A DNA stretch of 64,000 bases from positions 558,001-622,000 of the forward strand of contig NZ_JAGETW010000001.1 in the NCBI RefSeq assembly GCF_017571475.1, given 5' to 3'. Numbering within the stretch: position 1 is the first letter of the stretch; every line of letters begins with the position of its first letter. Origin of the DNA: Thiomicrorhabdus sp. 6S3-12. Its GTDB lineage: Bacteria > Pseudomonadota > Gammaproteobacteria > Thiomicrospirales > Thiomicrospiraceae. Positions 1-64,000 of this stretch are shown here, in pieces. The notes under the pieces were generated by a model, which was given only the letters and a program-made list of their open reading frames with translations, ran no database searches and had not been told where the DNA came from. Both the position numbers and the translations under genes were made by a program.

Positions 1-30
1 AATGTATTTCGCTTTCACCAAGGATAAATC

Positions 31-477
31 ATGAACATCACCATTCAACACGCACAGCGGCAAAACATTGCGCAAATGACCGAACTGCTGCGAATCCTCT
101 TCGCTATCGAAACGGATTTCGAGTTTGCTCCGGAGAAACACCGTTCCGCACTGCAGAAAATTGTCGAACAGCCGGACTGCGGCGCACTGGTCGCACTGGA
201 CGGCGGTGAATTGATCGGAATGTGCACGGCACAGTGGGTCTACTCGACAGCGACAGGACAGAAATCCGCATGGATTGAAGACGTTGTAGTTCACCCTGAA
301 TATCAGGGCAAAGGGGTCGGGACACAGTTAATGAAGGCACTGAAAGAATGGTGCCGGGAAAATGGCTGCAATCGAATGCAACTGGTTTACGATCTGGATA
401 ACCATCCGGCAATCGATTTTTATCGAAACCAGGGATTTGCGAACACTCGACTCGGGGTTTTTACCAAACCGATTTGA
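31..477 (+). CDS. GNAT family N-acetyltransferase
   Basis: A 148-residue protein with the GCN5-related acetyltransferase fold. The acetyl-CoA binding segment is visible near residues 86-100 (VVVHPEYQGKGVGTQLM, the usual V-x-P-x-x-Q/R-G-x-G-x-G/A pattern). It is followed by the C-terminal YDLDNHPAIDFYRNQGF segment typical of beta5-alpha4 in small GNATs. The substrate cannot be told from sequence. It stands alone on the plus strand, converging on the minus-strand methylamine operon. The start is supported by an AGGA-like site about 9 bases upstream. Confidence 0.88.
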   Translation: MNITIQHAQRQNIAQMTELLRILFAIETDFEFAPEKHRSALQKIVEQPDCGALVALDGGELIGMCTAQWVYSTATGQKSAWIEDVVVHPEYQGKGVGTQLMKALKEWCRENGCNRMQLVYDLDNHPAIDFYRNQGFANTRLGVFTKPI

Positions 478-482
478 AATAG

Positions 483-523
483 GCCGAAGCCAAGGTGGTC
501 AATCGCCCACACCATGATTCGGC
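483..523. terminator. Possible stem-loop between convergent genes
   Basis: GCCGAA and TTCGGC arms enclose a second weaker GGTG/CACC pairing, between the convergent acetyltransferase and amidotransferase genes. There is no proper T run on either side, so this is only a weak terminator candidate. Confidence 0.3.
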
Positions 524-549
524 GATCATTCCTCTCCGGCCGTAAAAAC

Positions 550-1242
550 TCAGGCAGAAGCGGTTAAATACTCCAAAAGATCGAACAATACCGGTCTGAC
601 GGCGAGCATTTTGCGATCGGCGTCATCCAACATTTCCGACGGACTCTGCACATAATCCCCTTCGACCATCTGCCCGCCTATTTCATCCACCCATTGCTGA
701 ATTTCTTGAGCCCGAACTTCCGGATGGCACTGCAAGCCGATTATGCGCCTGCCGATCTGAAAGCCCTGATTCTCACAAACCCGGCTGCGCAGCAAACGCA
801 CCGCCCCTGGCGGCAGTTCAAACGTCTCGCCATGCCAGTTGAAAATCTCCATGCTTGGCGGAAATTGAAAAACGTCTGCGGAATTCGAAGTTCGTTCAAC
901 CTGATGCCAGCCGATTTCCGTTTCAGGATTCAGGGTGACACTGGAACCCAGAGCGGTGGCGATCAACTGCCCGCCGAGGCAGATTCCCAGCAACGGGATA
1001 TCCGCCGCAACCACTTCGCGGATATACGCCTTCTCGCTGACCAGCCAAGGGTATTTATCCTCTTCATTAACACTCATGGGGCCGCCGAGCACGATTACCA
1101 GATCGGTCTCGTCCAACGCAGGATAAACGGCACCCTGCTGATAAAGCAGCACTTCATGAATTACCGCCGAGCGTTGCTCAAGCCATAGGCGGATCTGCCC
1201 CAGTCTTTCAAAAGGCGCATGGATTAACACCGCAACATTCAT
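550..1242 (-). CDS. Class I glutamine amidotransferase domain protein
   Basis: Free-standing GATase1 domain of the GMP-synthase-like type, 230 residues. The nucleophile elbow GICLGGQ carries the catalytic Cys, and the LQCHPE motif supplies the His-Glu pair. The start is the internal ATG (MNVAVLIHAP), not the longer frame, because TTTGGAGG lies 9 bases before it. It is the last gene of the methylamine operon, 84 bases after folD. No synthetase partner domain is present. Relatives hydrolyse glutamine or gamma-glutamyl amides; given the context it might act on gamma-glutamyl compounds such as gamma-glutamylmethylamide, which is inference only. Confidence 0.82.
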   Translation of the reverse strand: MNVAVLIHAPFERLGQIRLWLEQRSAVIHEVLLYQQGAVYPALDETDLVIVLGGPMSVNEEDKYPWLVSEKAYIREVVAADIPLLGICLGGQLIATALGSSVTLNPETEIGWHQVERTSNSADVFQFPPSMEIFNWHGETFELPPGAVRLLRSRVCENQGFQIGRRIIGLQCHPEVRAQEIQQWVDEIGGQMVEGDYVQSPSEMLDDADRKMLAVRPVLFDLLEYLTASA

Positions 1243-1326
1243 CAATTTAAACCTCCAAAGCAAAAAAGCCATGTGTCTTAGCGATCAACATGGCAAAACG
1301 AAGTGAGTGAGTCAACAAAAATAATA

Positions 1327-2196
1327 TTAAGTAGAAAAATACGGGCTCTGCTGATGCCTTTCACAGGCAAGCAGCGTATTTTCCAACAGCGTTGCAATGG
1401 TCATAGGGCCGACGCCACCGGGAACCGGCGTGACGTAATCGGCGATATCGATCGCGCCCTTATCGACATCCCCGGTCAGAGTGCCGTCTTGCAGACGGTT
1501 GATACCGACATCAAGCACGATGCAGCCCGGCTTGAGCCATTCCGCCGGAATGAAATTCGGCTTTCCGACCGCCACGACAAGAATATCCGCCATCGAAACA
1601 TGCGTTTGCAGATCGTCGGTGAAACGGTGACAGACTGTGGTGGTCGCCCCCGCCAAAAGCAGTTCCAGCGACATAGGTCGACCGACAATATTCGACGCCC
1701 CGACAATTACGGCATGCTTGCCCTTGGCCGATAAACCGTAATGCTTTAACAGCGTCATACAGCCGTATGGTGTACAAGGGCGCAAAGTCGGCATCCGTAC
1801 CGTCAAACGCCCGACATTGTAGGGATGAAAACCGTCAACATCCTTATCCGGATGAATCGCTTCAATCACCGTTTCGGCTTCGATATGCGCCGGTAGAGGC
1901 AGTTGCACCAGAATTCCGTCAATCGAACGGTCTTCGTTCAACTCTTTGATCAAGGCCAGCAGCTCTCCCTGCGTCGTGGTTTCCGCCCAGTGCCAAGACT
2001 TGGAAACGAACCCGACTTCCTCGCAGGCGCGCTTCTTGTTATTGACGTACACCGAAGACGCCGGGTCGTCGCCGATCAGAATCACCGCCAGACCCGGTGC
2101 ACGAAGTCCTTGCGACAAACGCTCGTCCACCTGGGTTTTGATTTTCTGCCGGACGGCCTTAGAGACCGCCTTGCCATCAATGATTTGCGCACTCAT
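1327..2196 (-). CDS. folD: Methylenetetrahydrofolate dehydrogenase / methenyltetrahydrofolate cyclohydrolase FolD
   Basis: Bifunctional cytosolic enzyme converting 5,10-methylene-THF to 10-formyl-THF with NAD(P)+. 289 residues, close to the usual 285-300. The YVNNKK segment contains the catalytic Tyr and Lys of the family. The [11 protein letters not shown] segment is the dinucleotide-binding signature, and [10 protein letters not shown] is the conserved C-terminal motif. It lies 6 bases after mgsC in the methylamine operon. Its job here follows from context: it oxidises the methylene-THF released by N-methylglutamate dehydrogenase, and PurU at the head of the same operon finishes the path to formate. 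Whether this is the genome's only folD cannot be seen. Confidence 0.96.
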
Positions 2197-2202
2197 GCCG
2201 GC

Positions 2203-3522
2203 TTAGAACTCCTTGCCCGGAATCCAGTTGGTTCCGGCCAGAGGAACGCCGGCCATTGCCGCCGCTTCCACATTCAAAGCAACCAGATCTTCCGGCTCCA
2301 GATTATGCAGATGCGATTTCCCGCAGGCACGCGCCAGCGTTTGCGCTTCCAGCGTCAGTACATTCAGGTAATTCGCCAGACGACGACCGGCATCGACCGG
2401 ATCCAAGCGCGATGCCAGCTCCTGATCCTGAGTAGAAATCCCTGCCGGACACTTACCTTCATGGTAATCGTCATAGAACCCGGCGGCCGAACCGATCTTC
2501 TGATACTCTTCATCCCATTTCGGATGGTTACAGCCCAATGCCACCAATGCCGCCGTTCCGATCGCCACCGCATCGGCACCCAGCGCCATACATTTAGCGA
2601 CATCAGCTCCGCTGCGGATACCGCCGGAAACAATCAGCTGAACCTTGCGGTGCATGCCCATTTCCTGCAACGCACGAACCGCCTGCGGAATCGCCGCCAT
2701 GGTCGGAATCCCGACGTGTTCGATAAAGACGTCCTGTGTCGCCGCCGTACCGCCCTGCATACCGTCTACGACGATGACATCGGCACCGGCTTTCACCGCC
2801 AGTTTGACATCGTAATAGGTTCGCGTCGCACCGACCTTGATATAGATCGGCACTTGCCAATCGGTAATCTCGCGCAGTTCCTGAATTTTGATCGCCAGAT
2901 CATCCGGGCCGGTCCAGTCGGGGTGACGGCAGGCACTACGCTGGTCGATTCCCTTCGGCAGGGTTCGCATCTGCGCCACACGGTCGGTGATTTTCTGTCC
3001 CAGCAGCATTCCTCCGCCGCCCGGTTTGGCACCTTGCCCCAACACCACTTCGATGGCATCGGCTTTACGCAGATCGTCCGGGTTCATGCCGTAACGCGAA
3101 GGCAGATACTGGTAGACCAGCGTTTTCGAGTTCTGACGCTCTTCCGGCGTCATTCCGCCGTCACCGGTGGTGGTTGAGGTGCCGGCAATATTGGCGCCGC
3201 GCCCCAAAGCTTCTTTGGCATTGGCCGAAAGCGCACCGAAACTCATCCCGGCGATCGTGACCACCGTATCCAGCTTGATCGGTTTTTTCGCGAAACGGGT
3301 TCCCAGCGTCACGTCCGTCCCGCATTTTTCGCGATACCCTTCCAGAGGGTAACGGGACATACTCGCGCCCAAGAAAAGCAGATCGTCGAAATGCGGCACT
3401 TTACGTTTGGCCCCGAAACCGCGGATATCATAAATCCCGGTATCCGCTGCACGTTGAATTTCATGAATCACATCGCGACTAAATGTAGCCGACTCGATTA
3501 ATCCTGGTTTTTCCATTGTCAT
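2203..3522 (-). CDS. mgsC: N-methylglutamate synthase large subunit (glutamate synthase FMN domain, GlxD/MgsC type)
   Basis: 439 residues matching the FMN-binding synthase domain of glutamate synthase. GMSFGALSANAKEALGRGA marks the start of the barrel, with GTSTTTGDGG, GQGAKPGGGG and the late VSGGIRSGADVAKCMALGADAV phosphate-binding segment following. The start is at MTMEKPG, which has AAGGAG 6 bases upstream; the open frame continues far upstream but overlaps mgsB. In the N-methylglutamate pathway this subunit carries out the transfer that turns gamma-glutamylmethylamide into N-methylglutamate. It follows mgsB by about 30 bases, in the order A-B-C known for mgs/glx clusters. The alternative names glxD or GltB-like domain refer to the same family. 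Confidence 0.9.
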   Translation of the reverse strand: MTMEKPGLIESATFSRDVIHEIQRAADTGIYDIRGFGAKRKVPHFDDLLFLGASMSRYPLEGYREKCGTDVTLGTRFAKKPIKLDTVVTIAGMSFGALSANAKEALGRGANIAGTSTTTGDGGMTPEERQNSKTLVYQYLPSRYGMNPDDLRKADAIEVVLGQGAKPGGGGMLLGQKITDRVAQMRTLPKGIDQRSACRHPDWTGPDDLAIKIQELREITDWQVPIYIKVGATRTYYDVKLAVKAGADVIVVDGMQGGTAATQDVFIEHVGIPTMAAIPQAVRALQEMGMHRKVQLIVSGGIRSGADVAKCMALGADAVAIGTAALVALGCNHPKWDEEYQKIGSAAGFYDDYHEGKCPAGISTQDQELASRLDPVDAGRRLANYLNVLTLEAQTLARACGKSHLHNLEPEDLVALNVEAAAMAGVPLAGTNWIPGKEF

Positions 3523-3553
3523 AACAGACTCCTTAATTCTTGATCGGCTAAAT

Positions 3554-4231
3554 TTAGTAAGCGGACGTATTGTCGACTTTAAAGTTGTACAGCTGTCTTC
3601 CGGAGCCGTAGCGGGTAAAGTCTTCAGGGTTATCGTCACAGCCTGCTTCTTTGAGCAAAGCGGACAACTCCTCAAGGTGCTCCGCGCGCATCTCCTTCTC
3701 GATACAGTCTGCGCCAAGAGATTCCACCTTGCCTTTGACGTACAGATGAGCTTCATACAGAGAGTCTCCCAAAGCTTCACCGGCATCACCGCAAACGACC
3801 AGACAGCCGGATTGCCCCATAAACGCACTCATGTGACCGACCGACCCTTTAACGACGATATTGACGCCTTTCATCGAAATACCGCAGCGCGCCGCGGCAT
3901 CGCCATCCACAACCAGCAATCCGCCGTGCGCCGTTGCCGCCGCCGACTGACTGGCATTTCCTTTGACATGCACCTTGCCGGACATCATGTTTTCGGCCAC
4001 CCCTTGACCGGCGTTGCCGTTGACAATGATTTCCGCCTCTTTATTCATTCCGGCGCAGTAATAACCGGCATGTCCGTTCAGGGTGATCTTGACCGGATGA
4101 TCCATTCCTACCGCAAGGTTGTGGTCGCCGCTGATGCCGTTAATCTCGACTTCCGCCTGCTTATCCTTAGGTAAATCGTGCAAAGCCTGATTCACCTCAC
4201 GGACCGTTTGTGTTTTTAAATCAAATTTCAT
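3554..4231 (-). CDS. mgsB: N-methylglutamate synthase subunit, GltB C-terminal (GXGXG) domain (GlxC/MgsB type)
   Basis: 225-residue protein equivalent to the C-terminal right-handed beta-helix domain of glutamate synthase. It has repeated hydrophobic-glycine strands such as ITLNGHAGYYCAGMNKEAEIIVNGNAGQG, KVHVKGNASQSAA and VVDGDAAARCGISMKG. In ordinary GltB this domain is fused; here it is a separate subunit between the amidotransferase-like MgsA and the FMN-domain MgsC, as in known N-methylglutamate synthase operons. The role is structural and inter-domain rather than catalytic. Confidence 0.88.
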   Translation of the reverse strand: MKFDLKTQTVREVNQALHDLPKDKQAEVEINGISGDHNLAVGMDHPVKITLNGHAGYYCAGMNKEAEIIVNGNAGQGVAENMMSGKVHVKGNASQSAAATAHGGLLVVDGDAAARCGISMKGVNIVVKGSVGHMSAFMGQSGCLVVCGDAGEALGDSLYEAHLYVKGKVESLGADCIEKEMRAEHLEELSALLKEAGCDDNPEDFTRYGSGRQLYNFKVDNTSAY

Positions 4232-4269
4232 GGCAAATCCTTTCTATTTCGCTGCTCTGTCTTTCACAA

Positions 4270-5169
4270 TTAACCTTTACCCCAGAAATAAACTTTTCCC
4301 GGATCCGGTTCCCACAACTTGGCATTTTCAATGCCCGGCAGGGTTGACAGAGCGTGGTATTCGGAGGCCATGGCGACATAGTCTTCGGTCTCCGCCATAA
4401 CCGCCGGCTTACAGGCGATCGGATCGCGCACGACCGCAAAGCCATCTTTGGTTCCCACCGTAAAAGTAAAGAAGCCGTCAAGATCTTCAATCGCGCCTTC
4501 CAAAGCTTCCTGAACGCTGGCTCCCTGACGCAGACGCCAGGTCAGGTAACCGGCCGCCACTTCGGAATCGTTTTCCGTCTCGAACTGAATCCCTTCTTTC
4601 TGAAGTTCTTCACGCAAACGGTTATGATTGGAAAGCGAACCGTTATGCACCAGACACAGATCCATTCCGGTCGAGAATGGGTGCGATCCTTCCATAGTGA
4701 CGCCGCTTTCAGTCGCCATACGGGTGTGACCGACAATATGTGAACCTTTCATTCCGGACAGCGTAAAACGCTCGGCAATCTGTTCGGGCAAACCGACCTC
4801 TTTAAGGATTTCGATGGATCGCCCGACGCTCATAATGCGAATGCTCGGATCAAACTCCGCGATGGTTGCGCGAACCGGAGTCTCGTCCGCTTTAAGTTTA
4901 AGCACTGCCGCATTGGCGTTATGCATGACCGAAACATCCGTCTTGAACGCTTCTTCCAGCTTCTCGGCCAGAATATGCCAAGGGTAATGCTCATCTTCAT
5001 GCTGAAGCGTCAGCTTGATCATGTCCTCGGAAACTTCATCGCCGTAGATAGCAAAGCCGGCACTGTCCGGACCGCGTCCGGTCATAGCGATCAGCATCGG
5101 TTCGAAAAGTTTCCCGAGCTGACTCTCCAGTGCGCTATTTTTTAAATACAACCCTACAATTCCACACAT
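4270..5169 (-). CDS. mgsA: N-methylglutamate synthase, class II amidotransferase subunit (GlxB/MgsA type)
   Basis: 299 residues with an N-terminal-nucleophile class II amidotransferase domain. The start MCGIVGLY exposes Cys2 after removal of Met. HTRMATES and LVHNGSLSNHNRLREEL are the substrate-binding loops, and NDSEVAAGYL is the following motif. In a normal glutamate synthase this domain releases ammonia from glutamine. In the N-methylglutamate synthase it is thought to release methylamine from gamma-glutamylmethylamide made by the preceding gene, gmaS. It starts 12 bases after gmaS and is followed by mgsB and mgsC. Confidence 0.88.
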   Translation of the reverse strand: MCGIVGLYLKNSALESQLGKLFEPMLIAMTGRGPDSAGFAIYGDEVSEDMIKLTLQHEDEHYPWHILAEKLEEAFKTDVSVMHNANAAVLKLKADETPVRATIAEFDPSIRIMSVGRSIEILKEVGLPEQIAERFTLSGMKGSHIVGHTRMATESGVTMEGSHPFSTGMDLCLVHNGSLSNHNRLREELQKEGIQFETENDSEVAAGYLTWRLRQGASVQEALEGAIEDLDGFFTFTVGTKDGFAVVRDPIACKPAVMAETEDYVAMASEYHALSTLPGIENAKLWEPDPGKVYFWGKG

Positions 5170-5181
5170 GAGCCTTCTCCT

Positions 5182-6516
5182 TTAAAAATACTCTGCATAT
5201 CGGTTTAACTCCCAATCAGACACGTGACGCTGGTACTCGACCCACTCCATGCGTTTGATATCGATAAACTCTTTCAAAAAATTACTGCCAAACTGCTCTT
5301 CAAACAGCGGATCTTTTTCCAATTCGTCCAGTGCTTCCGACAGTGACTGCGGCAAGGTATCGATGCCTCGCGCCTTGATCTCTTCAAGCGACAGACCGTA
5401 ATGGTTAATATTGTGCGGCTCGCCCGGATCCAGTTTGTTGGCCACGCCGTCCAGACCGGCGGCAATAATCGCAGCGGTCACCAGATAAGGGTTCGAGCCG
5501 GTATCCGGCAGACGGAACTCCAAACGCCCGTAAGGAATACGGATCATCGCCGAACGGTTGTTATCCCCGTAGCTGATAAACGCCGGCGCCCAGGTGGCTC
5601 CGGACAGAGAGCGTCCGACCACCAGACGCTTGTACGAATTCACGGTCGGCGCAGCAAAGGCGCACAAGGCTTTGGCGTGATGCATCAGGCCGCCGAGGAA
5701 GTGATAGGCCAACTCCGACAATCCCAGATTGTTGCTGTCGGATTCATCTTTGAACAGGTTATTTCCGGCATCGTCGGTAATCGACAAATGGAAGTGAAAA
5801 CCGTTGCCGGTACGATTAGCGTTCGGCTTCGGCATAAACGAACAGATCATGCCCATCTCGTTGGCAATCTCGCTTCCGGCCATGCGCACAAAGGTAATGC
5901 GGTCCGCCGAGGTCTTGGCATCCGAATAGGTATAGTTGATTTCAAACTGTCCGTTGGCATCTTCATGGTCGATCTGATAGACATCAAAGCCGACCTGCTG
6001 CAAAGAATCGACAAACTTTTCCAGAAACGCTCTCGAGCGCGACAGGCCCTTATAGTCGTAACACGGCTTGTCCAGAGTATCGCTCTTATCATGCGGAACC
6101 AGATGACCTTTTTCATCGCGACGCAGCAGACTGAATTCCGGCTCAATTCCGGTATTAAGCGTCCAGCCTTTCTCGGATAAGCGCTCGATCTGTTTCAGCA
6201 TAATATGACGGGTGTCGTATTCATAAGGCGCCTCATTGACATAGCCGGTACAAGCGACGCGGGCATAACCGGGTTGCCAGGGAATAATGCTTAAGGTACT
6301 CAAATCGGCTTTGGCCATATAATCCGCATCATGCGGTTCCATCCCCATGCCCCAGACGGCAAATCCGGCAAATCCGGCACCGTCTTCAACAATGGATTCC
6401 AGACAGCTTGCAGGTACCGATTTGGTCTTTGCGACCCCGTGAATATCAACAAACTGCGCCAGAATGAATTTGATCTGGTTCTCTTCGAGAAATTTCTTAG
6501 CTTCTTCAATCGTCAT
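5182..6516 (-). CDS. gmaS: Glutamine synthetase family protein, probable gamma-glutamylmethylamide synthetase
   Basis: 444 residues of the glutamine synthetase fold: an N-terminal beta-grasp region, then the catalytic barrel with [18 protein letters not shown], the ATP-binding [17 protein letters not shown] and the late [12 protein letters not shown] segment. In this position, between sarcosine-oxidase-like and glutamate-synthase-like subunits, the family member is gamma-glutamylmethylamide synthetase, which ligates methylamine to glutamate with ATP. It overlaps mgdD by 11 bases, indicating translational coupling. Assimilatory GlnA is longer (about 470) and usually sits beside ntrBC. The assignment rests on context plus family, not on a diagnostic residue. 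Confidence 0.88.
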
Positions 6517-7003
6517 TTTCGAGCTCCGTTTTTAGAAAAGGCGACTTTTCTATTTGCTTAATTAAAGTTTCCTGAAAGTAGTGCCCATAGGTTGGGTCAC
6601 ATCCTAAAATGAGCGGTTTATCGGATTCTGGAATCAGTAACCAGGCCGATATACCGGCAATCGATACCATCAGGAAATCCCCCGGCCGACATTGACGAAA
6701 GTCGTAAATACAGACTTCAGACAGCAACGCTTTCCAGTTTCCCGACAATTCAAACGCAGCATCTCCTCTTGGAAATGCATATTGATTTTTTTCCTCCGCG
6801 AGCTCTACGGAAGGTTCTACACTGAGATACAGTTCGTCAGTGCCCAGCTTGGCGACAAATTGCCCCTCGCCCAGCGATTGATACTGGAAAATCTCCAGCG
6901 ATTCCGCGCCGAACGATGCCAGAATTTCATTCAGACCTTCTCCGCGAAGATGCAGTAAATTCGCCAGGCTCTTCAGCGCCAGTTGTACAGTTGGATTTGT
7001 CAT
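6506..7003 (-). CDS. mgdD: N-methylglutamate dehydrogenase gamma-type subunit (SoxG-like)
   Basis: 165-residue SoxG-family subunit. The ending is typical for the family, with [28 protein letters not shown]. Its start codon overlaps the stop of mgdC (ATGA), and its end overlaps gmaS by 11 bases, so the three are translated together. In heterotetrameric sarcosine oxidase the gamma subunit is structural and contacts the folate-binding part of the alpha subunit. By analogy this is the small structural subunit of N-methylglutamate dehydrogenase. Confidence 0.82.
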
Positions 7004-9885
7004 GCCGCCTCTCCTTCATTCGATTCATCCGGCTTCTGCAGCAATCCCTGCGGATCGTAAAACGGGGTCTTGATGACCTTGGCATCGACAAAACGACCGT
7101 CGGTCAATTTGATTTTCAACACCTGATTCTCTTCCGAAAAAGCCGTCTCGACCATTGCCAGACCGATCACCTTGTTCAAGGTTGCACTGCGGCCGATACT
7201 GGTGACTCGACCGATCATTGCGCCGTTTTCAATCAGCAGATTCGATTCGAGCGGCATATCCTTATGCGCCTTCGAGAGCAGTTCGAAACCGACCAGAGTC
7301 CGGTTCTGCAATGTTTTCAGCTTCATCAGGCTCGGCTTGCCGAGGAAATACGGTTTTTTGAGATGTACCGACCACGGCATATTCGCTTCGAACGGGTTGG
7401 TCAGACCGTCGGTATCCTGGCCGACGATAATGTGCCCCTTCTCCAGACGCAGCAGACGCTGTGCTTCCACGCCGAACGGCTTGATACCGTATTCGCTGCC
7501 GACCTCCATGATCGACGCCCAGATTTTCAGAGCCGACTGCGAATCGGTATGAATCTCATAACCCAGTTCGCCGACAAACCCGACGCGGATCAAGGTCGCC
7601 TCAACACCGCACACCTGCGCACGGCGCATCGCCAGATACGGAAAAGCGTCGTTTGACAAATCCAGATCCGTCAGCTGAGCCAGAATTTTGCGACTGTTCG
7701 GCCCGGCAAGGTTCATGGCGCCGATTTGCCCGGTACGATTAAGCACGGTCACTTTCAAGCCCCATTCGATAACCTTCTTCTGAATCAGGCGATAGGCCGA
7801 ATCGGAAGTGGACGTCGTGGTAGTGACATAGAAATGCTCTTCGGAATAGCGCACGGCGACACCGTCGTCGATCACGACACCGGTCTCGTCGACCATCAGC
7901 GCATAGCGGCTGGCGCCGACATTCATATTCGACATACGCATGGTGTACAGCCGATCCATCAACTCACCGGCATCGCGCCCGAATACTTCAAGCTTGCCGA
8001 GCGTGGACACATCGATCAGCCCGACGGAATTTCTTACTGCCGACACCTCTTCGGCAATCGAAGCCTCCCGTGTCTCGGCCGTCGGATAATATTCCGGTCG
8101 CAACCAGCTTCCCGCTTCCATGAAGCAGGCATTGCGCTGCTGATGAAAAGAGTGCAGCGGCGTCAAACGCTCCGGACGGAAACGCATTCCCGCCAGATGC
8201 GAAACCGGCGTCGGGTGAAACATCGGTCTGGCCGTGGTCGAGCCGGTCTGATCAATGGTTTTGCCGGTCAGTTTCGCCAGAATGCGGATACCGTTCATAT
8301 TGCTGTGTTTGCCCTGACTCGGCCCCATGCCGATGGTCGAGAAGCGTTTCATCAGTTCGATATTGTCAAACCCCTGAGCGATGGCGCCTTTCAGATCTTT
8401 GATCTGAATATCCTCATCGAAGTCGACAAACTCTTTGCCTTTCGGATGCGGCCAGATCGGATAAGGATCGGAATGCGCGGACTTGGCGGTATAATCGACA
8501 GGAGCCAGCGCCTCCTTGCCCAACACTGTCTGCGCCGCCGCCGTTCCGGCCTGCTCACCGTCTTTGATGCGGTCCTCAATCTCGAATACGCCGTTAATGC
8601 GTCCGCAGGCAAAAACGCCCTCGGGCAATTCAACCGGGAGCAGCTGCTCAAGCGTATAGTTGTAGCCGAACTTGGCTCCCGCCTGATAAAGCGGCGCTCC
8701 GGCAGGCGCCCAACCGACGCTCATCAGCAAGCCGTCACACGACAGATGATGCTGTAAACGACCGACCTCGAAAGTAACGCCCTGCAGCTGTTTGCGCCCT
8801 GTCGCTTCGACAAGCACGGCATTCTCGAATACCGGAATCCCTGCACTCTTGGCTTGAACAACCGATTCGCCAGCGGTTTTTCCGGTATCCAGAATCGCTT
8901 TCACAACCAGACCGTTTTTATGCAGATCCAGTGCGGCACGATACCCCTCCGGGTTGGCCGTCAGAATGACTGCCTCTTTACAGGGCGCCACCGCATAACG
9001 CGCCATTAAGCGCTGTGCTGCCGAGGCGTTCATCACCCCCGGCAGGTCGTTATTGCGAAACACCGCCGGCTGTTCGAACACGCCGCTGGCGACGACAACC
9101 GCTTGTGCCGACAACTTAATCAGCCCGTCCGGCGTGTTGATCCCCAACCAATGATCGCCGTAATAGCCGGCCACATAGGACGAGGTAATGACCTGAATGT
9201 TCGGCATGGACTCAACGGTTTCTTTCAAATACTTACGGTTGAGTTGCTGGCTATCCTCATTCACATACTGATAATCGAGTGAACCGCCGATATACGGATT
9301 TTCGTCGATCAGACAGACATCCACGCCCTGTTTGGCTGCCGCGATCGCCGCCGCCATTCCCGAAGGACCGGCTCCGATCACCACAACATCGCAATGCAGG
9401 TAGCGTTTTGGTTTACGCTCTTCGCTCCAATCGGTATTCACCTTGCCCAGACCGGCCATCTCCCGAATCAGTCGCTCCCACTTCGGGAACAGAAACTTCG
9501 GCGAATAAAACGCACGGTAATAAAATCCGACCGGCAGGAATTTACCGATCCACTCGACCAGCGCACCTTTGTCACTTGCCAGAGAGCCGAATGTATTGAC
9601 CGCGGTCAGCGACATGCCGTCTTCGGCCTGCACGACATCGGCACGGACATTCGGACGATCCTCAGCCTGCAATAGCGCATTGATGTCGTGGTTCGCAAAA
9701 CTTAACAGTCCTCGGCGACGGTGATATTTAAAGCTGCGACCGACGACCTTGCGCCCTTGAGCCCAAAGTGCACTGCTGATGACATCTCCCTTAAAGCCGG
9801 AAACCGTTTGCCCTTCAAACGTGAATGAAACACTGGATTTACGGTCGATCCACTCCAATGGCTGCGGTGCAAGTCTAAGCTTCAT
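7000..9885 (-). CDS. mgdC: N-methylglutamate dehydrogenase alpha subunit (SoxA-like)
   Basis: Very large subunit, 961 residues from the chosen start. Domains in order: an N-terminal ferredoxin-like fold (about residues 8-95, including GDVISSALWAQG and SFKYHRRRGLLSF); a pyridine-nucleotide-disulfide oxidoreductase region (about 160-470) with VVVIGAGPSGMAAAIAAAKQG; and a C-terminal aminomethyltransferase-like THF-binding domain (about 590-955) with VGFVGELGYEIH. The start MKLRLAPQP was chosen because AGAGGG lies 7 bases before it; the longer frame has no such site. It overlaps mgdB by 11 bases. It transfers the C1 unit released from N-methylglutamate to tetrahydrofolate. Confidence 0.92.
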   Translation of the reverse strand: MKLRLAPQPLEWIDRKSSVSFTFEGQTVSGFKGDVISSALWAQGRKVVGRSFKYHRRRGLLSFANHDINALLQAEDRPNVRADVVQAEDGMSLTAVNTFGSLASDKGALVEWIGKFLPVGFYYRAFYSPKFLFPKWERLIREMAGLGKVNTDWSEERKPKRYLHCDVVVIGAGPSGMAAAIAAAKQGVDVCLIDENPYIGGSLDYQYVNEDSQQLNRKYLKETVESMPNIQVITSSYVAGYYGDHWLGINTPDGLIKLSAQAVVVASGVFEQPAVFRNNDLPGVMNASAAQRLMARYAVAPCKEAVILTANPEGYRAALDLHKNGLVVKAILDTGKTAGESVVQAKSAGIPVFENAVLVEATGRKQLQGVTFEVGRLQHHLSCDGLLMSVGWAPAGAPLYQAGAKFGYNYTLEQLLPVELPEGVFACGRINGVFEIEDRIKDGEQAGTAAAQTVLGKEALAPVDYTAKSAHSDPYPIWPHPKGKEFVDFDEDIQIKDLKGAIAQGFDNIELMKRFSTIGMGPSQGKHSNMNGIRILAKLTGKTIDQTGSTTARPMFHPTPVSHLAGMRFRPERLTPLHSFHQQRNACFMEAGSWLRPEYYPTAETREASIAEEVSAVRNSVGLIDVSTLGKLEVFGRDAGELMDRLYTMRMSNMNVGASRYALMVDETGVVIDDGVAVRYSEEHFYVTTTTSTSDSAYRLIQKKVIEWGLKVTVLNRTGQIGAMNLAGPNSRKILAQLTDLDLSNDAFPYLAMRRAQVCGVEATLIRVGFVGELGYEIHTDSQSALKIWASIMEVGSEYGIKPFGVEAQRLLRLEKGHIIVGQDTDGLTNPFEANMPWSVHLKKPYFLGKPSLMKLKTLQNRTLVGFELLSKAHKDMPLESNLLIENGAMIGRVTSIGRSATLNKVIGLAMVETAFSEENQVLKIKLTDGRFVDAKVIKTPFYDPQGLLQKPDESNEGEAA

Positions 9886-10144
9886 TTTCGATCCCTCTAT
9901 TGGCAAATTCGACCTGGGTAATACGGTCGGTCAAAGTGTTACGCTCAAACAAAAACCAGATGCCCGTAGGACGGTGGTACCACCACTCTTTCAAGGTTTG
10001 CGGCGCGCCATTGCGGTAAAAAACATAGTCCGTCCACGCCTTTTCCGAAACGCTTTCCTGATCCGGCTCTTTTTCCAGTCGGCCACCGTAAGTGAACTCG
10101 CTCAGCGCCCGGCGCCCCAAACTCGGACAAGTAACAAATTTCAT
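9875..10144 (-). CDS. mgdB: N-methylglutamate dehydrogenase delta-type subunit (SoxD-like)
   Basis: Small 89-residue SoxD-family subunit. Family features are the start FVTCPSLGRRALSEFTYGG and the middle WTDYVFYRNGAPQTLKEWWYH. In bacterial sarcosine oxidases the equivalent N-terminus is CPxCG, part of a zinc site; here the second Cys is replaced (CPSLG), so zinc binding is probably lost. It sits between mgdA and mgdC with 21 and -11 base spacing. Confidence 0.85.
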   Translation of the reverse strand: MKFVTCPSLGRRALSEFTYGGRLEKEPDQESVSEKAWTDYVFYRNGAPQTLKEWWYHRPTGIWFLFERNTLTDRITQVEFANRGIENEA

Positions 10145-10165
10145 AACTCTTCTCCTGCGCTTCGC

Positions 10166-11407
10166 TTAATGCCCGACCGAGGCCGCGCCTTTTTCGCCGA
10201 CCAGTTTGAAGTCTGCGTAGCGCGACAGGCTGAACGGTTTAATGAGTTCGTGCGGCGTATCGTTGGCCACGGTATAAGCCATGGTCTTTCCGCTGACAGG
10301 CGTTGCCTTGAAGCCCCAGGTTCCCCAGCCGGCATCGAGATAGAAGCCTTCCACATCGGTTTTACCCATAATCGGCGCAAAATCCGGCGTGATATCGCTC
10401 ATCCCCGCCCACTGGCGCATAATTTTGAGGCGGCTGGTAAACGGAAACAGGTCCATCATCTGATCGGTCAGACCTTCGACAAAATCGAGTGTTGAACGTG
10501 TCGAATGCAACTCCGCCGGATCGACGGAGGCTCCCATGACCAGCTCGCCGCGTGAAGACTGGCTGACATACACATGCAGGCTTCCGGACACTACAATCGT
10601 GTCCATAAAAGGTTTCACCGGCTCGGTGACACAAGCCTGCAGAGGGAAAATCTCGATTGGCGTCTCGATCTCCAGCATCTCGGTAATTCTCGGCGTCGAT
10701 CCCGCCACCATGGAAATCACCTTCTTGGCTTCGACAAAGCCGCGATCGGTTTCCACTCCGACCACTTTCCCGCCTTTGGTTTTAATATCCGTGACCCGGG
10801 TTTTCTGATGAATCTCGACACCGCGCTGTTGCGCGCCCCGAGCATAGCCCCAAGCCACCGCATCATGACGGGCAACCGACCCCGGTGCGTGATAAAGCGC
10901 GCCCATAACGGGATGCTGCCCGTTACAGCTCATATCCATATAGGGCACTTCTTTTTGAATCGTTTCGACATCGACCACTTCACTGTCGATGCCATGATGC
11001 TTATTGACCTCGGCACGCCATCTCATGGTACGCATCGCACTATCCGTGTGCGCCAAAGTGAAGTGCCCGCGTGTCGAATAGAAGATATTCAAATCGAAGT
11101 CGTCGCTCAGATCTTCAAACAGCTTCAGACTCTCGTCGTAGAACTTCACCCCTTCGGAAGTCAGGTAGTTGGAGCGCACGATCGTGGTATTTCGGCCGGT
11201 GTTTCCGCCGCCGATATACCCCTGCTCAAGCACAGCGACATTGGTGATACCGTGCTCTTTCGCAAGGTAGTAGGCGCAGGCCATACCATGGCCTCCGCCG
11301 CCGATAATGACCACGTCATAGGCTTTTTTCAGCGGAGTTTCATCGGGAAAAAAACGCGGCTCGTCTTCGGATTTTTTCCAGGCATATTTAAGTAATCTGA
11401 GCGGCAT
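10166..11407 (-). CDS. mgdA: N-methylglutamate dehydrogenase beta subunit (SoxB-like FAD protein)
   Basis: 413 residues, a DAO/SoxB-type flavoprotein. The FAD-binding dinucleotide motif is DVVIIGGGGHGMACAYYLAKE (about residues 30-50). GGGNTGRNTTIVRSNY is the family segment around the flavin attachment region, and GWGTWGFKATPVSGK near the C-terminus is conserved in SoxB. This subunit oxidises the N-methyl group of N-methylglutamate; the C1 product is passed to the alpha subunit. It follows purU by 9 bases, and the order A-B-C-D equals soxB-D-A-G. Sarcosine is an alternative substrate, but the adjacent gmaS and mgs genes favour N-methylglutamate. Confidence 0.9.
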   Translation of the reverse strand: MPLRLLKYAWKKSEDEPRFFPDETPLKKAYDVVIIGGGGHGMACAYYLAKEHGITNVAVLEQGYIGGGNTGRNTTIVRSNYLTSEGVKFYDESLKLFEDLSDDFDLNIFYSTRGHFTLAHTDSAMRTMRWRAEVNKHHGIDSEVVDVETIQKEVPYMDMSCNGQHPVMGALYHAPGSVARHDAVAWGYARGAQQRGVEIHQKTRVTDIKTKGGKVVGVETDRGFVEAKKVISMVAGSTPRITEMLEIETPIEIFPLQACVTEPVKPFMDTIVVSGSLHVYVSQSSRGELVMGASVDPAELHSTRSTLDFVEGLTDQMMDLFPFTSRLKIMRQWAGMSDITPDFAPIMGKTDVEGFYLDAGWGTWGFKATPVSGKTMAYTVANDTPHELIKPFSLSRYADFKLVGEKGAASVGH

Positions 11408-11416
11408 TCCAGTCTC

Positions 11417-12268
11417 CTAAGCAAACACGACAGTCTTGTTGCCATGCACTAACACACGATCTTCCAAGTGGTATTTCAAACCTCGTGCCAAGACGTTTTT
11501 CTCGACGTCTTTTCCGAGCACCACCATCTGTTCCGCCGATTCGCTATGCGAAACGCGGGTCACGTCCTGTTCAATAATCGGTCCGGCGTCCAGATCCTGG
11601 GTCACGTAGTGACAGGTCGCCCCGATCAGCTTGACCCCGCGCACGAATGCCTGATGGTATGGCTTGGCACCGATGAAAGACGGCAAAAAGCTGTGATGAA
11701 TATTGATGATCTGACCGGGATATTTTTCGCACAGCGCCGGCGGGATAATCTGCATATAGCGCGCCAGCACAATCGTATCCGCTTCGTAATGTTCGACCCA
11801 CTTGACCACTTCGGCAAATGCCTGCGGCTTGTTATCCGGTGTAACCGGAATATGGATATAAGGAATACCGTGCCATTCGACCAGCGCTTTCATATCCAGA
11901 TGGTTGGAAATCACACATGGAATATCGCAGCCCAATTCGCCGCTGCTCCAGCGATAAAGTAAGTCGGCCAGACAGTGATCCTGTTTACTGACCATCAGTA
12001 AAACGCGTTTTTTGACGCAGGTTGAGTTCAACTGCCACTTCATCTCAAACTCTTCGGCAATTTTCGAGAAGCCTTCCCGAAACGCCTCATCCGAGATTTG
12101 AATATCGGTAATTTCATTGCGCATAAAGAACATTCCGGAATGCGCATCCGCATGATGATTGGCTTCCGAGATCATGCAATTGTTTTCTGCGAGAAACGCC
12201 GAAACCTTGGCGACAATCCCCACTCGATCCGGGCATGAAATCGTTAGAACATAAGAATTTTTTTCCAT
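11417..12268 (-). CDS. purU: Formyltetrahydrofolate deformylase PurU
   Basis: 283 residues: an N-terminal ACT domain (about 6-80), then a formyltransferase-fold hydrolase domain. The catalytic set is visible as INIHHSFLPSFIGAKPYHQA (Asn, His) and THYV-like CHYVTQDLDAGPII (Asp). It hydrolyses 10-formyl-THF to formate and THF. It is the first gene of the methylamine operon; AGAGGAAAA precedes the ATG. With FolD at the other end of the operon it turns the methyl carbon of methylamine into formate and regenerates THF. Confidence 0.95.
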   Translation of the reverse strand: MEKNSYVLTISCPDRVGIVAKVSAFLAENNCMISEANHHADAHSGMFFMRNEITDIQISDEAFREGFSKIAEEFEMKWQLNSTCVKKRVLLMVSKQDHCLADLLYRWSSGELGCDIPCVISNHLDMKALVEWHGIPYIHIPVTPDNKPQAFAEVVKWVEHYEADTIVLARYMQIIPPALCEKYPGQIINIHHSFLPSFIGAKPYHQAFVRGVKLIGATCHYVTQDLDAGPIIEQDVTRVSHSESAEQMVVLGKDVEKNVLARGLKYHLEDRVLVHGNKTVVFA

Positions 12269-12301
12269 TTAAAGTTTTCCTCTCAAGAAACTTTGATTCA
12301 C

Positions 12302-12330
12302 ATATTAAACAATTCATTTTTTCATGACAA
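12302..12330 (-). promoter_or_regulatory. Sigma-70 type promoter of the methylamine operon
   Basis: On the minus strand, TTGTCA (-35) and TAATAT (-10) are separated by exactly 17 bases. The predicted start of transcription is about 27 bases before the purU ATG. No other promoter-like gap exists downstream in the ten-gene operon. Confidence 0.65.
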
Positions 12331-12724
12331 GAACTTTTTTTTAACTTTAGTAATTATTTTTTAGTATCGGGAAACCTTTAGCCTCAGACAGCAGGTCTGC
12401 GGCACACAAAAATGGCTATAACCAATAAAGAGAGGAACCAGGAAGCGAAAACAGAAAGCGCGTCCCGCCGACCGACATCAGAGCGGATTTGAATTAAATA
12501 CAGCGAACAACTCCCGCCACAGGGAAGCGGTTATAAAAACAGACAGCGACACAGCGCCGACGCATGTAAAGAAAACAGAAGAAGATGAGTGACTATCAGC
12601 CTGTGGCGGTCACTTACAAGATATACAGATTTTGAGGTTTTAAGTTTTAGAACCTGAACCTGCAAAGGCAACCAAGCCTTGCAGGAGAGAAGACGCAAGA
12701 ATGCATGCAGATCGAATTTTTATG
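12331..12724. other. Non-coding region between the iron transporter and the methylamine operon
   Basis: About 390 bases with no supported open frame. The promoter-proximal part is A/T rich; the rest is purine-rich on the plus strand. Apart from the hairpin at 12659-12685, no riboswitch fold or operator was recognised. It was checked specifically for glycine and folate riboswitch signatures. Confidence 0.6.
12659..12685 (-). terminator. Stem-loop after fbpC
   Basis: CCTGCAAGGC pairs with GCCTTTGCAGG (one bulged base) around a six-base loop, about 40 bases past the fbpC stop on the minus strand. It lacks a T run, so it may be a 3' end stabiliser or a weak terminator. Confidence 0.45.
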
Positions 12725-13780
12725 CTATTCGCCCGAGAGTGCTTTTGGAAAGACCACGGCATGATCCATTTCCAGCTTAATACCGATTTTGGAGCCGACC
12801 GGATGGTCGTGATGAGACTGACTCATACACATTACCTTTTCGCCGCTCGGCAGCTTCAGGGTAAACAGGAAATGCGAACCGCGAAATGCGCGGTTGACCA
12901 CTTCCAGCTTCCAGTCACTGCTATCGTCATGAATAATGTCGTCCGGACGAACCAGAACCGAGACTTCCTCACCGGATTCAGTACCGAAAGGCAGATGCGT
13001 TTTTAAGAGGCCAAGCTCGGTGTGCACCGCGCGGCAATCGCAGACACGGCCGCTGATTAACGAACCCTGGCCGATAAAATCGGCAATAAACGGATGCAGA
13101 GGCTGATGATAGAGATTATAGGGCGTATCCCATTGCAGAAGCCTGCCGTCCTTAAGAACGCCCACCGAGTCGGCCATCGCAAAGGCTTCATTCTGATTAT
13201 GCGTGACCATCAGGGCGCTGATGCCCTCAGACTTCAAAATTCCGCGAACCTCTCTGGCCAGCGATTCGCGCAACTCGACATCCAACCCGGAAAACGGCTC
13301 ATCCATCAACAGCATCGTCGGGCGCGGTGCCAAAGCTCTGGCCAAAGCGATGCGCTGCTGCTGGCCTCCCGAGAGCTGATGCGGATAACGATCACCGACA
13401 TGCGGCAGGCCGATCAACTCCAGCAGCTGCTGAATCCGCTCGCGCTTCAGCGCTGCCGGAAACTTATCCAGACCGAAAGCGATATTGTCGTACACAGTCA
13501 TGTGCGGAAAGAGCGCATAATCCTGAAAAACCATGCCGATCTTGCGCTTCTCAGTCGGTACATTCACCTTGTCCGACGCCATTAACGTCTCGCCAATACG
13601 GATTTCACCTCCGCTCGGTGCATGCAGCCCGGCGATCGTCCGCAGCAAAGTGGTTTTTCCGCAGCCGCTGGGGCCGAGCAGGCAACCGATTTCGCCCTCG
13701 CGTAACCTGAGATCGATACGGTTCACCACTGTATGCGCCTGGTGGCTGGCTTGGACTTGATGAAGATTCAATTCAGGCAT
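12725..13780 (-). CDS. fbpC: Ferric iron ABC transporter ATP-binding protein
   Basis: 351 residues. Nucleotide-binding domain with Walker A GPSGCGKTT, signature LSGGQQQR and Walker B MLLMDEPF, followed by a C-terminal TOBE-like region (about 235-350), as usual for FbpC/PotA-type ATPases. The start overlaps the fbpB stop by 8 bases. It is the last gene of a binding protein, permease, ATPase operon. Ferric iron is the substrate by family and by the Fur-type box in front of the operon. Confidence 0.92.
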   Translation of the reverse strand: MPELNLHQVQASHQAHTVVNRIDLRLREGEIGCLLGPSGCGKTTLLRTIAGLHAPSGGEIRIGETLMASDKVNVPTEKRKIGMVFQDYALFPHMTVYDNIAFGLDKFPAALKRERIQQLLELIGLPHVGDRYPHQLSGGQQQRIALARALAPRPTMLLMDEPFSGLDVELRESLAREVRGILKSEGISALMVTHNQNEAFAMADSVGVLKDGRLLQWDTPYNLYHQPLHPFIADFIGQGSLISGRVCDCRAVHTELGLLKTHLPFGTESGEEVSVLVRPDDIIHDDSSDWKLEVVNRAFRGSHFLFTLKLPSGEKVMCMSQSHHDHPVGSKIGIKLEMDHAVVFPKALSGE

Positions 13781-15398
13781 GAGATTTATCCATTAACTTA
13801 CTTAAGATAATAACCGGAATCAGGCCGGTAAGCACAATCAGCAGAGCCGGCAGACCGGCGTCGGCAAGCCGCTCATCCGCAGCCATTTCATAAGCACGGA
13901 TCGACAAAGTATCAAAATTGAACGGTCGCAGGATCAGCGTCGTCGGCAGTTCCTTCAAAACCTCGACAAACACCAGAATCAAAGCGGTCAGCAGACTGGT
14001 TTTCATTAAAGGCAGATGAATACGTCCGAGAATATTCCATGAAGAGGCGCCGAGCGTACGGGCCGAATCATCCATACTCGGCTTGATGCGCTGCAGACCG
14101 GATTCCACCGACTGCAAAGAGACCGACAGAAAACGCACGCTGTAGGCAAACACCAGTGCGAACAAAGTCCCCGAGAGCAACAGTCCGGTGGAAATCTGAT
14201 AGTTTTCAAAAAAGAAATCGTCAATCGTTTTATCCAGCCACGCCAATGGAATCAGAATCGCGATCGCCAAGACCGTTCCCGGAACCGCATACCCAAGATG
14301 CGCCAGCTGAACCGTCTGCGCAACGGTTTTATTGGCACTGATCCGCTTGGCGTAGGCCAGAATCACCGCCAGAATCACCGCCACAACTGCCGTAATGAAA
14401 GCGAGTGAGAAGCTGTTCCAGGCCAATTCAAAGAATTCGTTGTTCCAGCCGGTCTCGGCGGTGGTAACCGTCCAATACAGCAACTGACCGCTCGGCACCA
14501 CAAACCCGAACAGAATCGGCAGGAAGCAGACCGCAAACGCCGCCATGCCGCGACGGCCGGAAAGCGCTACCCGCTCAAGCGCATCGCCTTTCGCATGCCC
14601 GCCAAAATAGCGCTGCTGTTTACGCGACCAGCGTTCAACCAGAATCAAAACGCCGACAAAAGCCAGCAGAACCAGCGACAGCTGCACCGCCGTTGAGGTA
14701 TCGCCCAACCCGGACCAGGTTCTGTAGATCCCGGTGGTAAAGGTATCCACCCCGAAATGCTGCACAGCCCCGAAATCGGCCAGCGTTTCCATCAGCGCCA
14801 GAGTCACGCCGGCGATGATCGCCGGTCTGGCCATCGGCAGAGCGATACGCAAGAAACTTTTATAAGGACCTGCGCCCAGAGTACGACTGACCTCAAGGGC
14901 ATGCTGACTGGCTCCGCCGAAAGCGCTGCGACTGAGCAGATAAACATAAGGATATAAAACGAACGAGAACAGCAGAATAGCACCGCCTACCGAGCGGATT
15001 TCCGGAAACCAGAGCGAGATACCATTGCCGAACGTCTCTCTGAGTGCCGACTGAACCGGCCCTTCGAACTCCAAGAGCCCGGTATAGGTGTAAGAACTGA
15101 TATAGGCCGGCATTGCCAAAGGCAGCAGTAGCGCCCAGTGCAGCCAGCGACTGCCGACGAACCGGTAATGACTGATCAACCAGGCGGCGGGCACCCCCAA
15201 CAACAGGGTGCCGGAAGCCACCCCGATCATCAGAAGGATCGAGTTCAGGATATAGTCGGGCAGCAGCGTATCCATCAGATGCTGCCAGTTATTGCCTCCT
15301 GACTCAAAAACAAAAGAGACCAGCACCCAGATGGGTGTGGTCATCACTAATGCAATCAGAATGGTAATAAGAAGCCAAAGTCTTGGCGATTTTGTCAT
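13773..15398 (-). CDS. fbpB: Ferric iron ABC transporter permease (fused double permease)
   Basis: 541 residues with two tandem inner-membrane permease units of about six segments each, the arrangement of FbpB/AfuB. EAA-type loops are seen as ALEVSRTLGAGPYKSFLRIALPMARPAI (first half) and DDSARTLGASSWNILGRIHLPLMK (second half). It lies between fbpA (44 bases upstream) and fbpC (overlapping). Confidence 0.92.
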   Translation of the reverse strand: MTKSPRLWLLITILIALVMTTPIWVLVSFVFESGGNNWQHLMDTLLPDYILNSILLMIGVASGTLLLGVPAAWLISHYRFVGSRWLHWALLLPLAMPAYISSYTYTGLLEFEGPVQSALRETFGNGISLWFPEIRSVGGAILLFSFVLYPYVYLLSRSAFGGASQHALEVSRTLGAGPYKSFLRIALPMARPAIIAGVTLALMETLADFGAVQHFGVDTFTTGIYRTWSGLGDTSTAVQLSLVLLAFVGVLILVERWSRKQQRYFGGHAKGDALERVALSGRRGMAAFAVCFLPILFGFVVPSGQLLYWTVTTAETGWNNEFFELAWNSFSLAFITAVVAVILAVILAYAKRISANKTVAQTVQLAHLGYAVPGTVLAIAILIPLAWLDKTIDDFFFENYQISTGLLLSGTLFALVFAYSVRFLSVSLQSVESGLQRIKPSMDDSARTLGASSWNILGRIHLPLMKTSLLTALILVFVEVLKELPTTLILRPFNFDTLSIRAYEMAADERLADAGLPALLIVLTGLIPVIILSKLMDKSHA

Positions 15399-15442
15399 AA
15401 ATTTCCCATTAAAAACCTATCCTGCAGAGAGTGCCTTTTTCC

Positions 15443-16477
15443 TTAACGCCAGCCTGCGCGATCCATAACCTTGACCGCAGCCGGGTTCAGCTCGCCCAGC
15501 TTGGAAAGATTCAAGCTGTCGCTATGGAAAGCTCCCCAGGATTTCAGGGTATCGCTGACCTGCACACCATCAAGAACCGGATATTCATTATTGGTTTCGG
15601 CATACCACTGCTGCGATTTTTCCGACAACAGGAATTTAATCAGCTTATTGGCGTTTGCGGTATTTTTCGACGATTTGGTAATGGCGATACCGCTAACATT
15701 AATATGCGTACCGCGATCTTGCTGATTTGGCCAGAAAACCGCGACCTTGTCTGCCGCCTGACGCTGCGCCTGATCCTTGCCGTTTAGCATCTGTCCCAGA
15801 TAATAGGTGTTCACGACTGCCAGATCACACTGTCCTGCCGCAACCGCCTTAACCTGATCGCGATCGCCGCCCTTTGGCTTACGCGCCAGATTCTTCACCA
15901 ATCCCTCGGCCCATTGCGCCGTTTTTTCCTCGCCTTGATGCGAGATCATCGACGCCACCAGCGACTGGTTATAGATATTGTTAGAAGAGCGGATACAGAT
16001 CTTATTTTGCCATTTTGGATCCGCAAGATCTTCATAGGTCGAAAGATCCTTTGGATCCACGCGGTCTTTAGCGTACACGACCACGCGAGCGCGAGTGGTC
16101 AGTCCGAGCCAGTAATTATCCTTATCCCGAAGATTCGCCGGAACCTTGTCCAAAAGTTCCCGGTCGATTTCGGCCTTCAGTACACCGGACTCTTTCGCCC
16201 GGTGCAAACGCCCTGCATCCGTCGTAATCAGAATATCGGCAGGCGAACGACGTCCTTCCGATTCAAGGCGTTTTAAGAGCGCGTCCGCTTTACTAGTAAT
16301 CAGATTAACCGTAATCCCGCTTTCTTTGGAAAACTCGTCCAGCAAAGGCTTTATCAACTGGGCCTTACGGGCAGAATAGACATTAACCACTTCTTCCGCA
16401 CTGGCCTGATGAACCGGCATCACCAGAGTCACCGCCATAAAAAGCGTACTGAACAGTGTAAAGTTAAATCGTTTCAT
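15443..16477 (-). CDS. fbpA: Periplasmic ferric iron-binding protein
   Basis: 344 residues with a Sec signal peptide (about residues 1-27, ending VHQASA before EEVVNVYSARK). The adjacent tyrosines in VNTYYLGQM are the iron ligands typical of FbpA/FutA. The start MKRFNFTL is used because AGGGAG lies 9 bases upstream; earlier Met codons have no suitable site. It is the first gene of the iron operon, with a Fur-like box about 75 bases upstream. Confidence 0.93.
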   Translation of the reverse strand: MKRFNFTLFSTLFMAVTLVMPVHQASAEEVVNVYSARKAQLIKPLLDEFSKESGITVNLITSKADALLKRLESEGRRSPADILITTDAGRLHRAKESGVLKAEIDRELLDKVPANLRDKDNYWLGLTTRARVVVYAKDRVDPKDLSTYEDLADPKWQNKICIRSSNNIYNQSLVASMISHQGEEKTAQWAEGLVKNLARKPKGGDRDQVKAVAAGQCDLAVVNTYYLGQMLNGKDQAQRQAADKVAVFWPNQQDRGTHINVSGIAITKSSKNTANANKLIKFLLSEKSQQWYAETNNEYPVLDGVQVSDTLKSWGAFHSDSLNLSKLGELNPAAVKVMDRAGWR

Positions 16478-16553
16478 CCGTTTCATCTCCCTGGGTGAAG
16501 TACCCTCTGTTTTTGAAGGAAGGACAAATATAAACCGAAACTCAACTGTAAAC

Positions 16554-16572
16554 AATAACAATTCTTATTATC
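16554..16572 (-). promoter_or_regulatory. Fur box upstream of fbpA
   Basis: On the minus strand GATAATAAGAATTGTTATT matches the 19-base Fur consensus at 14 positions. It lies in the A/T-rich control region about 75 bases before the fbpA start. Iron-dependent repression of fbpABC is inferred. Confidence 0.65.
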
Positions 16573-16680
16573 TTTGAATATTTTTTCTAGCTTAAGATAA
16601 TTGTAGGTGGATTATTAACAGAATCTACATACCTTAAGTAAAACAAAGGGTTACCGTCTTGGCTATGCGGATCGACAGAC

Positions 16681-16719
16681 AAAAAAAAAGCCTTTGAACC
16701 ACCAAATGGTTCAAAGGCT
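16681..16719 (-). terminator. Rho-independent terminator of cynS
   Basis: On the minus strand a perfect 12-base stem AGCCTTTGAACC with its complement and a 7-base loop is followed by nine T. It lies 40 bases after the cynS stop. Confidence 0.95.
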
Positions 16720-16758
16720 TACAAACAAAAACTAATTAAGGAGTTTTACAACAGTCTG

Positions 16759-17202
16759 TTACCAGGCTTTGTAAGGCAGGAACTTACCGTTCATGGTTAC
16801 CACAACACGGTCACCCAGCGGATTCTCTTCTTTATCGATATCCATAGAGAAATCGATCGCACTCATAATACCGTCGCCGAATTTTTCGTGAATCAACTCT
16901 TTCATAGTCGGACCGTAAACACCGACGATTTCGTATAGACGATAGATCAATGGATCTGTCGGAACCGCTTTTTCCCAGCTCTTATGCGGGAATGCCTGCA
17001 ATGCTTCTGCAACATCAGTCCCCAGACCTAGTAACTCTGCAACTTTTGTTGCCGGCTCTGCATCCAGGTGGTTCATACCTAAACAAGCAGAGGTGGTATA
17101 AACTTCACTTAGGCCTGCAGCCGCCGCGATATCAGTCCATCCAAGACCCTTCTCATTTTTAGCCAATACAATTGCTTCAGTCATTGCTACTTTAGTTAAC
17201 AT
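16759..17202 (-). CDS. cynS: Cyanase (cyanate hydratase)
   Basis: 147 residues. Cytosolic decameric enzyme that converts cyanate and bicarbonate to CO2 and carbamate, which decays to ammonia. The catalytic triad is visible as Arg88, Glu91 and Ser114 (RLYEIVGVYG and GDGIMSAIDF), offset by 8 from the E. coli numbering of Arg96, Glu99, Ser122. The N-terminal half is the helical domain with LAKNEKGLGWTDIA. GGGAG precedes the ATG by 8 bases. It is monocistronic with its own strong terminator, and is read from a sigma-54 promoter in the gap it shares with the divergent osmC-like operon. Confidence 0.97.
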   Translation of the reverse strand: MLTKVAMTEAIVLAKNEKGLGWTDIAAAAGLSEVYTTSACLGMNHLDAEPATKVAELLGLGTDVAEALQAFPHKSWEKAVPTDPLIYRLYEIVGVYGPTMKELIHEKFGDGIMSAIDFSMDIDKEENPLGDRVVVTMNGKFLPYKAW

Positions 17203-17251
17203 AGGTTTATCTCCCTCTTTGTATAAAATCGTTAAAAGCCCTGACCTTAAC

Positions 17252-17267
17252 GCATTTCTCGTGCCAA
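17252..17267 (-). promoter_or_regulatory. Sigma-54 promoter of cynS
   Basis: Minus strand TTGGCACGAGAAATGC: an intact TTGGCACG -24 element, then GC at -12 with exactly 10 bases between GG and GC. It lies about 50 bases before the cynS ATG and 91 bases from the palindrome at 17348. Confidence 0.85.
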
Positions 17268-17347
17268 CTCTTTAGGAAGACTTATAACCTACTGTTTTTT
17301 ATAAAGTTTATTAATATTCCCTCAGTCTCTTACGCCCTTTATTGCCT

Positions 17348-17364
17348 ACATTGTCAGACAATGT
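17348..17364. promoter_or_regulatory. Palindromic activator site shared by two sigma-54 promoters
   Basis: ACATTGTCAGACAATGT has perfect 8-base arms around one centre base. Its core TTGT-N3-ACAA recurs upstream of the porin promoter (22930-22942), and a close form occurs upstream of the first ABC operon (28315-28324). Distance to both GG elements (91 and 121 bases) suits a bacterial enhancer-binding protein. Confidence 0.7.
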
Positions 17365-17475
17365 CTATCAATCAATAATCCAAACCTTACATTTGTATTT
17401 AATTGTAACTATTTGTAACCATTCAAAAAAACACAAATTTAATAAACTGTTGAAAATTAAGCGTTTTTAAATTTT

Positions 17476-17490
17476 TGGTATTCCGGACGC
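17476..17490 (+). promoter_or_regulatory. Probable sigma-54 promoter of the osmC-like operon
   Basis: TGGTATTCCGGACGC on the plus strand has GG and GC 10 bases apart, though the bases after GG deviate from CACG. It would start transcription near 17501, about 60 bases before the ATG. Confidence 0.6.
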
Positions 17491-17501
17491 TATGTGTAAA
17501 G

Positions 17502-17523
17502 CATATTTCACAGTCGAAATATG
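17502..17523 (+). repeat. Inverted repeat at the predicted transcript 5' end
   Basis: CATATTTC and GAAATATG, perfect 8-base arms around ACAGTC. It starts almost exactly where the sigma-54 transcript should begin, so it could form a 5' stem-loop in the mRNA or be an operator. Confidence 0.6.
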
Positions 17524-17563
17524 ACTTTGTAAAACCTTGAAAATTCCAATTAGGAGAAAAAAA

Positions 17564-18106
17564 ATGTCTGATGCAGCAGTAGTTATTCCATCATGCCTAC
17601 GTCCAATCGATACTGACGGTCTAAACAAACTGGGTGAAGCGGGTAAAGCAGATCCAAATGCCGTTAAAACTCTAAAATCAAAAACCGTTCTAGAAGGCCA
17701 GTTCAAAAACTATAACTACATTCGCGACCTTCCTGCGATTGTTGTTGATGAACCACCTGGACTACTTGGTGAAGATACTGCACCAAACCCTTCTGAAATG
17801 GCGCTACTTTCTTTGGGTTCATGTCTATCTGTTGGTGTACAGGCGAACGCAACCAACCAGGGCATCCCGCTAACCAAACTGGAAGTTGCACTTGAAGGTG
17901 ACATCAACATCACTGCGGTTTGGGGTACTGGTGACCTTGATCCTAACAAACCTCTAGGTGTAACTGAAGTACGCGCTTTCTTCACAATCGAATCTCCTGG
18001 TACGCCTAAAGAGAAGCTTGAAGAGCTTGTCGCACACGCAATGAAATGGTCTCCAGTAGCTAACACCTACCTGAACCAAGTCAAAATGTCAGGCGAATTA
18101 GTCTAA
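17564..18106 (+). CDS. OsmC family protein
   Basis: 180 residues of the OsmC/Ohr-like fold: an N-terminal strand region, then PNPSEMALLSLGSCLSVGVQANATNQG, the family helix bearing the conserved Cys of the redox site. A C-terminal region with LEELVAHAMKWSPVANTYLN follows. Many relatives reduce organic peroxides using two Cys. Here the second (resolving) Cys is not obvious: CLRP near residue 11 is the only other Cys, so peroxidase activity is uncertain. The start follows AGGAG by 7 bases. It is the first gene of a three-gene sigma-54 operon divergent from cyanase. Confidence 0.88.
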   Translation: MSDAAVVIPSCLRPIDTDGLNKLGEAGKADPNAVKTLKSKTVLEGQFKNYNYIRDLPAIVVDEPPGLLGEDTAPNPSEMALLSLGSCLSVGVQANATNQGIPLTKLEVALEGDINITAVWGTGDLDPNKPLGVTEVRAFFTIESPGTPKEKLEELVAHAMKWSPVANTYLNQVKMSGELV

Positions 18107-18169
18107 ACACGATTTAGTTTGTGTACCGGGATTCAATTACCGGTACACAAAATTCATAAGGAGATCATC

Positions 18170-19264
18170 ATGATTCAAGAAGTGGTCCAAAAAACATTAA
18201 AACCTCTTACAGTCGATATCGACCACGGGAAATACACCACCGAGGTGCTATCCGAGCTGGGTAAAATTGATGCCTACAGCCCGCATATCCCTTCGCAAAA
18301 CGGTGGCAAGCTGGATCTGTTCAAAACCATTCACAACATGGCCCTGGTATCCGAAGAGTGTATGTCGACCGGCTTTATGATGTGGGCACATACGGTCTGC
18401 GCATGGTATATCGAAAACGCAGACAACGAATACCTGAAAACCGAAATCCTGCCGAAAATGATGACAGGCGAACTGTTCGGTGCAACATCTCTGTCCAACC
18501 CGATGAAATACTTTGCCGGTATCGAACCGCTGAAAATTTCTGCGATCGAAACCGAAGACGGCTATATCCTCAACGGCGCTTTGCCATGGGTATCCAACAT
18601 CTGGCCTGAATCCGACAAGCATTTCTTCGGATCGATTTTCCACGTACAAGACGAAGAAGGCAACACGCTTAGAGACGCGATGGCATTGATCCCATGCGAT
18701 CTTGAAGGCCTGACTCTGCAACAGCAGGTTGAATTTGTCGGTATGGAAGGGACTGGAACTTTTGCAATGGTGTTTGACAACGCTTTCCTTCCGAAAAAAT
18801 ACCTACTGGCAGACCCAGTCGGACCTTATCTACAAAAAATCAAAGCCGGATTTGTACTTCTGCAAGCGGGTATGGCCGTTGGCGTTATCCAAGGCTGCAT
18901 TAACGAAATGAATCAATCCAACCTGTCACAAAGCGCAATCAACCAGTATCTGGACAACACGCCGGAAGAACTGCAGGAAGAGCTGAATGACGCGGTAGAA
19001 ATTGTTAAAGAACTTTGTGAGACACCTTTCACACCTGGCGATGAGTTTTTCCGCTCCGTTCTGGAAGCCCGCCTGTTGGGTGCAGAGATTTGTAAACGCG
19101 CGGCAGACTCGGTTATGCAGCATGCCGGTGCAAAAGGCTACATCGTAGATGCGCCTGCACAGCGCAAATGGCGTGAAGCCTATTTCGTGATTATTGTCAC
19201 ACCATCAATCAAGCATTTACGTAAAGAAATTCAACGTCTGGAAGTCGGTCTAGAAGCCGCTTAA
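18170..19264 (+). CDS. Acyl-CoA dehydrogenase-fold flavoprotein of unknown substrate
   Basis: 364 residues with the acyl-CoA dehydrogenase fold. The middle beta domain is [41 protein letters not shown], and the C-terminal helical bundle contains [28 protein letters not shown]. Classical enzymes then have a YEGT-like motif with the catalytic Glu; here the segment reads [15 protein letters not shown], so that Glu is absent. This resembles flavin monooxygenases of the DszC/SfnB group more than true dehydrogenases, though no such activity can be proved from sequence. The start MIQEVV has AAGGAG upstream. It sits between the OsmC-like gene and a rubredoxin reductase, which may supply electrons. 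Confidence 0.85.
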
Positions 19265-19302
19265 AAGCAGCTGAGGCAAGGGCGTTTCAAAGGAGTAAAG
19301 TT

Positions 19303-20679
19303 ATGACCGAAGAATATCGCAAGTACATCTGTAAAGTATGCGGCTTAATTTACGATGAAGAAGAAGGTGATCCGGATTCAGGGCTTGCTCCTGGAACACG
19401 TTTTGAAGACATCCCTGAAGATTGGTACTGCCCTCTATGCCTTGTCAGTAAAGCCGACTTTATTCCGCTGGATCAATTGCCTAAAGCTGTTGCGGATGGC
19501 GACTTGCCGAAACACAAAGTCAGCGAGTATGCCGATGTCATGATTATCGGTTCCGGCTATGCCGGCTGGCAGGTTGCCGAATCAGTTCGTCGTGAACTAC
19601 CTGATGCAGTTATCACACTGATTACCGCCGACGATGGTGTGGTTTACCCTAAACCGTCTTTGTCGATGGCGCTGCGCCAAGAGCGTTCTGCAGAGGACCT
19701 GAAAGAGTATAGTGCACAGCAGAAAGCGACCGAACTCGAGATGGGCGTAAAGACCTTGACTCGCGTTATGTCGGTTAATGAAAAGCGTAAAAAAGTGATC
19801 ACCACCAAAGGAAATTTTCATTACGACAAACTGATCATTGCAACAGGCGCCAAAGCATTGAAACCTGAGGTTGCCGGTACGGTCGGTCATGAAATGGTTA
19901 CTTTGAACGACCTGCCAAGTTATCGTAAATTCCGCAAGTCCATCACGGAAATCGACCACATTACCATTATCGGCGGTGGCCTGATCGGAACGGAAATGGC
20001 GGAAGATCTGGCGGAGGCCGGCATGTCGGTCACAATGATGGTTCGTGAAGAGCAATTAATGCCGGGGATGCTGCCTGAGAAAATCGCCAAAGATCTGGCC
20101 GATAAACTGACCGCAAAAGGTGTTGAAATCCGTTTTGGTCAGATGGTTTCTGAAATGAACGGGGCTAGCGGCAGCTATGAGTTGAAACTAGATTCTGGCG
20201 AACAGCTCAATACCGGCATGGTACTGTCTGCAATTGGTATCGCGCCAAATATCGGACTTGCCAAGAAGCTTAATCTGGAAATCAACCGTGGCATTAAGAT
20301 TAATGACTATTGCCAGACCTCTAATCCTGATGTGTATGCACTGGGCGACTGCGCCGAGTCTGAAGCGGGCGTGCAAGCTTTCTTGGAACCGATTCGACGT
20401 CAGGCAACCGCTATCGCTGCGCACTTAAAAGGCGATAAGGATCTTCCATTCCACGCGGTTTCCCCATTGATTAAAACCAAAACGTCAACTCTGTCGATTA
20501 TGCTGAGCCTGCCGCTTGGTACGAATGATCAGGAAGGCTGGGAGACGGAAACCGACATCGGTGAAAATCATAAGCTGGTGTACAAGGACAACGAAGACCA
20601 CCTGCTCGGTTTCGCCTTGAGCGGCGATCTGGTTAATCAGGCCAATACCCTGTACAAACAGATCAATCCAAACAGCTAA
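19303..20679 (+). CDS. Rubredoxin domain fused to FAD-dependent NAD(P)H reductase
   Basis: 458 residues. The N-terminal rubredoxin domain (about 5-55) has both Cys pairs, [18 protein letters not shown] and [13 protein letters not shown]. Then comes a pyridine-nucleotide-disulfide-type reductase with FAD motif [13 protein letters not shown] (about 80-93) and NAD motif [21 protein letters not shown] (about 225-245), plus the late [16 protein letters not shown]. It should pass electrons from NAD(P)H through FAD to rubredoxin iron within one chain. As the last gene of the sigma-54 operon it is a natural electron donor for the flavoprotein before it. A plus-strand terminator follows. Confidence 0.92.
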
Positions 20680-20710
20680 TTACAGTCCGGCACTTAGCAC
20701 GGACTCCCCT

Positions 20711-20745
20711 AAAACCTCCTCTCTCCCCTACGAGGAGGTTTTTTT
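20711..20745 (+). terminator. Rho-independent terminator of the osmC-like operon
   Basis: ACCTCCTC pairs with GAGGAGGT around a 10-base loop, followed by seven T, about 35 bases after the reductase stop. Confidence 0.9.
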
Positions 20746-21483
20746 ATACCCGCTTTTAAATCTCCTCTTTAACTCAACGCCCGCTCCTGGCAGACAACCT
20801 CCCTTTTAATTGCTTATCTGACGGATGTTGTGTCGCTCATATATGCTTTGTGGGGACGCCCTTAAACATCCAGCCAATCACCGCTATTCGTAAAGTACCC
20901 AGAACGCGCTTACAAGCCTTTGCAAACTCAATCGAAATTAAGCTACCGTCGCTGAGTTGCAATCTTATAGCTCAATTCGGTGCATCATCAGACCAAGGAG
21001 AATATTCCGATTGCACATGCAACGGAAAAAACACAGGCGTGTTTTACGAAAAAGAAAAAAGCTAACGGGGTTAGCATGCGATCCGGAAAAGAGCAGCCTT
21101 CAAGCCCAATAAACTTCCTCCCCAACAAACATCACCTTGAACACGGACCGAACGCCGGGCAAAGAGAAATAGTCAGAATTACACACTATGAATGCGCTTA
21201 TTGTACAAAGACATCTTGATTACAAAATATACGGCATCGCCCGTATGTGCACCCCTGAAGAAAGCTTAAAATCAAAAAATGAAAACTATCGGAAAAAACC
21301 AGTTTAAACATATAAACAGATTATTTAATAACAAGACTGTTTTAAATTAATATTCAGATCGTAAACAATTCTTCGGAAGAAGTAAAAATATCCGTAATTT
21401 TAAATAAACTAAAACAGAATTTTTAAATAAAACTGACTCTACAAACCTGATTTAAGGTTTCATAAAAATCAATTTTTAAATAC
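20746..21483. other. Long non-coding stretch between convergent operons
   Basis: About 740 bases without a convincing gene. Short open frames on the plus strand lack ribosome sites and family resemblance. Two inverted repeats are visible: GCTAAC/GTTAGC at 21061-21075 and ATACGG/CCGTAT near 21225-21245. The stretch may hold a small minus-strand RNA or be decayed DNA. Confidence 0.5.
21053..21076 (-). terminator. Orphan terminator-like hairpin
   Basis: On the minus strand GCTAAC-CCC-GTTAGC is followed directly by TTTTTT. No minus-strand coding gene lies between it and the porin terminator 400 bases away, so it may end an untranslated transcript. Confidence 0.5.
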
Positions 21484-21515
21484 AAAAAAACCCGGTTCAT
21501 GAAAGAACCGGGTTT
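21484..21515 (-). terminator. Rho-independent terminator of the porin gene
   Basis: Minus strand stem AAACCCGGTTC with perfect complement, six-base loop and T run, 50 bases after the porin stop. Confidence 0.95.
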
Positions 21516-21564
21516 AAATAAAAACTCTAAAAGAGGAAATTAATCTGCTTAGTTTATTTCACTC

Positions 21565-22788
21565 TTAGAATTTAACTTCACCCCAAATCCATAGTTTGTC
21601 AGTATCAACCGCATATTCGTCTGCTGAATATGAAGCGTACTTAACACCTACAGTATAGTTTTTGCTTAGCTTTTTCGCTGCCAGAAGGTCGTATTCCGTA
21701 CCGTAGTCCGTGCTACCCACATCGGAGCTGAAATCATGATAAGCGGCAGCCAGCTTCATACCGAATGCTTTACCGGATACTTTCAGGTAGTTATCAACCA
21801 GACCGTCTGCAGGCGTTCCACCAACAGGCCCGATAAACATATCCGCCCAACCGTTATACAGGTGAACCGTACCTAGAGGCGTTTGGAACGAGCTTGTACC
21901 GTCGCCACCCAGTTTTTCCTGACCGGCCAGAACCGTAATACCTTTCACAGCAAGACCCAATTCTGCGCGTGTGTAGTCGCCGCCAATATTAAGATCTTTA
22001 GTGTCTTTATATTCTTGCTGATCAGCATATTCCAAATGGTAAACAAGCTTCATGCTTTCACTCAAAGCTGTTTTGCCGGCAAAACGAATACCCATTGTTT
22101 TGCTGTCTGCACCGGTTTCATAATCCAGGAAGTAGCCATATGCACTTAGCTTACCGAATGGAATGCCTGCAAAATCAATTTTACCCGCATGGCTTTTCAT
22201 CTCAATATCCGCACCAACCGGATTGAAGACATTATTGATGTAAGCATAGTTCAGGTTGATTTTCATCGGCAGAGTCGCATTCAAACTCGCACCTGTATAA
22301 ACCTGCTCTTGCTGGCGCCAGCCGACATTACCCAGGAAGCGTGTATCCATAATGATTCGCTGCTTACCGGCTTTGATTTTAAGTCCGTCTGTTTGATAAC
22401 CGACCCAGTACTGGTTCATAGTCGTCATATCCGGATCAAGAACCACGGCTTTCGTGTTGTCGCCACCCGCTTCCGGACCGGCCGGTACAAAGTAATCGCT
22501 GCGATCGTAAGCCGAAGTATTCGACATTTCGACAAAGCCGTTAAAGCCTTGATAAGTACCGGTCAGATAACCTAAACGGGTACGCAGAGTCAAAGCGCCT
22601 GCATCGTCTTTACCATCCTGCTCGACGCCTTCATAACGTAGACGTGCATCGATGCTCGGAGTTCCGCCAGTCAAAGCTTCAGTAAAGCTTTCTGCCGCCG
22701 CCATATTAGGCGCCAAGAAAAGTGAAGCACTTAAAGTTGAAAGACCCAAAACGGAATAAATCTGTCGGGTAAGAGTGTTTTGTTTCAT
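21565..22788 (-). CDS. Outer-membrane porin, alginate-export/OprD-like beta barrel
   Basis: 407 residues with a Sec signal peptide (about 1-32, ending PNMAAA before ESFTEAL). The mature chain has alternating amphipathic strands, starting with PSIDARLRYEGVEQDG and ending with the terminal Phe (WIWGEVKF) needed for BAM insertion. The KAGKQRIIMDTRFLGNVGWRQQEQVYTG segment resembles alginate-export-type porins. AGGAGA precedes the ATG. The gene is monocistronic, has its own terminator and a very clear sigma-54 promoter. It lies next to a sigma-54 activator and an ABC importer operon, so it probably serves uptake of the same solute. Confidence 0.88.
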   Translation of the reverse strand: MKQNTLTRQIYSVLGLSTLSASLFLAPNMAAAESFTEALTGGTPSIDARLRYEGVEQDGKDDAGALTLRTRLGYLTGTYQGFNGFVEMSNTSAYDRSDYFVPAGPEAGGDNTKAVVLDPDMTTMNQYWVGYQTDGLKIKAGKQRIIMDTRFLGNVGWRQQEQVYTGASLNATLPMKINLNYAYINNVFNPVGADIEMKSHAGKIDFAGIPFGKLSAYGYFLDYETGADSKTMGIRFAGKTALSESMKLVYHLEYADQQEYKDTKDLNIGGDYTRAELGLAVKGITVLAGQEKLGGDGTSSFQTPLGTVHLYNGWADMFIGPVGGTPADGLVDNYLKVSGKAFGMKLAAAYHDFSSDVGSTDYGTEYDLLAAKKLSKNYTVGVKYASYSADEYAVDTDKLWIWGEVKF

Positions 22789-22821
22789 AGCTGTCTCCTG
22801 GTTAAAACTATCTTTTTAAAT

Positions 22822-22838
22822 AGCCCTTTAGGTGCCAA
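22822..22838 (-). promoter_or_regulatory. Sigma-54 promoter of the porin gene
   Basis: Minus strand TTGGCACCTAAAGGGCT: strong -24 element and GC at -12, with 10 bases between GG and GC, 34 bases before the ATG. Confidence 0.85.
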
Positions 22839-22929
22839 AAACAATATTTCCTTATAAATCAATAAAATAGCTAAATAACGGGTGTTTAATGGGTTTTATA
22901 ATTAAAAAACACGCCCTTCTTTGTAGTAA

Positions 22930-22942
22930 TTTGTTATACAAA
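22930..22942. promoter_or_regulatory. Palindromic activator site upstream of the porin promoter
   Basis: TTTGTTATACAAA, a 13-base inverted repeat of the TTGT-N3-ACAA type seen between cynS and the osmC-like operon. Its centre is 100 bases upstream of the -24 GG. Confidence 0.65.
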
Positions 22943-23050
22943 CTGGTTTAACTTTGTACGCAATTGATCATAAAACAGGTGGATTGAATAAAATAAAAAT
23001 ATAAATTCAATACAACTTTAATTAAAACTTAAAACAAGATTTTAAAAACA

Positions 23051-23085
23051 AAAAAGCCCGGGTAAAAAATCACCCGGGCTTTTTT
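23051..23085 (-). terminator. Rho-independent terminator after the GAF-type activator gene
   Basis: AAAAAGCCCGGGT with perfect complement ACCCGGGCTTTTT, 8-base loop and T runs in both directions, about 20 bases after the stop at 23106. Confidence 0.93.
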
Positions 23086-23105
23086 ATTTAATTTCAGGAT
23101 TATGG

Positions 23106-24767
23106 CTAGCCTAATCCCAGTTTTTTAAATCGATAGTTATACTGCCTTGGTGTCATATTTAACATCCTTGCCGCATGACTTTTATTACCGTGTGCTCTCT
23201 CCAGAGCCTGCAGCAGAATATCTTTTTCAGATTCGCTGACTTTCCAGTAATTGCGCTTGATTTCATCGCTGCCGTTTCTGGACATAACCTGCGGAGCAAA
23301 TGTCGCCTCATATTGTGGCTGCGGCTCCATGCGCGTCGATATCTCGTCGTTCACCGAAATCGCTTTGACCTCATCTGGCTGCTCGGTCGTTTCGCCATTA
23401 AAGACAATTCCGCTCTCCTCGCGGATGATACGTCGAATCAGCCGGTCGGTAATCATCTGACCGTCTTCGGCCAATAACACCGCCCGTTTGATAATATTTT
23501 CCAGCTGACGGATATTCCCCGGCCACTCATAAGTTTCCAGGAACGCAATAGCCCCGCGGTCAAAAATCACATTGGTGTGATACTCTTGGTTGGCCTGATT
23601 CAGGAAATGGCGGGCCAACAAGCGAATATCGCCGTCACGCTCGCGCAATGGCGGCAATTCGATAGGGAAAACATTTAAACGATAGAATAAATCCAAGCGG
23701 AAGTTACCCTCGTTTACCGAAGTTTGCAGGTTTTTATGCGAAGCGACGATGATTCGCACATCAACCGGTATCGGTTTGTTCGAGCCGACGCGGGTAATGG
23801 TTCTCTCTTCAAGTACTCGCAGCAGTTTAGCCTGCAAGCCAAAATCCAGATCCCCGATTTCATCCAGGAACAAGGTGCCGTGATGCGCCATTTCGATTTT
23901 ACCCGGCTTGGTCTGAGTTGCACCGGTGAAGGCACCTTTTTCGTGACCGAACAGTTCAGATTCCAGCAACTCCAGCGGAATCGCCGCACAGTTTATCGCG
24001 ATAAAAGGCCCGTCCTGGCGATTGGACGCCATGTGCAGCATACGCGAAAACTTCTCTTTACCGGTTCCGGACTCACCTTTAAGCAAAACGGTCACCGAAA
24101 CATTCGCCGCACGCGCGGCCTTGCTTAAAGCGCCCATCACAGCAGGACTTTCCCCGATAATGCCGTACTGACTTCCCTGACTCAACGCCACGGCACGCAG
24201 CTGCTCGTTCTCTTCTTTAAGAACCTGAGTCTGCTTCTCAAGCATGGCATTAACCGAAAGAATCTCACTGACAAAAATCGCAATCAACTTAAGGATGCTC
24301 AGATCTTTATCCAACGCACGGGAGCGGTTTTTCAGACGGTTAACGGCTAAAACTCCGATGGTTCTCCCTTTCCGGATAATCGGCACGGCAATAAACGCGA
24401 CCGGCTCCTGCGGCAGCGTCGAACGGTCAACCGTACGGCACAGGTAGTCTTCTTCCAGGTCGATATTGGGAATAATAATCGGCATCCCCATTCTCATTAC
24501 CTTACCGGTAATCCCTTCATTGTCCGCGAACCGGCTGCGAGCGATTTCCACTTCGGTCAAACCGAACGCGTAAGCGGTATAGAGAATCGGTTCACTCTTC
24601 TCCCTCAGCAGAACTCTGCCGCGGTTCAACCCCATCTGACGTGAAATCAGACTCAAAATGCGCACTATCGCCTGTTCCGGTTCATTGGCGCGCTCAATCT
24701 GTTCTGCGGCTTCCTTGATCACCACATATTCAGAATGTTCTGCAATATCGAGTGCTTCCAATGCCAT
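23106..24767 (-). CDS. Sigma-54 dependent transcriptional activator, NifA-like (GAF-AAA+-Fis)
   Basis: 553 residues. A GAF sensor domain (about 25-165) is followed by a sigma-54 interaction AAA+ domain (about 200-435) with Walker A GESGTGKE, the sigma-54-contacting loop GAFTGA and Walker B GTLFLDEIGDL. A C-terminal Fis-type helix-turn-helix follows (KSHAARMLNMTPRQYNYRFKKLG). The NifA-like layout suggests a bound small ligand or partner protein as signal rather than phosphorylation. GGAGG precedes the ATG by 5 bases. Position between the porin and the ABC importer operon makes it the likely activator of the TTGT-N3-ACAA-associated sigma-54 promoters. It is not near nif genes, so nifA itself is not implied. 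Confidence 0.9.
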   Translation of the reverse strand: MALEALDIAEHSEYVVIKEAAEQIERANEPEQAIVRILSLISRQMGLNRGRVLLREKSEPILYTAYAFGLTEVEIARSRFADNEGITGKVMRMGMPIIIPNIDLEEDYLCRTVDRSTLPQEPVAFIAVPIIRKGRTIGVLAVNRLKNRSRALDKDLSILKLIAIFVSEILSVNAMLEKQTQVLKEENEQLRAVALSQGSQYGIIGESPAVMGALSKAARAANVSVTVLLKGESGTGKEKFSRMLHMASNRQDGPFIAINCAAIPLELLESELFGHEKGAFTGATQTKPGKIEMAHHGTLFLDEIGDLDFGLQAKLLRVLEERTITRVGSNKPIPVDVRIIVASHKNLQTSVNEGNFRLDLFYRLNVFPIELPPLRERDGDIRLLARHFLNQANQEYHTNVIFDRGAIAFLETYEWPGNIRQLENIIKRAVLLAEDGQMITDRLIRRIIREESGIVFNGETTEQPDEVKAISVNDEISTRMEPQPQYEATFAPQVMSRNGSDEIKRNYWKVSESEKDILLQALERAHGNKSHAARMLNMTPRQYNYRFKKLGLG

Positions 24768-24847
24768 CTTTGCCTCCTATCCTTTTGCTCTCTGCCTGAG
24801 AATTTTGTTATATCATTTGTCCGGTTAATTTAACGCAAGGAGTCTTT

Positions 24848-25051
24848 ATGCCTATCGCCTGCGATCTTTACAGTCAACTGGAACTCGCCGCTATGCGCGG
24901 CCAAACCGTTGAACTCTATGCCGACAATGATCTGCGCTACAGAGGATCCATTTCCACACTTGCCACTGAAAAGGGCAAGGAGTACCTGATTACCCCCGAG
25001 CAACAGAAAATCCCGCTTGAGGAGATCGACCGAATTGAAACCTTAAATTAA
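24848..25051 (+). CDS. Rof/YaeO-like protein (possible Rho inhibitor)
   Basis: 67-residue acidic protein resembling Rof (YaeO), which binds Rho and blocks termination: the start PIACDLYSQLELAAMRGQTVEL and the later KEYLITPEQQKIPLEEIDRIE follow the family pattern of C-D-x-Y-x-x-LE-L-A and a final strand ending D-x-I. AAGGAG lies 7 bases before the ATG. It is divergent from the sigma-54 activator gene. The resemblance is short, so the call is tentative. Confidence 0.6.
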   Translation: MPIACDLYSQLELAAMRGQTVELYADNDLRYRGSISTLATEKGKEYLITPEQQKIPLEEIDRIETLN

Positions 25052-25069
25052 AATCCGCGACTGTTAATA

Positions 25070-25097
25070 ACAAAAAAGGGCCTGCGCAGGCAGGCCC
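25070..25097 (-). terminator. Rho-independent terminator of the first ABC importer operon
   Basis: Minus strand GGGCCTGC pairs perfectly with GCAGGCCC around a 4-base loop, followed by six T, 50 bases after the permease stop. Confidence 0.92.
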
Positions 25098-25148
25098 AAC
25101 CTCAAAAGAGCACAACACGTAAATCGTTAATCATTCTATTTCGACTCA

Positions 25149-25982
25149 TCAGCTTGCATGCCATGAGTAACGTTTGATCAGGAATACCGCTACCGCATCC
25201 AGCAGGTAACCGATCACACCGATTACCACGACCATCGCCGCCAGGGTGTCATAAGCCAGGGTGTCACGCGCATCGTTGATTGCGTAACCCAGACCCGAAG
25301 TAACTCCGAGATACTCGGCAGGAACCAGGACAACCCATGCAACACCGACCGCCAGACGGATACCTGCAAACACATCTTGTGCGATTGCCGGCATAATCAC
25401 TCTACGCAACATCTGGAAACCATCTGCACCCAGGTTGCGAGCGACACGGAACCAGTTTGGATCGATACGCTGCACGCCGTGCGCGGTACCAAATACAATC
25501 GGCCAAACCGTCGCCATAACAATCAGGAAGACAATCGCACCGTCCCAAGTATCATACGCCAGTACCGCAATCGGCATCCACGCCAGAGGACTGATCATGC
25601 GCAGGAACTGGAATGGCATGTTAGCAACCTGACGCATTCCTACGAAGTACCCCATCAAAACACCCAAAGGCACCCCGATGACAATCCCCCAGAACAGACC
25701 ATAGATGATTCGTTCCAGACTGGAAATAATGGTATCGTTCAGAAATTCCGTACCAATCAGCGCCCAAAGCGCGCTCAGGGCTGGGCCCGGAGCAAAATCC
25801 GCAAAGGCTTCGGTATCCGGGTTGTTAGCGATCAGAAGCCCGCCGATCCACCACATAAACAGCAGGATCGACATACCCAGAATGGAATTAATTGTACTTT
25901 GCGCCCATACAGGCATCTTTTTAAAATTCACCGATAACTGAGAGAAGAACTCAGCCGGCATACTTATTTGTGCCGTACTCAT
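25149..25982 (-). CDS. ABC transporter permease, NrtB/CmpB/SsuC type (system 1)
   Basis: 277 residues with about six membrane segments and the EAA loop WFRVARNLGADGFQMLRRVIMPAIAQDVFAGIRL. The family imports nitrate, cyanate, bicarbonate, taurine or sulfonates. Its start overlaps the binding-protein stop (ATGA), so the two are coupled. It is last in an ATPase, binding protein, permease operon. The closeness of cyanase favours a nitrogen compound, perhaps cyanate, but substrate is not proven. Confidence 0.9.
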   Translation of the reverse strand: MSTAQISMPAEFFSQLSVNFKKMPVWAQSTINSILGMSILLFMWWIGGLLIANNPDTEAFADFAPGPALSALWALIGTEFLNDTIISSLERIIYGLFWGIVIGVPLGVLMGYFVGMRQVANMPFQFLRMISPLAWMPIAVLAYDTWDGAIVFLIVMATVWPIVFGTAHGVQRIDPNWFRVARNLGADGFQMLRRVIMPAIAQDVFAGIRLAVGVAWVVLVPAEYLGVTSGLGYAINDARDTLAYDTLAAMVVVIGVIGYLLDAVAVFLIKRYSWHAS

Positions 25983-27238
25983 AGTTCAAACACCTCTTGA
26001 CGGACGGTTGGGTTAGCAGGATCAACGCCCTTAACCTTATCCCAAACACCGAATTTATCCATTGCGTTCTTAACATAGTCGTAGTTGACCAGGTCTTTGG
26101 TTACAAAATCGGTATCCAGATTCTGCAAGAAAGTGGTGTCACCGGTAACCAACGTCTCTTTCAGCTGATCGACGATAAACTTGGTCGCTGAAGGATATGG
26201 ATACGGGTTAAAGTCAATACGACCCACATCCCAATCTTCGTGTTTGATCGCATCAGGATTCTGGTAAGAAGCCGGGTTGTAGTCCGTCATCGCTTTAATA
26301 ACCGCTTTAGCCGGCATTGGAAGGTAACGCTTACCTTCGCGGGACAGCATCTTGGCCACTTCTTCTTTATTTTCCTGAGCGTAAACAGAACCGCGAACAA
26401 CCGCATTCATAACTTTCTGCGACCACTCTTGCTGCTGCTGGACATGCTCGTCATGCATACAAACAACACAACATGGGTGGTTTTTCCAGATATCACCGGT
26501 AAAGCGCAGCATCTTCGCACCCGCTTTCATTTCACCGAACGCATTGAACGGCTCAGCTACGATATAAGCGTCGATTTTCTTCGCCGCAAGTGCAGGAGGC
26601 ATATCCGGTGGAGGCATGATCTGCAGGTTAACCTGATTCGGCTTAAGCTTATCTGTCTGATCCTGAATCACTGGCTCAAGACCGGCATTTTTCAAAGCCA
26701 TCTGCAGCACGATATTGTGCATTGAATACCAGTAAGGCACGGCAATCTGCTTACCGCCTAGGTCTTCGAATTTATCAACACCGGTATGTTTACCGACAAC
26801 CAGACCGGAACCGTTGGTGTGCGCCCAACCGGTAATAGTGACCGGGAAATTATTGTTATAACGCATCCATACTGGAATCGGTTTCAGGAAGTGAACCAGG
26901 TTAAATTTGTGTGCCGCAAAGCCTTCAATCAACGGCGACCATCCACGAATCAAAGTCGGCTTCTCAACTTTAAGACCTTCTTCTTCAAAGAAACCCATAC
27001 CGTGAGCAACCAATAGAGGGCTGGCATCGGTAATCGGCAGGTAACCGATCTTGACCACTTCGTCAAAAGGCTTGTCTGCAGCCATCGCCTGGCTCGACAT
27101 ACTCATCCCACCCATCGCGGCGGCTAGACCACCCGCAGCGGCCATAGAGTCTAGAATAAACTCACGACGACCCTTCTCAGGGTTAAAAACGTAGTCGTGG
27201 TGTGACATAGGGTTATCAGGGCTGCAATATTGACACAT
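25979..27238 (-). CDS. Tat-exported NrtA/CmpA-like substrate-binding protein with N-terminal Cys motif (system 1)
   Basis: 419 residues of the NMT1/NrtA-type binding fold: VKIGYLPITDASPLLVAHGMGFFEEEGL at the start of the mature chain, IAVPYWYSMHNIVLQMAL in the middle and KNHPCCVVCMHDEHV later. The twin-arginine motif GRREFILD is at residues 23-30, followed by a hydrophobic stretch ending SSQAMA. Unusually, the chain opens with MCQYC, a CxxC pair ahead of the Tat motif. The start is fixed by AGGAGAG 7 bases upstream. The second system at 30605 has the same architecture with a longer Cys-bearing extension. Confidence 0.9.
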   Translation of the reverse strand: MCQYCSPDNPMSHHDYVFNPEKGRREFILDSMAAAGGLAAAMGGMSMSSQAMAADKPFDEVVKIGYLPITDASPLLVAHGMGFFEEEGLKVEKPTLIRGWSPLIEGFAAHKFNLVHFLKPIPVWMRYNNNFPVTITGWAHTNGSGLVVGKHTGVDKFEDLGGKQIAVPYWYSMHNIVLQMALKNAGLEPVIQDQTDKLKPNQVNLQIMPPPDMPPALAAKKIDAYIVAEPFNAFGEMKAGAKMLRFTGDIWKNHPCCVVCMHDEHVQQQQEWSQKVMNAVVRGSVYAQENKEEVAKMLSREGKRYLPMPAKAVIKAMTDYNPASYQNPDAIKHEDWDVGRIDFNPYPYPSATKFIVDQLKETLVTGDTTFLQNLDTDFVTKDLVNYDYVKNAMDKFGVWDKVKGVDPANPTVRQEVFEL

Positions 27239-27310
27239 AAAATCTCTCCTAAAGTTTGACGGCAAATGCTGAAAATCCAGCTGACATAAAATTAAAAAAC
27301 AGTTAAAAAA

Positions 27311-28153
27311 TTAAGACGCTTGCTGTAATGAATCGTCAACCGGTGGCTTAACTTCACGTTTAGGCACTTCCAGACGTTCGAATGGTTTTTTCTGTTTGGC
27401 TTGGTCGATCTTCTCGAATTCGGCAAACAGTTCGTCTTTAAGGGTGATAAATTCGCCGCTGTTGCGGTCACGAGGGTAATCAAGCGGAATGTGCTTTTCG
27501 CCAACAATCTGTCCCGGGTTGTGGCTCATAATGACAACCTGATCGGCCATGGCGACGGCTTCTTCGATATCGTGAGTAACCAGAACCATGGTGATATTCT
27601 GATCGTGACAGATCTGCGCCACTTCGGTTTGCAGAGCGGTACGGGTAAAGGCATCCAGCGCCGAGAAAGGTTCGTCCAGCAACAGAACTTCCGGCTCGGT
27701 TGCCAGTGAACGTGCCAAAGCAACACGCTGCTGCTGACCACCGGAAAGATCCTGAACGTTTTTATCTTTATGTTCACTCAGGCCGACCATATCAAGCAGT
27801 TCTTCCACTCGATCTTTTTTCTGTTTATAGGTTCCGGCGAAAACCAGACCCAAAGCGGCGTTCTCGCGCACTGTCATCCATGGGTATAGGGAAGGTTTCT
27901 GGAACATCATGTTCCATTTGGCGCTTGGTTTGGTTACAGTATGCGCGCGGATACGCACAGCGCCTTCCGTCGGCATTAATAGACCTGCTACCATTTGCAG
28001 CAAGGTAGACTTACCACAACCGCTTCGGCCGATAAGAGCGGTTAACTGTCCCTGAGGAATCGAAAGGTTGATGTCATCCAGAGTCGGCATTTCCTGTTTG
28101 CGGTTGTAATAATGCGTCAGGTCGGAAATCCAGATGGGAGATGCGGTTGACAT
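27311..28153 (-). CDS. ABC transporter ATP-binding protein, NrtD/SsuB type (system 1)
   Basis: 280 residues, Walker A GRSGCGKST, signature LSGGQQQR, Walker B VLLLDEPF and H-loop VLVTHDIEEA. The start MSTASPIW follows AGGAG by 7 bases; the longer frame has no ribosome site. First gene of its operon, preceded by a control region with sigma-54-like elements. A basic, Pro-rich tail of about 30 residues ends the protein. Confidence 0.92.
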   Translation of the reverse strand: MSTASPIWISDLTHYYNRKQEMPTLDDINLSIPQGQLTALIGRSGCGKSTLLQMVAGLLMPTEGAVRIRAHTVTKPSAKWNMMFQKPSLYPWMTVRENAALGLVFAGTYKQKKDRVEELLDMVGLSEHKDKNVQDLSGGQQQRVALARSLATEPEVLLLDEPFSALDAFTRTALQTEVAQICHDQNITMVLVTHDIEEAVAMADQVVIMSHNPGQIVGEKHIPLDYPRDRNSGEFITLKDELFAEFEKIDQAKQKKPFERLEVPKREVKPPVDDSLQQAS

Positions 28154-28195
28154 AGAAGTTCTCCTAAAATTTTCATTCAATAACAGAGAAACTTA

Positions 28196-28212
28196 AACAT
28201 ATGCCTTACCAA
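28196..28212 (-). promoter_or_regulatory. Possible sigma-54 promoter of ABC system 1
   Basis: Minus strand TTGGTAAGGCATATGTT has TTGG at -24, but GT rather than GC at -12, with correct 10-base spacing. It would start transcription about 30 bases before the ATG. A second candidate at 28291-28305 (TTGGTGCATGTTTGC) has a better -12 but only 9 bases between GG and GC. Confidence 0.45.
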
Positions 28213-28314
28213 ATATTTTTTATACCTTTTAAATCAACAACTTAATAATTACAAACCCCGTTATTTAACAACATTGCCAACAGATATAGTGCAAACATGC
28301 ACCAATATATACAT

Positions 28315-28324
28315 TTGTTAACAA
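28315..28324. promoter_or_regulatory. Palindrome upstream of ABC system 1
   Basis: TTGTTAACAA, a perfect 10-base palindrome about 110 bases upstream of the possible -24 element. It resembles the TTTGTTATACAAA site of the porin with one spacer base less. Confidence 0.5.
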
Positions 28325-28431
28325 TTTTGTATAAATTGAACCAAATTGTTTACTTTTGACTAATCTTTCTTTGTAATCCGCCAGAAAGCACGCATTTACG
28401 CACCTAAAAAGACCGTTGAATAAGCCAAAAA

Positions 28432-30321
28432 TCAGGACGCCTTAAAGCCATACTTGTCGATATTGAATTTTTTAAGTTTGGAATTCAGAGTCGTCGGATT
28501 AATCTGCAGCAATTCCCCGGCGCCGCCTTTACCGAATATTTTGCCTCCGGATTGCTCCAATGCCTGAATAAGATTCTCCCGTTCCCGACTGCGCAACTCG
28601 TTATAGGTGAGCACCCCCTGACTCTGATCCGACGCAGCATATCCCCCTGATTCCTGAGCAACAGGCAAAAAATCCAAATTAAAGACCAGCTGCCCGTCGT
28701 GCGCGAGAATCACCGTTCGTTCAATAACATGAATCAGCTCTCGAATATTGCCGGGCCAGTGATACGCCTGCAACTGATGAATATGCTTCACTTTTAACTG
28801 CAGGCCTGCTTTGGTGTATTTCTCGCAGGCCAGTTTAAGGAAGTGCTGGGCAAGCACTGGAATATCGTCCCCCCGCTGTCTGAGCGGTGGCGACTCTATC
28901 GGAAAGACATTCAAGCGGAAATACAGGTCTTCACGAAAGGCTTTACGCCTGACCTCTTCAAGCAAATTACGATTAGTCGCAGCAATAATGCGCACATTCA
29001 CCTTGCGAGTCCGAGAGTCACCCAAGCGTTCAAACTGCTGCTCCTGCAACACCCGCAACAACTTACTTTGCAACTCATAAGGGATTTCACCAATCTCATC
29101 CAGAAAAATCGTTCCGCCGTCAGCCAGCTCAAAACGCCCGACCCGATCGCTCACCGCACCGGTAAAAGCCCCTTTGGTGTGCCCGAAAAACTCGCTTTCA
29201 AACAGGTCTTTCGGGATAGAGGCGCAGTTTACGCGAATCAAAGGCCGGTTCTTGCGCAGGCTGTTTTCATGGATTGCGCGGGCAATCAACTCCTTACCGG
29301 TACCGGATTCCCCGGTAATCAGGACATTGGCGTCGGTCGGACTGACCAGACGGATCTGCTCGACAATTTTCTGCACCGCCTCGCTGGTACCGACAATTTC
29401 ATTAAAGTGATAGACCTCTTTATAGGCCTCCTGCAAATAAGCATTTTCCAATTCCAGCCGACGCTTCAGCTCCTCCATCTCTTTGAGCATCTGACCGATT
29501 CTCGCTTCGGCTTTTTTCCGTTCGCTCACATCTCTGAAAACAATCACCGCTCCGACAACCTGCCCTTCGTCCATAATCGGCGTACTGACATATTCGACCG
29601 GAAAGGCTTTTCCCTGTTTGTTCCAGAAATACTCGTTTTGCACCTGTTTGGTCCGCCCATCCTGAAAGGCCGAATAGATATGACAGGATTCCACATGATA
29701 ATGCGAGCCGTCATGATGGCTGTGGTGGATCATCCGGTGCATGTTTTCCCCAATCAACTCATCCGCTTTCCAGCCAAGTATCTCTTCGGCAACCGGGTTC
29801 AGAAAAGTCGCATTTCCGTTGATATCGACGCCATACACCCCCTCTCCGACGGCATTCAATATCAAGCTGTTGGTCAGTTCGAACTCTTCGAAGAACCCCT
29901 CAACCGTCTTCCATTCCTGCAATCCTTTGCGATGCAGCTCGTTTACCGTCAGAAAGCGGTTTTGAGACTGCAGCGCCTGCTTGGACAGCAAGCGCAAAAG
30001 AATATTCCGTTCCGTCCCTTCTATCAGACTTGCCGCAACCAACAGTTCTTCTTCGCCGCCATCTTCGGTGCGAAGCGAAAGATCACCCGACCAGGCCGTC
30101 TTCTTATGTAAAACCTCTTGCGAAAAAACGATAAACTCCGGCCAGCACCCGGAAAAAATCCGATCCGCGGAGACACTTTGCGATAACGCCTCTCGCCCGG
30201 TAAAACCGAGTAAATCTCTTGCCTGAGCATTGATCAACTGAACCTCGTTATCGGCAGGATCAATCAATATCAGCGCGTCCGGGCTCTGCTCGAAAAGTAA
30301 AAACTCCATCGTATTTCTCAT
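28432..30321 (-). CDS. Sigma-54 dependent activator with PAS sensors (PAS-AAA+-Fis)
   Basis: 629 residues. Two PAS-type sensor regions (about 1-110 and 155-270, the second with GVYGVDINGNATFLNPVAEEILGW and a PAC segment VVGAVIVFRDVSERK) precede a short coiled linker. The AAA+ domain (about 310-545) has GESGTGKE, the GAFTGA loop and GGTIFLDEIGEI. The C-terminal Fis-type helix-turn-helix ends the chain. The ATG at 30321 has GGAG 10 bases upstream; the longer GTG start is possible. It is divergent from ABC system 2, whose sigma-54 promoter and triple operator lie in the shared gap, so it most likely controls that system. Confidence 0.9.
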   Translation of the reverse strand: MRNTMEFLLFEQSPDALILIDPADNEVQLINAQARDLLGFTGREALSQSVSADRIFSGCWPEFIVFSQEVLHKKTAWSGDLSLRTEDGGEEELLVAASLIEGTERNILLRLLSKQALQSQNRFLTVNELHRKGLQEWKTVEGFFEEFELTNSLILNAVGEGVYGVDINGNATFLNPVAEEILGWKADELIGENMHRMIHHSHHDGSHYHVESCHIYSAFQDGRTKQVQNEYFWNKQGKAFPVEYVSTPIMDEGQVVGAVIVFRDVSERKKAEARIGQMLKEMEELKRRLELENAYLQEAYKEVYHFNEIVGTSEAVQKIVEQIRLVSPTDANVLITGESGTGKELIARAIHENSLRKNRPLIRVNCASIPKDLFESEFFGHTKGAFTGAVSDRVGRFELADGGTIFLDEIGEIPYELQSKLLRVLQEQQFERLGDSRTRKVNVRIIAATNRNLLEEVRRKAFREDLYFRLNVFPIESPPLRQRGDDIPVLAQHFLKLACEKYTKAGLQLKVKHIHQLQAYHWPGNIRELIHVIERTVILAHDGQLVFNLDFLPVAQESGGYAASDQSQGVLTYNELRSRERENLIQALEQSGGKIFGKGGAGELLQINPTTLNSKLKKFNIDKYGFKAS

Positions 30322-30381
30322 TGCGTTATCACTCCGAAATGAATACTGATTCACCTACAGCAACCAGCAAACCAAAACTAC

Positions 30382-30429
30382 GAAATTTCCGAAAACTCAC
30401 TATGAAAATTCCCAAAACCATGAAATTTC
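30382..30429. promoter_or_regulatory. Triple palindromic activator site upstream of ABC system 2
   Basis: Three copies of an 8-base palindrome, GAAATTTC, GAAAATTC and GAAATTTC, at 30382, 30404 and 30422. The last is extended to ATGAAATTTCAT. Centres are 22 and 18 bases apart and 78-118 bases upstream of the -24 element at 30503. Confidence 0.65.
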
Positions 30430-30501
30430 ATAACGACAAAAAGCCGCAAAAAAGCAACTAAAACCCTGTCCTTTCAAATACTTAAAAAACATTCCATGTA
30501 A

Positions 30502-30517
30502 TGGCACACGCACTGCT
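30502..30517 (+). promoter_or_regulatory. Sigma-54 promoter of ABC system 2
   Basis: TGGCACACGCACTGCT: perfect TGGCAC at -24 and TGC at -12, with 10 bases between GG and GC. The predicted leader is about 75 bases. Confidence 0.85.
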
Positions 30518-30604
30518 CTATAGAAAGCACGCTTTAATGCAAACCACCGATGTTTGCACTGAATTAGTAATAAATGATTTATTTGAGTGCGAGGTTCTAA
30601 AACA

Positions 30605-32080
30605 ATGTCTTTCAAAAGCTTGAACAACCCATTTGATGCCAACAAAAGTTTGCTTCATACCTCTGACTGCAGCTGTCCTATGTGCCAGGCGGAAAAAACC
30701 GGCCCTGCGATGAGCGAAAAAGAGAAACAGGCGTTTATCGAACAGAAAGCCGATCAGTCGGTACAGATGAAACACTCTGCGGAGCATCACGCCGTAGACG
30801 ACTCGATGCCGAGCAATTCGGAGGAAATGATCGATCGCGCCGTAGAAAGCGCCGTAGTTCGTTCCGTATTCGGTCACAACGACTTCAAACGCCGCTCTTT
30901 CCTAAGCATGATCGGAAAAGGAACCGCGGCTGCGGTACTGGGAAGCGTATTCCCAATGGAAGCCGCCAAAGCCGCCATGAAAGAGACCATGGGGCTGGGC
31001 AAGCTGGAGAAAAGCAAACTGAATATCGGTTTCGTTCCGATTACCTGCGCGACACCGATCATTATGGCCCACCCGATGGGCTTCTATGAGAAATACGGTC
31101 TGGATGTCGATGTTATCAAAACCGCCGGTTGGGCGGTCGCACGCGACAAATCTCTGGCTAAGGAGTACGACGCATCGCACATGCTGACCCCTATGCCGCT
31201 GGCGATGTCGATGGGCGCCGGTTCAACGGCCAAACCGTTTATTATGCCGACGGTCGAAAACATCAACGGTCAGGCCATCGTCCTGCATAACGATCACAAA
31301 GACAAACGCGACCCGAAACAATGGAAAGGCTTCAAGTTCGGTGTGCCGTTTGAGTATTCGATGCACAACTTCCTGCTGCGTTACTATGTCGCCGAACACG
31401 GATTGGATCCGGACAAAGACATCCAGATTCGCGTCGTTCCGCCGCCGGAGATGGTCGCCAACCTGCGTGCCGGTAACCTTGACGGCTACCTGTCGCCTGA
31501 TCCGTTCAACCAGCGTGCCGTATGGGAAAAAGTCGGCTTTATCCATACTCTGACCAAAGACATCTGGGAAGGGCACCCTTGCTGCGCCTTTGCCTGCTCG
31601 AAAGAGTTTGCGGTCCAGAACCCGAATACCTACGGCGCGCTGCTGCGTTCGATTATCGATGCCACCGAATATTCAGCCAAACCGGAAAACCGCAAGGAAA
31701 TTGCCGAAGCGATTTCGCCGAAGAACTACCTCAACCAGCCGGTTCCCGTCGTTCAGCAGGTTCTCACCGGGCGCTATGCCGACGGCCTGGGCAGCGTAAT
31801 GAACATTCCTGACCGTATCGACTTCGATCCGTTCCCGTGGCATTCGATGGGCGTCTGGATTCTGACGCAGATGAAACGCTGGGGCTACATCAAAGGCGAT
31901 GTCGATTACCAGAAAATCGCCGAAGAGGTTTATACCGCAGCCGAAACCGGTCGTGTTATGAAAGAGCTCGGATATGAGCCGCCGGCCAAAACTTATGAGA
32001 ACTACACCATTATGGGTAAAGAGTTCGACTACACCCAACCGGAAGCCTATATCGACAGCTTCAAAATCAAACGCACCTAA
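30605..32080 (+). CDS. Tat-exported NrtA/CmpA-like binding protein with long Cys-bearing N-terminal extension (system 2)
   Basis: 491 residues. The mature binding domain begins near KLNIGFVPITCATPIIMAHPMGFYEKYGL and keeps the family segments FGVPFEYSMHNFLLRYYV and EGHPCCAFACSKEF. The Tat motif FKRRSFLSM lies unusually deep, at residues 94-102. Ahead of it is an extension of about 90 residues with three cysteines at 22, 24 and 27 (CSCPMC) and a His- and acid-rich stretch. The start MSFKSL was chosen over an upstream GTG because GAGG lies 10 bases before it. First gene of a sigma-54 operon with permease and ATPase. Confidence 0.9.
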   Translation: MSFKSLNNPFDANKSLLHTSDCSCPMCQAEKTGPAMSEKEKQAFIEQKADQSVQMKHSAEHHAVDDSMPSNSEEMIDRAVESAVVRSVFGHNDFKRRSFLSMIGKGTAAAVLGSVFPMEAAKAAMKETMGLGKLEKSKLNIGFVPITCATPIIMAHPMGFYEKYGLDVDVIKTAGWAVARDKSLAKEYDASHMLTPMPLAMSMGAGSTAKPFIMPTVENINGQAIVLHNDHKDKRDPKQWKGFKFGVPFEYSMHNFLLRYYVAEHGLDPDKDIQIRVVPPPEMVANLRAGNLDGYLSPDPFNQRAVWEKVGFIHTLTKDIWEGHPCCAFACSKEFAVQNPNTYGALLRSIIDATEYSAKPENRKEIAEAISPKNYLNQPVPVVQQVLTGRYADGLGSVMNIPDRIDFDPFPWHSMGVWILTQMKRWGYIKGDVDYQKIAEEVYTAAETGRVMKELGYEPPAKTYENYTIMGKEFDYTQPEAYIDSFKIKRT

Positions 32081-32099
32081 CCCTTAAAAGGAAAGCATT

Positions 32100-32930
32100 A
32101 TGTTGAAATCCCTAAAAGTGAAATCTGCGCTGCTTTCCATCATCTTTCTTGTCATTCTGCTTGGAATCTGGGAAGGCGCCAACCAGGCGCCGACCGATAC
32201 CAAGCCGCTAACGGAATATGAGATGTTGATGGGAGGAGCCTCTCAGGAGGCCCGAGTACCGCCTCCATCGGAAGTGATCGAACTCGGATTCAAAGAACTC
32301 AGCGACCCTTTTTATGATGCGGGTCCGAATGATAAAGGGATCGGCATACAACTGGGCTACTCTATCTACCGGGTTATGGTCGGCTTTCTGCTGGCCGCGG
32401 CGATCGCCATCCCGATCGGTTTCCTGATCGGCATGTCGCCGCTGATGTATAACGCCCTGAATCCATTTATACAGGTGTTACGCCCCATTTCGCCTCTGGC
32501 ATGGATGCCGCTGGCACTGTTTATCATTAAAGATTCGGAAATCTCGGCGATTTTCGTCATTTTCATCTGTTCAATCTGGCCGATGCTGATCAATACCGCT
32601 TTCGGGGTAGCTAATGTCCGCAAAGACTGGATCAATGTGGCTCGCACCCATCAACTCAGTCCGCTGCAAACGGCGATGCAGGTCATCCTGCCGGCCGCGG
32701 CACCGACTATTCTGACCGGGATGCGTATCTCCATCGGGATTGCCTGGCTGGTTATCGTCGCGGCAGAAATGCTGGTCGGTGGAACCGGTATCGGTTATTA
32801 CGTCTGGAACGAATGGAACAACCTGGATCTCGCAAGCGTAATTTTCTCGATCTTTATGATCGGGGTAATCGGCATGCTGCTCGATATGATGCTGGCTTAT
32901 GCAGCCCGCTGGGTGACTTATCAGGAATAA
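32100..32930 (+). CDS. ABC transporter permease, NrtB/CmpB/SsuC type (system 2)
   Basis: 276 residues with about six membrane segments. The EAA loop is WINVARTHQLSPLQTAMQVILPAAAPTILTGMRI. An extra periplasmic region (about residues 30-85) follows the first segment. It lies 19 bases after the binding-protein gene and 20 bases before the ATPase gene. It belongs to the same family as the permease of system 1 but is clearly divergent, so it is not a recent duplicate. Confidence 0.9.
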   Translation: MLKSLKVKSALLSIIFLVILLGIWEGANQAPTDTKPLTEYEMLMGGASQEARVPPPSEVIELGFKELSDPFYDAGPNDKGIGIQLGYSIYRVMVGFLLAAAIAIPIGFLIGMSPLMYNALNPFIQVLRPISPLAWMPLALFIIKDSEISAIFVIFICSIWPMLINTAFGVANVRKDWINVARTHQLSPLQTAMQVILPAAAPTILTGMRISIGIAWLVIVAAEMLVGGTGIGYYVWNEWNNLDLASVIFSIFMIGVIGMLLDMMLAYAARWVTYQE

Positions 32931-32950
32931 ACAGGAATAAGGGAGTATCC

Positions 32951-33796
32951 ATGAAACACCACTTTTTACAGATCGAGAATCTCAAAAAGAGTTACCCGGG
33001 GCCGGATAAAGACAGTGAACTGGTCATTTTCGAGAACGCTAACTTCACCATCGACAAAGGGGAGTTCGTCTGCGTCATCGGTCACTCCGGCTGCGGCAAA
33101 TCCACGATCCTCAATATTCTCGCCGGACTTGACGAAGCCAGCGACGGCATTGTCATTATGGACGGCAAGGAGATTTCCGGTCCAAGCCTGGAAAGAGGCG
33201 TGGTTTTCCAGAACTACAGCCTGCTTCCATGGCGCACCGCTCTGCAAAACGTCACCTTCGGCGTTCAGGCGCGCTGGCCTGAATGGTCCAAGGACAAAGT
33301 TCAGGAACACAGTCTGAGATTCCTTGAACTGGTCGGACTTAAAGGCGCCGAAGATCGCAAGCCATCACAGCTTTCCGGTGGAATGCGTCAAAGGGTCAGT
33401 ATTGCCCGGGCCTTTGCGACCCAGCCGCAACTGTTATTGATGGACGAGCCTTTCGGTGCACTGGATGCCCTGACGCGTGGCGTCATTCAGGAAGAGCTGA
33501 TCAAAATCTGGGAGGAGAGCAAACAGACCGTGTTTATGATTACCCACGATGTCGATGAAGCGATTCTTCTGGCGGACCGAATCCTTTTGATGACCAATGG
33601 GCCGAAAGCCAGAATTGCCGAATCGGTCAAGGTCAGCATTCCGCGTCCGAGAAAACGCACCGAAATCATTCATCATCAGGATTATTACAAGATCCGCAAC
33701 CATCTGGTCGACTTTCTGGTCGATCGCTCCAAGCAGGACATCACCGTCCTCAACCCCAAAGACGCCTCTCCTAAAATCATTGATCTGGCCAGTTAA
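32951..33796 (+). CDS. ABC transporter ATP-binding protein, NrtD/SsuB type (system 2)
   Basis: 281 residues with Walker A GHSGCGKST, signature LSGGMRQR, Walker B LLLMDEPF and H-loop MITHDVDEA. The start MKHHFLQ follows AAGGGAG. The tail carries IPRPRKRTEIIHHQDYYKIRNHLVDFL, as in NrtD/CynD-type ATPases. Last gene of the operon, followed by a strong terminator. Confidence 0.92.
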   Translation: MKHHFLQIENLKKSYPGPDKDSELVIFENANFTIDKGEFVCVIGHSGCGKSTILNILAGLDEASDGIVIMDGKEISGPSLERGVVFQNYSLLPWRTALQNVTFGVQARWPEWSKDKVQEHSLRFLELVGLKGAEDRKPSQLSGGMRQRVSIARAFATQPQLLLMDEPFGALDALTRGVIQEELIKIWEESKQTVFMITHDVDEAILLADRILLMTNGPKARIAESVKVSIPRPRKRTEIIHHQDYYKIRNHLVDFLVDRSKQDITVLNPKDASPKIIDLAS

Positions 33797-33809
33797 TCTG
33801 GCTGCAACA

Positions 33810-33845
33810 AAAAAGGCGCCGAATTCCCCTCGGCGCCTTTCTTCT
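33810..33845. terminator. Bidirectional terminator between convergent genes
   Basis: AAAGGCGCCGA pairs with TCGGCGCCTTT around a 7-base loop, with A and T runs on both sides. It serves the ABC operon on the plus strand and the NifX-family gene on the minus strand. Confidence 0.9.
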
Positions 33846-33866
33846 ATTGTCTCACCCAATTAAAAC

Positions 33867-34196
33867 TCAAGCTTCAGAGGCTTGTTTCACATTGATAATC
33901 CGCTGGACGATCTCGTCCGGATCGCTCTCTTCGGTCACCAGCACCCGAATGCCTTCCTGAGTCAATTTCCGTTGCAGGCCGTCACCCAAAGACTGGGTAA
34001 TAAAAAGCTGCACCCCATTAAGCGGATGCTCCGCAAGCGATCCGGAATAATTCCTGAAAACCTGTTCTTTGCTCAGTTTGATACGTTCTTTCGAAACGAC
34101 TTCATCACCTGCAATATCATAGACCAGGTAGCCGGGGCACTTCCCGGCATGGCCGGAAATCGTCTTACCGTTCGGACTGGTAAATGCGACTTTCAT
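33867..34196 (-). CDS. NifX/NifB-family dinitrogenase iron-molybdenum cofactor domain protein
   Basis: 109 residues of the small alpha/beta fold that binds metal clusters in NifX/NafY. The start MKVAFTSPNGKTISGHAGKCPGYLVYDI and the later GVQLFITQSLGDGLQRKLTQEGI follow the family. No nitrogenase genes are in the window, and stand-alone members are widespread with unknown roles. It is the last gene of a three-gene operon, 14 bases after the thioesterase. Confidence 0.82.
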   Translation of the reverse strand: MKVAFTSPNGKTISGHAGKCPGYLVYDIAGDEVVSKERIKLSKEQVFRNYSGSLAEHPLNGVQLFITQSLGDGLQRKLTQEGIRVLVTEESDPDEIVQRIINVKQASEA

Positions 34197-34210
34197 ACAA
34201 TGAAACTCCT

Positions 34211-34612
34211 TTAATAACTGAAAACGGACAGCGGCGTCCGCTTGATCGGTCGATAACGATGATCGGTGGTAATGACCGTCGTCTTGGCACGGCTCAGCCG
34301 CTTACCGGTAGCGGCCTGTAGAATTTCCTGATGAAACTGGTAACGGATCTTGCTCAGCGGCTCCACCTGCACCGTAATCGCAAAGCGGTCATGCGCCTGA
34401 ATCGGCGCAAAATACTCAATTTCGATCTTCTGCACCATCAGGTTGATTCCCTCTTTGGCCAGTGCGGCGAAATCAATACCGTTTGCCTTGAGAAAGCTGT
34501 GCCTGGCGTGCTCGAAATAATGCTGATAATGGGCATTATTGACCACTCCCTGAATATCACATTCGTGATCGCGGGCCTCCATATTGACCTGATAAGTCGC
34601 GTGATGTTCCAT
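34211..34612 (-). CDS. Hotdog-fold acyl-CoA thioesterase
   Basis: 133 residues of the 4-hydroxybenzoyl-CoA thioesterase/YbgC group. The catalytic stretch is DIQGVVNNAHYQHYFEHARHSFL, with the Asp-x-Q-G-V-V-x-N-x-x-Y pattern. MVQKIEIEYFAPI and KIRYQFHQEI are the central strands. Substrate unknown. It sits 8 bases after the TDT permease. Confidence 0.88.
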   Translation of the reverse strand: MEHHATYQVNMEARDHECDIQGVVNNAHYQHYFEHARHSFLKANGIDFAALAKEGINLMVQKIEIEYFAPIQAHDRFAITVQVEPLSKIRYQFHQEILQAATGKRLSRAKTTVITTDHRYRPIKRTPLSVFSY

Positions 34613-34620
34613 TAAGACCT

Positions 34621-35586
34621 CTAGTGATCGACGCAGATTTTTCGGTGTTTGACGGCCATCAGCGTCTTATACACCAGATACAGAATCAGAACGGTTAGCA
34701 GCGCATGCAAAACATAACCAATGTACTGGTAAGTGCCATGTCCGGTCTGGGCCGCCATGACATAGCTGGCGATCACGATAGCCGCAACCGGGAAGGTAAA
34801 TGCCCACCACGACAGCGCAAAAGGCAGCTTGGCAAATTTATGGATCGAAACCAGCATCAAAGCGGTCATGGCCAGACCGAAGAAGTACAGGATCATGGCA
34901 AACTGGTTTAACTGCTGATCGTTCAGCGCCAGATAGGAAATAAAGCCTACCGCCGGCGGTGCGATAAAAATAAACAGCGTCGGAATCAGTCGTTCCTGCA
35001 TAGGGGCGTGAAAAATAATACGGTTAACCAGAACCGACTTAACCACAATCCAGAAAACCAGGCCGACCGAAAAGAAGAACCAGTTCAATTCCAACGGCGC
35101 ATGATGCACGCCGGCGATCGGCACGATAATATTCCCGACAATCGGAATGAACCATGCTGGATTTGAATGTTCCGGCGTGAAGAAATCATGATGAACCCAG
35201 TTGTACAACACCCAGTAGGTCAGAGAAATCTGCGACACCGCGCCGATCACCCACAGCCATTTGGAAATTCCGCTCAGGCCAAGGGCGTAGAAGGCAATGC
35301 TGAGCAGCAACAAGCTGATACTGATTGCGGGAATAAAATTCATCTTGATCGGATGCTTCATTTCCGCTTTGACTTCGGGAAAGAAGCGCACGACTTTAAA
35401 GAGGTAAGCCAGACCGAGGATAACCATTAAAATGACGGCGATAGCCACATTGTAGGTCGCTACCGAAGAGAAGGAAGGAACGCTTTTACTGAGATGGAGA
35501 AAGGCAATACTCAGGCCGGTCACCCCCATAATCATCCCAAAGAAACTGGCCGGCAGATAAGCAATACTCTGAATTCTATCATTCAT
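34621..35586 (-). CDS. TDT family anion channel/permease (TehA/SLAC1-like)
   Basis: 321 residues with about ten hydrophobic segments. Family landmarks are the start LPASFFGMIMGVTGLSIAFLH, then NPAWFIPIVGNIIVPIAGVHH and PPAVGFISYLAL. Relatives pass chloride, nitrate, sulfite or organic acids. First gene of a three-gene minus-strand operon with a thioesterase and a NifX-family protein. A TATAAT element is seen about 30 bases upstream of the start. Confidence 0.88.
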   Translation of the reverse strand: MNDRIQSIAYLPASFFGMIMGVTGLSIAFLHLSKSVPSFSSVATYNVAIAVILMVILGLAYLFKVVRFFPEVKAEMKHPIKMNFIPAISISLLLLSIAFYALGLSGISKWLWVIGAVSQISLTYWVLYNWVHHDFFTPEHSNPAWFIPIVGNIIVPIAGVHHAPLELNWFFFSVGLVFWIVVKSVLVNRIIFHAPMQERLIPTLFIFIAPPAVGFISYLALNDQQLNQFAMILYFFGLAMTALMLVSIHKFAKLPFALSWWAFTFPVAAIVIASYVMAAQTGHGTYQYIGYVLHALLTVLILYLVYKTLMAVKHRKICVDH

Positions 35587-35844
35587 ACTTATACCCCTAT
35601 AAAGTAATTAAATATAGATTATATTCCTAGCAAAATAGTAAGAATATGAAAAAAGTCTTAAGAAGAAAGAAGCGCGAACTGATTCAGCCCACCTCCACTC
35701 GAAAAAGAGACATTCGGAAAAGACAAAAGGATTCTAAAGCAATTAATTATTGCAATCTTAATCAGGAACAATCTTTATTTGAAAAGAGATAAAACCACCA
35801 GTCTCGGCCAGCAAAGGTATTCAAAAAACATCCTAAAAAGGGCT

Positions 35845-37713
35845 CTATAGCTCTTCCCATTTTAAAGGCTTCAATAGACTGACTTTTTTATGTGTGCGGT
35901 TCTGCATATTACTCAAAATATCGCTCAAAACCCGAACCGCGTCGGTAATATAGGGCCCCTTATTGAGCATGACACATTCGGATCGGACACTGACGGCCGC
36001 ATCAGTCAACTCAGGGCGCGAAGTAACGCCTTTCTTAGCCAGCGTTTCTAAAACTTGAGTCGCCCAGATCACCGGTACATGGGCCGCTTCGCACAGAGCA
36101 AGTATCTCCTCTTGCATTTCCGCCATACGCACCGAGCCCAGTTCCACAGCCAGATCACCGCGGGCAATCATAATACCCAGAGAATGACGCCCAAGCGTCT
36201 GCAATAGAATTTCCGGCAAGTTATGCAGTCCTTTCGCCGTTTCGATCTTGGCCAGAATCGGAACCTGCTGCCGTCCTCTTTGTACCAACTCATCGATTAA
36301 CTCATCAATATCCTGCTGAGTCTGAACAAAGGAAAGACCTATCAAGTCGGCATTTTCGGCAATCCAATCCAGATTCTGACGGTCATCTTCGCTTAAACCG
36401 CTTATCCCAAGTTCCGTTTGAGGAAAGTTAATTCCCTTATCCTCCTTGAGTTTAACTCCCCCTTGCCCGGCTTCTGTCACCTGAAGGATAACCCCTTCTC
36501 CAGTTTTAGCAGCAACCCGCGTTCCGACCTTACCGTCATCAATCCAGACCGGATCACCAACCAACAAATTATCCAAAGGCTGCGCAACCTGACTGCTGAT
36601 CCTAGCCATCTGCCGCCACTGCCCGTTAAACTTGACCTGCTCCCAGTCGCCCGGCTCATCTCCTTTAGTCAGATAGATGTAATCTCCACAGAAAACCCTT
36701 AGCTGAACCTGGGTTCCGGTTAAATGAGACAGCGTAAACGACTCCAGCAATTTGTAACGCTTGTGTTTACTCTTTCTTTTCCACTGCACTTGGGTGTCCG
36801 GCTGAATATAAGTCGGTTTAAAGCAAATGGCCTTCCATAAAAAAGGACCGTGTCCTTCTACCAGTACAATTTCGCGACTTTTCCCCCGACTATCATGAAA
36901 AACCAGCTTATCGCCGGATTTGAAATGCGTCAGCAAACGATCAGGAACCGGCAGCGGCTGGTATTCTTTTAATTCGGGAGAAGTCTGTTGAAGAAGACGG
37001 GATTCACCATGCAACAAGACCTTACCCGGTTCAGTTGTTACCCCGAAAAGGTTTCGCTTGACCTTGATGTGCAATGCACTCGGCTCGTAAGCCAAAGGTC
37101 CGGTGCGCAGTTTGGGGCCCGTCAAGTCGACCATAATCTTGCACGGCTTATGTAATGCCTTGCTTAAGCGACGAACCTGATCCGTCATCGCCTGCCAGAT
37201 TTCGATATCATCGTGCGCGGTATTAATGCGCGCGATATTCATCCCTTTATTGAGCAACTCCCTGACCAGATCATCGCTCCAAGCCGCCTCGCTGGGCAGT
37301 GTCACCATAATACTGGCTTCGCGTTCCCGGGGAGTTGGCCCGAACAGATTTATGCTGCGCTCCTTAAGAATCTTGGAACTGTCAACATCAATCATACAGA
37401 CCGAATCTTCCCGACAGATCGTTTCAGCTTCGATATTCAAAGCCAGACGCAATAAAGTAAGCATTGAATCCAGCGTGTACATCACGCCGGGCTCGACCCG
37501 ACTCAAAGAAGCCAAGCCAGCTTTAATCAATCTTGGTTGAAATTCGCTCAGATCATGGGCGCGGAGATGCAGATAATCAAGGATATTCAAACGGCTCAAG
37601 CGCACCTGGGTATCTTCGACATCGGGCAGCAATGCACACCGTTGCTCGGTTTTTTGCGCGACAACCTTTTTTAAAGCCAGCAGTTCGTCATAAAGCGTCT
37701 TCAAGTCGTGCAT
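35845..37713 (-). CDS. Pyruvate kinase-like protein, non-canonical architecture
   Basis: 622 residues. A pyruvate kinase barrel is clear from about residue 130: ASIMVTLPSEAAWSDDLVRELLNKGMNIARINTAHDD, the signature ILAKIETAKGLHN with the catalytic Lys and metal-binding Glu, IMIARGDLAVELG and the final VIWATQVLETLAKKG. Three departures from the family are visible: an added N-terminal region of about 125 residues, a greatly enlarged B-type lid (about 210-385), and no C-terminal allosteric domain, the chain stopping after the barrel. GGGGAAG precedes the ATG. It may be catalytically active but not regulated like PykA/PykF. Confidence 0.85.
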   Translation of the reverse strand: MHDLKTLYDELLALKKVVAQKTEQRCALLPDVEDTQVRLSRLNILDYLHLRAHDLSEFQPRLIKAGLASLSRVEPGVMYTLDSMLTLLRLALNIEAETICREDSVCMIDVDSSKILKERSINLFGPTPREREASIMVTLPSEAAWSDDLVRELLNKGMNIARINTAHDDIEIWQAMTDQVRRLSKALHKPCKIMVDLTGPKLRTGPLAYEPSALHIKVKRNLFGVTTEPGKVLLHGESRLLQQTSPELKEYQPLPVPDRLLTHFKSGDKLVFHDSRGKSREIVLVEGHGPFLWKAICFKPTYIQPDTQVQWKRKSKHKRYKLLESFTLSHLTGTQVQLRVFCGDYIYLTKGDEPGDWEQVKFNGQWRQMARISSQVAQPLDNLLVGDPVWIDDGKVGTRVAAKTGEGVILQVTEAGQGGVKLKEDKGINFPQTELGISGLSEDDRQNLDWIAENADLIGLSFVQTQQDIDELIDELVQRGRQQVPILAKIETAKGLHNLPEILLQTLGRHSLGIMIARGDLAVELGSVRMAEMQEEILALCEAAHVPVIWATQVLETLAKKGVTSRPELTDAAVSVRSECVMLNKGPYITDAVRVLSDILSNMQNRTHKKVSLLKPLKWEEL

Positions 37714-38093
37714 CACCTTCCCCTTTTCTGAATCCGACCCGTTTCATCTTAGTGGTGCCTTATGAACCTTAAATGAAACTTTCTTCAACCCTGACATACA
37801 CTCTAAACCCGTTCCTACCTCTCACTGCAGAAAACATCAAACGACCTTGTGGCACCCTGCGAAAGCGCCCTGCCACCATGCAAAAAAAGAAAAAGGGAAA
37901 ACGCAAAACGGCATGAAATTGACAAAATTTTTACATATTAAGATATAAAAATATTACCGATAGATAAACAATTCCTATTATTCATCTGCGATTCCAGCCA
38001 GTAATATGTGCAGGCTTTTTTAGAGACCCTGCGTTATCCCGGCCCTGAAAATGTGCCGAGGATCAGAATCAAATAATACAAAGAGGTTAGAAA
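37714..38093. other. Non-coding gap with promoter of the SCP2-like gene
   Basis: About 380 bases without a gene. A TTGACA hexamer at 37919-37924 is followed by A/T-rich GATATAAAA about 17-19 bases on, giving a leader near 140 bases for the gene at 38094. The leader includes a short CGGC/GCCG hairpin. Nothing else was recognised. Confidence 0.5.
37919..37952 (+). promoter_or_regulatory. Probable sigma-70 promoter of the SCP2-like gene
   Basis: A perfect TTGACA -35 with an A/T-rich GATATAAAA stretch 17-19 bases downstream that can serve as -10. Confidence 0.5.
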
Positions 38094-38492
38094 ATGGCAG
38101 AACTATTCTCGGAAGAATGGATGAACCAACTCAAAGATGCCTGGAATAACGACCCTGAGATAAAGGACAAACTCGCCGAAATCAAATTTAACTCCGTCAT
38201 TACCTGCGGTTTCACATCAGAAGAACAACCAACCAGCGTCTTCGTCGTGAAAAACGGCGAATGCATTCATGCCGGCAACTGGAAAAACGAAGAGTCCGAT
38301 TGGGACATGCGCGCTGATCTCAGCAGCTGGAAAAAATGGATGAAAAAACCGCTTGGCCTGAGCGCCATGGGCATGGCCGTCGCGACCGGAAAATTGAAAT
38401 TCAATAAAGGCGACTACGACAATATGATTAAAAATCCTTCCATGGCCGGCCCCTTTATCAGAAGTTTCTCTCTGATGTCGCAGATTGCTTGA
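38094..38492 (+). CDS. SCP2 sterol-binding domain protein
   Basis: 132 residues forming a single SCP2-like domain, a lipid-binding fold. Typical parts are TSVFVVKNGECIHAGNWKNEESDWDMRADLSSWKKWM and the late GKLKFNKGDYDNMIKN, where the family has G-x-L-K-v-x-G-d. Bacterial members bind acyl or isoprenoid ligands, or act in quinone synthesis (UbiJ/UbiT), but this one cannot be assigned. AGAGG lies about 8 bases before the ATG. Confidence 0.85.
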   Translation: MAELFSEEWMNQLKDAWNNDPEIKDKLAEIKFNSVITCGFTSEEQPTSVFVVKNGECIHAGNWKNEESDWDMRADLSSWKKWMKKPLGLSAMGMAVATGKLKFNKGDYDNMIKNPSMAGPFIRSFSLMSQIA

Positions 38493-38520
38493 GCGACGGT
38501 CGAAACCGAACCCGAAACGC

Positions 38521-38547
38521 AAGGCAGGCAAACATTCCTGCCTTTTT
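38521..38547 (+). terminator. Terminator of the SCP2-like gene
   Basis: AAGGCAGG pairs with CCTGCCTT around an 8-base loop, followed by a T-rich tract. Confidence 0.75.
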
Positions 38548-38634
38548 CTTTTCCCGCCCCATTCTTTGCATCCTCTTTTATAATAGCGACAAAACTGCCA
38601 CCTCACGGCACCCCGTTTTACTCAAGGAGTCATT

Positions 38635-39825
38635 ATGTCAACGATTGGAACCCCTTTTTCAGCAACCGCCGTTCGTGCCCTGCTTTGCGGCTCGGGCGAA
38701 CTGGGTAAAGAAGTCGCCATTGAACTGCAACGTCTCGGCGTCGAAGTGATCGCGGTAGACCGCTATGCCAATGCTCCGGCAATGCAGGTTGCCGACCGCA
38801 GCCATGTAATCGACATGCTTGACGGAAACGCTTTAAGAGCCCTGATTGAGCAAGAAAAACCGGATATGGTTATTCCGGAAATCGAAGCGATTGCGACCGA
38901 TACCCTTGCAGAGATGGAAAAGGAAGATCTGCGCGTCATTCCGAACGCCCGTGCCACCCAACTGACAATGAACCGGGAAGGCATTCGCCGACTGGCCGCA
39001 GAAGAGCTTGGTTTAAGCACCTCCCCTTACGAGTTTGCCGACCAGCTTGAAGACTTCACCGCTGCGGTTGAACGCATCGGCATGCCATGCGTCGTTAAAC
39101 CGATTATGAGTTCTTCTGGTAAAGGCCAAAGCGTTATCCGTACCGCCGATGACATTCAAAAATCCTGGGACTATGCACAAGAAGGTGGCCGTGCCGGCAA
39201 AGGTCGCGTGATTGTCGAAGGTTTTGTCGATTTCGACTACGAAATCACACTATTGACCATCCGCCATAAAGACGGTATCAGCTTCTGCGAACCGATCGGG
39301 CACTATCAGGAAGACGGCGATTACCGTCAATCCTGGCAACCGCACCCAATGTCTCCAATTGCATTGGAAAAATCGCAGGAGATCGCTTCAAAGGTAACAA
39401 ATGCGCTGTGTGGCGATACCGGTCGAGGAATATTTGGAGTAGAACTGTTTGTCAAAGGCGACAACGTCTATTTTAGCGAAGTCTCGCCGCGCCCGCATGA
39501 TACCGGTCTGGTAACTTTGATCTCTCAGGACCTTTCCGAATTTGCCCTGCACGTTCGCGCCATTCTGAACCTGCCGATTCCGAATATTCAGCAGCACGGC
39601 CCGAGCGCCTCTTCGGTAATCCTGCCTACCGGTACTTCGACGCAGACGGCTTTCGGCAACTTGGATCAGGCGCTGTCCGAAGCCGATACCCAGATTCGCC
39701 TGTTCGGTAAACCGGAAATCGCCGGACGACGTCGCATGGGCGTAGCACTGGCGCGTGACACCGACATCGACAAAGCGATTGAAAAGGCAAAACGCGTCGC
39801 CAACGCGGTCGAAGTCAGCTTCTAA
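38635..39825 (+). CDS. purT: Formate-dependent phosphoribosylglycinamide formyltransferase PurT
   Basis: 396 residues, ATP-grasp enzyme of purine synthesis that uses formate and ATP to formylate GAR. The N-terminal Rossmann-like part has [20 protein letters not shown]. The ATP-grasp part has [32 protein letters not shown] and the metal-binding [23 protein letters not shown] precedes the ATG, and TATAAT lies at 38579. The enzyme can consume the formate that PurU makes from methylamine carbon. Confidence 0.97.
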
Positions 39826-39834
39826 CCCTCCTCA

Positions 39835-39871
39835 TTGCCGCTTGGAAAACGTCTTCTTTCACAAGCGGCAA
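39835..39871 (+). terminator. Stem-loop after purT
   Basis: TTGCCGCTT pairs perfectly with AAGCGGCAA, but the loop is 19 bases and no T run follows. Weak terminator candidate. Confidence 0.4.
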
Positions 39872-40064
39872 GATTTGCCAAAACACTGACGCCCCCTCAT
39901 TCATCAACTCTTAAAAACAGACACCAACACCCCTGAAAACCCCTTCTACAAAGGCTTTTAAAACAGTGGCACACCTTATGCTTATCTGCAGATAACGCGA
40001 AAACTTGAATCCTTTTTTCAAGTTTCTGCCACATAAAAACGCTAAACACACAGGGGAATGAGTT

Positions 40065-40484
40065 ATGACTGCCAATGATATGTCATTAGAGACGCAAAAC
40101 TCGCTATTAAACGATTATCCGCGCAATCCGGAGCAGGAAAAACAGCTTGCGATGAATCCAGAGTACGCCATTCTGCTTCTATTGCAGGGCGCGATTGATA
40201 AAGGCAACTTAGCTCTGGCTTGCCACCAAAGCCGTTCCATGACGGAAAAAGGCTTCCATATCGGTCGCATGACGAGCATTGTCGATGCGCTTCGCGAGCG
40301 ACTGGATTTCAACTTCAAGATCGCCTACGATCTGGAAACACTCTACTTCTATATTGATAAATGCCTGCAGGAGTCGGTATTCGAACAAGGTACAGAAAAC
40401 CTTGAAGCGGCCTTGCAGATGCTTGAAGAGATCAAAACCGCCTGGCAGATCTCGATGGAAAGCGCCGAAGAAATGACCGCCTGA
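40065..40484 (+). CDS. FliS-like helical protein (orphan)
   Basis: 139 residues, all-helical by composition, resembling the flagellin export chaperone FliS: AILLLLQGAIDKGNLALACHQSRS, then GRMTSIVDALRERLDFNFKIAYDLETLYFYIDKCLQESVFEQGTENLEAALQMLEEIKTAWQ. This matches the family order of helices with its LD...IA..L..LY.YI...L and final EI...W pattern. No flagellar gene is nearby, and FliS normally sits next to fliC/fliD. It may be a relocated chaperone or serve another secreted protein. GGGGA precedes the ATG. Confidence 0.65.
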   Translation: MTANDMSLETQNSLLNDYPRNPEQEKQLAMNPEYAILLLLQGAIDKGNLALACHQSRSMTEKGFHIGRMTSIVDALRERLDFNFKIAYDLETLYFYIDKCLQESVFEQGTENLEAALQMLEEIKTAWQISMESAEEMTA

Positions 40485-40691
40485 TCATATTATCTTTAGC
40501 GGTAACTCCCCGATCCGGCAGCGCCAAAAAACGCGTTGCCGGCAATCTTAAAAACCTTCTAAGTTAATGTTTTAAAACGATTTGTTAAAAATATTAACAA
40601 ATCATTAAATAACATTGGCACTCTCTTGCAAAGACTGCTAAATATCAGTATATTGTTTGCCATAAAACTGATTATTTGGAGTCCATTAGGT

Positions 40692-41582
40692 ATGTCAGAG
40701 AGCTTCTCATTAGCACAAGCTAAAGTCTCTAAAAAACTTCCCGCCGCGCAAATGTCGGCACTTGATTTAGCCCCAGGACAGAATCTGGAGGCTTATTTGC
40801 GCACGATTCAAAGTATTCATCAGTTAAATGCAGACGAAGAGCATAAATTGGCTGAACGTCTGTACTATAAACAAGATTTGGAAGCTGCGCGCCAACTGAT
40901 TCTTTCTTCTCTGCGTTATGTCGTTCCGGTTGCCCGATCGTACAAAGGTTACGGCTTGCCTCTGGGCGATATTATTCAGGAAGGCAATATCGGCCTGATG
41001 AAAGCGGTTAAACGTTTCAATCCGGAAGAAGGCGTTCGTCTGATGACGTTTGCCGTGCACTGGATTCGTGCCGAAATCAACGAATATGTCATCCGTAACT
41101 GGCGCATCGTGAAGACGGCCACCACGAAAGCGCAGCGTAAACTGTTCTTTAAACTGCGAAGCAGCAAGAAATCTTTGGAATGGTTCGGCGATAAAGATGC
41201 CGATCGCGTTGCCGAAGAGTTAGGCGTTACCCGCAAAGACGTCCTGGAAATGGAAAGTCGTCTTTACGGAAAAGACGTCTCGGTCGATATGCCGGACGAC
41301 GACGATAACCAGAACACGACTTTTCCGGTTCTGATCAGCCAGGAAGCCGATCCGGCTCAGGCTTTAGAGCAGGAAGACCAGGCGGCCTATGAGATGCAGC
41401 GCATGCAGAAAGCGCTTGCAACGCTGGATGACCGTAGCCGCGACATTCTGCAAAAACGCTGGTTGAGCGAGAAAAAGATCGGTCTGAAAGAGCTTTCGCA
41501 AGAGTACGGAGTCTCCATGGAGCGTATCCGCCAGGTCGAAAAACAGGCATTGAATAAACTGAAAAACCAGCTTGTAGCGTAA
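40692..41582 (+). CDS. rpoH: RNA polymerase heat-shock sigma factor RpoH
   Basis: 296 residues. Region 1.2 LAPGQNLEAYLRTIQSIHQLNADEEHKLAERL; region 2 GYGLPLGDIIQEGNIGLMKAVKRFNPEEGVRLMTFAVHWIRAEINEYVIRNWRIVK; the RpoH-type segment TKAQRKLFFKLRSSKK; and region 4 LKELSQEYGVSMERIRQVEKQALNKLK. The start MSESFSL was preferred to the longer frame, which begins in sequence with no ribosome site. Usually rpoH follows ftsEX; here it follows an orphan FliS-like gene. Confidence 0.96.
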   Translation: MSESFSLAQAKVSKKLPAAQMSALDLAPGQNLEAYLRTIQSIHQLNADEEHKLAERLYYKQDLEAARQLILSSLRYVVPVARSYKGYGLPLGDIIQEGNIGLMKAVKRFNPEEGVRLMTFAVHWIRAEINEYVIRNWRIVKTATTKAQRKLFFKLRSSKKSLEWFGDKDADRVAEELGVTRKDVLEMESRLYGKDVSVDMPDDDDNQNTTFPVLISQEADPAQALEQEDQAAYEMQRMQKALATLDDRSRDILQKRWLSEKKIGLKELSQEYGVSMERIRQVEKQALNKLKNQLVA

Positions 41583-41610
41583 ATACCTGCCTTAACGCTA
41601 CAATAATCGA

Positions 41611-41647
41611 AGGCCGTAAGATGTCAGCATTCTTGCGGCCTTTTTCG
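41611..41647 (+). terminator. Rho-independent terminator of rpoH
   Basis: AAGGCCGTAAGA pairs with TCTTGCGGCCTT (one G-T pair), followed by five T. Confidence 0.85.
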
Positions 41648-41686
41648 TTTCCCTGAATTTTATACGAGCTTGCACGACGAACCACT

Positions 41687-42400
41687 ATGCCCTATCCAGT
41701 CCGGGAGAATATTGATACCGAAAGCGCCGACGAACTGAAGTTCTCGGTACGTAAACTGATGCTGATCGGCATGATCATGGCATCCATGGCCGGCTATATC
41801 AACAGCGCCATGCTGATGGAATTCGGTATACCGGTCAGCCAGATGACCGGTGTTACTTCGCGTCTCAGTGAGGCGATGAGCCATATGAATCTTGAGGCGC
41901 TGGTAATTCCTCTGTCAATCCTGATCGGCTTTCTGATCGGTGCAATTCTCTCCGGATTGATTATCGGGCGGGCGCAATACAAAACCAGCGCCAACTACGG
42001 GCATGCGCTATTGTTGAACGGCGGTCTACTCGGCTCGGCAACTCTTTTCAGCTTCTATCACTCGGAAACCTCGCTGTTTTTCAGCGCCGTCGCCTGCGGT
42101 CTGCAGAATGCTTTGGTCGCCAGCTACCGCGGCCAACAACTACGAACCACCCATATGACCGGAACCGTCACCGATATCGGGGTACACATTGCCTTGAAAC
42201 TCAAAACACGCCAGTCCTGGCCGTGGCAAGCGAACCTCCTGCTGGTTCTGCTCGTCAGCTTCCTTGTCGGCGGAATTCTCGGCATCTTCGCCTTCCAGAG
42301 CATTCCTTACTGGTCGATGATCCTGCCCTGTATCGTTAATATCCTTCTGGGCACGCTCTATCTGACAAACTACTATCGACAAGAATCCTTAAATGGTTAA
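41687..42400 (+). CDS. YoaK family (DUF1275) membrane protein
   Basis: 237 residues with six or so membrane segments. Family landmarks are MIMASMAGYINSAMLMEFGIPVSQMTGVTSRLSEA near the start and the later GLQNALVASYRGQQLRTTHMTGTVTDIG. Function of the family is unknown. It lies 36 bases before ovoA and may be co-transcribed with the ovothiol genes. Confidence 0.88.
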   Translation: MPYPVRENIDTESADELKFSVRKLMLIGMIMASMAGYINSAMLMEFGIPVSQMTGVTSRLSEAMSHMNLEALVIPLSILIGFLIGAILSGLIIGRAQYKTSANYGHALLLNGGLLGSATLFSFYHSETSLFFSAVACGLQNALVASYRGQQLRTTHMTGTVTDIGVHIALKLKTRQSWPWQANLLLVLLVSFLVGGILGIFAFQSIPYWSMILPCIVNILLGTLYLTNYYRQESLNG

Positions 42401-42436
42401 GATGATAGGACAATGCTTTTAACTCAGGAGTAAGTA

Positions 42437-44632
42437 ATGCAACACCCGGCAACCTCTAGCATGCAGACCGACAGACCATCTATCGCGCAGACAGAGAACC
42501 CCTGGGGGTTGAGCAGGAAAGACCTGATCAGTCAGACACCACTCCTGAATCAAGGCGCAATCGAAGAGAAACGCGCCGAAATCAAGCGCTACTTTAATCT
42601 TACCTATGACAGCTACGAAGCGCTGTTTACGACCTTGAGGGCCGACGAAGCCTACTACCTTCGCCCGTGCTCGCTGCGCCATCCGCTGATCTTCTATTTC
42701 GGGCACACGGCGACTTTTTTCACCAATAAACTGGTTTTGGCCAAACTGCTGCCGCAGCGCATCAATCCGAAAATCGAATCCATGTGTGCTATCGGCGTCG
42801 ACGAAATGTCATGGGACGATCTGAATGACGCACATTACGACTGGCCGAGCGTACAAGAGGTGCGCGACTATCGCGACCAGGTCCGCGATGCGGTCAATCA
42901 GCTGATTGACGAGGTGGAGTTCACTCTGCCGATCGACTGGCAGAGTCCGCTTTGGCCGGTGATGATGGGCATAGAACATGAACGCATCCATCTGGAAACC
43001 TCCTCGGTTCTGATCCGCCAACTGCCGATCGAAGAGGTGCAGTCCAGCCCGCTTTTCCCGATCTGCCCGGACAGAGGCGAGGCGCCAACGAATGAATTGC
43101 TCAGCGTTCCAGCCGGCGAGATCAGAATTGATCATCAGGATCCGGCACCCTATTACGGCTGGGACAACGAATACGGCCAGCATCAAGCCGAGGTCAGCGA
43201 ATTCAAAGCCGCAAAATACCTGGTCAGCAACGCCGAATATCTGGCGTTCGTTGAAGCGCAAGGCTATCAAAACGCCGACTACTGGGATGAGGAAGGCAAC
43301 CGTTGGAGGGAATTCACCCCCGACAAACATCCGACCTTCTGGGTTCAAAAAACCGATGGCTGGTATCTGCGCTGTATGACCGAAGAGATTCCAATGCCGT
43401 GGAACTGGCCGGTAGAAGTCAACTTCCTCGAAGCAAGCGCCTTTTGCCGCTGGAAAGCGGCGCAGACCGGCAAACCGATCCGCCTGCCGAGCGAAGATGA
43501 ATGGTTGCGCCTGTGCGAGCATTCGGAAGCAATGCAACACAGCGAACAGGCCAACTGGAATCTGCAGCAGTTCGCGTCTTCCACGCCAGTCGACCAATTC
43601 GCCAGCAACGGATTTTACGATGTCATCGGCAATGTCTGGCAGTGGACGGTAACACCGATCCATCCCTACGACGGCTTTAAGGTTCATCCGCTGTACGACG
43701 ATTTCACCACGCCGACCTACGACAACAAACACAACCTTTTCAAAGGCGGCAGCTGGATCTCCACCGGCAATGAAATCAACGGTCATTCGCGTTACGCTTT
43801 CCGCCGTCACTTTTTCCAGCACGCCGGTTTCCGTTATATCGAATCCGATGCCGAAGTACAGACCGAATTTTCAACCTACGAAACCGACAGTCTTGTGGCC
43901 CAGTACATGGAGTTCCACTATGGCGACGAATACTTCAAGGTGCCGAACTTCGCCAAAGCCTATGCGCAATACGCCATAGATGCAATCAGCGTCGACAAGG
44001 ACTTTGCCGGGCGCAGCGACTTGCGCGTTTTGGAAGTGGGCTGTTCGGTCGGGCGCGGTGCCTTTGAAATGGCCACACACTTTAACAAAGTGACCGCTCT
44101 GGATTTCTCGGCGCGCTTTATCCGCATCGCCAACCAGCTGCAAACCACCGGTTCGGTACGTTATACCATTCCGCAGGAAGGCGAGATCATGGATTTTAAG
44201 GAAAAGACGCTTGCTGAACTGGGACTGCACAACACCGCCGGAAAATGCGAATTCCTGCAGCAGGATGCCAGCAATATGAAGCCGATCTTCACCGGCTATG
44301 ACATGGTTGTAGCGGTGAATCTTCTGGATCGCCTGTATGAGCCGAAGAAATTCCTTCTGGATATCGGCCACCGACTGAATCATGGCGGCCTGCTGTTGCT
44401 GGCGTCTCCCTACAGCTGGGATACCGCACATACCCAGAAAGAACACTGGCTCGGCGGCTATAAAGACGCGCAAAGCGGCGAGAACGTCACGACGCTGGAA
44501 ACATTACAACAACTGCTGGCGGAAGAATTCGAAATGCTTCGCGAACCGGAAGACATGCCATTTGTCATTCGCGAAACACAACGCAAATTCCAGCATACGC
44601 TGTCACAAATTACCCTATGGAAAAAACGCTGA
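42437..44632 (+). CDS. ovoA: 5-histidylcysteine sulfoxide synthase OvoA with C-terminal methyltransferase
   Basis: 731 residues. An N-terminal DinB-like iron-binding domain has the HPLIFYFGHTATFF and GIEHERIHLETSS His motifs (H-x3-H-x-E type). A formylglycine-generating-enzyme-like sulfatase-modifying domain (about 210-475) has NVWQWTVTPIHPYDGF and FKGGSWISTG. A C-terminal SAM methyltransferase domain (about 490-730) has VLEVGCSVGRGAFEMA and MVVAVNLLDRLYEP. OvoA joins cysteine and histidine through oxygen to the sulfoxide, and its C-terminal domain later N-methylates to ovothiol A. AGGAG precedes the ATG. The next gene overlaps by 16 bases. Confidence 0.95.
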   Translation: MQHPATSSMQTDRPSIAQTENPWGLSRKDLISQTPLLNQGAIEEKRAEIKRYFNLTYDSYEALFTTLRADEAYYLRPCSLRHPLIFYFGHTATFFTNKLVLAKLLPQRINPKIESMCAIGVDEMSWDDLNDAHYDWPSVQEVRDYRDQVRDAVNQLIDEVEFTLPIDWQSPLWPVMMGIEHERIHLETSSVLIRQLPIEEVQSSPLFPICPDRGEAPTNELLSVPAGEIRIDHQDPAPYYGWDNEYGQHQAEVSEFKAAKYLVSNAEYLAFVEAQGYQNADYWDEEGNRWREFTPDKHPTFWVQKTDGWYLRCMTEEIPMPWNWPVEVNFLEASAFCRWKAAQTGKPIRLPSEDEWLRLCEHSEAMQHSEQANWNLQQFASSTPVDQFASNGFYDVIGNVWQWTVTPIHPYDGFKVHPLYDDFTTPTYDNKHNLFKGGSWISTGNEINGHSRYAFRRHFFQHAGFRYIESDAEVQTEFSTYETDSLVAQYMEFHYGDEYFKVPNFAKAYAQYAIDAISVDKDFAGRSDLRVLEVGCSVGRGAFEMATHFNKVTALDFSARFIRIANQLQTTGSVRYTIPQEGEIMDFKEKTLAELGLHNTAGKCEFLQQDASNMKPIFTGYDMVVAVNLLDRLYEPKKFLLDIGHRLNHGGLLLLASPYSWDTAHTQKEHWLGGYKDAQSGENVTTLETLQQLLAEEFEMLREPEDMPFVIRETQRKFQHTLSQITLWKKR

Positions 44633-45828
44633 AACACATCGACTCAAACCGGTTTGGCTTTGATCAGGCGATCAGCCGCGAAAACACGCATGCCGAAAAA
44701 TACGATCTGCGGAACAAGCTGTTCGGCACGGATGACGTCCTGCCGATGTGGGTCGCCGACATGGATCTTCCGACCCCGCCTTTTGTTGTCGAGGCCCTGC
44801 AAAAACGCCTGAAACACCCGATTCTCGGTTATCCGCATACGCCCGACAGCGTTTATCAGGCGATTATCGACTGGCAGGCGCAGTATGGACTGGAGGTCAA
44901 AAAGAGCGAAATCGTGTTTACGCATAATGTCGCCAATGGTTTTATGATGGCTGTCGGCGCCTATACCGCTCCAGACGACGCGGTTATGCTGATGCCGCCG
45001 GTTTATCCACCTTTTTTCGATGCCATCAGCCGCCATAAATGCCGAACGGTCGAAGCCCCGCTTGTGTTGCAAGATAATCGCTATTCAATTGATTTCGCCG
45101 CGCTGGAAGCGAAAATCGCACAGTTTCACGTGAAACTGCTGCTTTTCTGCCACCCACAGAACCCTTCCGGGCGGGTATGGACAAAACAAGAGCTGACACG
45201 GTTGGCCGATATCTGCGTCAAACATCATGTGATTATCATCTCGGACGAGATTCATGCCGATCTCACCTTTGCGCCGAACCAGCATATTCCTCTCGCTTCA
45301 CTGGAACACCCGATACGCGAACAGACGATTACCCTTTCCTCTCCGGGCAAGACTTTTAACCTCGGCGGGCTGCAAACCGGCTATGCGCTGATCGCGAACA
45401 GCAAACTCAAACGAACCTATCTGGAGTATGCCAAAGCGAACGCCATTTACGACCTTAATCTGTTCGGACAGGTTGCATTGGAGGCCGCCTACAGCGAGCA
45501 GGGTAAACAGTGGCGCGACCGGTTGCTGCAGCACTTTGCCGAAAATATCGCGCAACTGGAGACCTTTTTCAAAACCCATCAGCCCAAAATCAAGGTAATG
45601 GAGCCCGAGGCCTCGTTTCTGGTCTGGCTCGACTTCCGGGAAGTCTTCGACGACCATCAGACATTAAAGAAATGGTTGATTGAGGATGCCAAACTCGGGT
45701 TCAATGACGGCGAAAGTTTTGCCGGAGCCAGTCAAATCGGAACCGGGTTTATGCGCATGAATATCGCCGTTTCAAAAGAAACTCTGCATCAGGCCCTTAC
45801 ACAACTGCTCAGTGCTCTGCCGGATTAA
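44617..45828 (+). CDS. ovoB: PLP-dependent C-S lyase, probable OvoB
   Basis: 403 residues of the MalY/PatB class of fold-type I PLP enzymes. FGTDDVLPMWVADMDLPTPPFVVEAL is near the start, HPQNPSGRVWTKQELTRLADIC and VIIISDEIHADL bind PLP, and SSPGKTFNLGGLQTGY holds the PLP lysine. The gene overlaps the end of ovoA by 16 bases, so it is coupled to it. In ovothiol synthesis the sulfoxide made by OvoA is cleaved by such a lyase (OvoB). The family also includes cystathionine beta-lyases, so the name rests on the coupling. Confidence 0.85.
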   Translation: MEKTLKHIDSNRFGFDQAISRENTHAEKYDLRNKLFGTDDVLPMWVADMDLPTPPFVVEALQKRLKHPILGYPHTPDSVYQAIIDWQAQYGLEVKKSEIVFTHNVANGFMMAVGAYTAPDDAVMLMPPVYPPFFDAISRHKCRTVEAPLVLQDNRYSIDFAALEAKIAQFHVKLLLFCHPQNPSGRVWTKQELTRLADICVKHHVIIISDEIHADLTFAPNQHIPLASLEHPIREQTITLSSPGKTFNLGGLQTGYALIANSKLKRTYLEYAKANAIYDLNLFGQVALEAAYSEQGKQWRDRLLQHFAENIAQLETFFKTHQPKIKVMEPEASFLVWLDFREVFDDHQTLKKWLIEDAKLGFNDGESFAGASQIGTGFMRMNIAVSKETLHQALTQLLSALPD

Positions 45829-45889
45829 CTCTCGCGGATTAACTCTTCCGGTTGCTCGACACCCTTTGACAAAGAGAAGAAATAGAGGA

Positions 45890-46399
45890 TTACTCCCAAG
45901 CGTCCAGCCGCAGAAGATTGCATTCTGAATTGTGATCCTGGAGACTTAGCAGCCAGATCTGTTCGAAAGGATGATGGTCGATCTGTTGAATAAGATGAGC
46001 ATGTTCGGCAAAAGCTTCGGTCTGCCAGTGCGGATTGAGATTACGAATGACCAGCCAGACTTTTTTCGAGTCATAGCGCTTCTGGGACTTTTTCAGTAAG
46101 ACCTCGTTCAATGCTTCCAACAGACGGTGCGCCGGTGGCGTTTTTTGCAAATGCCGCAAAGCGGTACGGGTTTCGTCGGACAACTCCCGTCCGAGAATAT
46201 GTTTCGCTTCCTCTTCGCTGCCGTAAAGATGCGCGATTTCCAAATCCAGACGCTCGCCATTCAGATAGCAGCTGACGTCGGGTTTACACGGGGTATTATG
46301 CCAGATATGCCGCATCGGAACGCCGAACTGCTTTTCATAGCGGCGCATGAACAGCTTGGCGGCCTCATGTTCCAAATGTAATTTTTCGTGATCGCTCAC
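45890..46399 (-). CDS. Hypothetical protein with a nuclease-like motif pattern
   Basis: 169 residues from a GTG start (MSDHEKLHLEHEAAKLF), 11 bases after the mutarotase stop and preceded by AAGGCGGG; a TTG start 24 bases further upstream is also open. The family was not recognised. A PD...(D/E)-x-(K/H)-like arrangement can be seen in CKPDVSCYLNGERLDLEIAHLYG, with a C-terminal strand-rich half (KKVWLVIRNLN, FEQIWLLSLQDHN), so a restriction-like nuclease fold is possible but unproven. Confidence 0.7.
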   Translation of the reverse strand: MSDHEKLHLEHEAAKLFMRRYEKQFGVPMRHIWHNTPCKPDVSCYLNGERLDLEIAHLYGSEEEAKHILGRELSDETRTALRHLQKTPPAHRLLEALNEVLLKKSQKRYDSKKVWLVIRNLNPHWQTEAFAEHAHLIQQIDHHPFEQIWLLSLQDHNSECNLLRLDAWE

Positions 46400-46410
46400 T
46401 CTACCCGCCT

Positions 46411-47319
46411 TCAGGGTTTGCAAATGGCAATTTGCATTTTGTGCTTGCTTTCCGCTGGTACAGTAACGAAATTATTCCAGACATTGCCGTTTTCAATGCA
46501 AACAAACTGTGTCCAGTGACGGTTTTCGATATCGCTGAAACCTTTCACCGTCTCCGGACCGGGGTTCCAGACGATGCATGAGCGCGCCTGCGAGCTGTCG
46601 ATCTGCAATACGGGCTCTCCTTTTACACTGGCCTGCAAAGACGGCCCCGCATTCAAATAGACATTATCAATCGGACTTTGTACAACGAGCGGTGTTCCAA
46701 CCAGATTCTGACGGTTTTGCTGCAAAGTTTCGATCTGTGTGGCACCCTGCAACCCATCCAACTGTAAAGTGCCGTCTGGCGGCAACCGGAAATAGGTATG
46801 CAACGCTTCCGTCAACTGCAGATCGAATGCATTCAGATTATGGGTTGTCAAAGACAGGCTCAACGTCTCGCCGACCACAACCTGCAATTGCAAAGCGAAT
46901 GCATAGGGCCAGATTGCCAGAGTCTCCTTGCTTGAAGACAGCGAAAACAAAACCGAGGTCACTCCGCTGGGTAACTTTTCGACATTTTCCAAATGCCAGG
47001 ACATCTTGCGCACAAACCCGTGTGCCGGAGGCTGCGCACCTTCCTCCAAAGGTGCGTTGAATTCGCTCTGATAACCGCTGAACCAAGGCCAGCAGACCGG
47101 AATACCGCCGCGTATCGCCGCCTTACCGTCATAAACCGCCTGTTCACTGACCCAGAGCAGGTCTTCCTCCAAATCGCCGTTTTTATCTTTCGGACAATAA
47201 CTCAACACCGTCGCACCGTGAGCGGTCATGATCGCTTTTGCATAATCGTTCTCCACCTCGATAAGACTTAAGGCATCGTGCATGGAAAAGGTCACTCCGG
47301 GAATATGGGAAAACGGCAT
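46411..47319 (-). CDS. D-hexose-6-phosphate mutarotase (YeaD-like)
   Basis: 302 residues of the aldose 1-epimerase/YeaD fold. Landmarks are IRGGIPVCWPWFSGY, AHGFVRKMSWHLENV with the catalytic His, EALHTYFR with the second His, and the late IVWNPGPETVKGFSDI. It interconverts the anomers of hexose-6-phosphates. The start MPFSHIPG follows AAGGAG by 5 bases; the longer frame runs into the aroB terminator. Confidence 0.9.
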   Translation of the reverse strand: MPFSHIPGVTFSMHDALSLIEVENDYAKAIMTAHGATVLSYCPKDKNGDLEEDLLWVSEQAVYDGKAAIRGGIPVCWPWFSGYQSEFNAPLEEGAQPPAHGFVRKMSWHLENVEKLPSGVTSVLFSLSSSKETLAIWPYAFALQLQVVVGETLSLSLTTHNLNAFDLQLTEALHTYFRLPPDGTLQLDGLQGATQIETLQQNRQNLVGTPLVVQSPIDNVYLNAGPSLQASVKGEPVLQIDSSQARSCIVWNPGPETVKGFSDIENRHWTQFVCIENGNVWNNFVTVPAESKHKMQIAICKP

Positions 47320-47350
47320 TTCAACTCCTTGCTTGGAAAATTGCTTCAAT

Positions 47351-47386
47351 AAAAAAAGCGGCAAATTAACACTAATTTACCGCTTT
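47351..47386 (-). terminator. Rho-independent terminator of aroB
   Basis: Minus strand AAAGCGGTAAATTA pairs with TAATTTGCCGCTTT (one G-T pair) and is followed by a T run. Confidence 0.88.
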
Positions 47387-47413
47387 GCTTTGTCAGGTCA
47401 ATGACGACGTCGA

Positions 47414-48499
47414 TTAAGAACGAAACTCATCCAAAGTCTGTTCCAGCAACTCGCGCGGATAGTCACCTGTGACATAAGCCTGTCCGATGGCTTTTAACAG
47501 GACCAGACGGATGGTTCCGGCCTGAACCTTTTTATCCCCGGCCATCAGATCAAGGAACTTCTGTTTGCTCATCTCTTCGACGGACGGCGGCATAATCGGC
47601 AGATTGGCGCGATCGAGAATTTTCGCAATGCGCTTTTCGTCTTCCGAAGTCAGATCGCCCATCAGCATCGACATATAGACCGCCTGCATGGTTCCGGCAC
47701 TGACCGCCTCGCCGTGCAACCAAACGCCATAGCCCATACCCGCTTCAATCGCATGTCCGAAGGTATGCCCAAGATTAAACAGAGCGCGCAAGCCTGCTTC
47801 CTTTTCATCCTTGGCAACAATATCCGCTTTGTTCTGACAGGAGCGCTCAATCGCCTCGGAAAGCGCCTGAGGATCGCGTGCCAGCAGTTTTTCGAGGTTT
47901 TCTTCCAACCACTCAAAGAACGGCAGATCCACAATCAGGCCGTACTTGATCACTTCCGCCAGACCGGCTGAAAGCTGGCGATCTTCCAGTGTATTCAGAG
48001 TGTCGGTATCGATAATGACACATTCCGGTTGATGGAAAGCGCCAATCATATTTTTACCTAATGGGTGATTGACACCGGTCTTTCCGCCAACCGAAGAGTC
48101 CACCTGCGCCAAAAGCGTCGTCGGAATCTGGATAAAGTTGACGCCGCGCTGATAGGCTGCGGCAGCAAAGCCGGTCATATCGCCGATAACACCGCCGCCT
48201 AAAGCGACCAGAGTGCATTTACGGTCGAAACGGTTACCGATCAAGGCATCAAACACTTTGTTCAGTTCTTCCAGCGTTTTGTATTGCTCGCCATCTTGCA
48301 GCACTACCGAATGCGTATCAAAATCGGCAAACGCCTTTTCACACTGTTGCAGATACAAAGGTGCAACGGTCTCGTTGGTGACAATCAGAACCTGAGTTCC
48401 TTGCACATACGGTTTAACCAACTCGGCACTGCCCAGCATTCCCTGACCAATAAAAATCGGGTAACTGCGTTCCCCCAAATCAACGGTTAATGTTTTCAT
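47414..48499 (-). CDS. aroB: 3-dehydroquinate synthase
   Basis: 361 residues. Second enzyme of the shikimate pathway; converts DAHP to 3-dehydroquinate with NAD+ and a divalent metal. [23 protein letters not shown] is the NAD-binding region, [22 protein letters not shown] the substrate loop, and [15 protein letters not shown] holds the metal-binding His residues. It follows aroK by 42 bases, the usual aroKB arrangement. Confidence 0.97.
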
Positions 48500-48541
48500 T
48501 CTTTAAAAACCTTAAAGTCTCTTAAAAGACACAAACTTTAA

Positions 48542-49066
48542 TTAAACGACGCCTTCCTGCTGCAAACGGTCATAAATCTTCTTTACAACTCGATGCACCG
48601 GAACCTGCTGGGTTTCCACCACCATATCGGCCATTTCCAGATACCACGGTTCGCGACGCTGCATCAGCTCAGTGAGAACCTGCTCCGGATTTTCGGTCTG
48701 CAGCAAAGGCCGGCTGCGATCATGTCGGGTTCGCTGAATAAGCGAATCAACCGACGATTTCAGGTAAACGACAAACCCCCGGCTACGTAAATGTTGACGA
48801 TTCGCTTCACGCTCGACCACACCGCCACCTGTCGCGAGAATCACGTCTTTTCGCTGCGACAGCTCATCAATGACCAACTCTTCGCGATCCCTGAAACCGG
48901 ACTCGCCCTCGATGTCGAAAATCATCGGAATGGTCGCACCGGTTCGAGCTTCGATTTCATGATCGCTATCGACAAAATCATAGTGCAGCTTTTCGGCCAG
49001 CAACTTTCCGACAGTGGACTTTCCGGCCCCCATGGGGCCAACTAAAAAAATACTTTCTCTATGCAT
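48542..49066 (-). CDS. aroK: Shikimate kinase
   Basis: 174 residues. P-loop GPMGAGKST at the N-terminus, [11 protein letters not shown] and FRDREE for shikimate binding, GGGVVERE for the second substrate loop, and [11 protein letters not shown] for the lid. Phosphorylates shikimate with ATP. First gene of the aroKB operon, divergent from gmk. Confidence 0.97.
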
Positions 49067-49308
49067 AGCCGCATTGTAATGGATTTATGCCGGAAGCACT
49101 ATTCTATCCCGGCGCTTTTACGCAACTTAGCGGAATATTTTGTCCATGCAGCTAGACGCCCTCTTAAGCAAGATTCACTCATTCGGATGTCATCTCTGGT
49201 AAACTTATGCGACATTTCCTGACCGCGGCCTTTTTTGGAGCCGTTGCCGAGCAATCCGCCTAGGTTCGGTGAGAGGTCAGATTCTTAATATTTGCTTTGG
49301 AGTATTGA

Positions 49309-49926
<618 letters not shown>

Positions 49927-49934
49927 CCCGCTCT

Positions 49935-49965
49935 GCCGTCCGTAAAAGCATCAAATTCGGACGGC
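49935..49965 (+). terminator. Stem-loop between gmk and rpoZ
   Basis: GCCGTCCG pairs perfectly with CGGACGGC around a 15-base loop; no T run follows. It could attenuate or process the gmk-rpoZ transcript. Confidence 0.45.
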
Positions 49966-50145
49966 AAGACGCAACAATCCAGCCTCTCTTTCCGATCTGC
50001 CGTTTGCCGGAAACGGATCATTATCGATTTTTCCGACAAAACCTGACAAAAAACCCAAAAATCCGTAACTTACAGCATTTATTTTTAATCGCTGATTTGA
50101 TACATTAACTCTTTACTCAAAAATATTTATGGGATCAAAGAAACA

Positions 50146-50370
50146 ATGGCACGCGTCACAGTCGAAGATTGTTTAACACAAGTAGAAAACCGTTTTGAAT
50201 TAGTCATTCTGAGCGCTAAGCGCGCACGTCAATTGTCTTACGGCGCAGAAGCGACCCTTGAATGGGATAACGATAAACCGACCGTAATGGCACTTCGTGA
50301 ATTGGCAGAGAACACCATCGACGGCAAGGTGGTTATGGAAGATCCTGACACTCCTCCATTTTTTAGCTAA
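50146..50370 (+). CDS. rpoZ: RNA polymerase omega subunit
   Basis: 74 residues. [30 protein letters not shown] is the conserved helix-rich core, followed by LRELAENTI. Stabilises the beta' subunit and takes part in ppGpp binding. Located between gmk and spoT, as in many gammaproteobacteria. Confidence 0.97.
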
Positions 50371-50392
50371 TCGCTAAGGAGAACCCGCCAGT

Positions 50393-52522
50393 ATGCCAAC
50401 CCCCACTTCAATTGACGGATTAATTGAAAAGGCTTCATCCTATCTAAACGAAGAACAAGTTGAACGAATCAGACAGGCATTTGAGTTCGGCGCCTTGGCT
50501 CACCAGGGACAGAAACGCAAAGCCGGTGGGGATTACATCTGGCATCCGGTGGCCGTCGCCGAGATTCTTGCCGAATACAAACTCGATCATGAAAGCATCA
50601 TTGCCGCCATCCTGCATGATGTGGTCGAAGACACACCTTTTGACAAAAACGACATTATCGAACGTTTCGGCGAAAGCGTTGCCGACATGGTGGAAGGTGT
50701 CACCAAACTAGCCAAAGTTAAATATAAAAGCGCCCAGGAAGCACACGCCGAAAGCTTCCAGAAAATGATGCTCGCCATGTCACGCGACATCCGTGTCATT
50801 CTGATCAAACTGGCCGACCGTCTGCACAATATGCGCACCATGGGTGCCATGCGCCGCGATAAACAGTATCGCATTGCCGATGAAACACTCGAAATTTATG
50901 CACCGATCGCAGCCCGTCTCGGTATTCACGCCATCCGCATCGAACTCGAAGACCTGTGCTTTAAAGCCAAGCATCCGTACCGTTACGAAGTTCTAAAACA
51001 TCGCCTACAACAGGTTCGCGGCGGCCGCAACGAAGCCTTGAAACACATTGCAGACAACTTCCAGCACCGCCTGAATCAGGACGGCATACCGGCGACCGTC
51101 ATCGGTCGTGAAAAGCACCTGTACAGCCTGTACAGTAAGATGCGCAACCACAAGTTTTCGGAAATTCTCGATATCTTCGCTTTTCGGGTGATCGTCGATA
51201 CTATCGATAACTGCTACCGAGCGCTCGGTTCCGTGCATTCTCTGTACAAACCGCTACCGCTGCGCTTTAAAGACTATATCGCAGTACCGAAGAAAAACGG
51301 TTATCAGTCGCTGCACACCACCGTAATGGGCCCGTACAACAACGCCCACCTGGAAGTGCAGATCCGTACCGAGCAGATGCATGAAGTCTCCGAGCACGGG
51401 ATCGCGGCCCACTGGCAGTACAAACAGAAAGGCGACGACGAGAACGAGATCTCCCAGGTCGATACACTGGCTCAGGAATGGGTTAAAAACCTGCTGGAAA
51501 TTCAGCAAAGCACCGGTAACTCGCTCGACTTCTTGGAAAACGTTAAAATCGACCTCTTCCCGGAAGTCATCTATGTCTTTACGCCTAAAGGCGATATTAT
51601 CGACCTGCCACGTGGCGCAACCGCTCTCGACTTCGCTTATGCCCTGCATACCGATCTGGGGCACGCCACCAAAGGTTGCCGTGTCGATAAGAAAGCCTGC
51701 CCGTTGAGAACCGTACTGGAAAGCGGACAGAGCATCGAAATCATCAAAGGTAAAGAACCGGCTCCTCAGGCAAGCTGGCTGCAGTTTGTGACCACCGCCA
51801 AGGCGCGCACGCAAATCCGCCACTATATGCGCAACCTGAAAGCGAGCGATGCCATCGACCTCGGCGAACGCCTGCTGAATACTGCTTTACTGGCCAACCA
51901 CCTTAGCCTGGGCAGTCTATCCGACGAAACCAAACAGACCGTTCTGGAAGAGTTGAACGTTGAATCTTGGCAGGATCTTCTTGGCGAAATCGGCAGCGGC
52001 AACCGTATGCCGGCACTGGTTGCCAAACAGATTCAGGAATTTGCCGGCGAACCACTTACTGAGGAACAGAAGCAGGCGGCCAACACCACCCTGCCGATTA
52101 CCGGTACCGAAGGGATGGTTATCCACTATGCGCACTGCTGCCACCCGATTCCGGGCGACTCGATTCTCGGCTTTATCAGTAAGGAAAAAGGGCTGGTCAT
52201 TCACCGCGAATGCTGTACCAATGTCAAACATCTGAAAAGTCAGGTCGATAAATGCATTGAACTGCGCTGGGCCGATAATGTCGAAGGGACTTTCCTGGCA
52301 GAACTGCAACTTGAAGTAGACAATGTCCGCGGAAGTCTGGGAACGATCGCCAGTACCATCGCTTCAACCAATACCGACATTGATCGCGTACATTCGGATG
52401 ACAAAGATGAGAGCTACAGTCTGATGAACTTTGTCATCAAAGTTCGCGACCGCGTCCATCTCGCCCAGGTTATGCGCGTATTGAAACGCCTGTCGATTGT
52501 GCAGAAAATTCAACGAAATTAA
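50393..52522 (+). CDS. spoT: Bifunctional (p)ppGpp synthetase/hydrolase SpoT
   Basis: 709 residues. The HD hydrolase domain has HPVAVAEIL and AAILHDVVEDT intact, plus KLADRLHNMRT. A synthetase domain follows, with FAFRVIVDTIDNCYRALGSVHSLY and KNGYQSLHTTV. A TGS domain (VFTPKGDIIDLPRGATALDFAYALHT), a helical region with a zinc-finger-like CHPIPGDSILGFI, and an ACT domain at the end complete it. The intact HD residues argue for hydrolase activity (SpoT rather than RelA). 22 bases after rpoZ. Confidence 0.96.
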   Translation: MPTPTSIDGLIEKASSYLNEEQVERIRQAFEFGALAHQGQKRKAGGDYIWHPVAVAEILAEYKLDHESIIAAILHDVVEDTPFDKNDIIERFGESVADMVEGVTKLAKVKYKSAQEAHAESFQKMMLAMSRDIRVILIKLADRLHNMRTMGAMRRDKQYRIADETLEIYAPIAARLGIHAIRIELEDLCFKAKHPYRYEVLKHRLQQVRGGRNEALKHIADNFQHRLNQDGIPATVIGREKHLYSLYSKMRNHKFSEILDIFAFRVIVDTIDNCYRALGSVHSLYKPLPLRFKDYIAVPKKNGYQSLHTTVMGPYNNAHLEVQIRTEQMHEVSEHGIAAHWQYKQKGDDENEISQVDTLAQEWVKNLLEIQQSTGNSLDFLENVKIDLFPEVIYVFTPKGDIIDLPRGATALDFAYALHTDLGHATKGCRVDKKACPLRTVLESGQSIEIIKGKEPAPQASWLQFVTTAKARTQIRHYMRNLKASDAIDLGERLLNTALLANHLSLGSLSDETKQTVLEELNVESWQDLLGEIGSGNRMPALVAKQIQEFAGEPLTEEQKQAANTTLPITGTEGMVIHYAHCCHPIPGDSILGFISKEKGLVIHRECCTNVKHLKSQVDKCIELRWADNVEGTFLAELQLEVDNVRGSLGTIASTIASTNTDIDRVHSDDKDESYSLMNFVIKVRDRVHLAQVMRVLKRLSIVQKIQRN

Positions 52523-52546
52523 TCCCCACTTTTAAGGAACAGAACT

Positions 52547-52933
52547 ATGCGCCAAGTTATCAGTACTGAAAATGCGCCTCAGGCGATTGGAACTTACTCT
52601 CAGGCGGTACGCTTCGGCAACACCGTCTATCTATCGGGTCAGATCGGACTAATTCCGGCTACGATGGAACTGGCCGAAGGCGAAATCAGCGAACGTATTC
52701 ACCAGGTATTCAAAAACCTAAGCGCAGTCTGTGAAGCCGCCGGCGGAAGTTTGCAGGATATTGTTAAATTAAACATTTTCCTGACAGATATGAGTCACTT
52801 CGCAACCGTTAATGAAATTATGGCGCAATATTTCAAAGAGCCTTACCCGGCACGCGCCGCGGTCGCGGTTAAAGAACTTCCAAAAAACACCGACGTTGAA
52901 ATGGACGGTGTTATGGCTCTGTCGAGTTACTAA
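52547..52933 (+). CDS. ridA: RidA family enamine/imine deaminase
   Basis: 128 residues. Start [30 protein letters not shown], then [25 protein letters not shown] with the Arg of the active site and the late acidic residue. Hydrolyses reactive 2-aminoacrylate-type enamines from PLP enzymes. 24 bases after spoT. Confidence 0.95.
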
Positions 52934-52948
52934 GCCATTTTCTTCTAT

Positions 52949-52972
52949 CCGGGCTTGTGCCCCTAAGCCCGG
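52949..52972 (+). terminator. Stem-loop after ridA
   Basis: CCGGGCTT pairs with AAGCCCGG around an 8-base loop; the following bases are C-rich rather than T-rich, so termination is uncertain. Confidence 0.45.
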
Positions 52973-53136
52973 AACCCCGCTTTCCCCTCTTGCTCCCCCA
53001 AATTTTCCAAACTCAATTTTGATTTCAGACAAATTCCGAAAATAAATAGTTTTATACAATAAAAGCTCGTTTTAAATTGGCAAAAAAGCGCACGACGCAT
53101 TGCGATCTTTTCTGCTCTCAAGGCACAAGGCTTTTC

Positions 53137-53604
53137 ATGACGAGCAAAACCTCTTTTCGCAATCCTCTTCTAATAATCACACGGATCGTCTTATGGATCG
53201 CCGGAGCTGCTTATTATTTTCTGGCATCCGTCGGACTGGGAATGGCTTTTTCGCTGCAAGACTTTCAATACGACACGCATTTTCTTACCGTCGCTTCAAT
53301 CGGTACCGCCTCTTTGATCACTATGGGTACTGCGGCTTACTTCAGCAAAGATTATTTCTCACAACTGATCTCTTTCGGACTTGCCGCTACTTTTCTCTTC
53401 TATGGAATTTATAACGCCTTGGAACTGATTGAAGAGAATAACACGGCCTTTTCAGTCTGGCTGGTGTCCGTCGGCAGCCTGTTCATCCCTCCGCTCTTGT
53501 GGATGATCTGGCCGTTTAAACATTTGAAAAAAATCTACTTCGCAAACAAAGCAACCCGCCTTCTACACAAAACCAAAACGCACTTTAACAAGAGAAAATC
53601 ATGA
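53137..53604 (+). CDS. Hypothetical inner-membrane protein
   Basis: 155 residues with about four hydrophobic segments (for example IVLWIAGAAYYFLASVGLGMAF, TASLITMGTAAYF, ISFGLAATFLFYGIYNAL) and a basic C-terminus. Family not recognised. The ATG at 53137 has AAGG upstream; a TTG start 60 bases earlier is also open. Its stop overlaps the start of the Sel1-repeat gene, so the two are probably coupled. Confidence 0.75.
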   Translation: MTSKTSFRNPLLIITRIVLWIAGAAYYFLASVGLGMAFSLQDFQYDTHFLTVASIGTASLITMGTAAYFSKDYFSQLISFGLAATFLFYGIYNALELIEENNTAFSVWLVSVGSLFIPPLLWMIWPFKHLKKIYFANKATRLLHKTKTHFNKRKS

Positions 53605-54794
53605 TGAATAAATGGCTACTAACTCTTCTGACAACACTTTTACTGAGCACAAATTCATTCGCAGACTTTGACTTTGAGAAGGCCTGTAATGAAGGTCGAG
53701 GGGATGCCTGTTCAGTAGCCGCTCTGGCCTATCAAAAGAAAAACAATAACAGCAAAGCATTAGAGTTCTTCCAAAAAGGCTGCATCTATCGAGATGCAAA
53801 TTCATGCGCCAAGAGCGCTTTAATGTACGAATCGGGGAGAGGTGTTAATAAAAACACTGCTAAAGCAGTCGATTTTTACGGTAAAGCCTGTGAGTATGGC
53901 GATACGGATAGCTGTAACTATCTCGGCGCCAAATACTACAATGGCGATGGCATTAAACAGAACGTTGCCATGTCGATTAAGTTGTTTCAAACCGCCTGTA
54001 ACGGAGGTAATGCAGATGGCTGCCAAAACGTAATTAAACTCTATCAGGCGTACTGCGATGGCGGTCATGCCTTTAGTTGTAATGCGCTTGGAGCCATGTA
54101 TTTTAAAGGCCAGGGGGTTAATAAAAATGCAGGCAGAGCAGCGGAACTTGTTGTTAAATCCTGTAATCTTGGCGATGCCAACGGCTGCTATCTCAGCGGC
54201 ATCGCTTATGAACAGGGCGTAGGAGGAACACAAAACCTCAATACGGCCCTGCAATATTATCAAAAGAGCTGCCAAATGCAGAATGACAAAGGCTGTAAGG
54301 CAGCTCAAAAGCTTCAGTCAACGACTCAGGAGCCCAAACAGCCTAGCAGCCAAAGTCATTCTCAAGCACCTGTAGCGAAGCCTGAACAGGCAACAAAGCC
54401 TGCAACGATTACCGACCATCGACAACAAAACGAAACCGAAGCGTTTTACTCACAAGCGCTTAAATTAGCGAATACTACCGAAGGCTGTAACCGCGAGGCT
54501 TACGACCTGTTCAAACAGGCCGCCAATCAAGGACATATCGAAGCGAGCAATACCCTTGCTTTCTACGCGGCTAAAGGCTTTTGTGAGGCTAAAAGCTACT
54601 CACGCATGATCCACTGGTATGAGAATGCGGCAAATCACGGTGACACCAACGCCATGTTCACCCTAGGAAAAATTTATGAAGAAGGGGATTACGACCAGCA
54701 TGCGGACAAAGACAAGGCTCTCTACTGGTTTGAAAAGTGTGCAAAACAGGGAAAACAAGGCTGCCAGAAAGCATACAATCGACTTAGAAGGTAA
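53601..54794 (+). CDS. Secreted cysteine-rich Sel1-repeat protein (HcpA-like)
   Basis: 397 residues with a Sec signal peptide (about 1-21, ending NSFA). The N-terminal half holds about six Sel1-like repeats of 36 residues, each with a Cys pair spaced C-x7-C, e.g. ACEYGDTDSCNYLGAKYYNGDG and ACNGGNADGCQNV. This is the pattern of Helicobacter cysteine-rich proteins, where each pair is a disulfide. A Gln/Pro/Ser linker (about 233-275) leads to three further repeats. Likely periplasmic and involved in protein contacts; partner unknown. Confidence 0.88.
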   Translation: MMNKWLLTLLTTLLLSTNSFADFDFEKACNEGRGDACSVAALAYQKKNNNSKALEFFQKGCIYRDANSCAKSALMYESGRGVNKNTAKAVDFYGKACEYGDTDSCNYLGAKYYNGDGIKQNVAMSIKLFQTACNGGNADGCQNVIKLYQAYCDGGHAFSCNALGAMYFKGQGVNKNAGRAAELVVKSCNLGDANGCYLSGIAYEQGVGGTQNLNTALQYYQKSCQMQNDKGCKAAQKLQSTTQEPKQPSSQSHSQAPVAKPEQATKPATITDHRQQNETEAFYSQALKLANTTEGCNREAYDLFKQAANQGHIEASNTLAFYAAKGFCEAKSYSRMIHWYENAANHGDTNAMFTLGKIYEEGDYDQHADKDKALYWFEKCAKQGKQGCQKAYNRLRR

Positions 54795-54949
54795 TCCAGC
54801 TTCTGAATTGAGTTTGAAAAATACCTCTCGATCGATTGATTTTCCTGCCTTGCTGCTCGCAAATTGACAACGCTCGGCGCAGCAAACAATTTTCCTCGAG
54901 TAGGCAGATCACCTATAATCGGACTCACTCATTTTCAGGGATGATTACA

Positions 54950-55807
54950 ATGCCTACCTATGGAACTCAGGTTCAAGTTGCCCGCAAATTAATTAAGCAG
55001 ATCGATATTCCAATCCTTCCTGACGAACTTGTTCAGTTGCAACAACTCCTGCAACAACATGAGATGCCAAGCATAAAGAAGCTGGTTGAACTGATCAGCC
55101 GTAACCCCTATCTTGCCGCAGAATTAATCTCTCTTGCCAATACGTCTATTTTCAATAGCAAGATGATTCCCGTACAAGATCTCGAAAGCGCGCTTTTTCG
55201 GCTCGGAATTAACAATCTGCGCGATTACGTAACCTCGATACATATCAAAAAGAATTTTCTGGAAAACTCTCTTAGCGGCTTGAGTTACCACAGCCAGATA
55301 ATTGCTGAGATCACCAGTCTAATCGCGCTCGAAACTAATTTACTTAAACCCTCAGAAGCTTATCTGCTCGGTTTAATTCACGATATCGGTTCTTTTGCCA
55401 TTCACAAGATGGATGAAAATTACGGCATGACGTTCCATCACAGCCATCAAAGCTTTCATGCGGCCAACGATCATGACTGCAAAAAATACGGCACCTCTCA
55501 TAGCGCCCTCGGCTATGTGATCGCCCACGAGCTGCATCTTCCGAAATTAATTGCACATACGATTCTTCTGCACCACGAACAACATACCATGCGGATAAAA
55601 GAGGCCGATTTGCGCAGAAACGTTGCCTTGCTCAAAATGGCTCACTTTCTGGAAATGGATTTACGCTTCAAGAACTCCAAACAAGCCAATACTCACCGCA
55701 ACTGTGCCGACGAACAGGAACAGATAGAGCGCTGTTTAGCCGTATTGGGACTCAACCAACAACACTTGAAGCAAATCGATTCCCGTCTGGCTCAGCTGAA
55801 TCCTTAA
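54950..55807 (+). CDS. HDOD domain protein
   Basis: 285 residues. HDOD region with LVELISRNPYLAAELISLANTSIFN near the start, ALFRLGINNLRDYVTSIH, LLGLIHDIGSFAIH, and the later LGYVIAHELHLPKLIAHTILLHHE. HDOD proteins are regulatory and lack the full phosphohydrolase metal site. A TATAAT box lies at 54914-54919, 36 bases before the start. CAGGG supports the ATG at 54950 over earlier ones. Confidence 0.88.
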   Translation: MPTYGTQVQVARKLIKQIDIPILPDELVQLQQLLQQHEMPSIKKLVELISRNPYLAAELISLANTSIFNSKMIPVQDLESALFRLGINNLRDYVTSIHIKKNFLENSLSGLSYHSQIIAEITSLIALETNLLKPSEAYLLGLIHDIGSFAIHKMDENYGMTFHHSHQSFHAANDHDCKKYGTSHSALGYVIAHELHLPKLIAHTILLHHEQHTMRIKEADLRRNVALLKMAHFLEMDLRFKNSKQANTHRNCADEQEQIERCLAVLGLNQQHLKQIDSRLAQLNP

Positions 55808-55820
55808 CTCCTGCGGAGCC

Positions 55821-56618
55821 TTACTCACTCAGCAGATTCTGTTGCAAATAGAGCGCCACCCCCTCCTCGGCATTGCTTAATGCCTGGTCAGCGTATGGAA
55901 CCTGTTCTTTCAAAGCCTCATTGGCATTGGCCATAACCACCGGACGGCCGACCCACTGCAACATATCAATATCGTTAAAGCCGTCACCGAAAGCCACCAC
56001 CTCGGAGGAGTCAATACCTCTCTCGGAACAAAGCTGGGCGAGCGCTTTCCCTTTGGACACCCCCTTATTCATTACTTCCAGATAGATTTCCGTCGTAAAA
56101 GTGATGTAAAGCTGATCTCCCAAAGCTTCTTTTAATTTGCGCTCAAGCGGAACCAGTTTGGCATGCGGCGCATTGAAGTAGAATTTGTCGATGTGCTCGG
56201 GATCCAGTTCGGAAAAATCCACTCGCTGATACTCAAAACCGGACGCCTTGTGTATATCCAACAGCGGTTTGTTTTCCTCTTCGACCAGCCAGACATCGCC
56301 CTGATAGATATTACGATGCACTGCATAGTCTGCCGAAATATCCAACACCTTGGCAACCAGCTCTTGCGGAATATGGTTTTCGTACAACAGCCTTCCGTGA
56401 TGATCGTGAATGCGAGCGCCGTTGGAAGTGATGAAACTGACCGGAACTTTAATCTTCTGGGCAATCAGGTAGACATCCTGAAAATGACGGCCGGTGGCAA
56501 TCATCAGCTCACACCCTCTGGCGTATAAAGCCTGCAGAGTTCGAACCGTTAAATCACCGATCTGGTGATCTGAATTTAATAAAGTCCCATCTAAATCTAT
56601 TACAACCAATCGAGCCAT
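55821..56618 (-). CDS. Cof-type HAD phosphatase
   Basis: 265 residues. HAD motif I VIDLDGTLLNSDH with the nucleophile Asp, motif II ITSNGARI, the Lys-bearing MNKGVSKGKALAQLC, and motif IV VAFGDGFNDIDMLQ. A cap of the Cof/YbhA type lies between about 80 and 190. Substrate is probably a small sugar phosphate or PLP, not determinable. GGGAAG lies 6 bases before the ATG; a TTG one codon earlier is less likely. Confidence 0.9.
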   Translation of the reverse strand: MARLVVIDLDGTLLNSDHQIGDLTVRTLQALYARGCELMIATGRHFQDVYLIAQKIKVPVSFITSNGARIHDHHGRLLYENHIPQELVAKVLDISADYAVHRNIYQGDVWLVEEENKPLLDIHKASGFEYQRVDFSELDPEHIDKFYFNAPHAKLVPLERKLKEALGDQLYITFTTEIYLEVMNKGVSKGKALAQLCSERGIDSSEVVAFGDGFNDIDMLQWVGRPVVMANANEALKEQVPYADQALSNAEEGVALYLQQNLLSE

Positions 56619-56758
56619 CAATGACTTCCCTAAAGATATAGATTATTATCTATGAAAAATTGAATAACGTTAAATTTTTATAGAACCTTACCAGAATTTT
56701 AGGGTTTTTAGGAGTCTTATAAACGGTGACCTCAGCTCTACCTTACTTCGTCAGGCAT

Positions 56759-56789
56759 AAAAAAAGCGCTCGGGAACCGCTTGTCCCGA
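56759..56789 (-). terminator. Probable terminator of the ferritin gene
   Basis: Minus strand TCGGGA/TCCCGA stem, then GCGC and a seven-T run, about 30 bases after the ferritin stop. Confidence 0.5.
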
Positions 56790-56817
56790 CCACTTATAAT
56801 CCTTGGCAGGCTTGTGT

Positions 56818-57324
56818 TTAATGCGCTGCGGCCAAGCGCTGTAAATAATTATCCATAATATGCAACGTCTGTCCCGGCTCACCGTCAAAGCCGAGCATTT
56901 CCGCTTTACCGAGAACCTTGCCGAATAAAACCTCTTCTTCATGCTGTTCAGCAATGAACCATTCGATGAAATTGAAGGTCGTATAGTCCTCTTTCTCAAA
57001 GGCGGTTTTGGCAATCTGCTTAATCATCGCAGTCACTTTCTTCTCATGCTTGAAGGCCGCTTTGAGAACTTCCATCAGATTATCGTATTCGCTCGGCGGC
57101 TTCGGAATCTCCTCGATCGTGACCGGCGCACCGCATTCGGCCATATAGTTAAAAATCTTGTCCATATGTTCGCGCTCTTCAAGACTATGGCCTCGAAAGA
57201 ATTCCGCCGCTCCATCCAGACCTTCGCCTTCCGCCCAGGCACACATCTGAAGATAAATATTCGAAGCATAAAACTCCGCGTTGACCTGTCTGTTCAACAG
57301 CTTTTTGATCTTTTTACTTAACAT
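56818..57324 (-). CDS. Ferritin (FtnA-like)
   Basis: 168 residues of the four-helix ferritin fold. NAEFYASNIYLQMCAW holds the first iron-ligand Glu, HSLEEREHMDKIFNY the E-x2-H pair, and EWFIAEQHEEEVLFGKVL the later Glu ligands. It stores iron in the cytosol as a 24-mer. The start MLSKKIKKL follows GGAGG by 5 bases; an earlier ATG lacks a site. The lack of the central Met of bacterioferritin favours a non-haem ferritin. Confidence 0.93.
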   Translation of the reverse strand: MLSKKIKKLLNRQVNAEFYASNIYLQMCAWAEGEGLDGAAEFFRGHSLEEREHMDKIFNYMAECGAPVTIEEIPKPPSEYDNLMEVLKAAFKHEKKVTAMIKQIAKTAFEKEDYTTFNFIEWFIAEQHEEEVLFGKVLGKAEMLGFDGEPGQTLHIMDNYLQRLAAAH

Positions 57325-57450
57325 CTCCGCCTCCTTCGACATCAGGCATCAAACTGACGCCCTTTCCTGCTTGTCTTAAACCCGGTTTTCCAATCACTCC
57401 AATTTTCTGTTCTCTGCACGCCTCCCGTCAGTCTCCCTCCGGACAGCAGT

Positions 57451-58857
57451 CTAAATCTGCTCACGCGCCTGTTTATTGCGCTTTTTCTGCTCATACATCG
57501 CTTTGTCCGCTTGTCTGAGAATCTCGTCAGCACCTTCCATTTTCGGTAATAGAAGAATCCAGCCGATACTGATATGGCAGACGATCTGATTACCGTCAAT
57601 CTCATAGGGTTCGTTCAACAAACGCTGATAACGCTCGGTCATATCACGCAGCTGGGCAACCGCGGACTCCGGAGGCGTTGCCAACCCCTGAAACAGAATC
57701 ACGAACTCATCCCCCCCCAAACGGGCAACCAGATCATCGATACGGGTGTATTTCTGAAGTCGAATGGCAAACGCCTGTAACAGCTTATCCCCCATATCAT
57801 GCCCATAGCGGTCATTTACCGGTTTAAAATCATCCAAATCCAAATACATCAAACCGGATTGAATTCCTTCGTTCTGCAAGTTTCTCAGCGCTTCCCCCGC
57901 TCCCTGAATCAGCATTCGGCGATTCGCCAAGCCAGTCAGTTCGTCATGCATGGAAAGATGGTTCAGTCGTCTGAACAGGTGCCCCTGATGCTTTTCATGG
58001 TGCATTGCAAACCATAACAGCCCCGACCAAAGTACGACGAAAACACTCCAGACGACTGCGGCATGCCAAATAAGGTGCTGAGCAAAATGTTTGAGAATCA
58101 GCGGATTTTCAACAACGGCTACATCCCATAGTGTATTGGCCACCGCCACCTTAGCGGCTATTCTTCGGGTTTCATCTTCCTGCAAAAAATAGGGTCTGCT
58201 TAAACTCTCCCGCGTGCCTTCGGCAGTCACTTCTATCAGCCCCTGACGGTCGCTTCTCAACAAATACACTTCGTGCTGAGAAATTTGGCTTTCCCTGAGC
58301 GCTGCGGACAGAGGTTTGGGACTGAAACTCATAAAAAAGACCAATTTTTTCTGATTCCATAGAACCGGAAAAATCATATCGAAATGGTAATTGCCGGGCT
58401 GAGGATGGAGATAGGCCTTGTAGTCGTAGTATTGCGTTTGCAGACTTAAGATCTCGGCGCTCTTTTCCAGATCCTGACGACAGACGTCACTGACAAAGAA
58501 ATCCAGGTTCGACCATAAAATCTCGCCATGCTCGTCGGCGATACCGAATCCGATCATTGAAGGGAAATAAAGTTTGAAGCGAGCAAACAACGACTGCTGC
58601 AATTCGTCGATGCTGTGATAGGTTTCCAGCTCTCTGAGCCATAAATCATCCAGTGAAATAGCGATCATACTGTCTCGCAATGCATTCACCCGAGATTCAA
58701 TATCTTTGGCGGTGATTTCTGCCTGCTTGCGCATAATAAAGTGCTGATGCTCGACAAATTGCCGCTTTTCAACTTGCACACGCCATCCCAAAGCAACTGT
58801 AACCAGTACCAGCAGCAAAATCATCAGCGTGACAAATAGAGCGGTTGAGCGACGCAT
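57451..58857 (-). CDS. Diguanylate cyclase with periplasmic sensor (GGDEF)
   Basis: 468 residues. An N-terminal membrane segment (about 8-25), a periplasmic sensor of about 230 residues, a second membrane segment (LIWHAAVVWSVFVVLWSGLLWF, about 265-290), and a GGDEF domain with an intact active site RLGGDEFVILF near residue 395. MHDELTGLANRRML starts the catalytic domain. It makes c-di-GMP in response to an external signal. No EAL domain. AGAGG precedes the ATG. Confidence 0.92.
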   Translation of the reverse strand: MRRSTALFVTLMILLLVLVTVALGWRVQVEKRQFVEHQHFIMRKQAEITAKDIESRVNALRDSMIAISLDDLWLRELETYHSIDELQQSLFARFKLYFPSMIGFGIADEHGEILWSNLDFFVSDVCRQDLEKSAEILSLQTQYYDYKAYLHPQPGNYHFDMIFPVLWNQKKLVFFMSFSPKPLSAALRESQISQHEVYLLRSDRQGLIEVTAEGTRESLSRPYFLQEDETRRIAAKVAVANTLWDVAVVENPLILKHFAQHLIWHAAVVWSVFVVLWSGLLWFAMHHEKHQGHLFRRLNHLSMHDELTGLANRRMLIQGAGEALRNLQNEGIQSGLMYLDLDDFKPVNDRYGHDMGDKLLQAFAIRLQKYTRIDDLVARLGGDEFVILFQGLATPPESAVAQLRDMTERYQRLLNEPYEIDGNQIVCHISIGWILLLPKMEGADEILRQADKAMYEQKKRNKQAREQI

Positions 58858-59116
58858 AGGCACCTCTTTATCTCAACAGACAACTCTTACGAGCAATCAA
58901 AAGAGGAAAAATACAGCGTAAATGATTTTCATCTTTATCATCAATAGTACGTAAAATATACCCAATGATCAAGAAACCGACTCATAATGTAAGCTTGTCA
59001 CGGCTGCATCCATATAAATAAAGTCTTTCCACGTGAAACACCGTCGTGGCAAGCAGCCGCCAAGTCAATAAAGTTTTTGATAAAATTTTCGCCAATCCCG
59101 AAAAGAAACGACGTCA

Positions 59117-61384
59117 ATGTTAGAGAGCAATTCACTGGATACCCTAAAAGGGGTTGGTCCGAAACAACTGGAAAAACTGCATAAACTCGGATTGTTTACG
59201 ATCCAGGATCTGCTGCTCCATCTGCCATTGCGCTATCAGGATAAAACCCGGCTAACGCCGATCGACTCCCTTCTGGTAGGTGTGGAAGCACAGACCGAAG
59301 GAACCATTATTTCCCAAGCAATGACTCGAGGCGGGCGCAACAGCTTATTGGTTACCATCCAGTCACCCGGCGGAGCCTGTCTGACGCTGCGTTTCTTTCA
59401 CTATCATTATCGCCAGGCACAGAGTTTCACCCGCGGTAAAACCGTGCGTGTCTACGGCGAAGTCCGTTCCGGCCCGAATGGACTGGAAATGGTTCACCCC
59501 CACTACCAGTTTATTAATCTGGAAAACCCGAAACCTCTGGACAGCACGCTTACACCGGTGTACCCGACGACGGAAGGACTCGGACAACCCAGCATTGTCA
59601 AACTGATTACTCAGGCGTTGGACCTCGTCAAATCCTCGCCGCTTCCGGAATTACTGCCGTCTAATCTTTTACAGGAACTGCAATTACCGGATCTTAATCA
59701 GGCCATAGTCACTCTGCATCAGCCGCAGGCGTCGGATGACCTTGTGTCCATTAAGCAATTCTGCCATCCCGCGCAACAACGCCTGATTCTGGAGGAATTA
59801 ATCAGCCAGCAGATCGGTTTACAGAAACTGCGCCAGGAAGAACAAAAACGGCTCGCCCCTGCCTTTCCCCCAAGCCAAAAAGTGAATGCATTGCTCGCCT
59901 CCCTGCCGTTCTCGCTGACCGGAGCACAGCAAAGGGTTCTGGATGAAATCGGGCACGATTTAAAACGCCAGCACCCGATGCAGCGCCTGGTTCAGGGCGA
60001 CGTCGGTTCGGGCAAAACGGTCGTTGCGGCCATTGCGGCCATCCAGGCCGCCGAAGCCGGCTATCAGGTGGCGATCATGGCTCCGACCGAAATCCTTGCC
60101 GAACAACACCTCAATGCGTTTCAGGAATGGCTGGAACCGCTGGATATTTCAGTCGCCTGGTTAAACGGTCGAATGAAAGCGGCCGAAAAACGGCTGATGC
60201 TGGCGCAGGTGGAAAGCGGCGCAGCCAACGTCGTTGTCGGTACGCACGCACTGTTTCAGGATGCGGTCAACTTCAGTAAACTCGGCCTCGTCATTATCGA
60301 CGAGCAACACCGTTTTGGCGTCCACCAACGGCTCACTTTGCAGCAAAAAGGGCAAAAGATCGTTCTCGAAGGCGAAGAAAGCGACAAAGAATCAGTGGGA
60401 GATAATTTGCTGAAGGTCGAGGCAAATAAACCCTATAACGACGGATTTTTGAGTCCGATTGAGGCGGACGAAGCACCCGTAGCGGAATGTACTCACGGTG
60501 TACATGAGCAACGGAAGGCTGAGTCCAACAATGATCTGGCTCAAAAAGACAAGTTAGAAGTGCATCCACACCAGTTGATTATGACCGCAACCCCTATCCC
60601 CAGAACTCTGGCAATGACCGCTTACGGCGATCTCGATCTGTCGGTAATCGACGAGTTACCGCCGGGCCGAAAACCGATCGAAACCGCCGTCATGAGCAAC
60701 ACCAAGCGTGATGAACTAATGGAACACCTGTATGCCAAATGTACACAGGGTGTGCAGGCATACTGGGTGTGTCCGCTGATCGAAGAATCCGAACTTCTGC
60801 ATGCTCAGGCAGCCGAAGTGACGGCCACGCAATTTACCGACCGCTGGCCTGACCTGCGGGTCGGTCTGGTTCACGGTCGTTTGAAAGGGGACGAAAAAGC
60901 GCTGGTGATGAATGCATTCAAGCAGCATGATCTTGATCTGCTGGTCGCGACGACCGTGATAGAGGTCGGGGTAAATGTTCCGAATGCCAGCCTGATGATT
61001 ATCGAAAATGCCGAACGCCTGGGACTTGCTCAATTGCATCAACTGCGCGGTCGGGTTGGACGAGGCGAAAAGCAGAGCCACTGCGTACTGCTCTATCAAC
61101 CACCTTTGTCGACCACCGGCAAGGCACGCTTAAATATTATGCGCGAAACCAACGACGGCTTTAGAATTGCCGAAGAGGATCTTAAAATCCGCGGACCGGG
61201 CGAAATTCTCGGCACGCGTCAGACTGGAGGACTTCAGCTGCGAATCGCCGACCTGCAACGCGACGCGCGCTTTATCCCCCTTGCCCAAGAATACAGTGCC
61301 TTAATGCTGCATAATGATCCGCAAAGAGTCGACGCCCTGCAACATAGATGGATCGGCCATCGAGTCGAGTACCAGAATGCCTAG
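59117..61384 (+). CDS. recG: ATP-dependent DNA helicase RecG with an extra insertion
   Basis: 755 residues against about 690 usual. The N-terminal wedge/OB domain includes LKGVGPKQLEKLHKLGL and LLLHLPLRYQDKT. The helicase core has Walker A GDVGSGKTVVAA, DEQHRFGVHQR, TATPIPRTLAMT, VIEVGVNVPNASLMIIE and QLHQLRGRVGRG. Between the DEQH motif and TATPIPRT there are about 65-70 extra acidic residues (about 416-483) not found in ordinary RecG. Rescues stalled forks and processes branched DNA. Confidence 0.95.
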   Translation: MLESNSLDTLKGVGPKQLEKLHKLGLFTIQDLLLHLPLRYQDKTRLTPIDSLLVGVEAQTEGTIISQAMTRGGRNSLLVTIQSPGGACLTLRFFHYHYRQAQSFTRGKTVRVYGEVRSGPNGLEMVHPHYQFINLENPKPLDSTLTPVYPTTEGLGQPSIVKLITQALDLVKSSPLPELLPSNLLQELQLPDLNQAIVTLHQPQASDDLVSIKQFCHPAQQRLILEELISQQIGLQKLRQEEQKRLAPAFPPSQKVNALLASLPFSLTGAQQRVLDEIGHDLKRQHPMQRLVQGDVGSGKTVVAAIAAIQAAEAGYQVAIMAPTEILAEQHLNAFQEWLEPLDISVAWLNGRMKAAEKRLMLAQVESGAANVVVGTHALFQDAVNFSKLGLVIIDEQHRFGVHQRLTLQQKGQKIVLEGEESDKESVGDNLLKVEANKPYNDGFLSPIEADEAPVAECTHGVHEQRKAESNNDLAQKDKLEVHPHQLIMTATPIPRTLAMTAYGDLDLSVIDELPPGRKPIETAVMSNTKRDELMEHLYAKCTQGVQAYWVCPLIEESELLHAQAAEVTATQFTDRWPDLRVGLVHGRLKGDEKALVMNAFKQHDLDLLVATTVIEVGVNVPNASLMIIENAERLGLAQLHQLRGRVGRGEKQSHCVLLYQPPLSTTGKARLNIMRETNDGFRIAEEDLKIRGPGEILGTRQTGGLQLRIADLQRDARFIPLAQEYSALMLHNDPQRVDALQHRWIGHRVEYQNA

Positions 61385-61396
61385 AGAGTTTTTACT

Positions 61397-61933
61397 ATGC
61401 CTTTGAGTGGATCAACGCCTTCGGAGAAGCGATGGTATGCGGACGCCCTGCTAAACCGCATTACAGCGCAACCACGACAGAAATCCTGGTTACGCACGCC
61501 AAAGTCGCTGACGCGGAGAATCCGCCAACACTGCCCGCAGATGCAGGTTAAAGTCCTAAAACAGGAATTCGCCCTGGCCTATGAAGACGAACGCCAGGCG
61601 CTTGGACTGCAAAAGAACCAGCGGGTATGGCTCAGAGAGGTTTTACTGCAATGTGACGGGAAAAACTGGGTCTTTGCACGTACTGTAATCCCTTATTTCA
61701 AAAGCGGTAATCCTTGGTTGATGCTGCAGAAACTTGGTACCCAGCCTCTCGGAGAAGTTCTTTTTGATATCAAACAAATCTGCCGCAGCGATTTCCGTTT
61801 TCAGCATTTTCCTAAGCAGCGCTTACCGCTGGATGCCTATTTACGCCACGCCAGACGGTCTGTTTTCTGGCACGATACCCATAGCGACTTCCCGCTCCTG
61901 CTGACCGAAGTTTTCCTGCACAAAATGCCGTAA
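61397..61933 (+). CDS. ubiC: Chorismate pyruvate-lyase UbiC
   Basis: 178 residues. VRLREV-like LREVLLQCDGKNWVFARTVIP matches the core strand of UbiC, with the later LGEVLF and a C-terminal Glu (LLTEVFL). It cleaves chorismate to 4-hydroxybenzoate, the first step of ubiquinone synthesis. 12 bases after recG. ubiA, normally next to it, lies 1.6 kb further on the opposite strand. Confidence 0.92.
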   Translation: MPLSGSTPSEKRWYADALLNRITAQPRQKSWLRTPKSLTRRIRQHCPQMQVKVLKQEFALAYEDERQALGLQKNQRVWLREVLLQCDGKNWVFARTVIPYFKSGNPWLMLQKLGTQPLGEVLFDIKQICRSDFRFQHFPKQRLPLDAYLRHARRSVFWHDTHSDFPLLLTEVFLHKMP

Positions 61934-61937
61934 GCAT

Positions 61938-63050
61938 TCAGGACTTACTGAAAAGCATTTCCAACATAAAGCTGATACTGAACTCCGGTTGTTCGAAGTC
62001 ATCCTCGGAAAACCAGCTCAAGCGGGGTTGCATTTCGGCGAACAGCCATTCCTGATAAAGCTTTTCCCGCCAATTCATTCCCAGCGTCACCTGATCCTGG
62101 TTAAAGGTGTCTGTATGAATGTTTCCTTTGACCTCAATAAAGTAAGAGCGAATCCGGTGCGGATTGATCTGATAAAAAACCGTACCCCGCTGACGTAGTT
62201 CATAAAGATTTTCGTCATATAACCAGGTTCCACGCGTTTCGCTACGAAACAGATTATGCTCGGTCGGATAGTCGAAAACCTGAGTAATTTTCCAGACAAA
62301 GTGGCTCATACGTTCATAAATAAAGTCCTGACTGGTCCGACTCGTCAAACCGCTATCAAACTTGGATCTGTAACGGTGGCGCCAGCGCACATAAGGATTG
62401 GGGCGGGTTTCGTCGAATTTAAGACCGACATCGAACTGCAGCAGGAAGTTGGCGCTACTGTTGACCAGATACTGAGCGGCGAAAGTTGTGCGCTGCGGCA
62501 CCGCAGTATCGTCTCTGACCGGTTTCGATTCAAGTGAACCGATCCCGTCATCCTCAACATCGGGATCGCTTTCGTCAAACGACGAAATCAAAAACTTAAC
62601 TCTTTTGCGCCAGCGCGGCAGGTCAATATACACTCGGAAATTCGGGCGACTGCGTAAAGTCCCGTTATCATAGAAGGTTACCGGAAAATACAGCTTGAGC
62701 TTACTTCCCTTGCGTTGAATTTCCAGTGTTTCATCGCCGAGAAAACGATCGACACGATCTCCAACATCATCCAGATAATCGGTCACATCGTATTTCAGAC
62801 CGACCAGGCGTTCAATCGCCTCCACAACCATTCCGGGGTGATAGTCTTCAAACAGATATTTAGGCTCTTTTTCCGGCCCACTGAGTACCTCTTCCGCCTG
62901 AACCTGAGTCGCGACCAAAACGCCACAAAACAGCATAGACACGGCCAACACCTGCCGACGGAACCCGACAGTAGCAAACAACCGTTTTATGGTGCGGTTT
63001 TGGTACAATAGCGCCCCCTGCAGGAAGAAAACAAATACGCGGAAATTCAA
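61938..63050 (-). CDS. Hypothetical exported, probably outer-membrane-associated protein
   Basis: Up to 370 residues; family not recognised. A signal peptide core is seen (QVLAVSMLFCGVLVATQVQA before EEVLSG). The first ATG would leave only two bases to the divergent gene, so a TTG at about 62981 is a likelier start and would put the signal peptide at the very N-terminus. The chain is rich in aromatic strands with Arg/Asp (RWRHRYRSKFDSG, YFIEVKGNIH, SISFMLEML) and ends in a hydrophobic strand, as in beta-barrel proteins. It may be an outer-membrane component. Confidence 0.75.
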   Translation of the reverse strand: MNFRVFVFFLQGALLYQNRTIKRLFATVGFRRQVLAVSMLFCGVLVATQVQAEEVLSGPEKEPKYLFEDYHPGMVVEAIERLVGLKYDVTDYLDDVGDRVDRFLGDETLEIQRKGSKLKLYFPVTFYDNGTLRSRPNFRVYIDLPRWRKRVKFLISSFDESDPDVEDDGIGSLESKPVRDDTAVPQRTTFAAQYLVNSSANFLLQFDVGLKFDETRPNPYVRWRHRYRSKFDSGLTSRTSQDFIYERMSHFVWKITQVFDYPTEHNLFRSETRGTWLYDENLYELRQRGTVFYQINPHRIRSYFIEVKGNIHTDTFNQDQVTLGMNWREKLYQEWLFAEMQPRLSWFSEDDFEQPEFSISFMLEMLFSKS

Positions 63051-63052
63051 TA

Positions 63053-63553
63053 GTGAGTGATCAAATCAATCAGATTCAGGCAACATTTAACGCTTTCGAA
63101 GACAGAATACTCTTAAAGTTTAAAACCCTCAACGATCATGTCTATCAAGCGTGGGTCACGCGCCGTTTCTGTAAATTGCTTTTACCGGCACTGCACGGTT
63201 TGCATCCGGTGACCAGCGAACCGCTATTCGATCTTGATAACGCTACCGGCGACGACAACGCGGACGATCGGTCGCAGTTCATGGGCGACTATTCGAATGA
63301 GTACGAAGCGCCAGAAAACCCGACCTACCCGCTTGGCGAAGAACCGATTCTGCTGGCAAAGATCCGTTTCCAAGATCTGGATAAAGAACTGGCCACTTTT
63401 ATTCTTGAACCACACAAGGGCCAAGGACTGATTTTACCTTTTCATCCGGATCTCATCGGCCCGATGCTAAAAATCATCAGTGAAGCGGTCGCTAATGCCG
63501 AATGGGATCTCGGTCAGGAAATGGGCGTCCCTAAAAGCCAGATGCTGCAGTAA
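63053..63553 (+). CDS. Hypothetical protein
   Basis: 166 residues from a GTG start; no family recognised. Soluble and acidic, with a helical N-terminus, a variable acidic middle (NATGDDNADDRSQFMGDYSNE), then a more structured C-terminus (ATFILEPHKGQGLILPFHPDLIGPMLKIISEAV). GGAA lies about 9 bases before the GTG. It stands between the unknown exported-protein gene and ubiA. Confidence 0.7.
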   Translation: MSDQINQIQATFNAFEDRILLKFKTLNDHVYQAWVTRRFCKLLLPALHGLHPVTSEPLFDLDNATGDDNADDRSQFMGDYSNEYEAPENPTYPLGEEPILLAKIRFQDLDKELATFILEPHKGQGLILPFHPDLIGPMLKIISEAVANAEWDLGQEMGVPKSQMLQ

Positions 63554-63557
63554 GGCA

Positions 63558-64000
63558 CTAACACGCTTTATCGAGAATAATACCGGCAAGAATAATAACG
63601 CCGACCCAGTGATTCTGCAGGAAGACTCTGAAGGCCGTCTGCGCACAGCCTGAGGCCAGACGTTTGAGATCATACACAAACCACAAAGCGGCAATCAGCA
63701 GACTCCCGTAGTACAAAATGCCCATCTCGAATGCCTGGCCTGCAAAATATAACAGAGCCAGCATCATAAGCTCAAAAAAGCCAATCCAGTAGACTAACTT
63801 ATCGCCGAACAGAATCGCCGTCGATTTAATCCCGACTTTCAAATCGTCCGGCATATCGCCGACCGCATAAGCTGTATCGTAGATCAGAGACCAGATCAGT
63901 GTCGCCGCGTACAGCAGCCAGGCTGCAGTCGGTACATCTCCGTCCACGGCCGCAAACGCCATTGGGATCGCCCATGCAAACGCCGCCCCCAGAAAGGCTT
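63558..64000 (-). CDS. ubiA: 4-hydroxybenzoate polyprenyltransferase UbiA (3' part)
   Basis: Partial: the gene continues past the right edge, so only the C-terminal 146 or so residues are visible. LGAAFAWAIPMAFAA, the second aspartate motif YDTAYAVGDMPDDLKVGIKSTAILFGD, and the final helices are typical. Attaches the polyprenyl tail to 4-hydroxybenzoate in the inner membrane. Converges on the hypothetical gene before it with a 4-base gap. Confidence 0.95.
   Translation of the reverse strand, partial: AFLGAAFAWAIPMAFAAVDGDVPTAAWLLYAATLIWSLIYDTAYAVGDMPDDLKVGIKSTAILFGDKLVYWIGFFELMMLALLYFAGQAFEMGILYYGSLLIAALWFVYDLKRLASGCAQTAFRVFLQNHWVGVIILAGIILDKAC

Follow-up and report, generated by a model that had tools for sequence, protein, structure and literature searches.

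The window analysed here is the whole stretch of 64,000 nucleotides of Thiomicrorhabdus sp. 6S3-12, and the genes of interest form a block within it whose identities have been assigned by Pfam and NCBIfam profile searches. These profiles match a cyanase, an OsmC protein, a protein of the acyl-CoA dehydrogenase (ACAD) fold, a fusion of rubredoxin with an FAD reductase, two NrtA/SsuA-type ABC importers (importers 1 and 2, or ABC1 and ABC2) and two sigma-54 activators, one of the GAF type and the other of the PAS type. The gene set given in a preliminary description of this DNA is therefore real, whereas the promoters listed with it have been recovered only in part. The features are as follows.

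16759..17202, minus strand: cynS, cyanase (TIGR00673, 178.8 bits against a curated cut-off of 113.3; PF02560)
17251..17266, minus strand: sigma-54 promoter of cynS, TGGCACGAGAAATGCG (13.7 bits)
17476..17491, plus strand: weak sigma-54 element belonging to the osmC operon, TGGTATTCCGGACGCT (scored at 6.1 bits; p=0.04 within the window)
17564..18106, plus strand: one-cysteine OsmC-like protein, with C87 and, at the second cysteine position, Ser163 (PF02566)
18170..19264, plus strand: acad, flavoprotein of the ACAD fold in which Thr344 occupies the catalytic Glu position (Pfam domains, alignment, structure model)
19303..20679, plus strand: rubR, rubredoxin fused to an FAD rubredoxin reductase (PF00301, PF07992, PF18113)
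21565..22788, minus strand: outer-membrane porin-like protein (PF13372, Alginate_exp, 21 bits, under the cut-off of 25.2)
22822..22837, minus strand: candidate sigma-54 promoter of the porin gene, TGGCACCTAAAGGGCT (8.9 bits, p=0.065)
23106..24767, minus strand: act1, GAF-AAA-HTH sigma-54 activator, the core regulator (Pfam)
25149..25982, minus strand: ABC1 permease (PF00528)
25979..27238, minus strand: ABC1 substrate-binding protein (SBP) with an N-terminal CxxC, a twin-arginine signal and an HPCC motif (PF13379)
27311..28153, minus strand: ABC1 ATPase (PF00005)
28432..30321, minus strand: act2, PAS-AAA-HTH sigma-54 activator, accessory (Pfam)
30502..30517, plus strand: sigma-54 promoter of ABC2, TGGCACACGCACTGCT (14.8 bits, p=0.005)
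30605..32080, plus strand: ABC2 SBP with an HPCC motif and a CxC before the twin-arginine signal (Pfam, alignment)
32100..32930, plus strand: ABC2 permease (PF00528)
32951..33796, plus strand: ABC2 ATPase (PF00005, matched on an ORF with an earlier start)

Sigma-54 promoters of the block

A gene for sigma-54, recognized by its Sigma54_AID domain, is present in the source genome. The bare GG-N10-GC pattern is uninformative, because the 64 kb contain 563 such sites, counted over the two strands, and a weight matrix (general sigma-54 consensus and weights) with 200 shuffles, for which the lowest attainable p is 0.005, has been used instead. A consensus search allowing three mismatches gave 78 matches, fewer than the shuffle mean of 102. 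With the matrix, the promoter of importer 2 has the joint top score in the window and that of cynS ranks fourth, both of them at the floor of the shuffles. The same regions were scored in the relatives, with up to 19 rows per gene including the window. A value of p<0.05 was obtained upstream of cynS in all 18 rows, and upstream of osmC in 16 of 19, though the element is weak in the window; the porin gene, borderline in the window, reached it in 5 of 12. Copies of the ABC2-type SBP gene found elsewhere have p<=0.05 upstream in 39 of 52 cases, and the internal controls acad, rubR and A1sbp have p<0.05 in none of 19 rows each. Among the four promoters that had been called clear, those of cynS and importer 2 are upheld, that of osmC only by its conservation, and that of the porin gene partially. 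The fifth and weaker one, claimed for importer 1, has been rejected for the window, where the upstream intergenic region contains no GG-N10-GC and the top matrix match has p=0.20; nonetheless, 7 of 19 rows upstream of importer 1 have p<0.05.

Conserved -24/-12 elements lie ahead of operon-leading genes such as cynS and osmC, though not of importer 1 in the window, and sigma-54-like promoters in these places recur across several classes of Pseudomonadota. The module is apparently activated through sigma-54 of the nitrogen type. Part of an RNA-seq report on rpoN mutants of Bradyrhizobium DOA9 describes decreased expression of apparent OsmC, ACAD and cynS counterparts (PMC13207237). The sigma-54 regulon proposed earlier is accordingly retained for most of the block, with act2 and importer 2 as accessories here and importer 1 lacking a promoter in the window. 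Between cynS and osmC lies a palindrome, ACATTGTCAGACAATGT, a candidate activator site; loosely similar motifs occur in 12 of 18 intergenic regions (a raw count).

Conservation and core of the module

In a sample of 58 genomes (the source genome and 57 relatives, with acad counted at >=70% identity), acad and the importer 1 SBP occur in the identical 19 genomes. A cyanase over the cut-off is found in all 19 and in 2 of the 39 others; in a draw from the whole phylum, the module acad was found in 15 of the 397 Pseudomonadota genomes sampled, and cynS is present in 12 of these 15 as opposed to 54 of 382 others (neither comparison is corrected for relatedness). Plasmids, too, carry the module acad. 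The module, which comprises the OsmC protein, the ACAD-fold protein, the rubredoxin reductase, an NrtA-type importer, a sigma-54 activator, cyanase and often a rhodanese, recurs, sometimes incomplete, in Halothiobacillaceae, Burkholderiales and plasmids of Alphaproteobacteria and Marinobacter; three of the first four plasmids examined are predicted to be conjugative. The test of neighbourhood conservation that the preliminary description had set for itself is therefore passed: the genes of the module are conserved together, sigma-54-like promoters precede them, and an activator resembling NifA is one of their number. Eight pattern matches in viral contigs included no relative of it. Also discarded were recurrent ORF clusters 3 and 9-13, judged to be antisense frames by their lengths and places; a MetH-like gene, taken as a chromosomal neighbour; and a CMD-ACAD fusion in a 579-aa frame of locus L113, whose upstream part has neither a CMD domain nor similarity to the L105 protein.

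Not all genes of the block belong to it equally. Within 20 kb around acad, act1 is present in 17 of 18 relatives (the eighteenth, L044, has it outside the stretch), the ABC1 permease in 18 of 18 (one cut by the stretch end), the ABC1 ATPase in 18 of 18 and the porin-like gene in 11 of 18; act2 is linked to acad in 8 of 109 loci. Both act2 and importer 2 are outside the invariant core in this family, and importer 2 goes with cyanase as importer 1 goes with the flavoprotein. Of the 47 loci with both genes, 35 have the ABC2-type SBP gene <=2.8 kb from cynS and in its orientation, although in the window importer 2 is not next to cynS. The cyanobacterial operon for cyanate uptake and cyanase, cynABDS, likewise joins an NrtA-type importer to cyanase, a likeness of arrangement only; the module adds a second, distinct importer and the flavoprotein system.

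Cyanase and rhodanese do not accompany every module locus. In 34 of the 109 module loci no cynS lies within 10.5 kb; some of these loci are cut by contig ends and others are absences, for example the Rhodobacteraceae plasmid L119. A rhodanese orthologue (E<=1e-40) occurs in 11 of the 58 genomes, all within the 19 that carry the module, and is absent from 8 of these; rhodanese is present in 42 of 109 module loci and directly adjoins acad in 10.

The ACAD-fold flavoprotein and the one-cysteine OsmC-like protein

The acad product carries acyl-CoA dehydrogenase Pfam domains, and its structure model (pLDDT 93.9; TM about 0.8 to SCAD and other acyl-CoA dehydrogenases) places it in the ACAD fold. The best 50 of 683 fold matches are all of the acyl-CoA-dehydrogenase type, with no known monooxygenase among the matches listed. 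Its closest known counterparts are the acyl-CoA dehydrogenase fold (SCAD/butyryl-CoA dehydrogenase) and the monooxygenase branch of that fold (DszC, SfnB, HsaA), and the alignment covers nearly its full length. The catalytic Glu of the acyl-CoA dehydrogenases, which lies on the C-terminal helix (SCAD Glu368 type), is replaced by Thr344, a position placed by gapless extension of the ACAD alignment. This Thr is invariant in 39 of 39 sequences of set A4, and plasmid relatives have Thr (8/9) or Ser (1/9), so the protein is not classed as a functional acyl-CoA dehydrogenase. It also differs by its rubredoxin partner and by the signature SNxMKxxxGxE / LPWxxN / TP(S/A). Scored with the models for acryloyl-CoA reductase, SfnB and DszC, it reaches 18-60 bits, where the curated cut-offs are 431-850 (SfnB, TIGR04022: 21.8 against 430.9, which excludes membership). 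Ordinary fatty-acyl metabolism located near a cyanase would suit the domains and the fold, but it is scarcely credible given the Thr, a neighbour that is rubredoxin and not ETF, importers of the anion type, and the lack of acyl-CoA genes among the identified recurrent partners.

The OsmC-like protein keeps C87 in 100 of 100 sequences and has Ser163 at the second cysteine position in at least 93%, and it thus falls outside the OsmC/Ohr peroxidases with their two catalytic cysteines. The structure nearest to its AlphaFold model is 2OPL (GSU2788, titled only 'OsmC-like protein'; 31% identity), with which it has in common the fold and, where the second cysteine would stand, an SPV motif. Relatives without module genes are found on Azospirillum, Microvirga and Acinetobacter plasmids. 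A role in stress, in which this protein, the flavoprotein and the rubredoxin reductase would repair damage by cyanate or electrophiles and the importers would bring only cyanate, is in keeping with the family name, with the presence of cyanase and a likely cyanate importer, and with the oxidative-stress association that the DOA9 authors give the OsmC gene in part of their report (PMC13207237). This explanation is nevertheless quite improbable, since the second peroxidase cysteine is missing, and control of the NifA type, like the second importer dedicated to the module, suits nutrition more than repair.

Sulfur context and the proposed pathway

The SBPs of the importers are nearest to SsuA-family/SaoX models, all under cut-off, and the ABC1 SBP has its Cys pair in 37 of 37 sequences; the selenoprotein Sao system itself was rejected, the SBP and permease similarity being weak and under cut-off. 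A link with sulfur is found on the 46-kb plasmid pANL of Synechococcus elongatus PCC 7942, where an ACAD-like gene (26% identity) is followed by a homologous ABC importer (SBP, 46%), with the Thr and HxCC motifs of the module; the annotated stretch contains neither OsmC nor rubredoxin nor cynS. This pair adjoins a cysteine synthase gene, and the plasmid is described, in part of one source, as carrying many sulfur-related genes (PMC8049743). In addition, locus L150 has an SrpI-like encapsulin and a class-V aminotransferase as neighbours. Together, rhodanese, the cyanobacterial plasmid and this one encapsulin/desulfurase neighbour suggest that the module handles sulfur besides nitrogen. The import and degradation of a small nitrogen compound proposed previously fits as regards a cyanate intermediate and misses the sulfur side; overall, that interpretation is partly supported, by the conserved neighbourhood, the recurrent promoters and the DOA9 rpoN data, and falls short on core membership, sulfur and the importer 1 promoter.

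Sulfur could also be the sole target, with the flavoprotein, importer 1 and the thiol protein freeing it from a sulfonate, thioether, isothiocyanate or other organic compound, and cyanase being a separate nitrogen-scavenging gene under a common sigma-54 regulator. The ACAD-fold enzymes DszC and SfnB act on sulfur compounds, and acad matches them weakly; the SBP affinities agree, as do plasmid copies from S. elongatus, Roseomonas, Agrobacterium, Deinococcus and Bartonella that have no cynS in the annotated stretch. On the other hand, two samples show cyanase strongly enriched, and Marinobacter and Acetobacter plasmids carry cynS on the strand of the core genes, which makes this rather unlikely. 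A cyanide or nitrile monooxygenase yielding cyanate, with rhodanese trapping escaping cyanide as thiocyanate, is a further reading. Both rhodanese and cyanase, the classic cyanide partners, are present; cytochrome bd/cioA genes lie near two copies (L153 and L166); and an OsmC relative (40%) is embedded among genes for a three-subunit enzyme resembling nitrile hydratase or thiocyanate hydrolase. The hydrolase beside OsmC at L158 scores 229.5 bits against nitrile hydratases and 189.8 against thiocyanate hydrolase, and two related clusters lack OsmC. This reading is improbable because HCN diffuses and should need no importer, yet one accompanies acad in 19 of 19 genomes; the sulfur-related plasmid context is also left unexplained.

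The preferred reading, tentative and of somewhat less than even confidence, is a sigma-54-controlled scavenging module in which an anion taken up by importer 1 is converted to cyanate and then to ammonia. Its probable role is to take up a small ion with sulfur and nitrogen, for example thiocyanate, and to degrade this as far as ammonia; thiocyanate, oxidized to cyanate for cyanase, is the most likely candidate substrate because the flavoprotein lacks the catalytic Glu, OsmC has one cysteine and sulfur-handling partners recur. Importer 1 would bring in SCN-. NAD(P)H would supply electrons, relayed by the FAD reductase and then rubredoxin, and the ACAD-fold flavoprotein would use them with O2 to oxidize the sulfur. 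This sulfur would be taken up as a mixed disulfide or persulfide by the one cysteine of OsmC or, where an AhpD-like protein replaces OsmC, by the CxxC of that protein, freeing cyanate; rhodanese would pass the sulfur onward, and cyanase would convert cyanate to NH3 and CO2. Cyanate itself would enter directly through importer 2, which in other loci often shares an operon with cynS. In favour of scavenging count the co-occurrence of acad with its SBP, the cynS enrichment, rhodanese, the promoters, Thr344, the one-cysteine OsmC, the sulfur-related neighbours, the OsmC relative among the hydratase- or hydrolase-like genes and the DOA9 rpoN data; against it count the module copies without cynS or rhodanese, the stand-alone OsmC relatives, the higher nitrile hydratase score of the L158 hydrolase, the two related clusters lacking OsmC, the fold matches listed, with no monooxygenase among them, and the case of Guyparkeria SCN-R1 given below.

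No paper treating the module as a system, or its link between thiocyanate and cyanase, was found in the open-access PMC literature. Clusters of thiocyanate hydrolase (scnABC) resemble it in having a NitT/TauT ABC importer and in some cases cyanase, according to part of one account (PMC5328954), and the TcDH pathway has cyanate as product, as proposed here; the module differs in having a flavoprotein and rubredoxin in place of a Co or Cu enzyme. A search for the NHase-alpha family gene found none in the 58 genomes; elsewhere the identical search gave 60 of 398. Guyparkeria SCN-R1 (L061) carries the module and, as part of its description states, also a thiocyanate dehydrogenase homologue, with cyanase activity not measurable; its authors warn that cyanase is unreliable as a marker of the cyanate pathway (PMC6504805; likewise, in part, PMC5328954). 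Several heterotrophs are reported to use thiocyanate nitrogen, with no enzyme named in the part of that source concerned (PMC5328954). If thiocyanate is the substrate, the module would provide one. Current annotation treats its parts as genes for fatty acids, stress or nitrate, and naming them as one system gives a new ACAD-fold sub-family, a possible role for the one-cysteine OsmC and a testable substrate.

Layout, conservation and spread of the module

The genome containing the window (G000, 2.55 Mb), whose closest named relatives in searches belong to Thiomicrorhabdus, Hydrogenovibrio and Thiomicrospira, encodes a sigma-54 factor. Its block of 17 kb reads, in order, cynS (cyanase), osmC, acad (a flavoprotein of the acyl-CoA dehydrogenase, ACAD, fold) and rubR (rubredoxin-FAD reductase), the last three on a common strand, then a porin-like gene, activator 1 (GAF type), importer 1 (permease, binding protein, ATPase), activator 2 (PAS type) and importer 2. 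Terminator-like hairpins, 30 in total versus 20 in shuffles, lie 3' of cynS, rubR, the porin gene, importer 1 and importer 2, with a further one between the porin gene and activator 1, and these positions are consistent with separate transcription units. An extra ABC importer adjoins the module at 12725-16561 (binding protein, two-domain permease, ATPase with a TOBE domain); among the stretches from 18 relatives, its permease and binding protein occupy the same place only in the near-identical locus L021.

The neighbourhood, which the preliminary description had read as one regulon, is conserved in related genomes. At 70% identity or more, acad is present in 19 of 58 genomes, the window's own included; cynS is above the cut-off in all 19, versus 2 of the 39 others. 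In the 20-kb stretches of the relatives, osmC, acad, rubR and importer 1 are found in 18/18, cynS and activator 1 in 17/18 each, and the porin in 11/18. The exception for cynS (L022) starts at a contig end, and a different contig end in that genome carries the gene; the eighteenth activator 1 (L044) lies outside the stretch. Among 397 other Pseudomonadota, evenly sampled, acad (E<=1e-60) occurs in 15 genomes, 12 of which have cynS, versus 54 of the remaining 382 (Fisher p about 5e-8, uncorrected for relatedness); in 8 of the 15, cynS lies within 10.5 kb of acad. In 109 loci picked for carrying acad, window included (L001-L020, L039-L044, L046, L048, L049 and L123-L138 were left out as short or duplicate, L020 as too weak a match), the counts are lower bounds owing to contig ends: osmC directly adjoins acad in at least 100 and a rubR in at least 93; a binding protein lies no more than 10.5 kb away in at least 88, and there is a sigma-54 activator in at least 79, cynS in at least 75 and a rhodanese in at least 42. 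Compact plasmid-borne copies have been found in Marinobacter and Acetobacter (with cynS), in Rhodobacteraceae and Pseudosulfitobacter (with a sulfurtransferase), and in Methylocystis and Corynebacterium, where the annotated stretch has neither.

Sigma-54-like promoters

The GG-N10-GC motif, on which the preliminary description had based its sigma-54 regulon, proves little alone, since the bare core occurs 563 times in the window and a consensus search allowing three mismatches gives fewer matches (78) than shuffled sequence (102). A weight matrix derived from the sigma-54 consensus ranks the importer-2 site joint first in the entire window and the cynS site fourth. When 250 nt upstream were compared with 200 first-order shuffles per region in the window and relatives (L021 row nearly identical to the window), p<0.05 was reached by cynS in 18/18 rows, osmC in 16/19, the importer-1 ATPase in 7/19 (start sites uncertain in relatives), the porin in 5/12 and activator 1 in 4/18, and by the internal controls acad, rubR and the importer-1 binding protein in 0/19 each; activator 2 (4/17) and the importer-2 binding protein (2/19) were left out as mostly paralogous matches in relatives. 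For more remote loci (L050 upwards), scored at p<=0.05 with 100 shuffles over 200 nt upstream and the first 20 nt of the gene, the counts are 48/76 for osmC, 39/52 for the importer-2-type binding protein, 31/55 for activator 1, 21/42 for rhodanese and 11/53 for cynS, with a low group of acad (5/88), rubR (3/76) and the importer-1 binding protein (1/16); cynS and rhodanese are operon-internal in many of these loci. Taken together, the two sets of counts and this internal position show that sigma-54-like promoters accompany the module, mostly at the operon-leading gene, in line with the link first proposed. Elsewhere in the window, the joint best sigma-54-like site, TGGCACACCTTATGCT (39967-39982, plus strand), lies about 80 nt upstream of a FliS-like flagellar gene (40065-40484). 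The cynS-osmC intergenic region holds a perfect palindrome, ACATTGTCAGACAATGT (17348-17364), possibly an activator site; loosely similar motifs occur in 12 of 18 intergenics, a raw count without background expectation.

Independent evidence, on expression, comes from a study of Bradyrhizobium sp. DOA9. Its available part lists a sigma-54 element for the 'OsmC-like' gene 50927 (TGGCACGCTCCATGC at -58) and another for 50923, a nitrate/nitrite-type binding protein (TGGCATGCTCCTTGC at -36). It reports that 50927 falls sharply in rpoN mutants, that 50926 ('fatty-acid metabolism') is suppressed and that a cynS, given there without a locus, is down; these genes are discussed separately, and the gel-shift section holds no promoter assignable to the 50923-50927 locus (PMC13207237). 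The TGGCACGCTCCATGC string recurs ahead of osmC in both L142 and L146, and TGGCATGCTCCTTGC recurs ahead of the gene for the importer-2-type binding protein in both L143 and L146. We infer that DOA9 50923-50927 is the module.

Flavoprotein, thiol partner and importers

The predicted structure of the ACAD protein has the ACAD fold (TM about 0.8), and Thr344, invariant in 39/39, stands at what we take to be the catalytic Glu position of acyl-CoA dehydrogenases, reached by gap-free extension of the alignment. The signature SNxMKxxxGxE, LPWxxN, TP(S/A) reaches relatives at 24-27% identity on an S. elongatus plasmid and in Agrobacterium, Roseomonas, Deinococcus and Bartonella, with single deviations and a larger one in the Corynebacterium copy. 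An acyl-CoA-dehydrogenase-type gene adjoins the importer in all five neighbourhoods inspected of relatives of the importer-1 binding protein (46 plasmid records). OsmC, whose nearest solved relative is GSU2788, has a single cysteine in 100/100, with Ser at the second site. In L105, L116, L151 and L152, OsmC was not found and an AhpD-like CMD protein with CxxCxxxH adjoins acad; CMD genes are also annotated in 3/5 of the plasmid copies, and L151 and L152 have only a short rubredoxin-matching stretch beside acad. Given this replacement and reduction, the most constant parts are importer, flavoprotein and thiol protein; most copies, though not all, also have cyanase and the rubredoxin route.

Importer 1 tracks acad, its binding protein (E<=1e-20) occurring in exactly the same 19 genomes, and putatively takes up the parent compound. 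For importer 2 the putative ligand is cyanate: its type of binding protein shares a strand with cynS and sits at most 2.8 kb from it in 35 of the 47 loci having both, and a second cynS adjoins one in three relatives (G005, G018, G033). Against a clean split of roles, 51 loci have the importer-2 type alone, and there it may therefore bring in the parent compound. In 8/109 loci, activator 2 is linked to acad. A Cys pair (HPCC) is invariant in both binding proteins (37/37 and 55/55). In the window, both also have an N-terminal CxxC or CxC preceding a twin-arginine signal (27224-27238 and 30668-30676), these cysteines being kept in 21-22/37 and 52/55 copies.

Sulfur and carbon-nitrogen context

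A rhodanese with two domains turns up repeatedly as a partner, with orthologues in 11 of 58 genomes, all inside the 19 module genomes; that of the window's genome is located about 9 kb beyond the window. Some copies have GST and DsbA-like genes. In L150 (6043-10628), genes for a type-2A encapsulin and for a class-V aminotransferase of the cysteine desulfurase type come after the module, which links this copy to sulfur nanocompartments. The ACAD/importer cluster on the S. elongatus plasmid is probably sulfur-regulated. This plasmid relative lies near a cysteine synthase gene. One paper calls the plasmid rich in sulfur-related genes (PMC8049743).

On a Rhizobium plasmid (L158:2905-8338), a 40%-identical one-Cys OsmC relative stands in a same-strand run whose first genes encode a nitrile hydratase/thiocyanate-hydrolase-like enzyme of three subunits and a cobalt transporter (CbtAB); the cluster also has an aquaporin. 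This pairing is a single observation, because OsmC is absent from two related hydratase clusters and three other OsmC relatives inspected have no module genes alongside. Of the 15 evenly sampled genomes with acad, 9 also have an NHase-alpha gene elsewhere, versus 60/398 overall, kinship uncorrected; among the close genomes the count is 0/58.

The module is thus conserved, horizontally spread and sigma-54-linked. We infer a substrate that combines sulfur with a C-N unit and from which cyanate is formed; thiocyanate fits this most simply, a putative assignment that has somewhat less than an even chance of being right.
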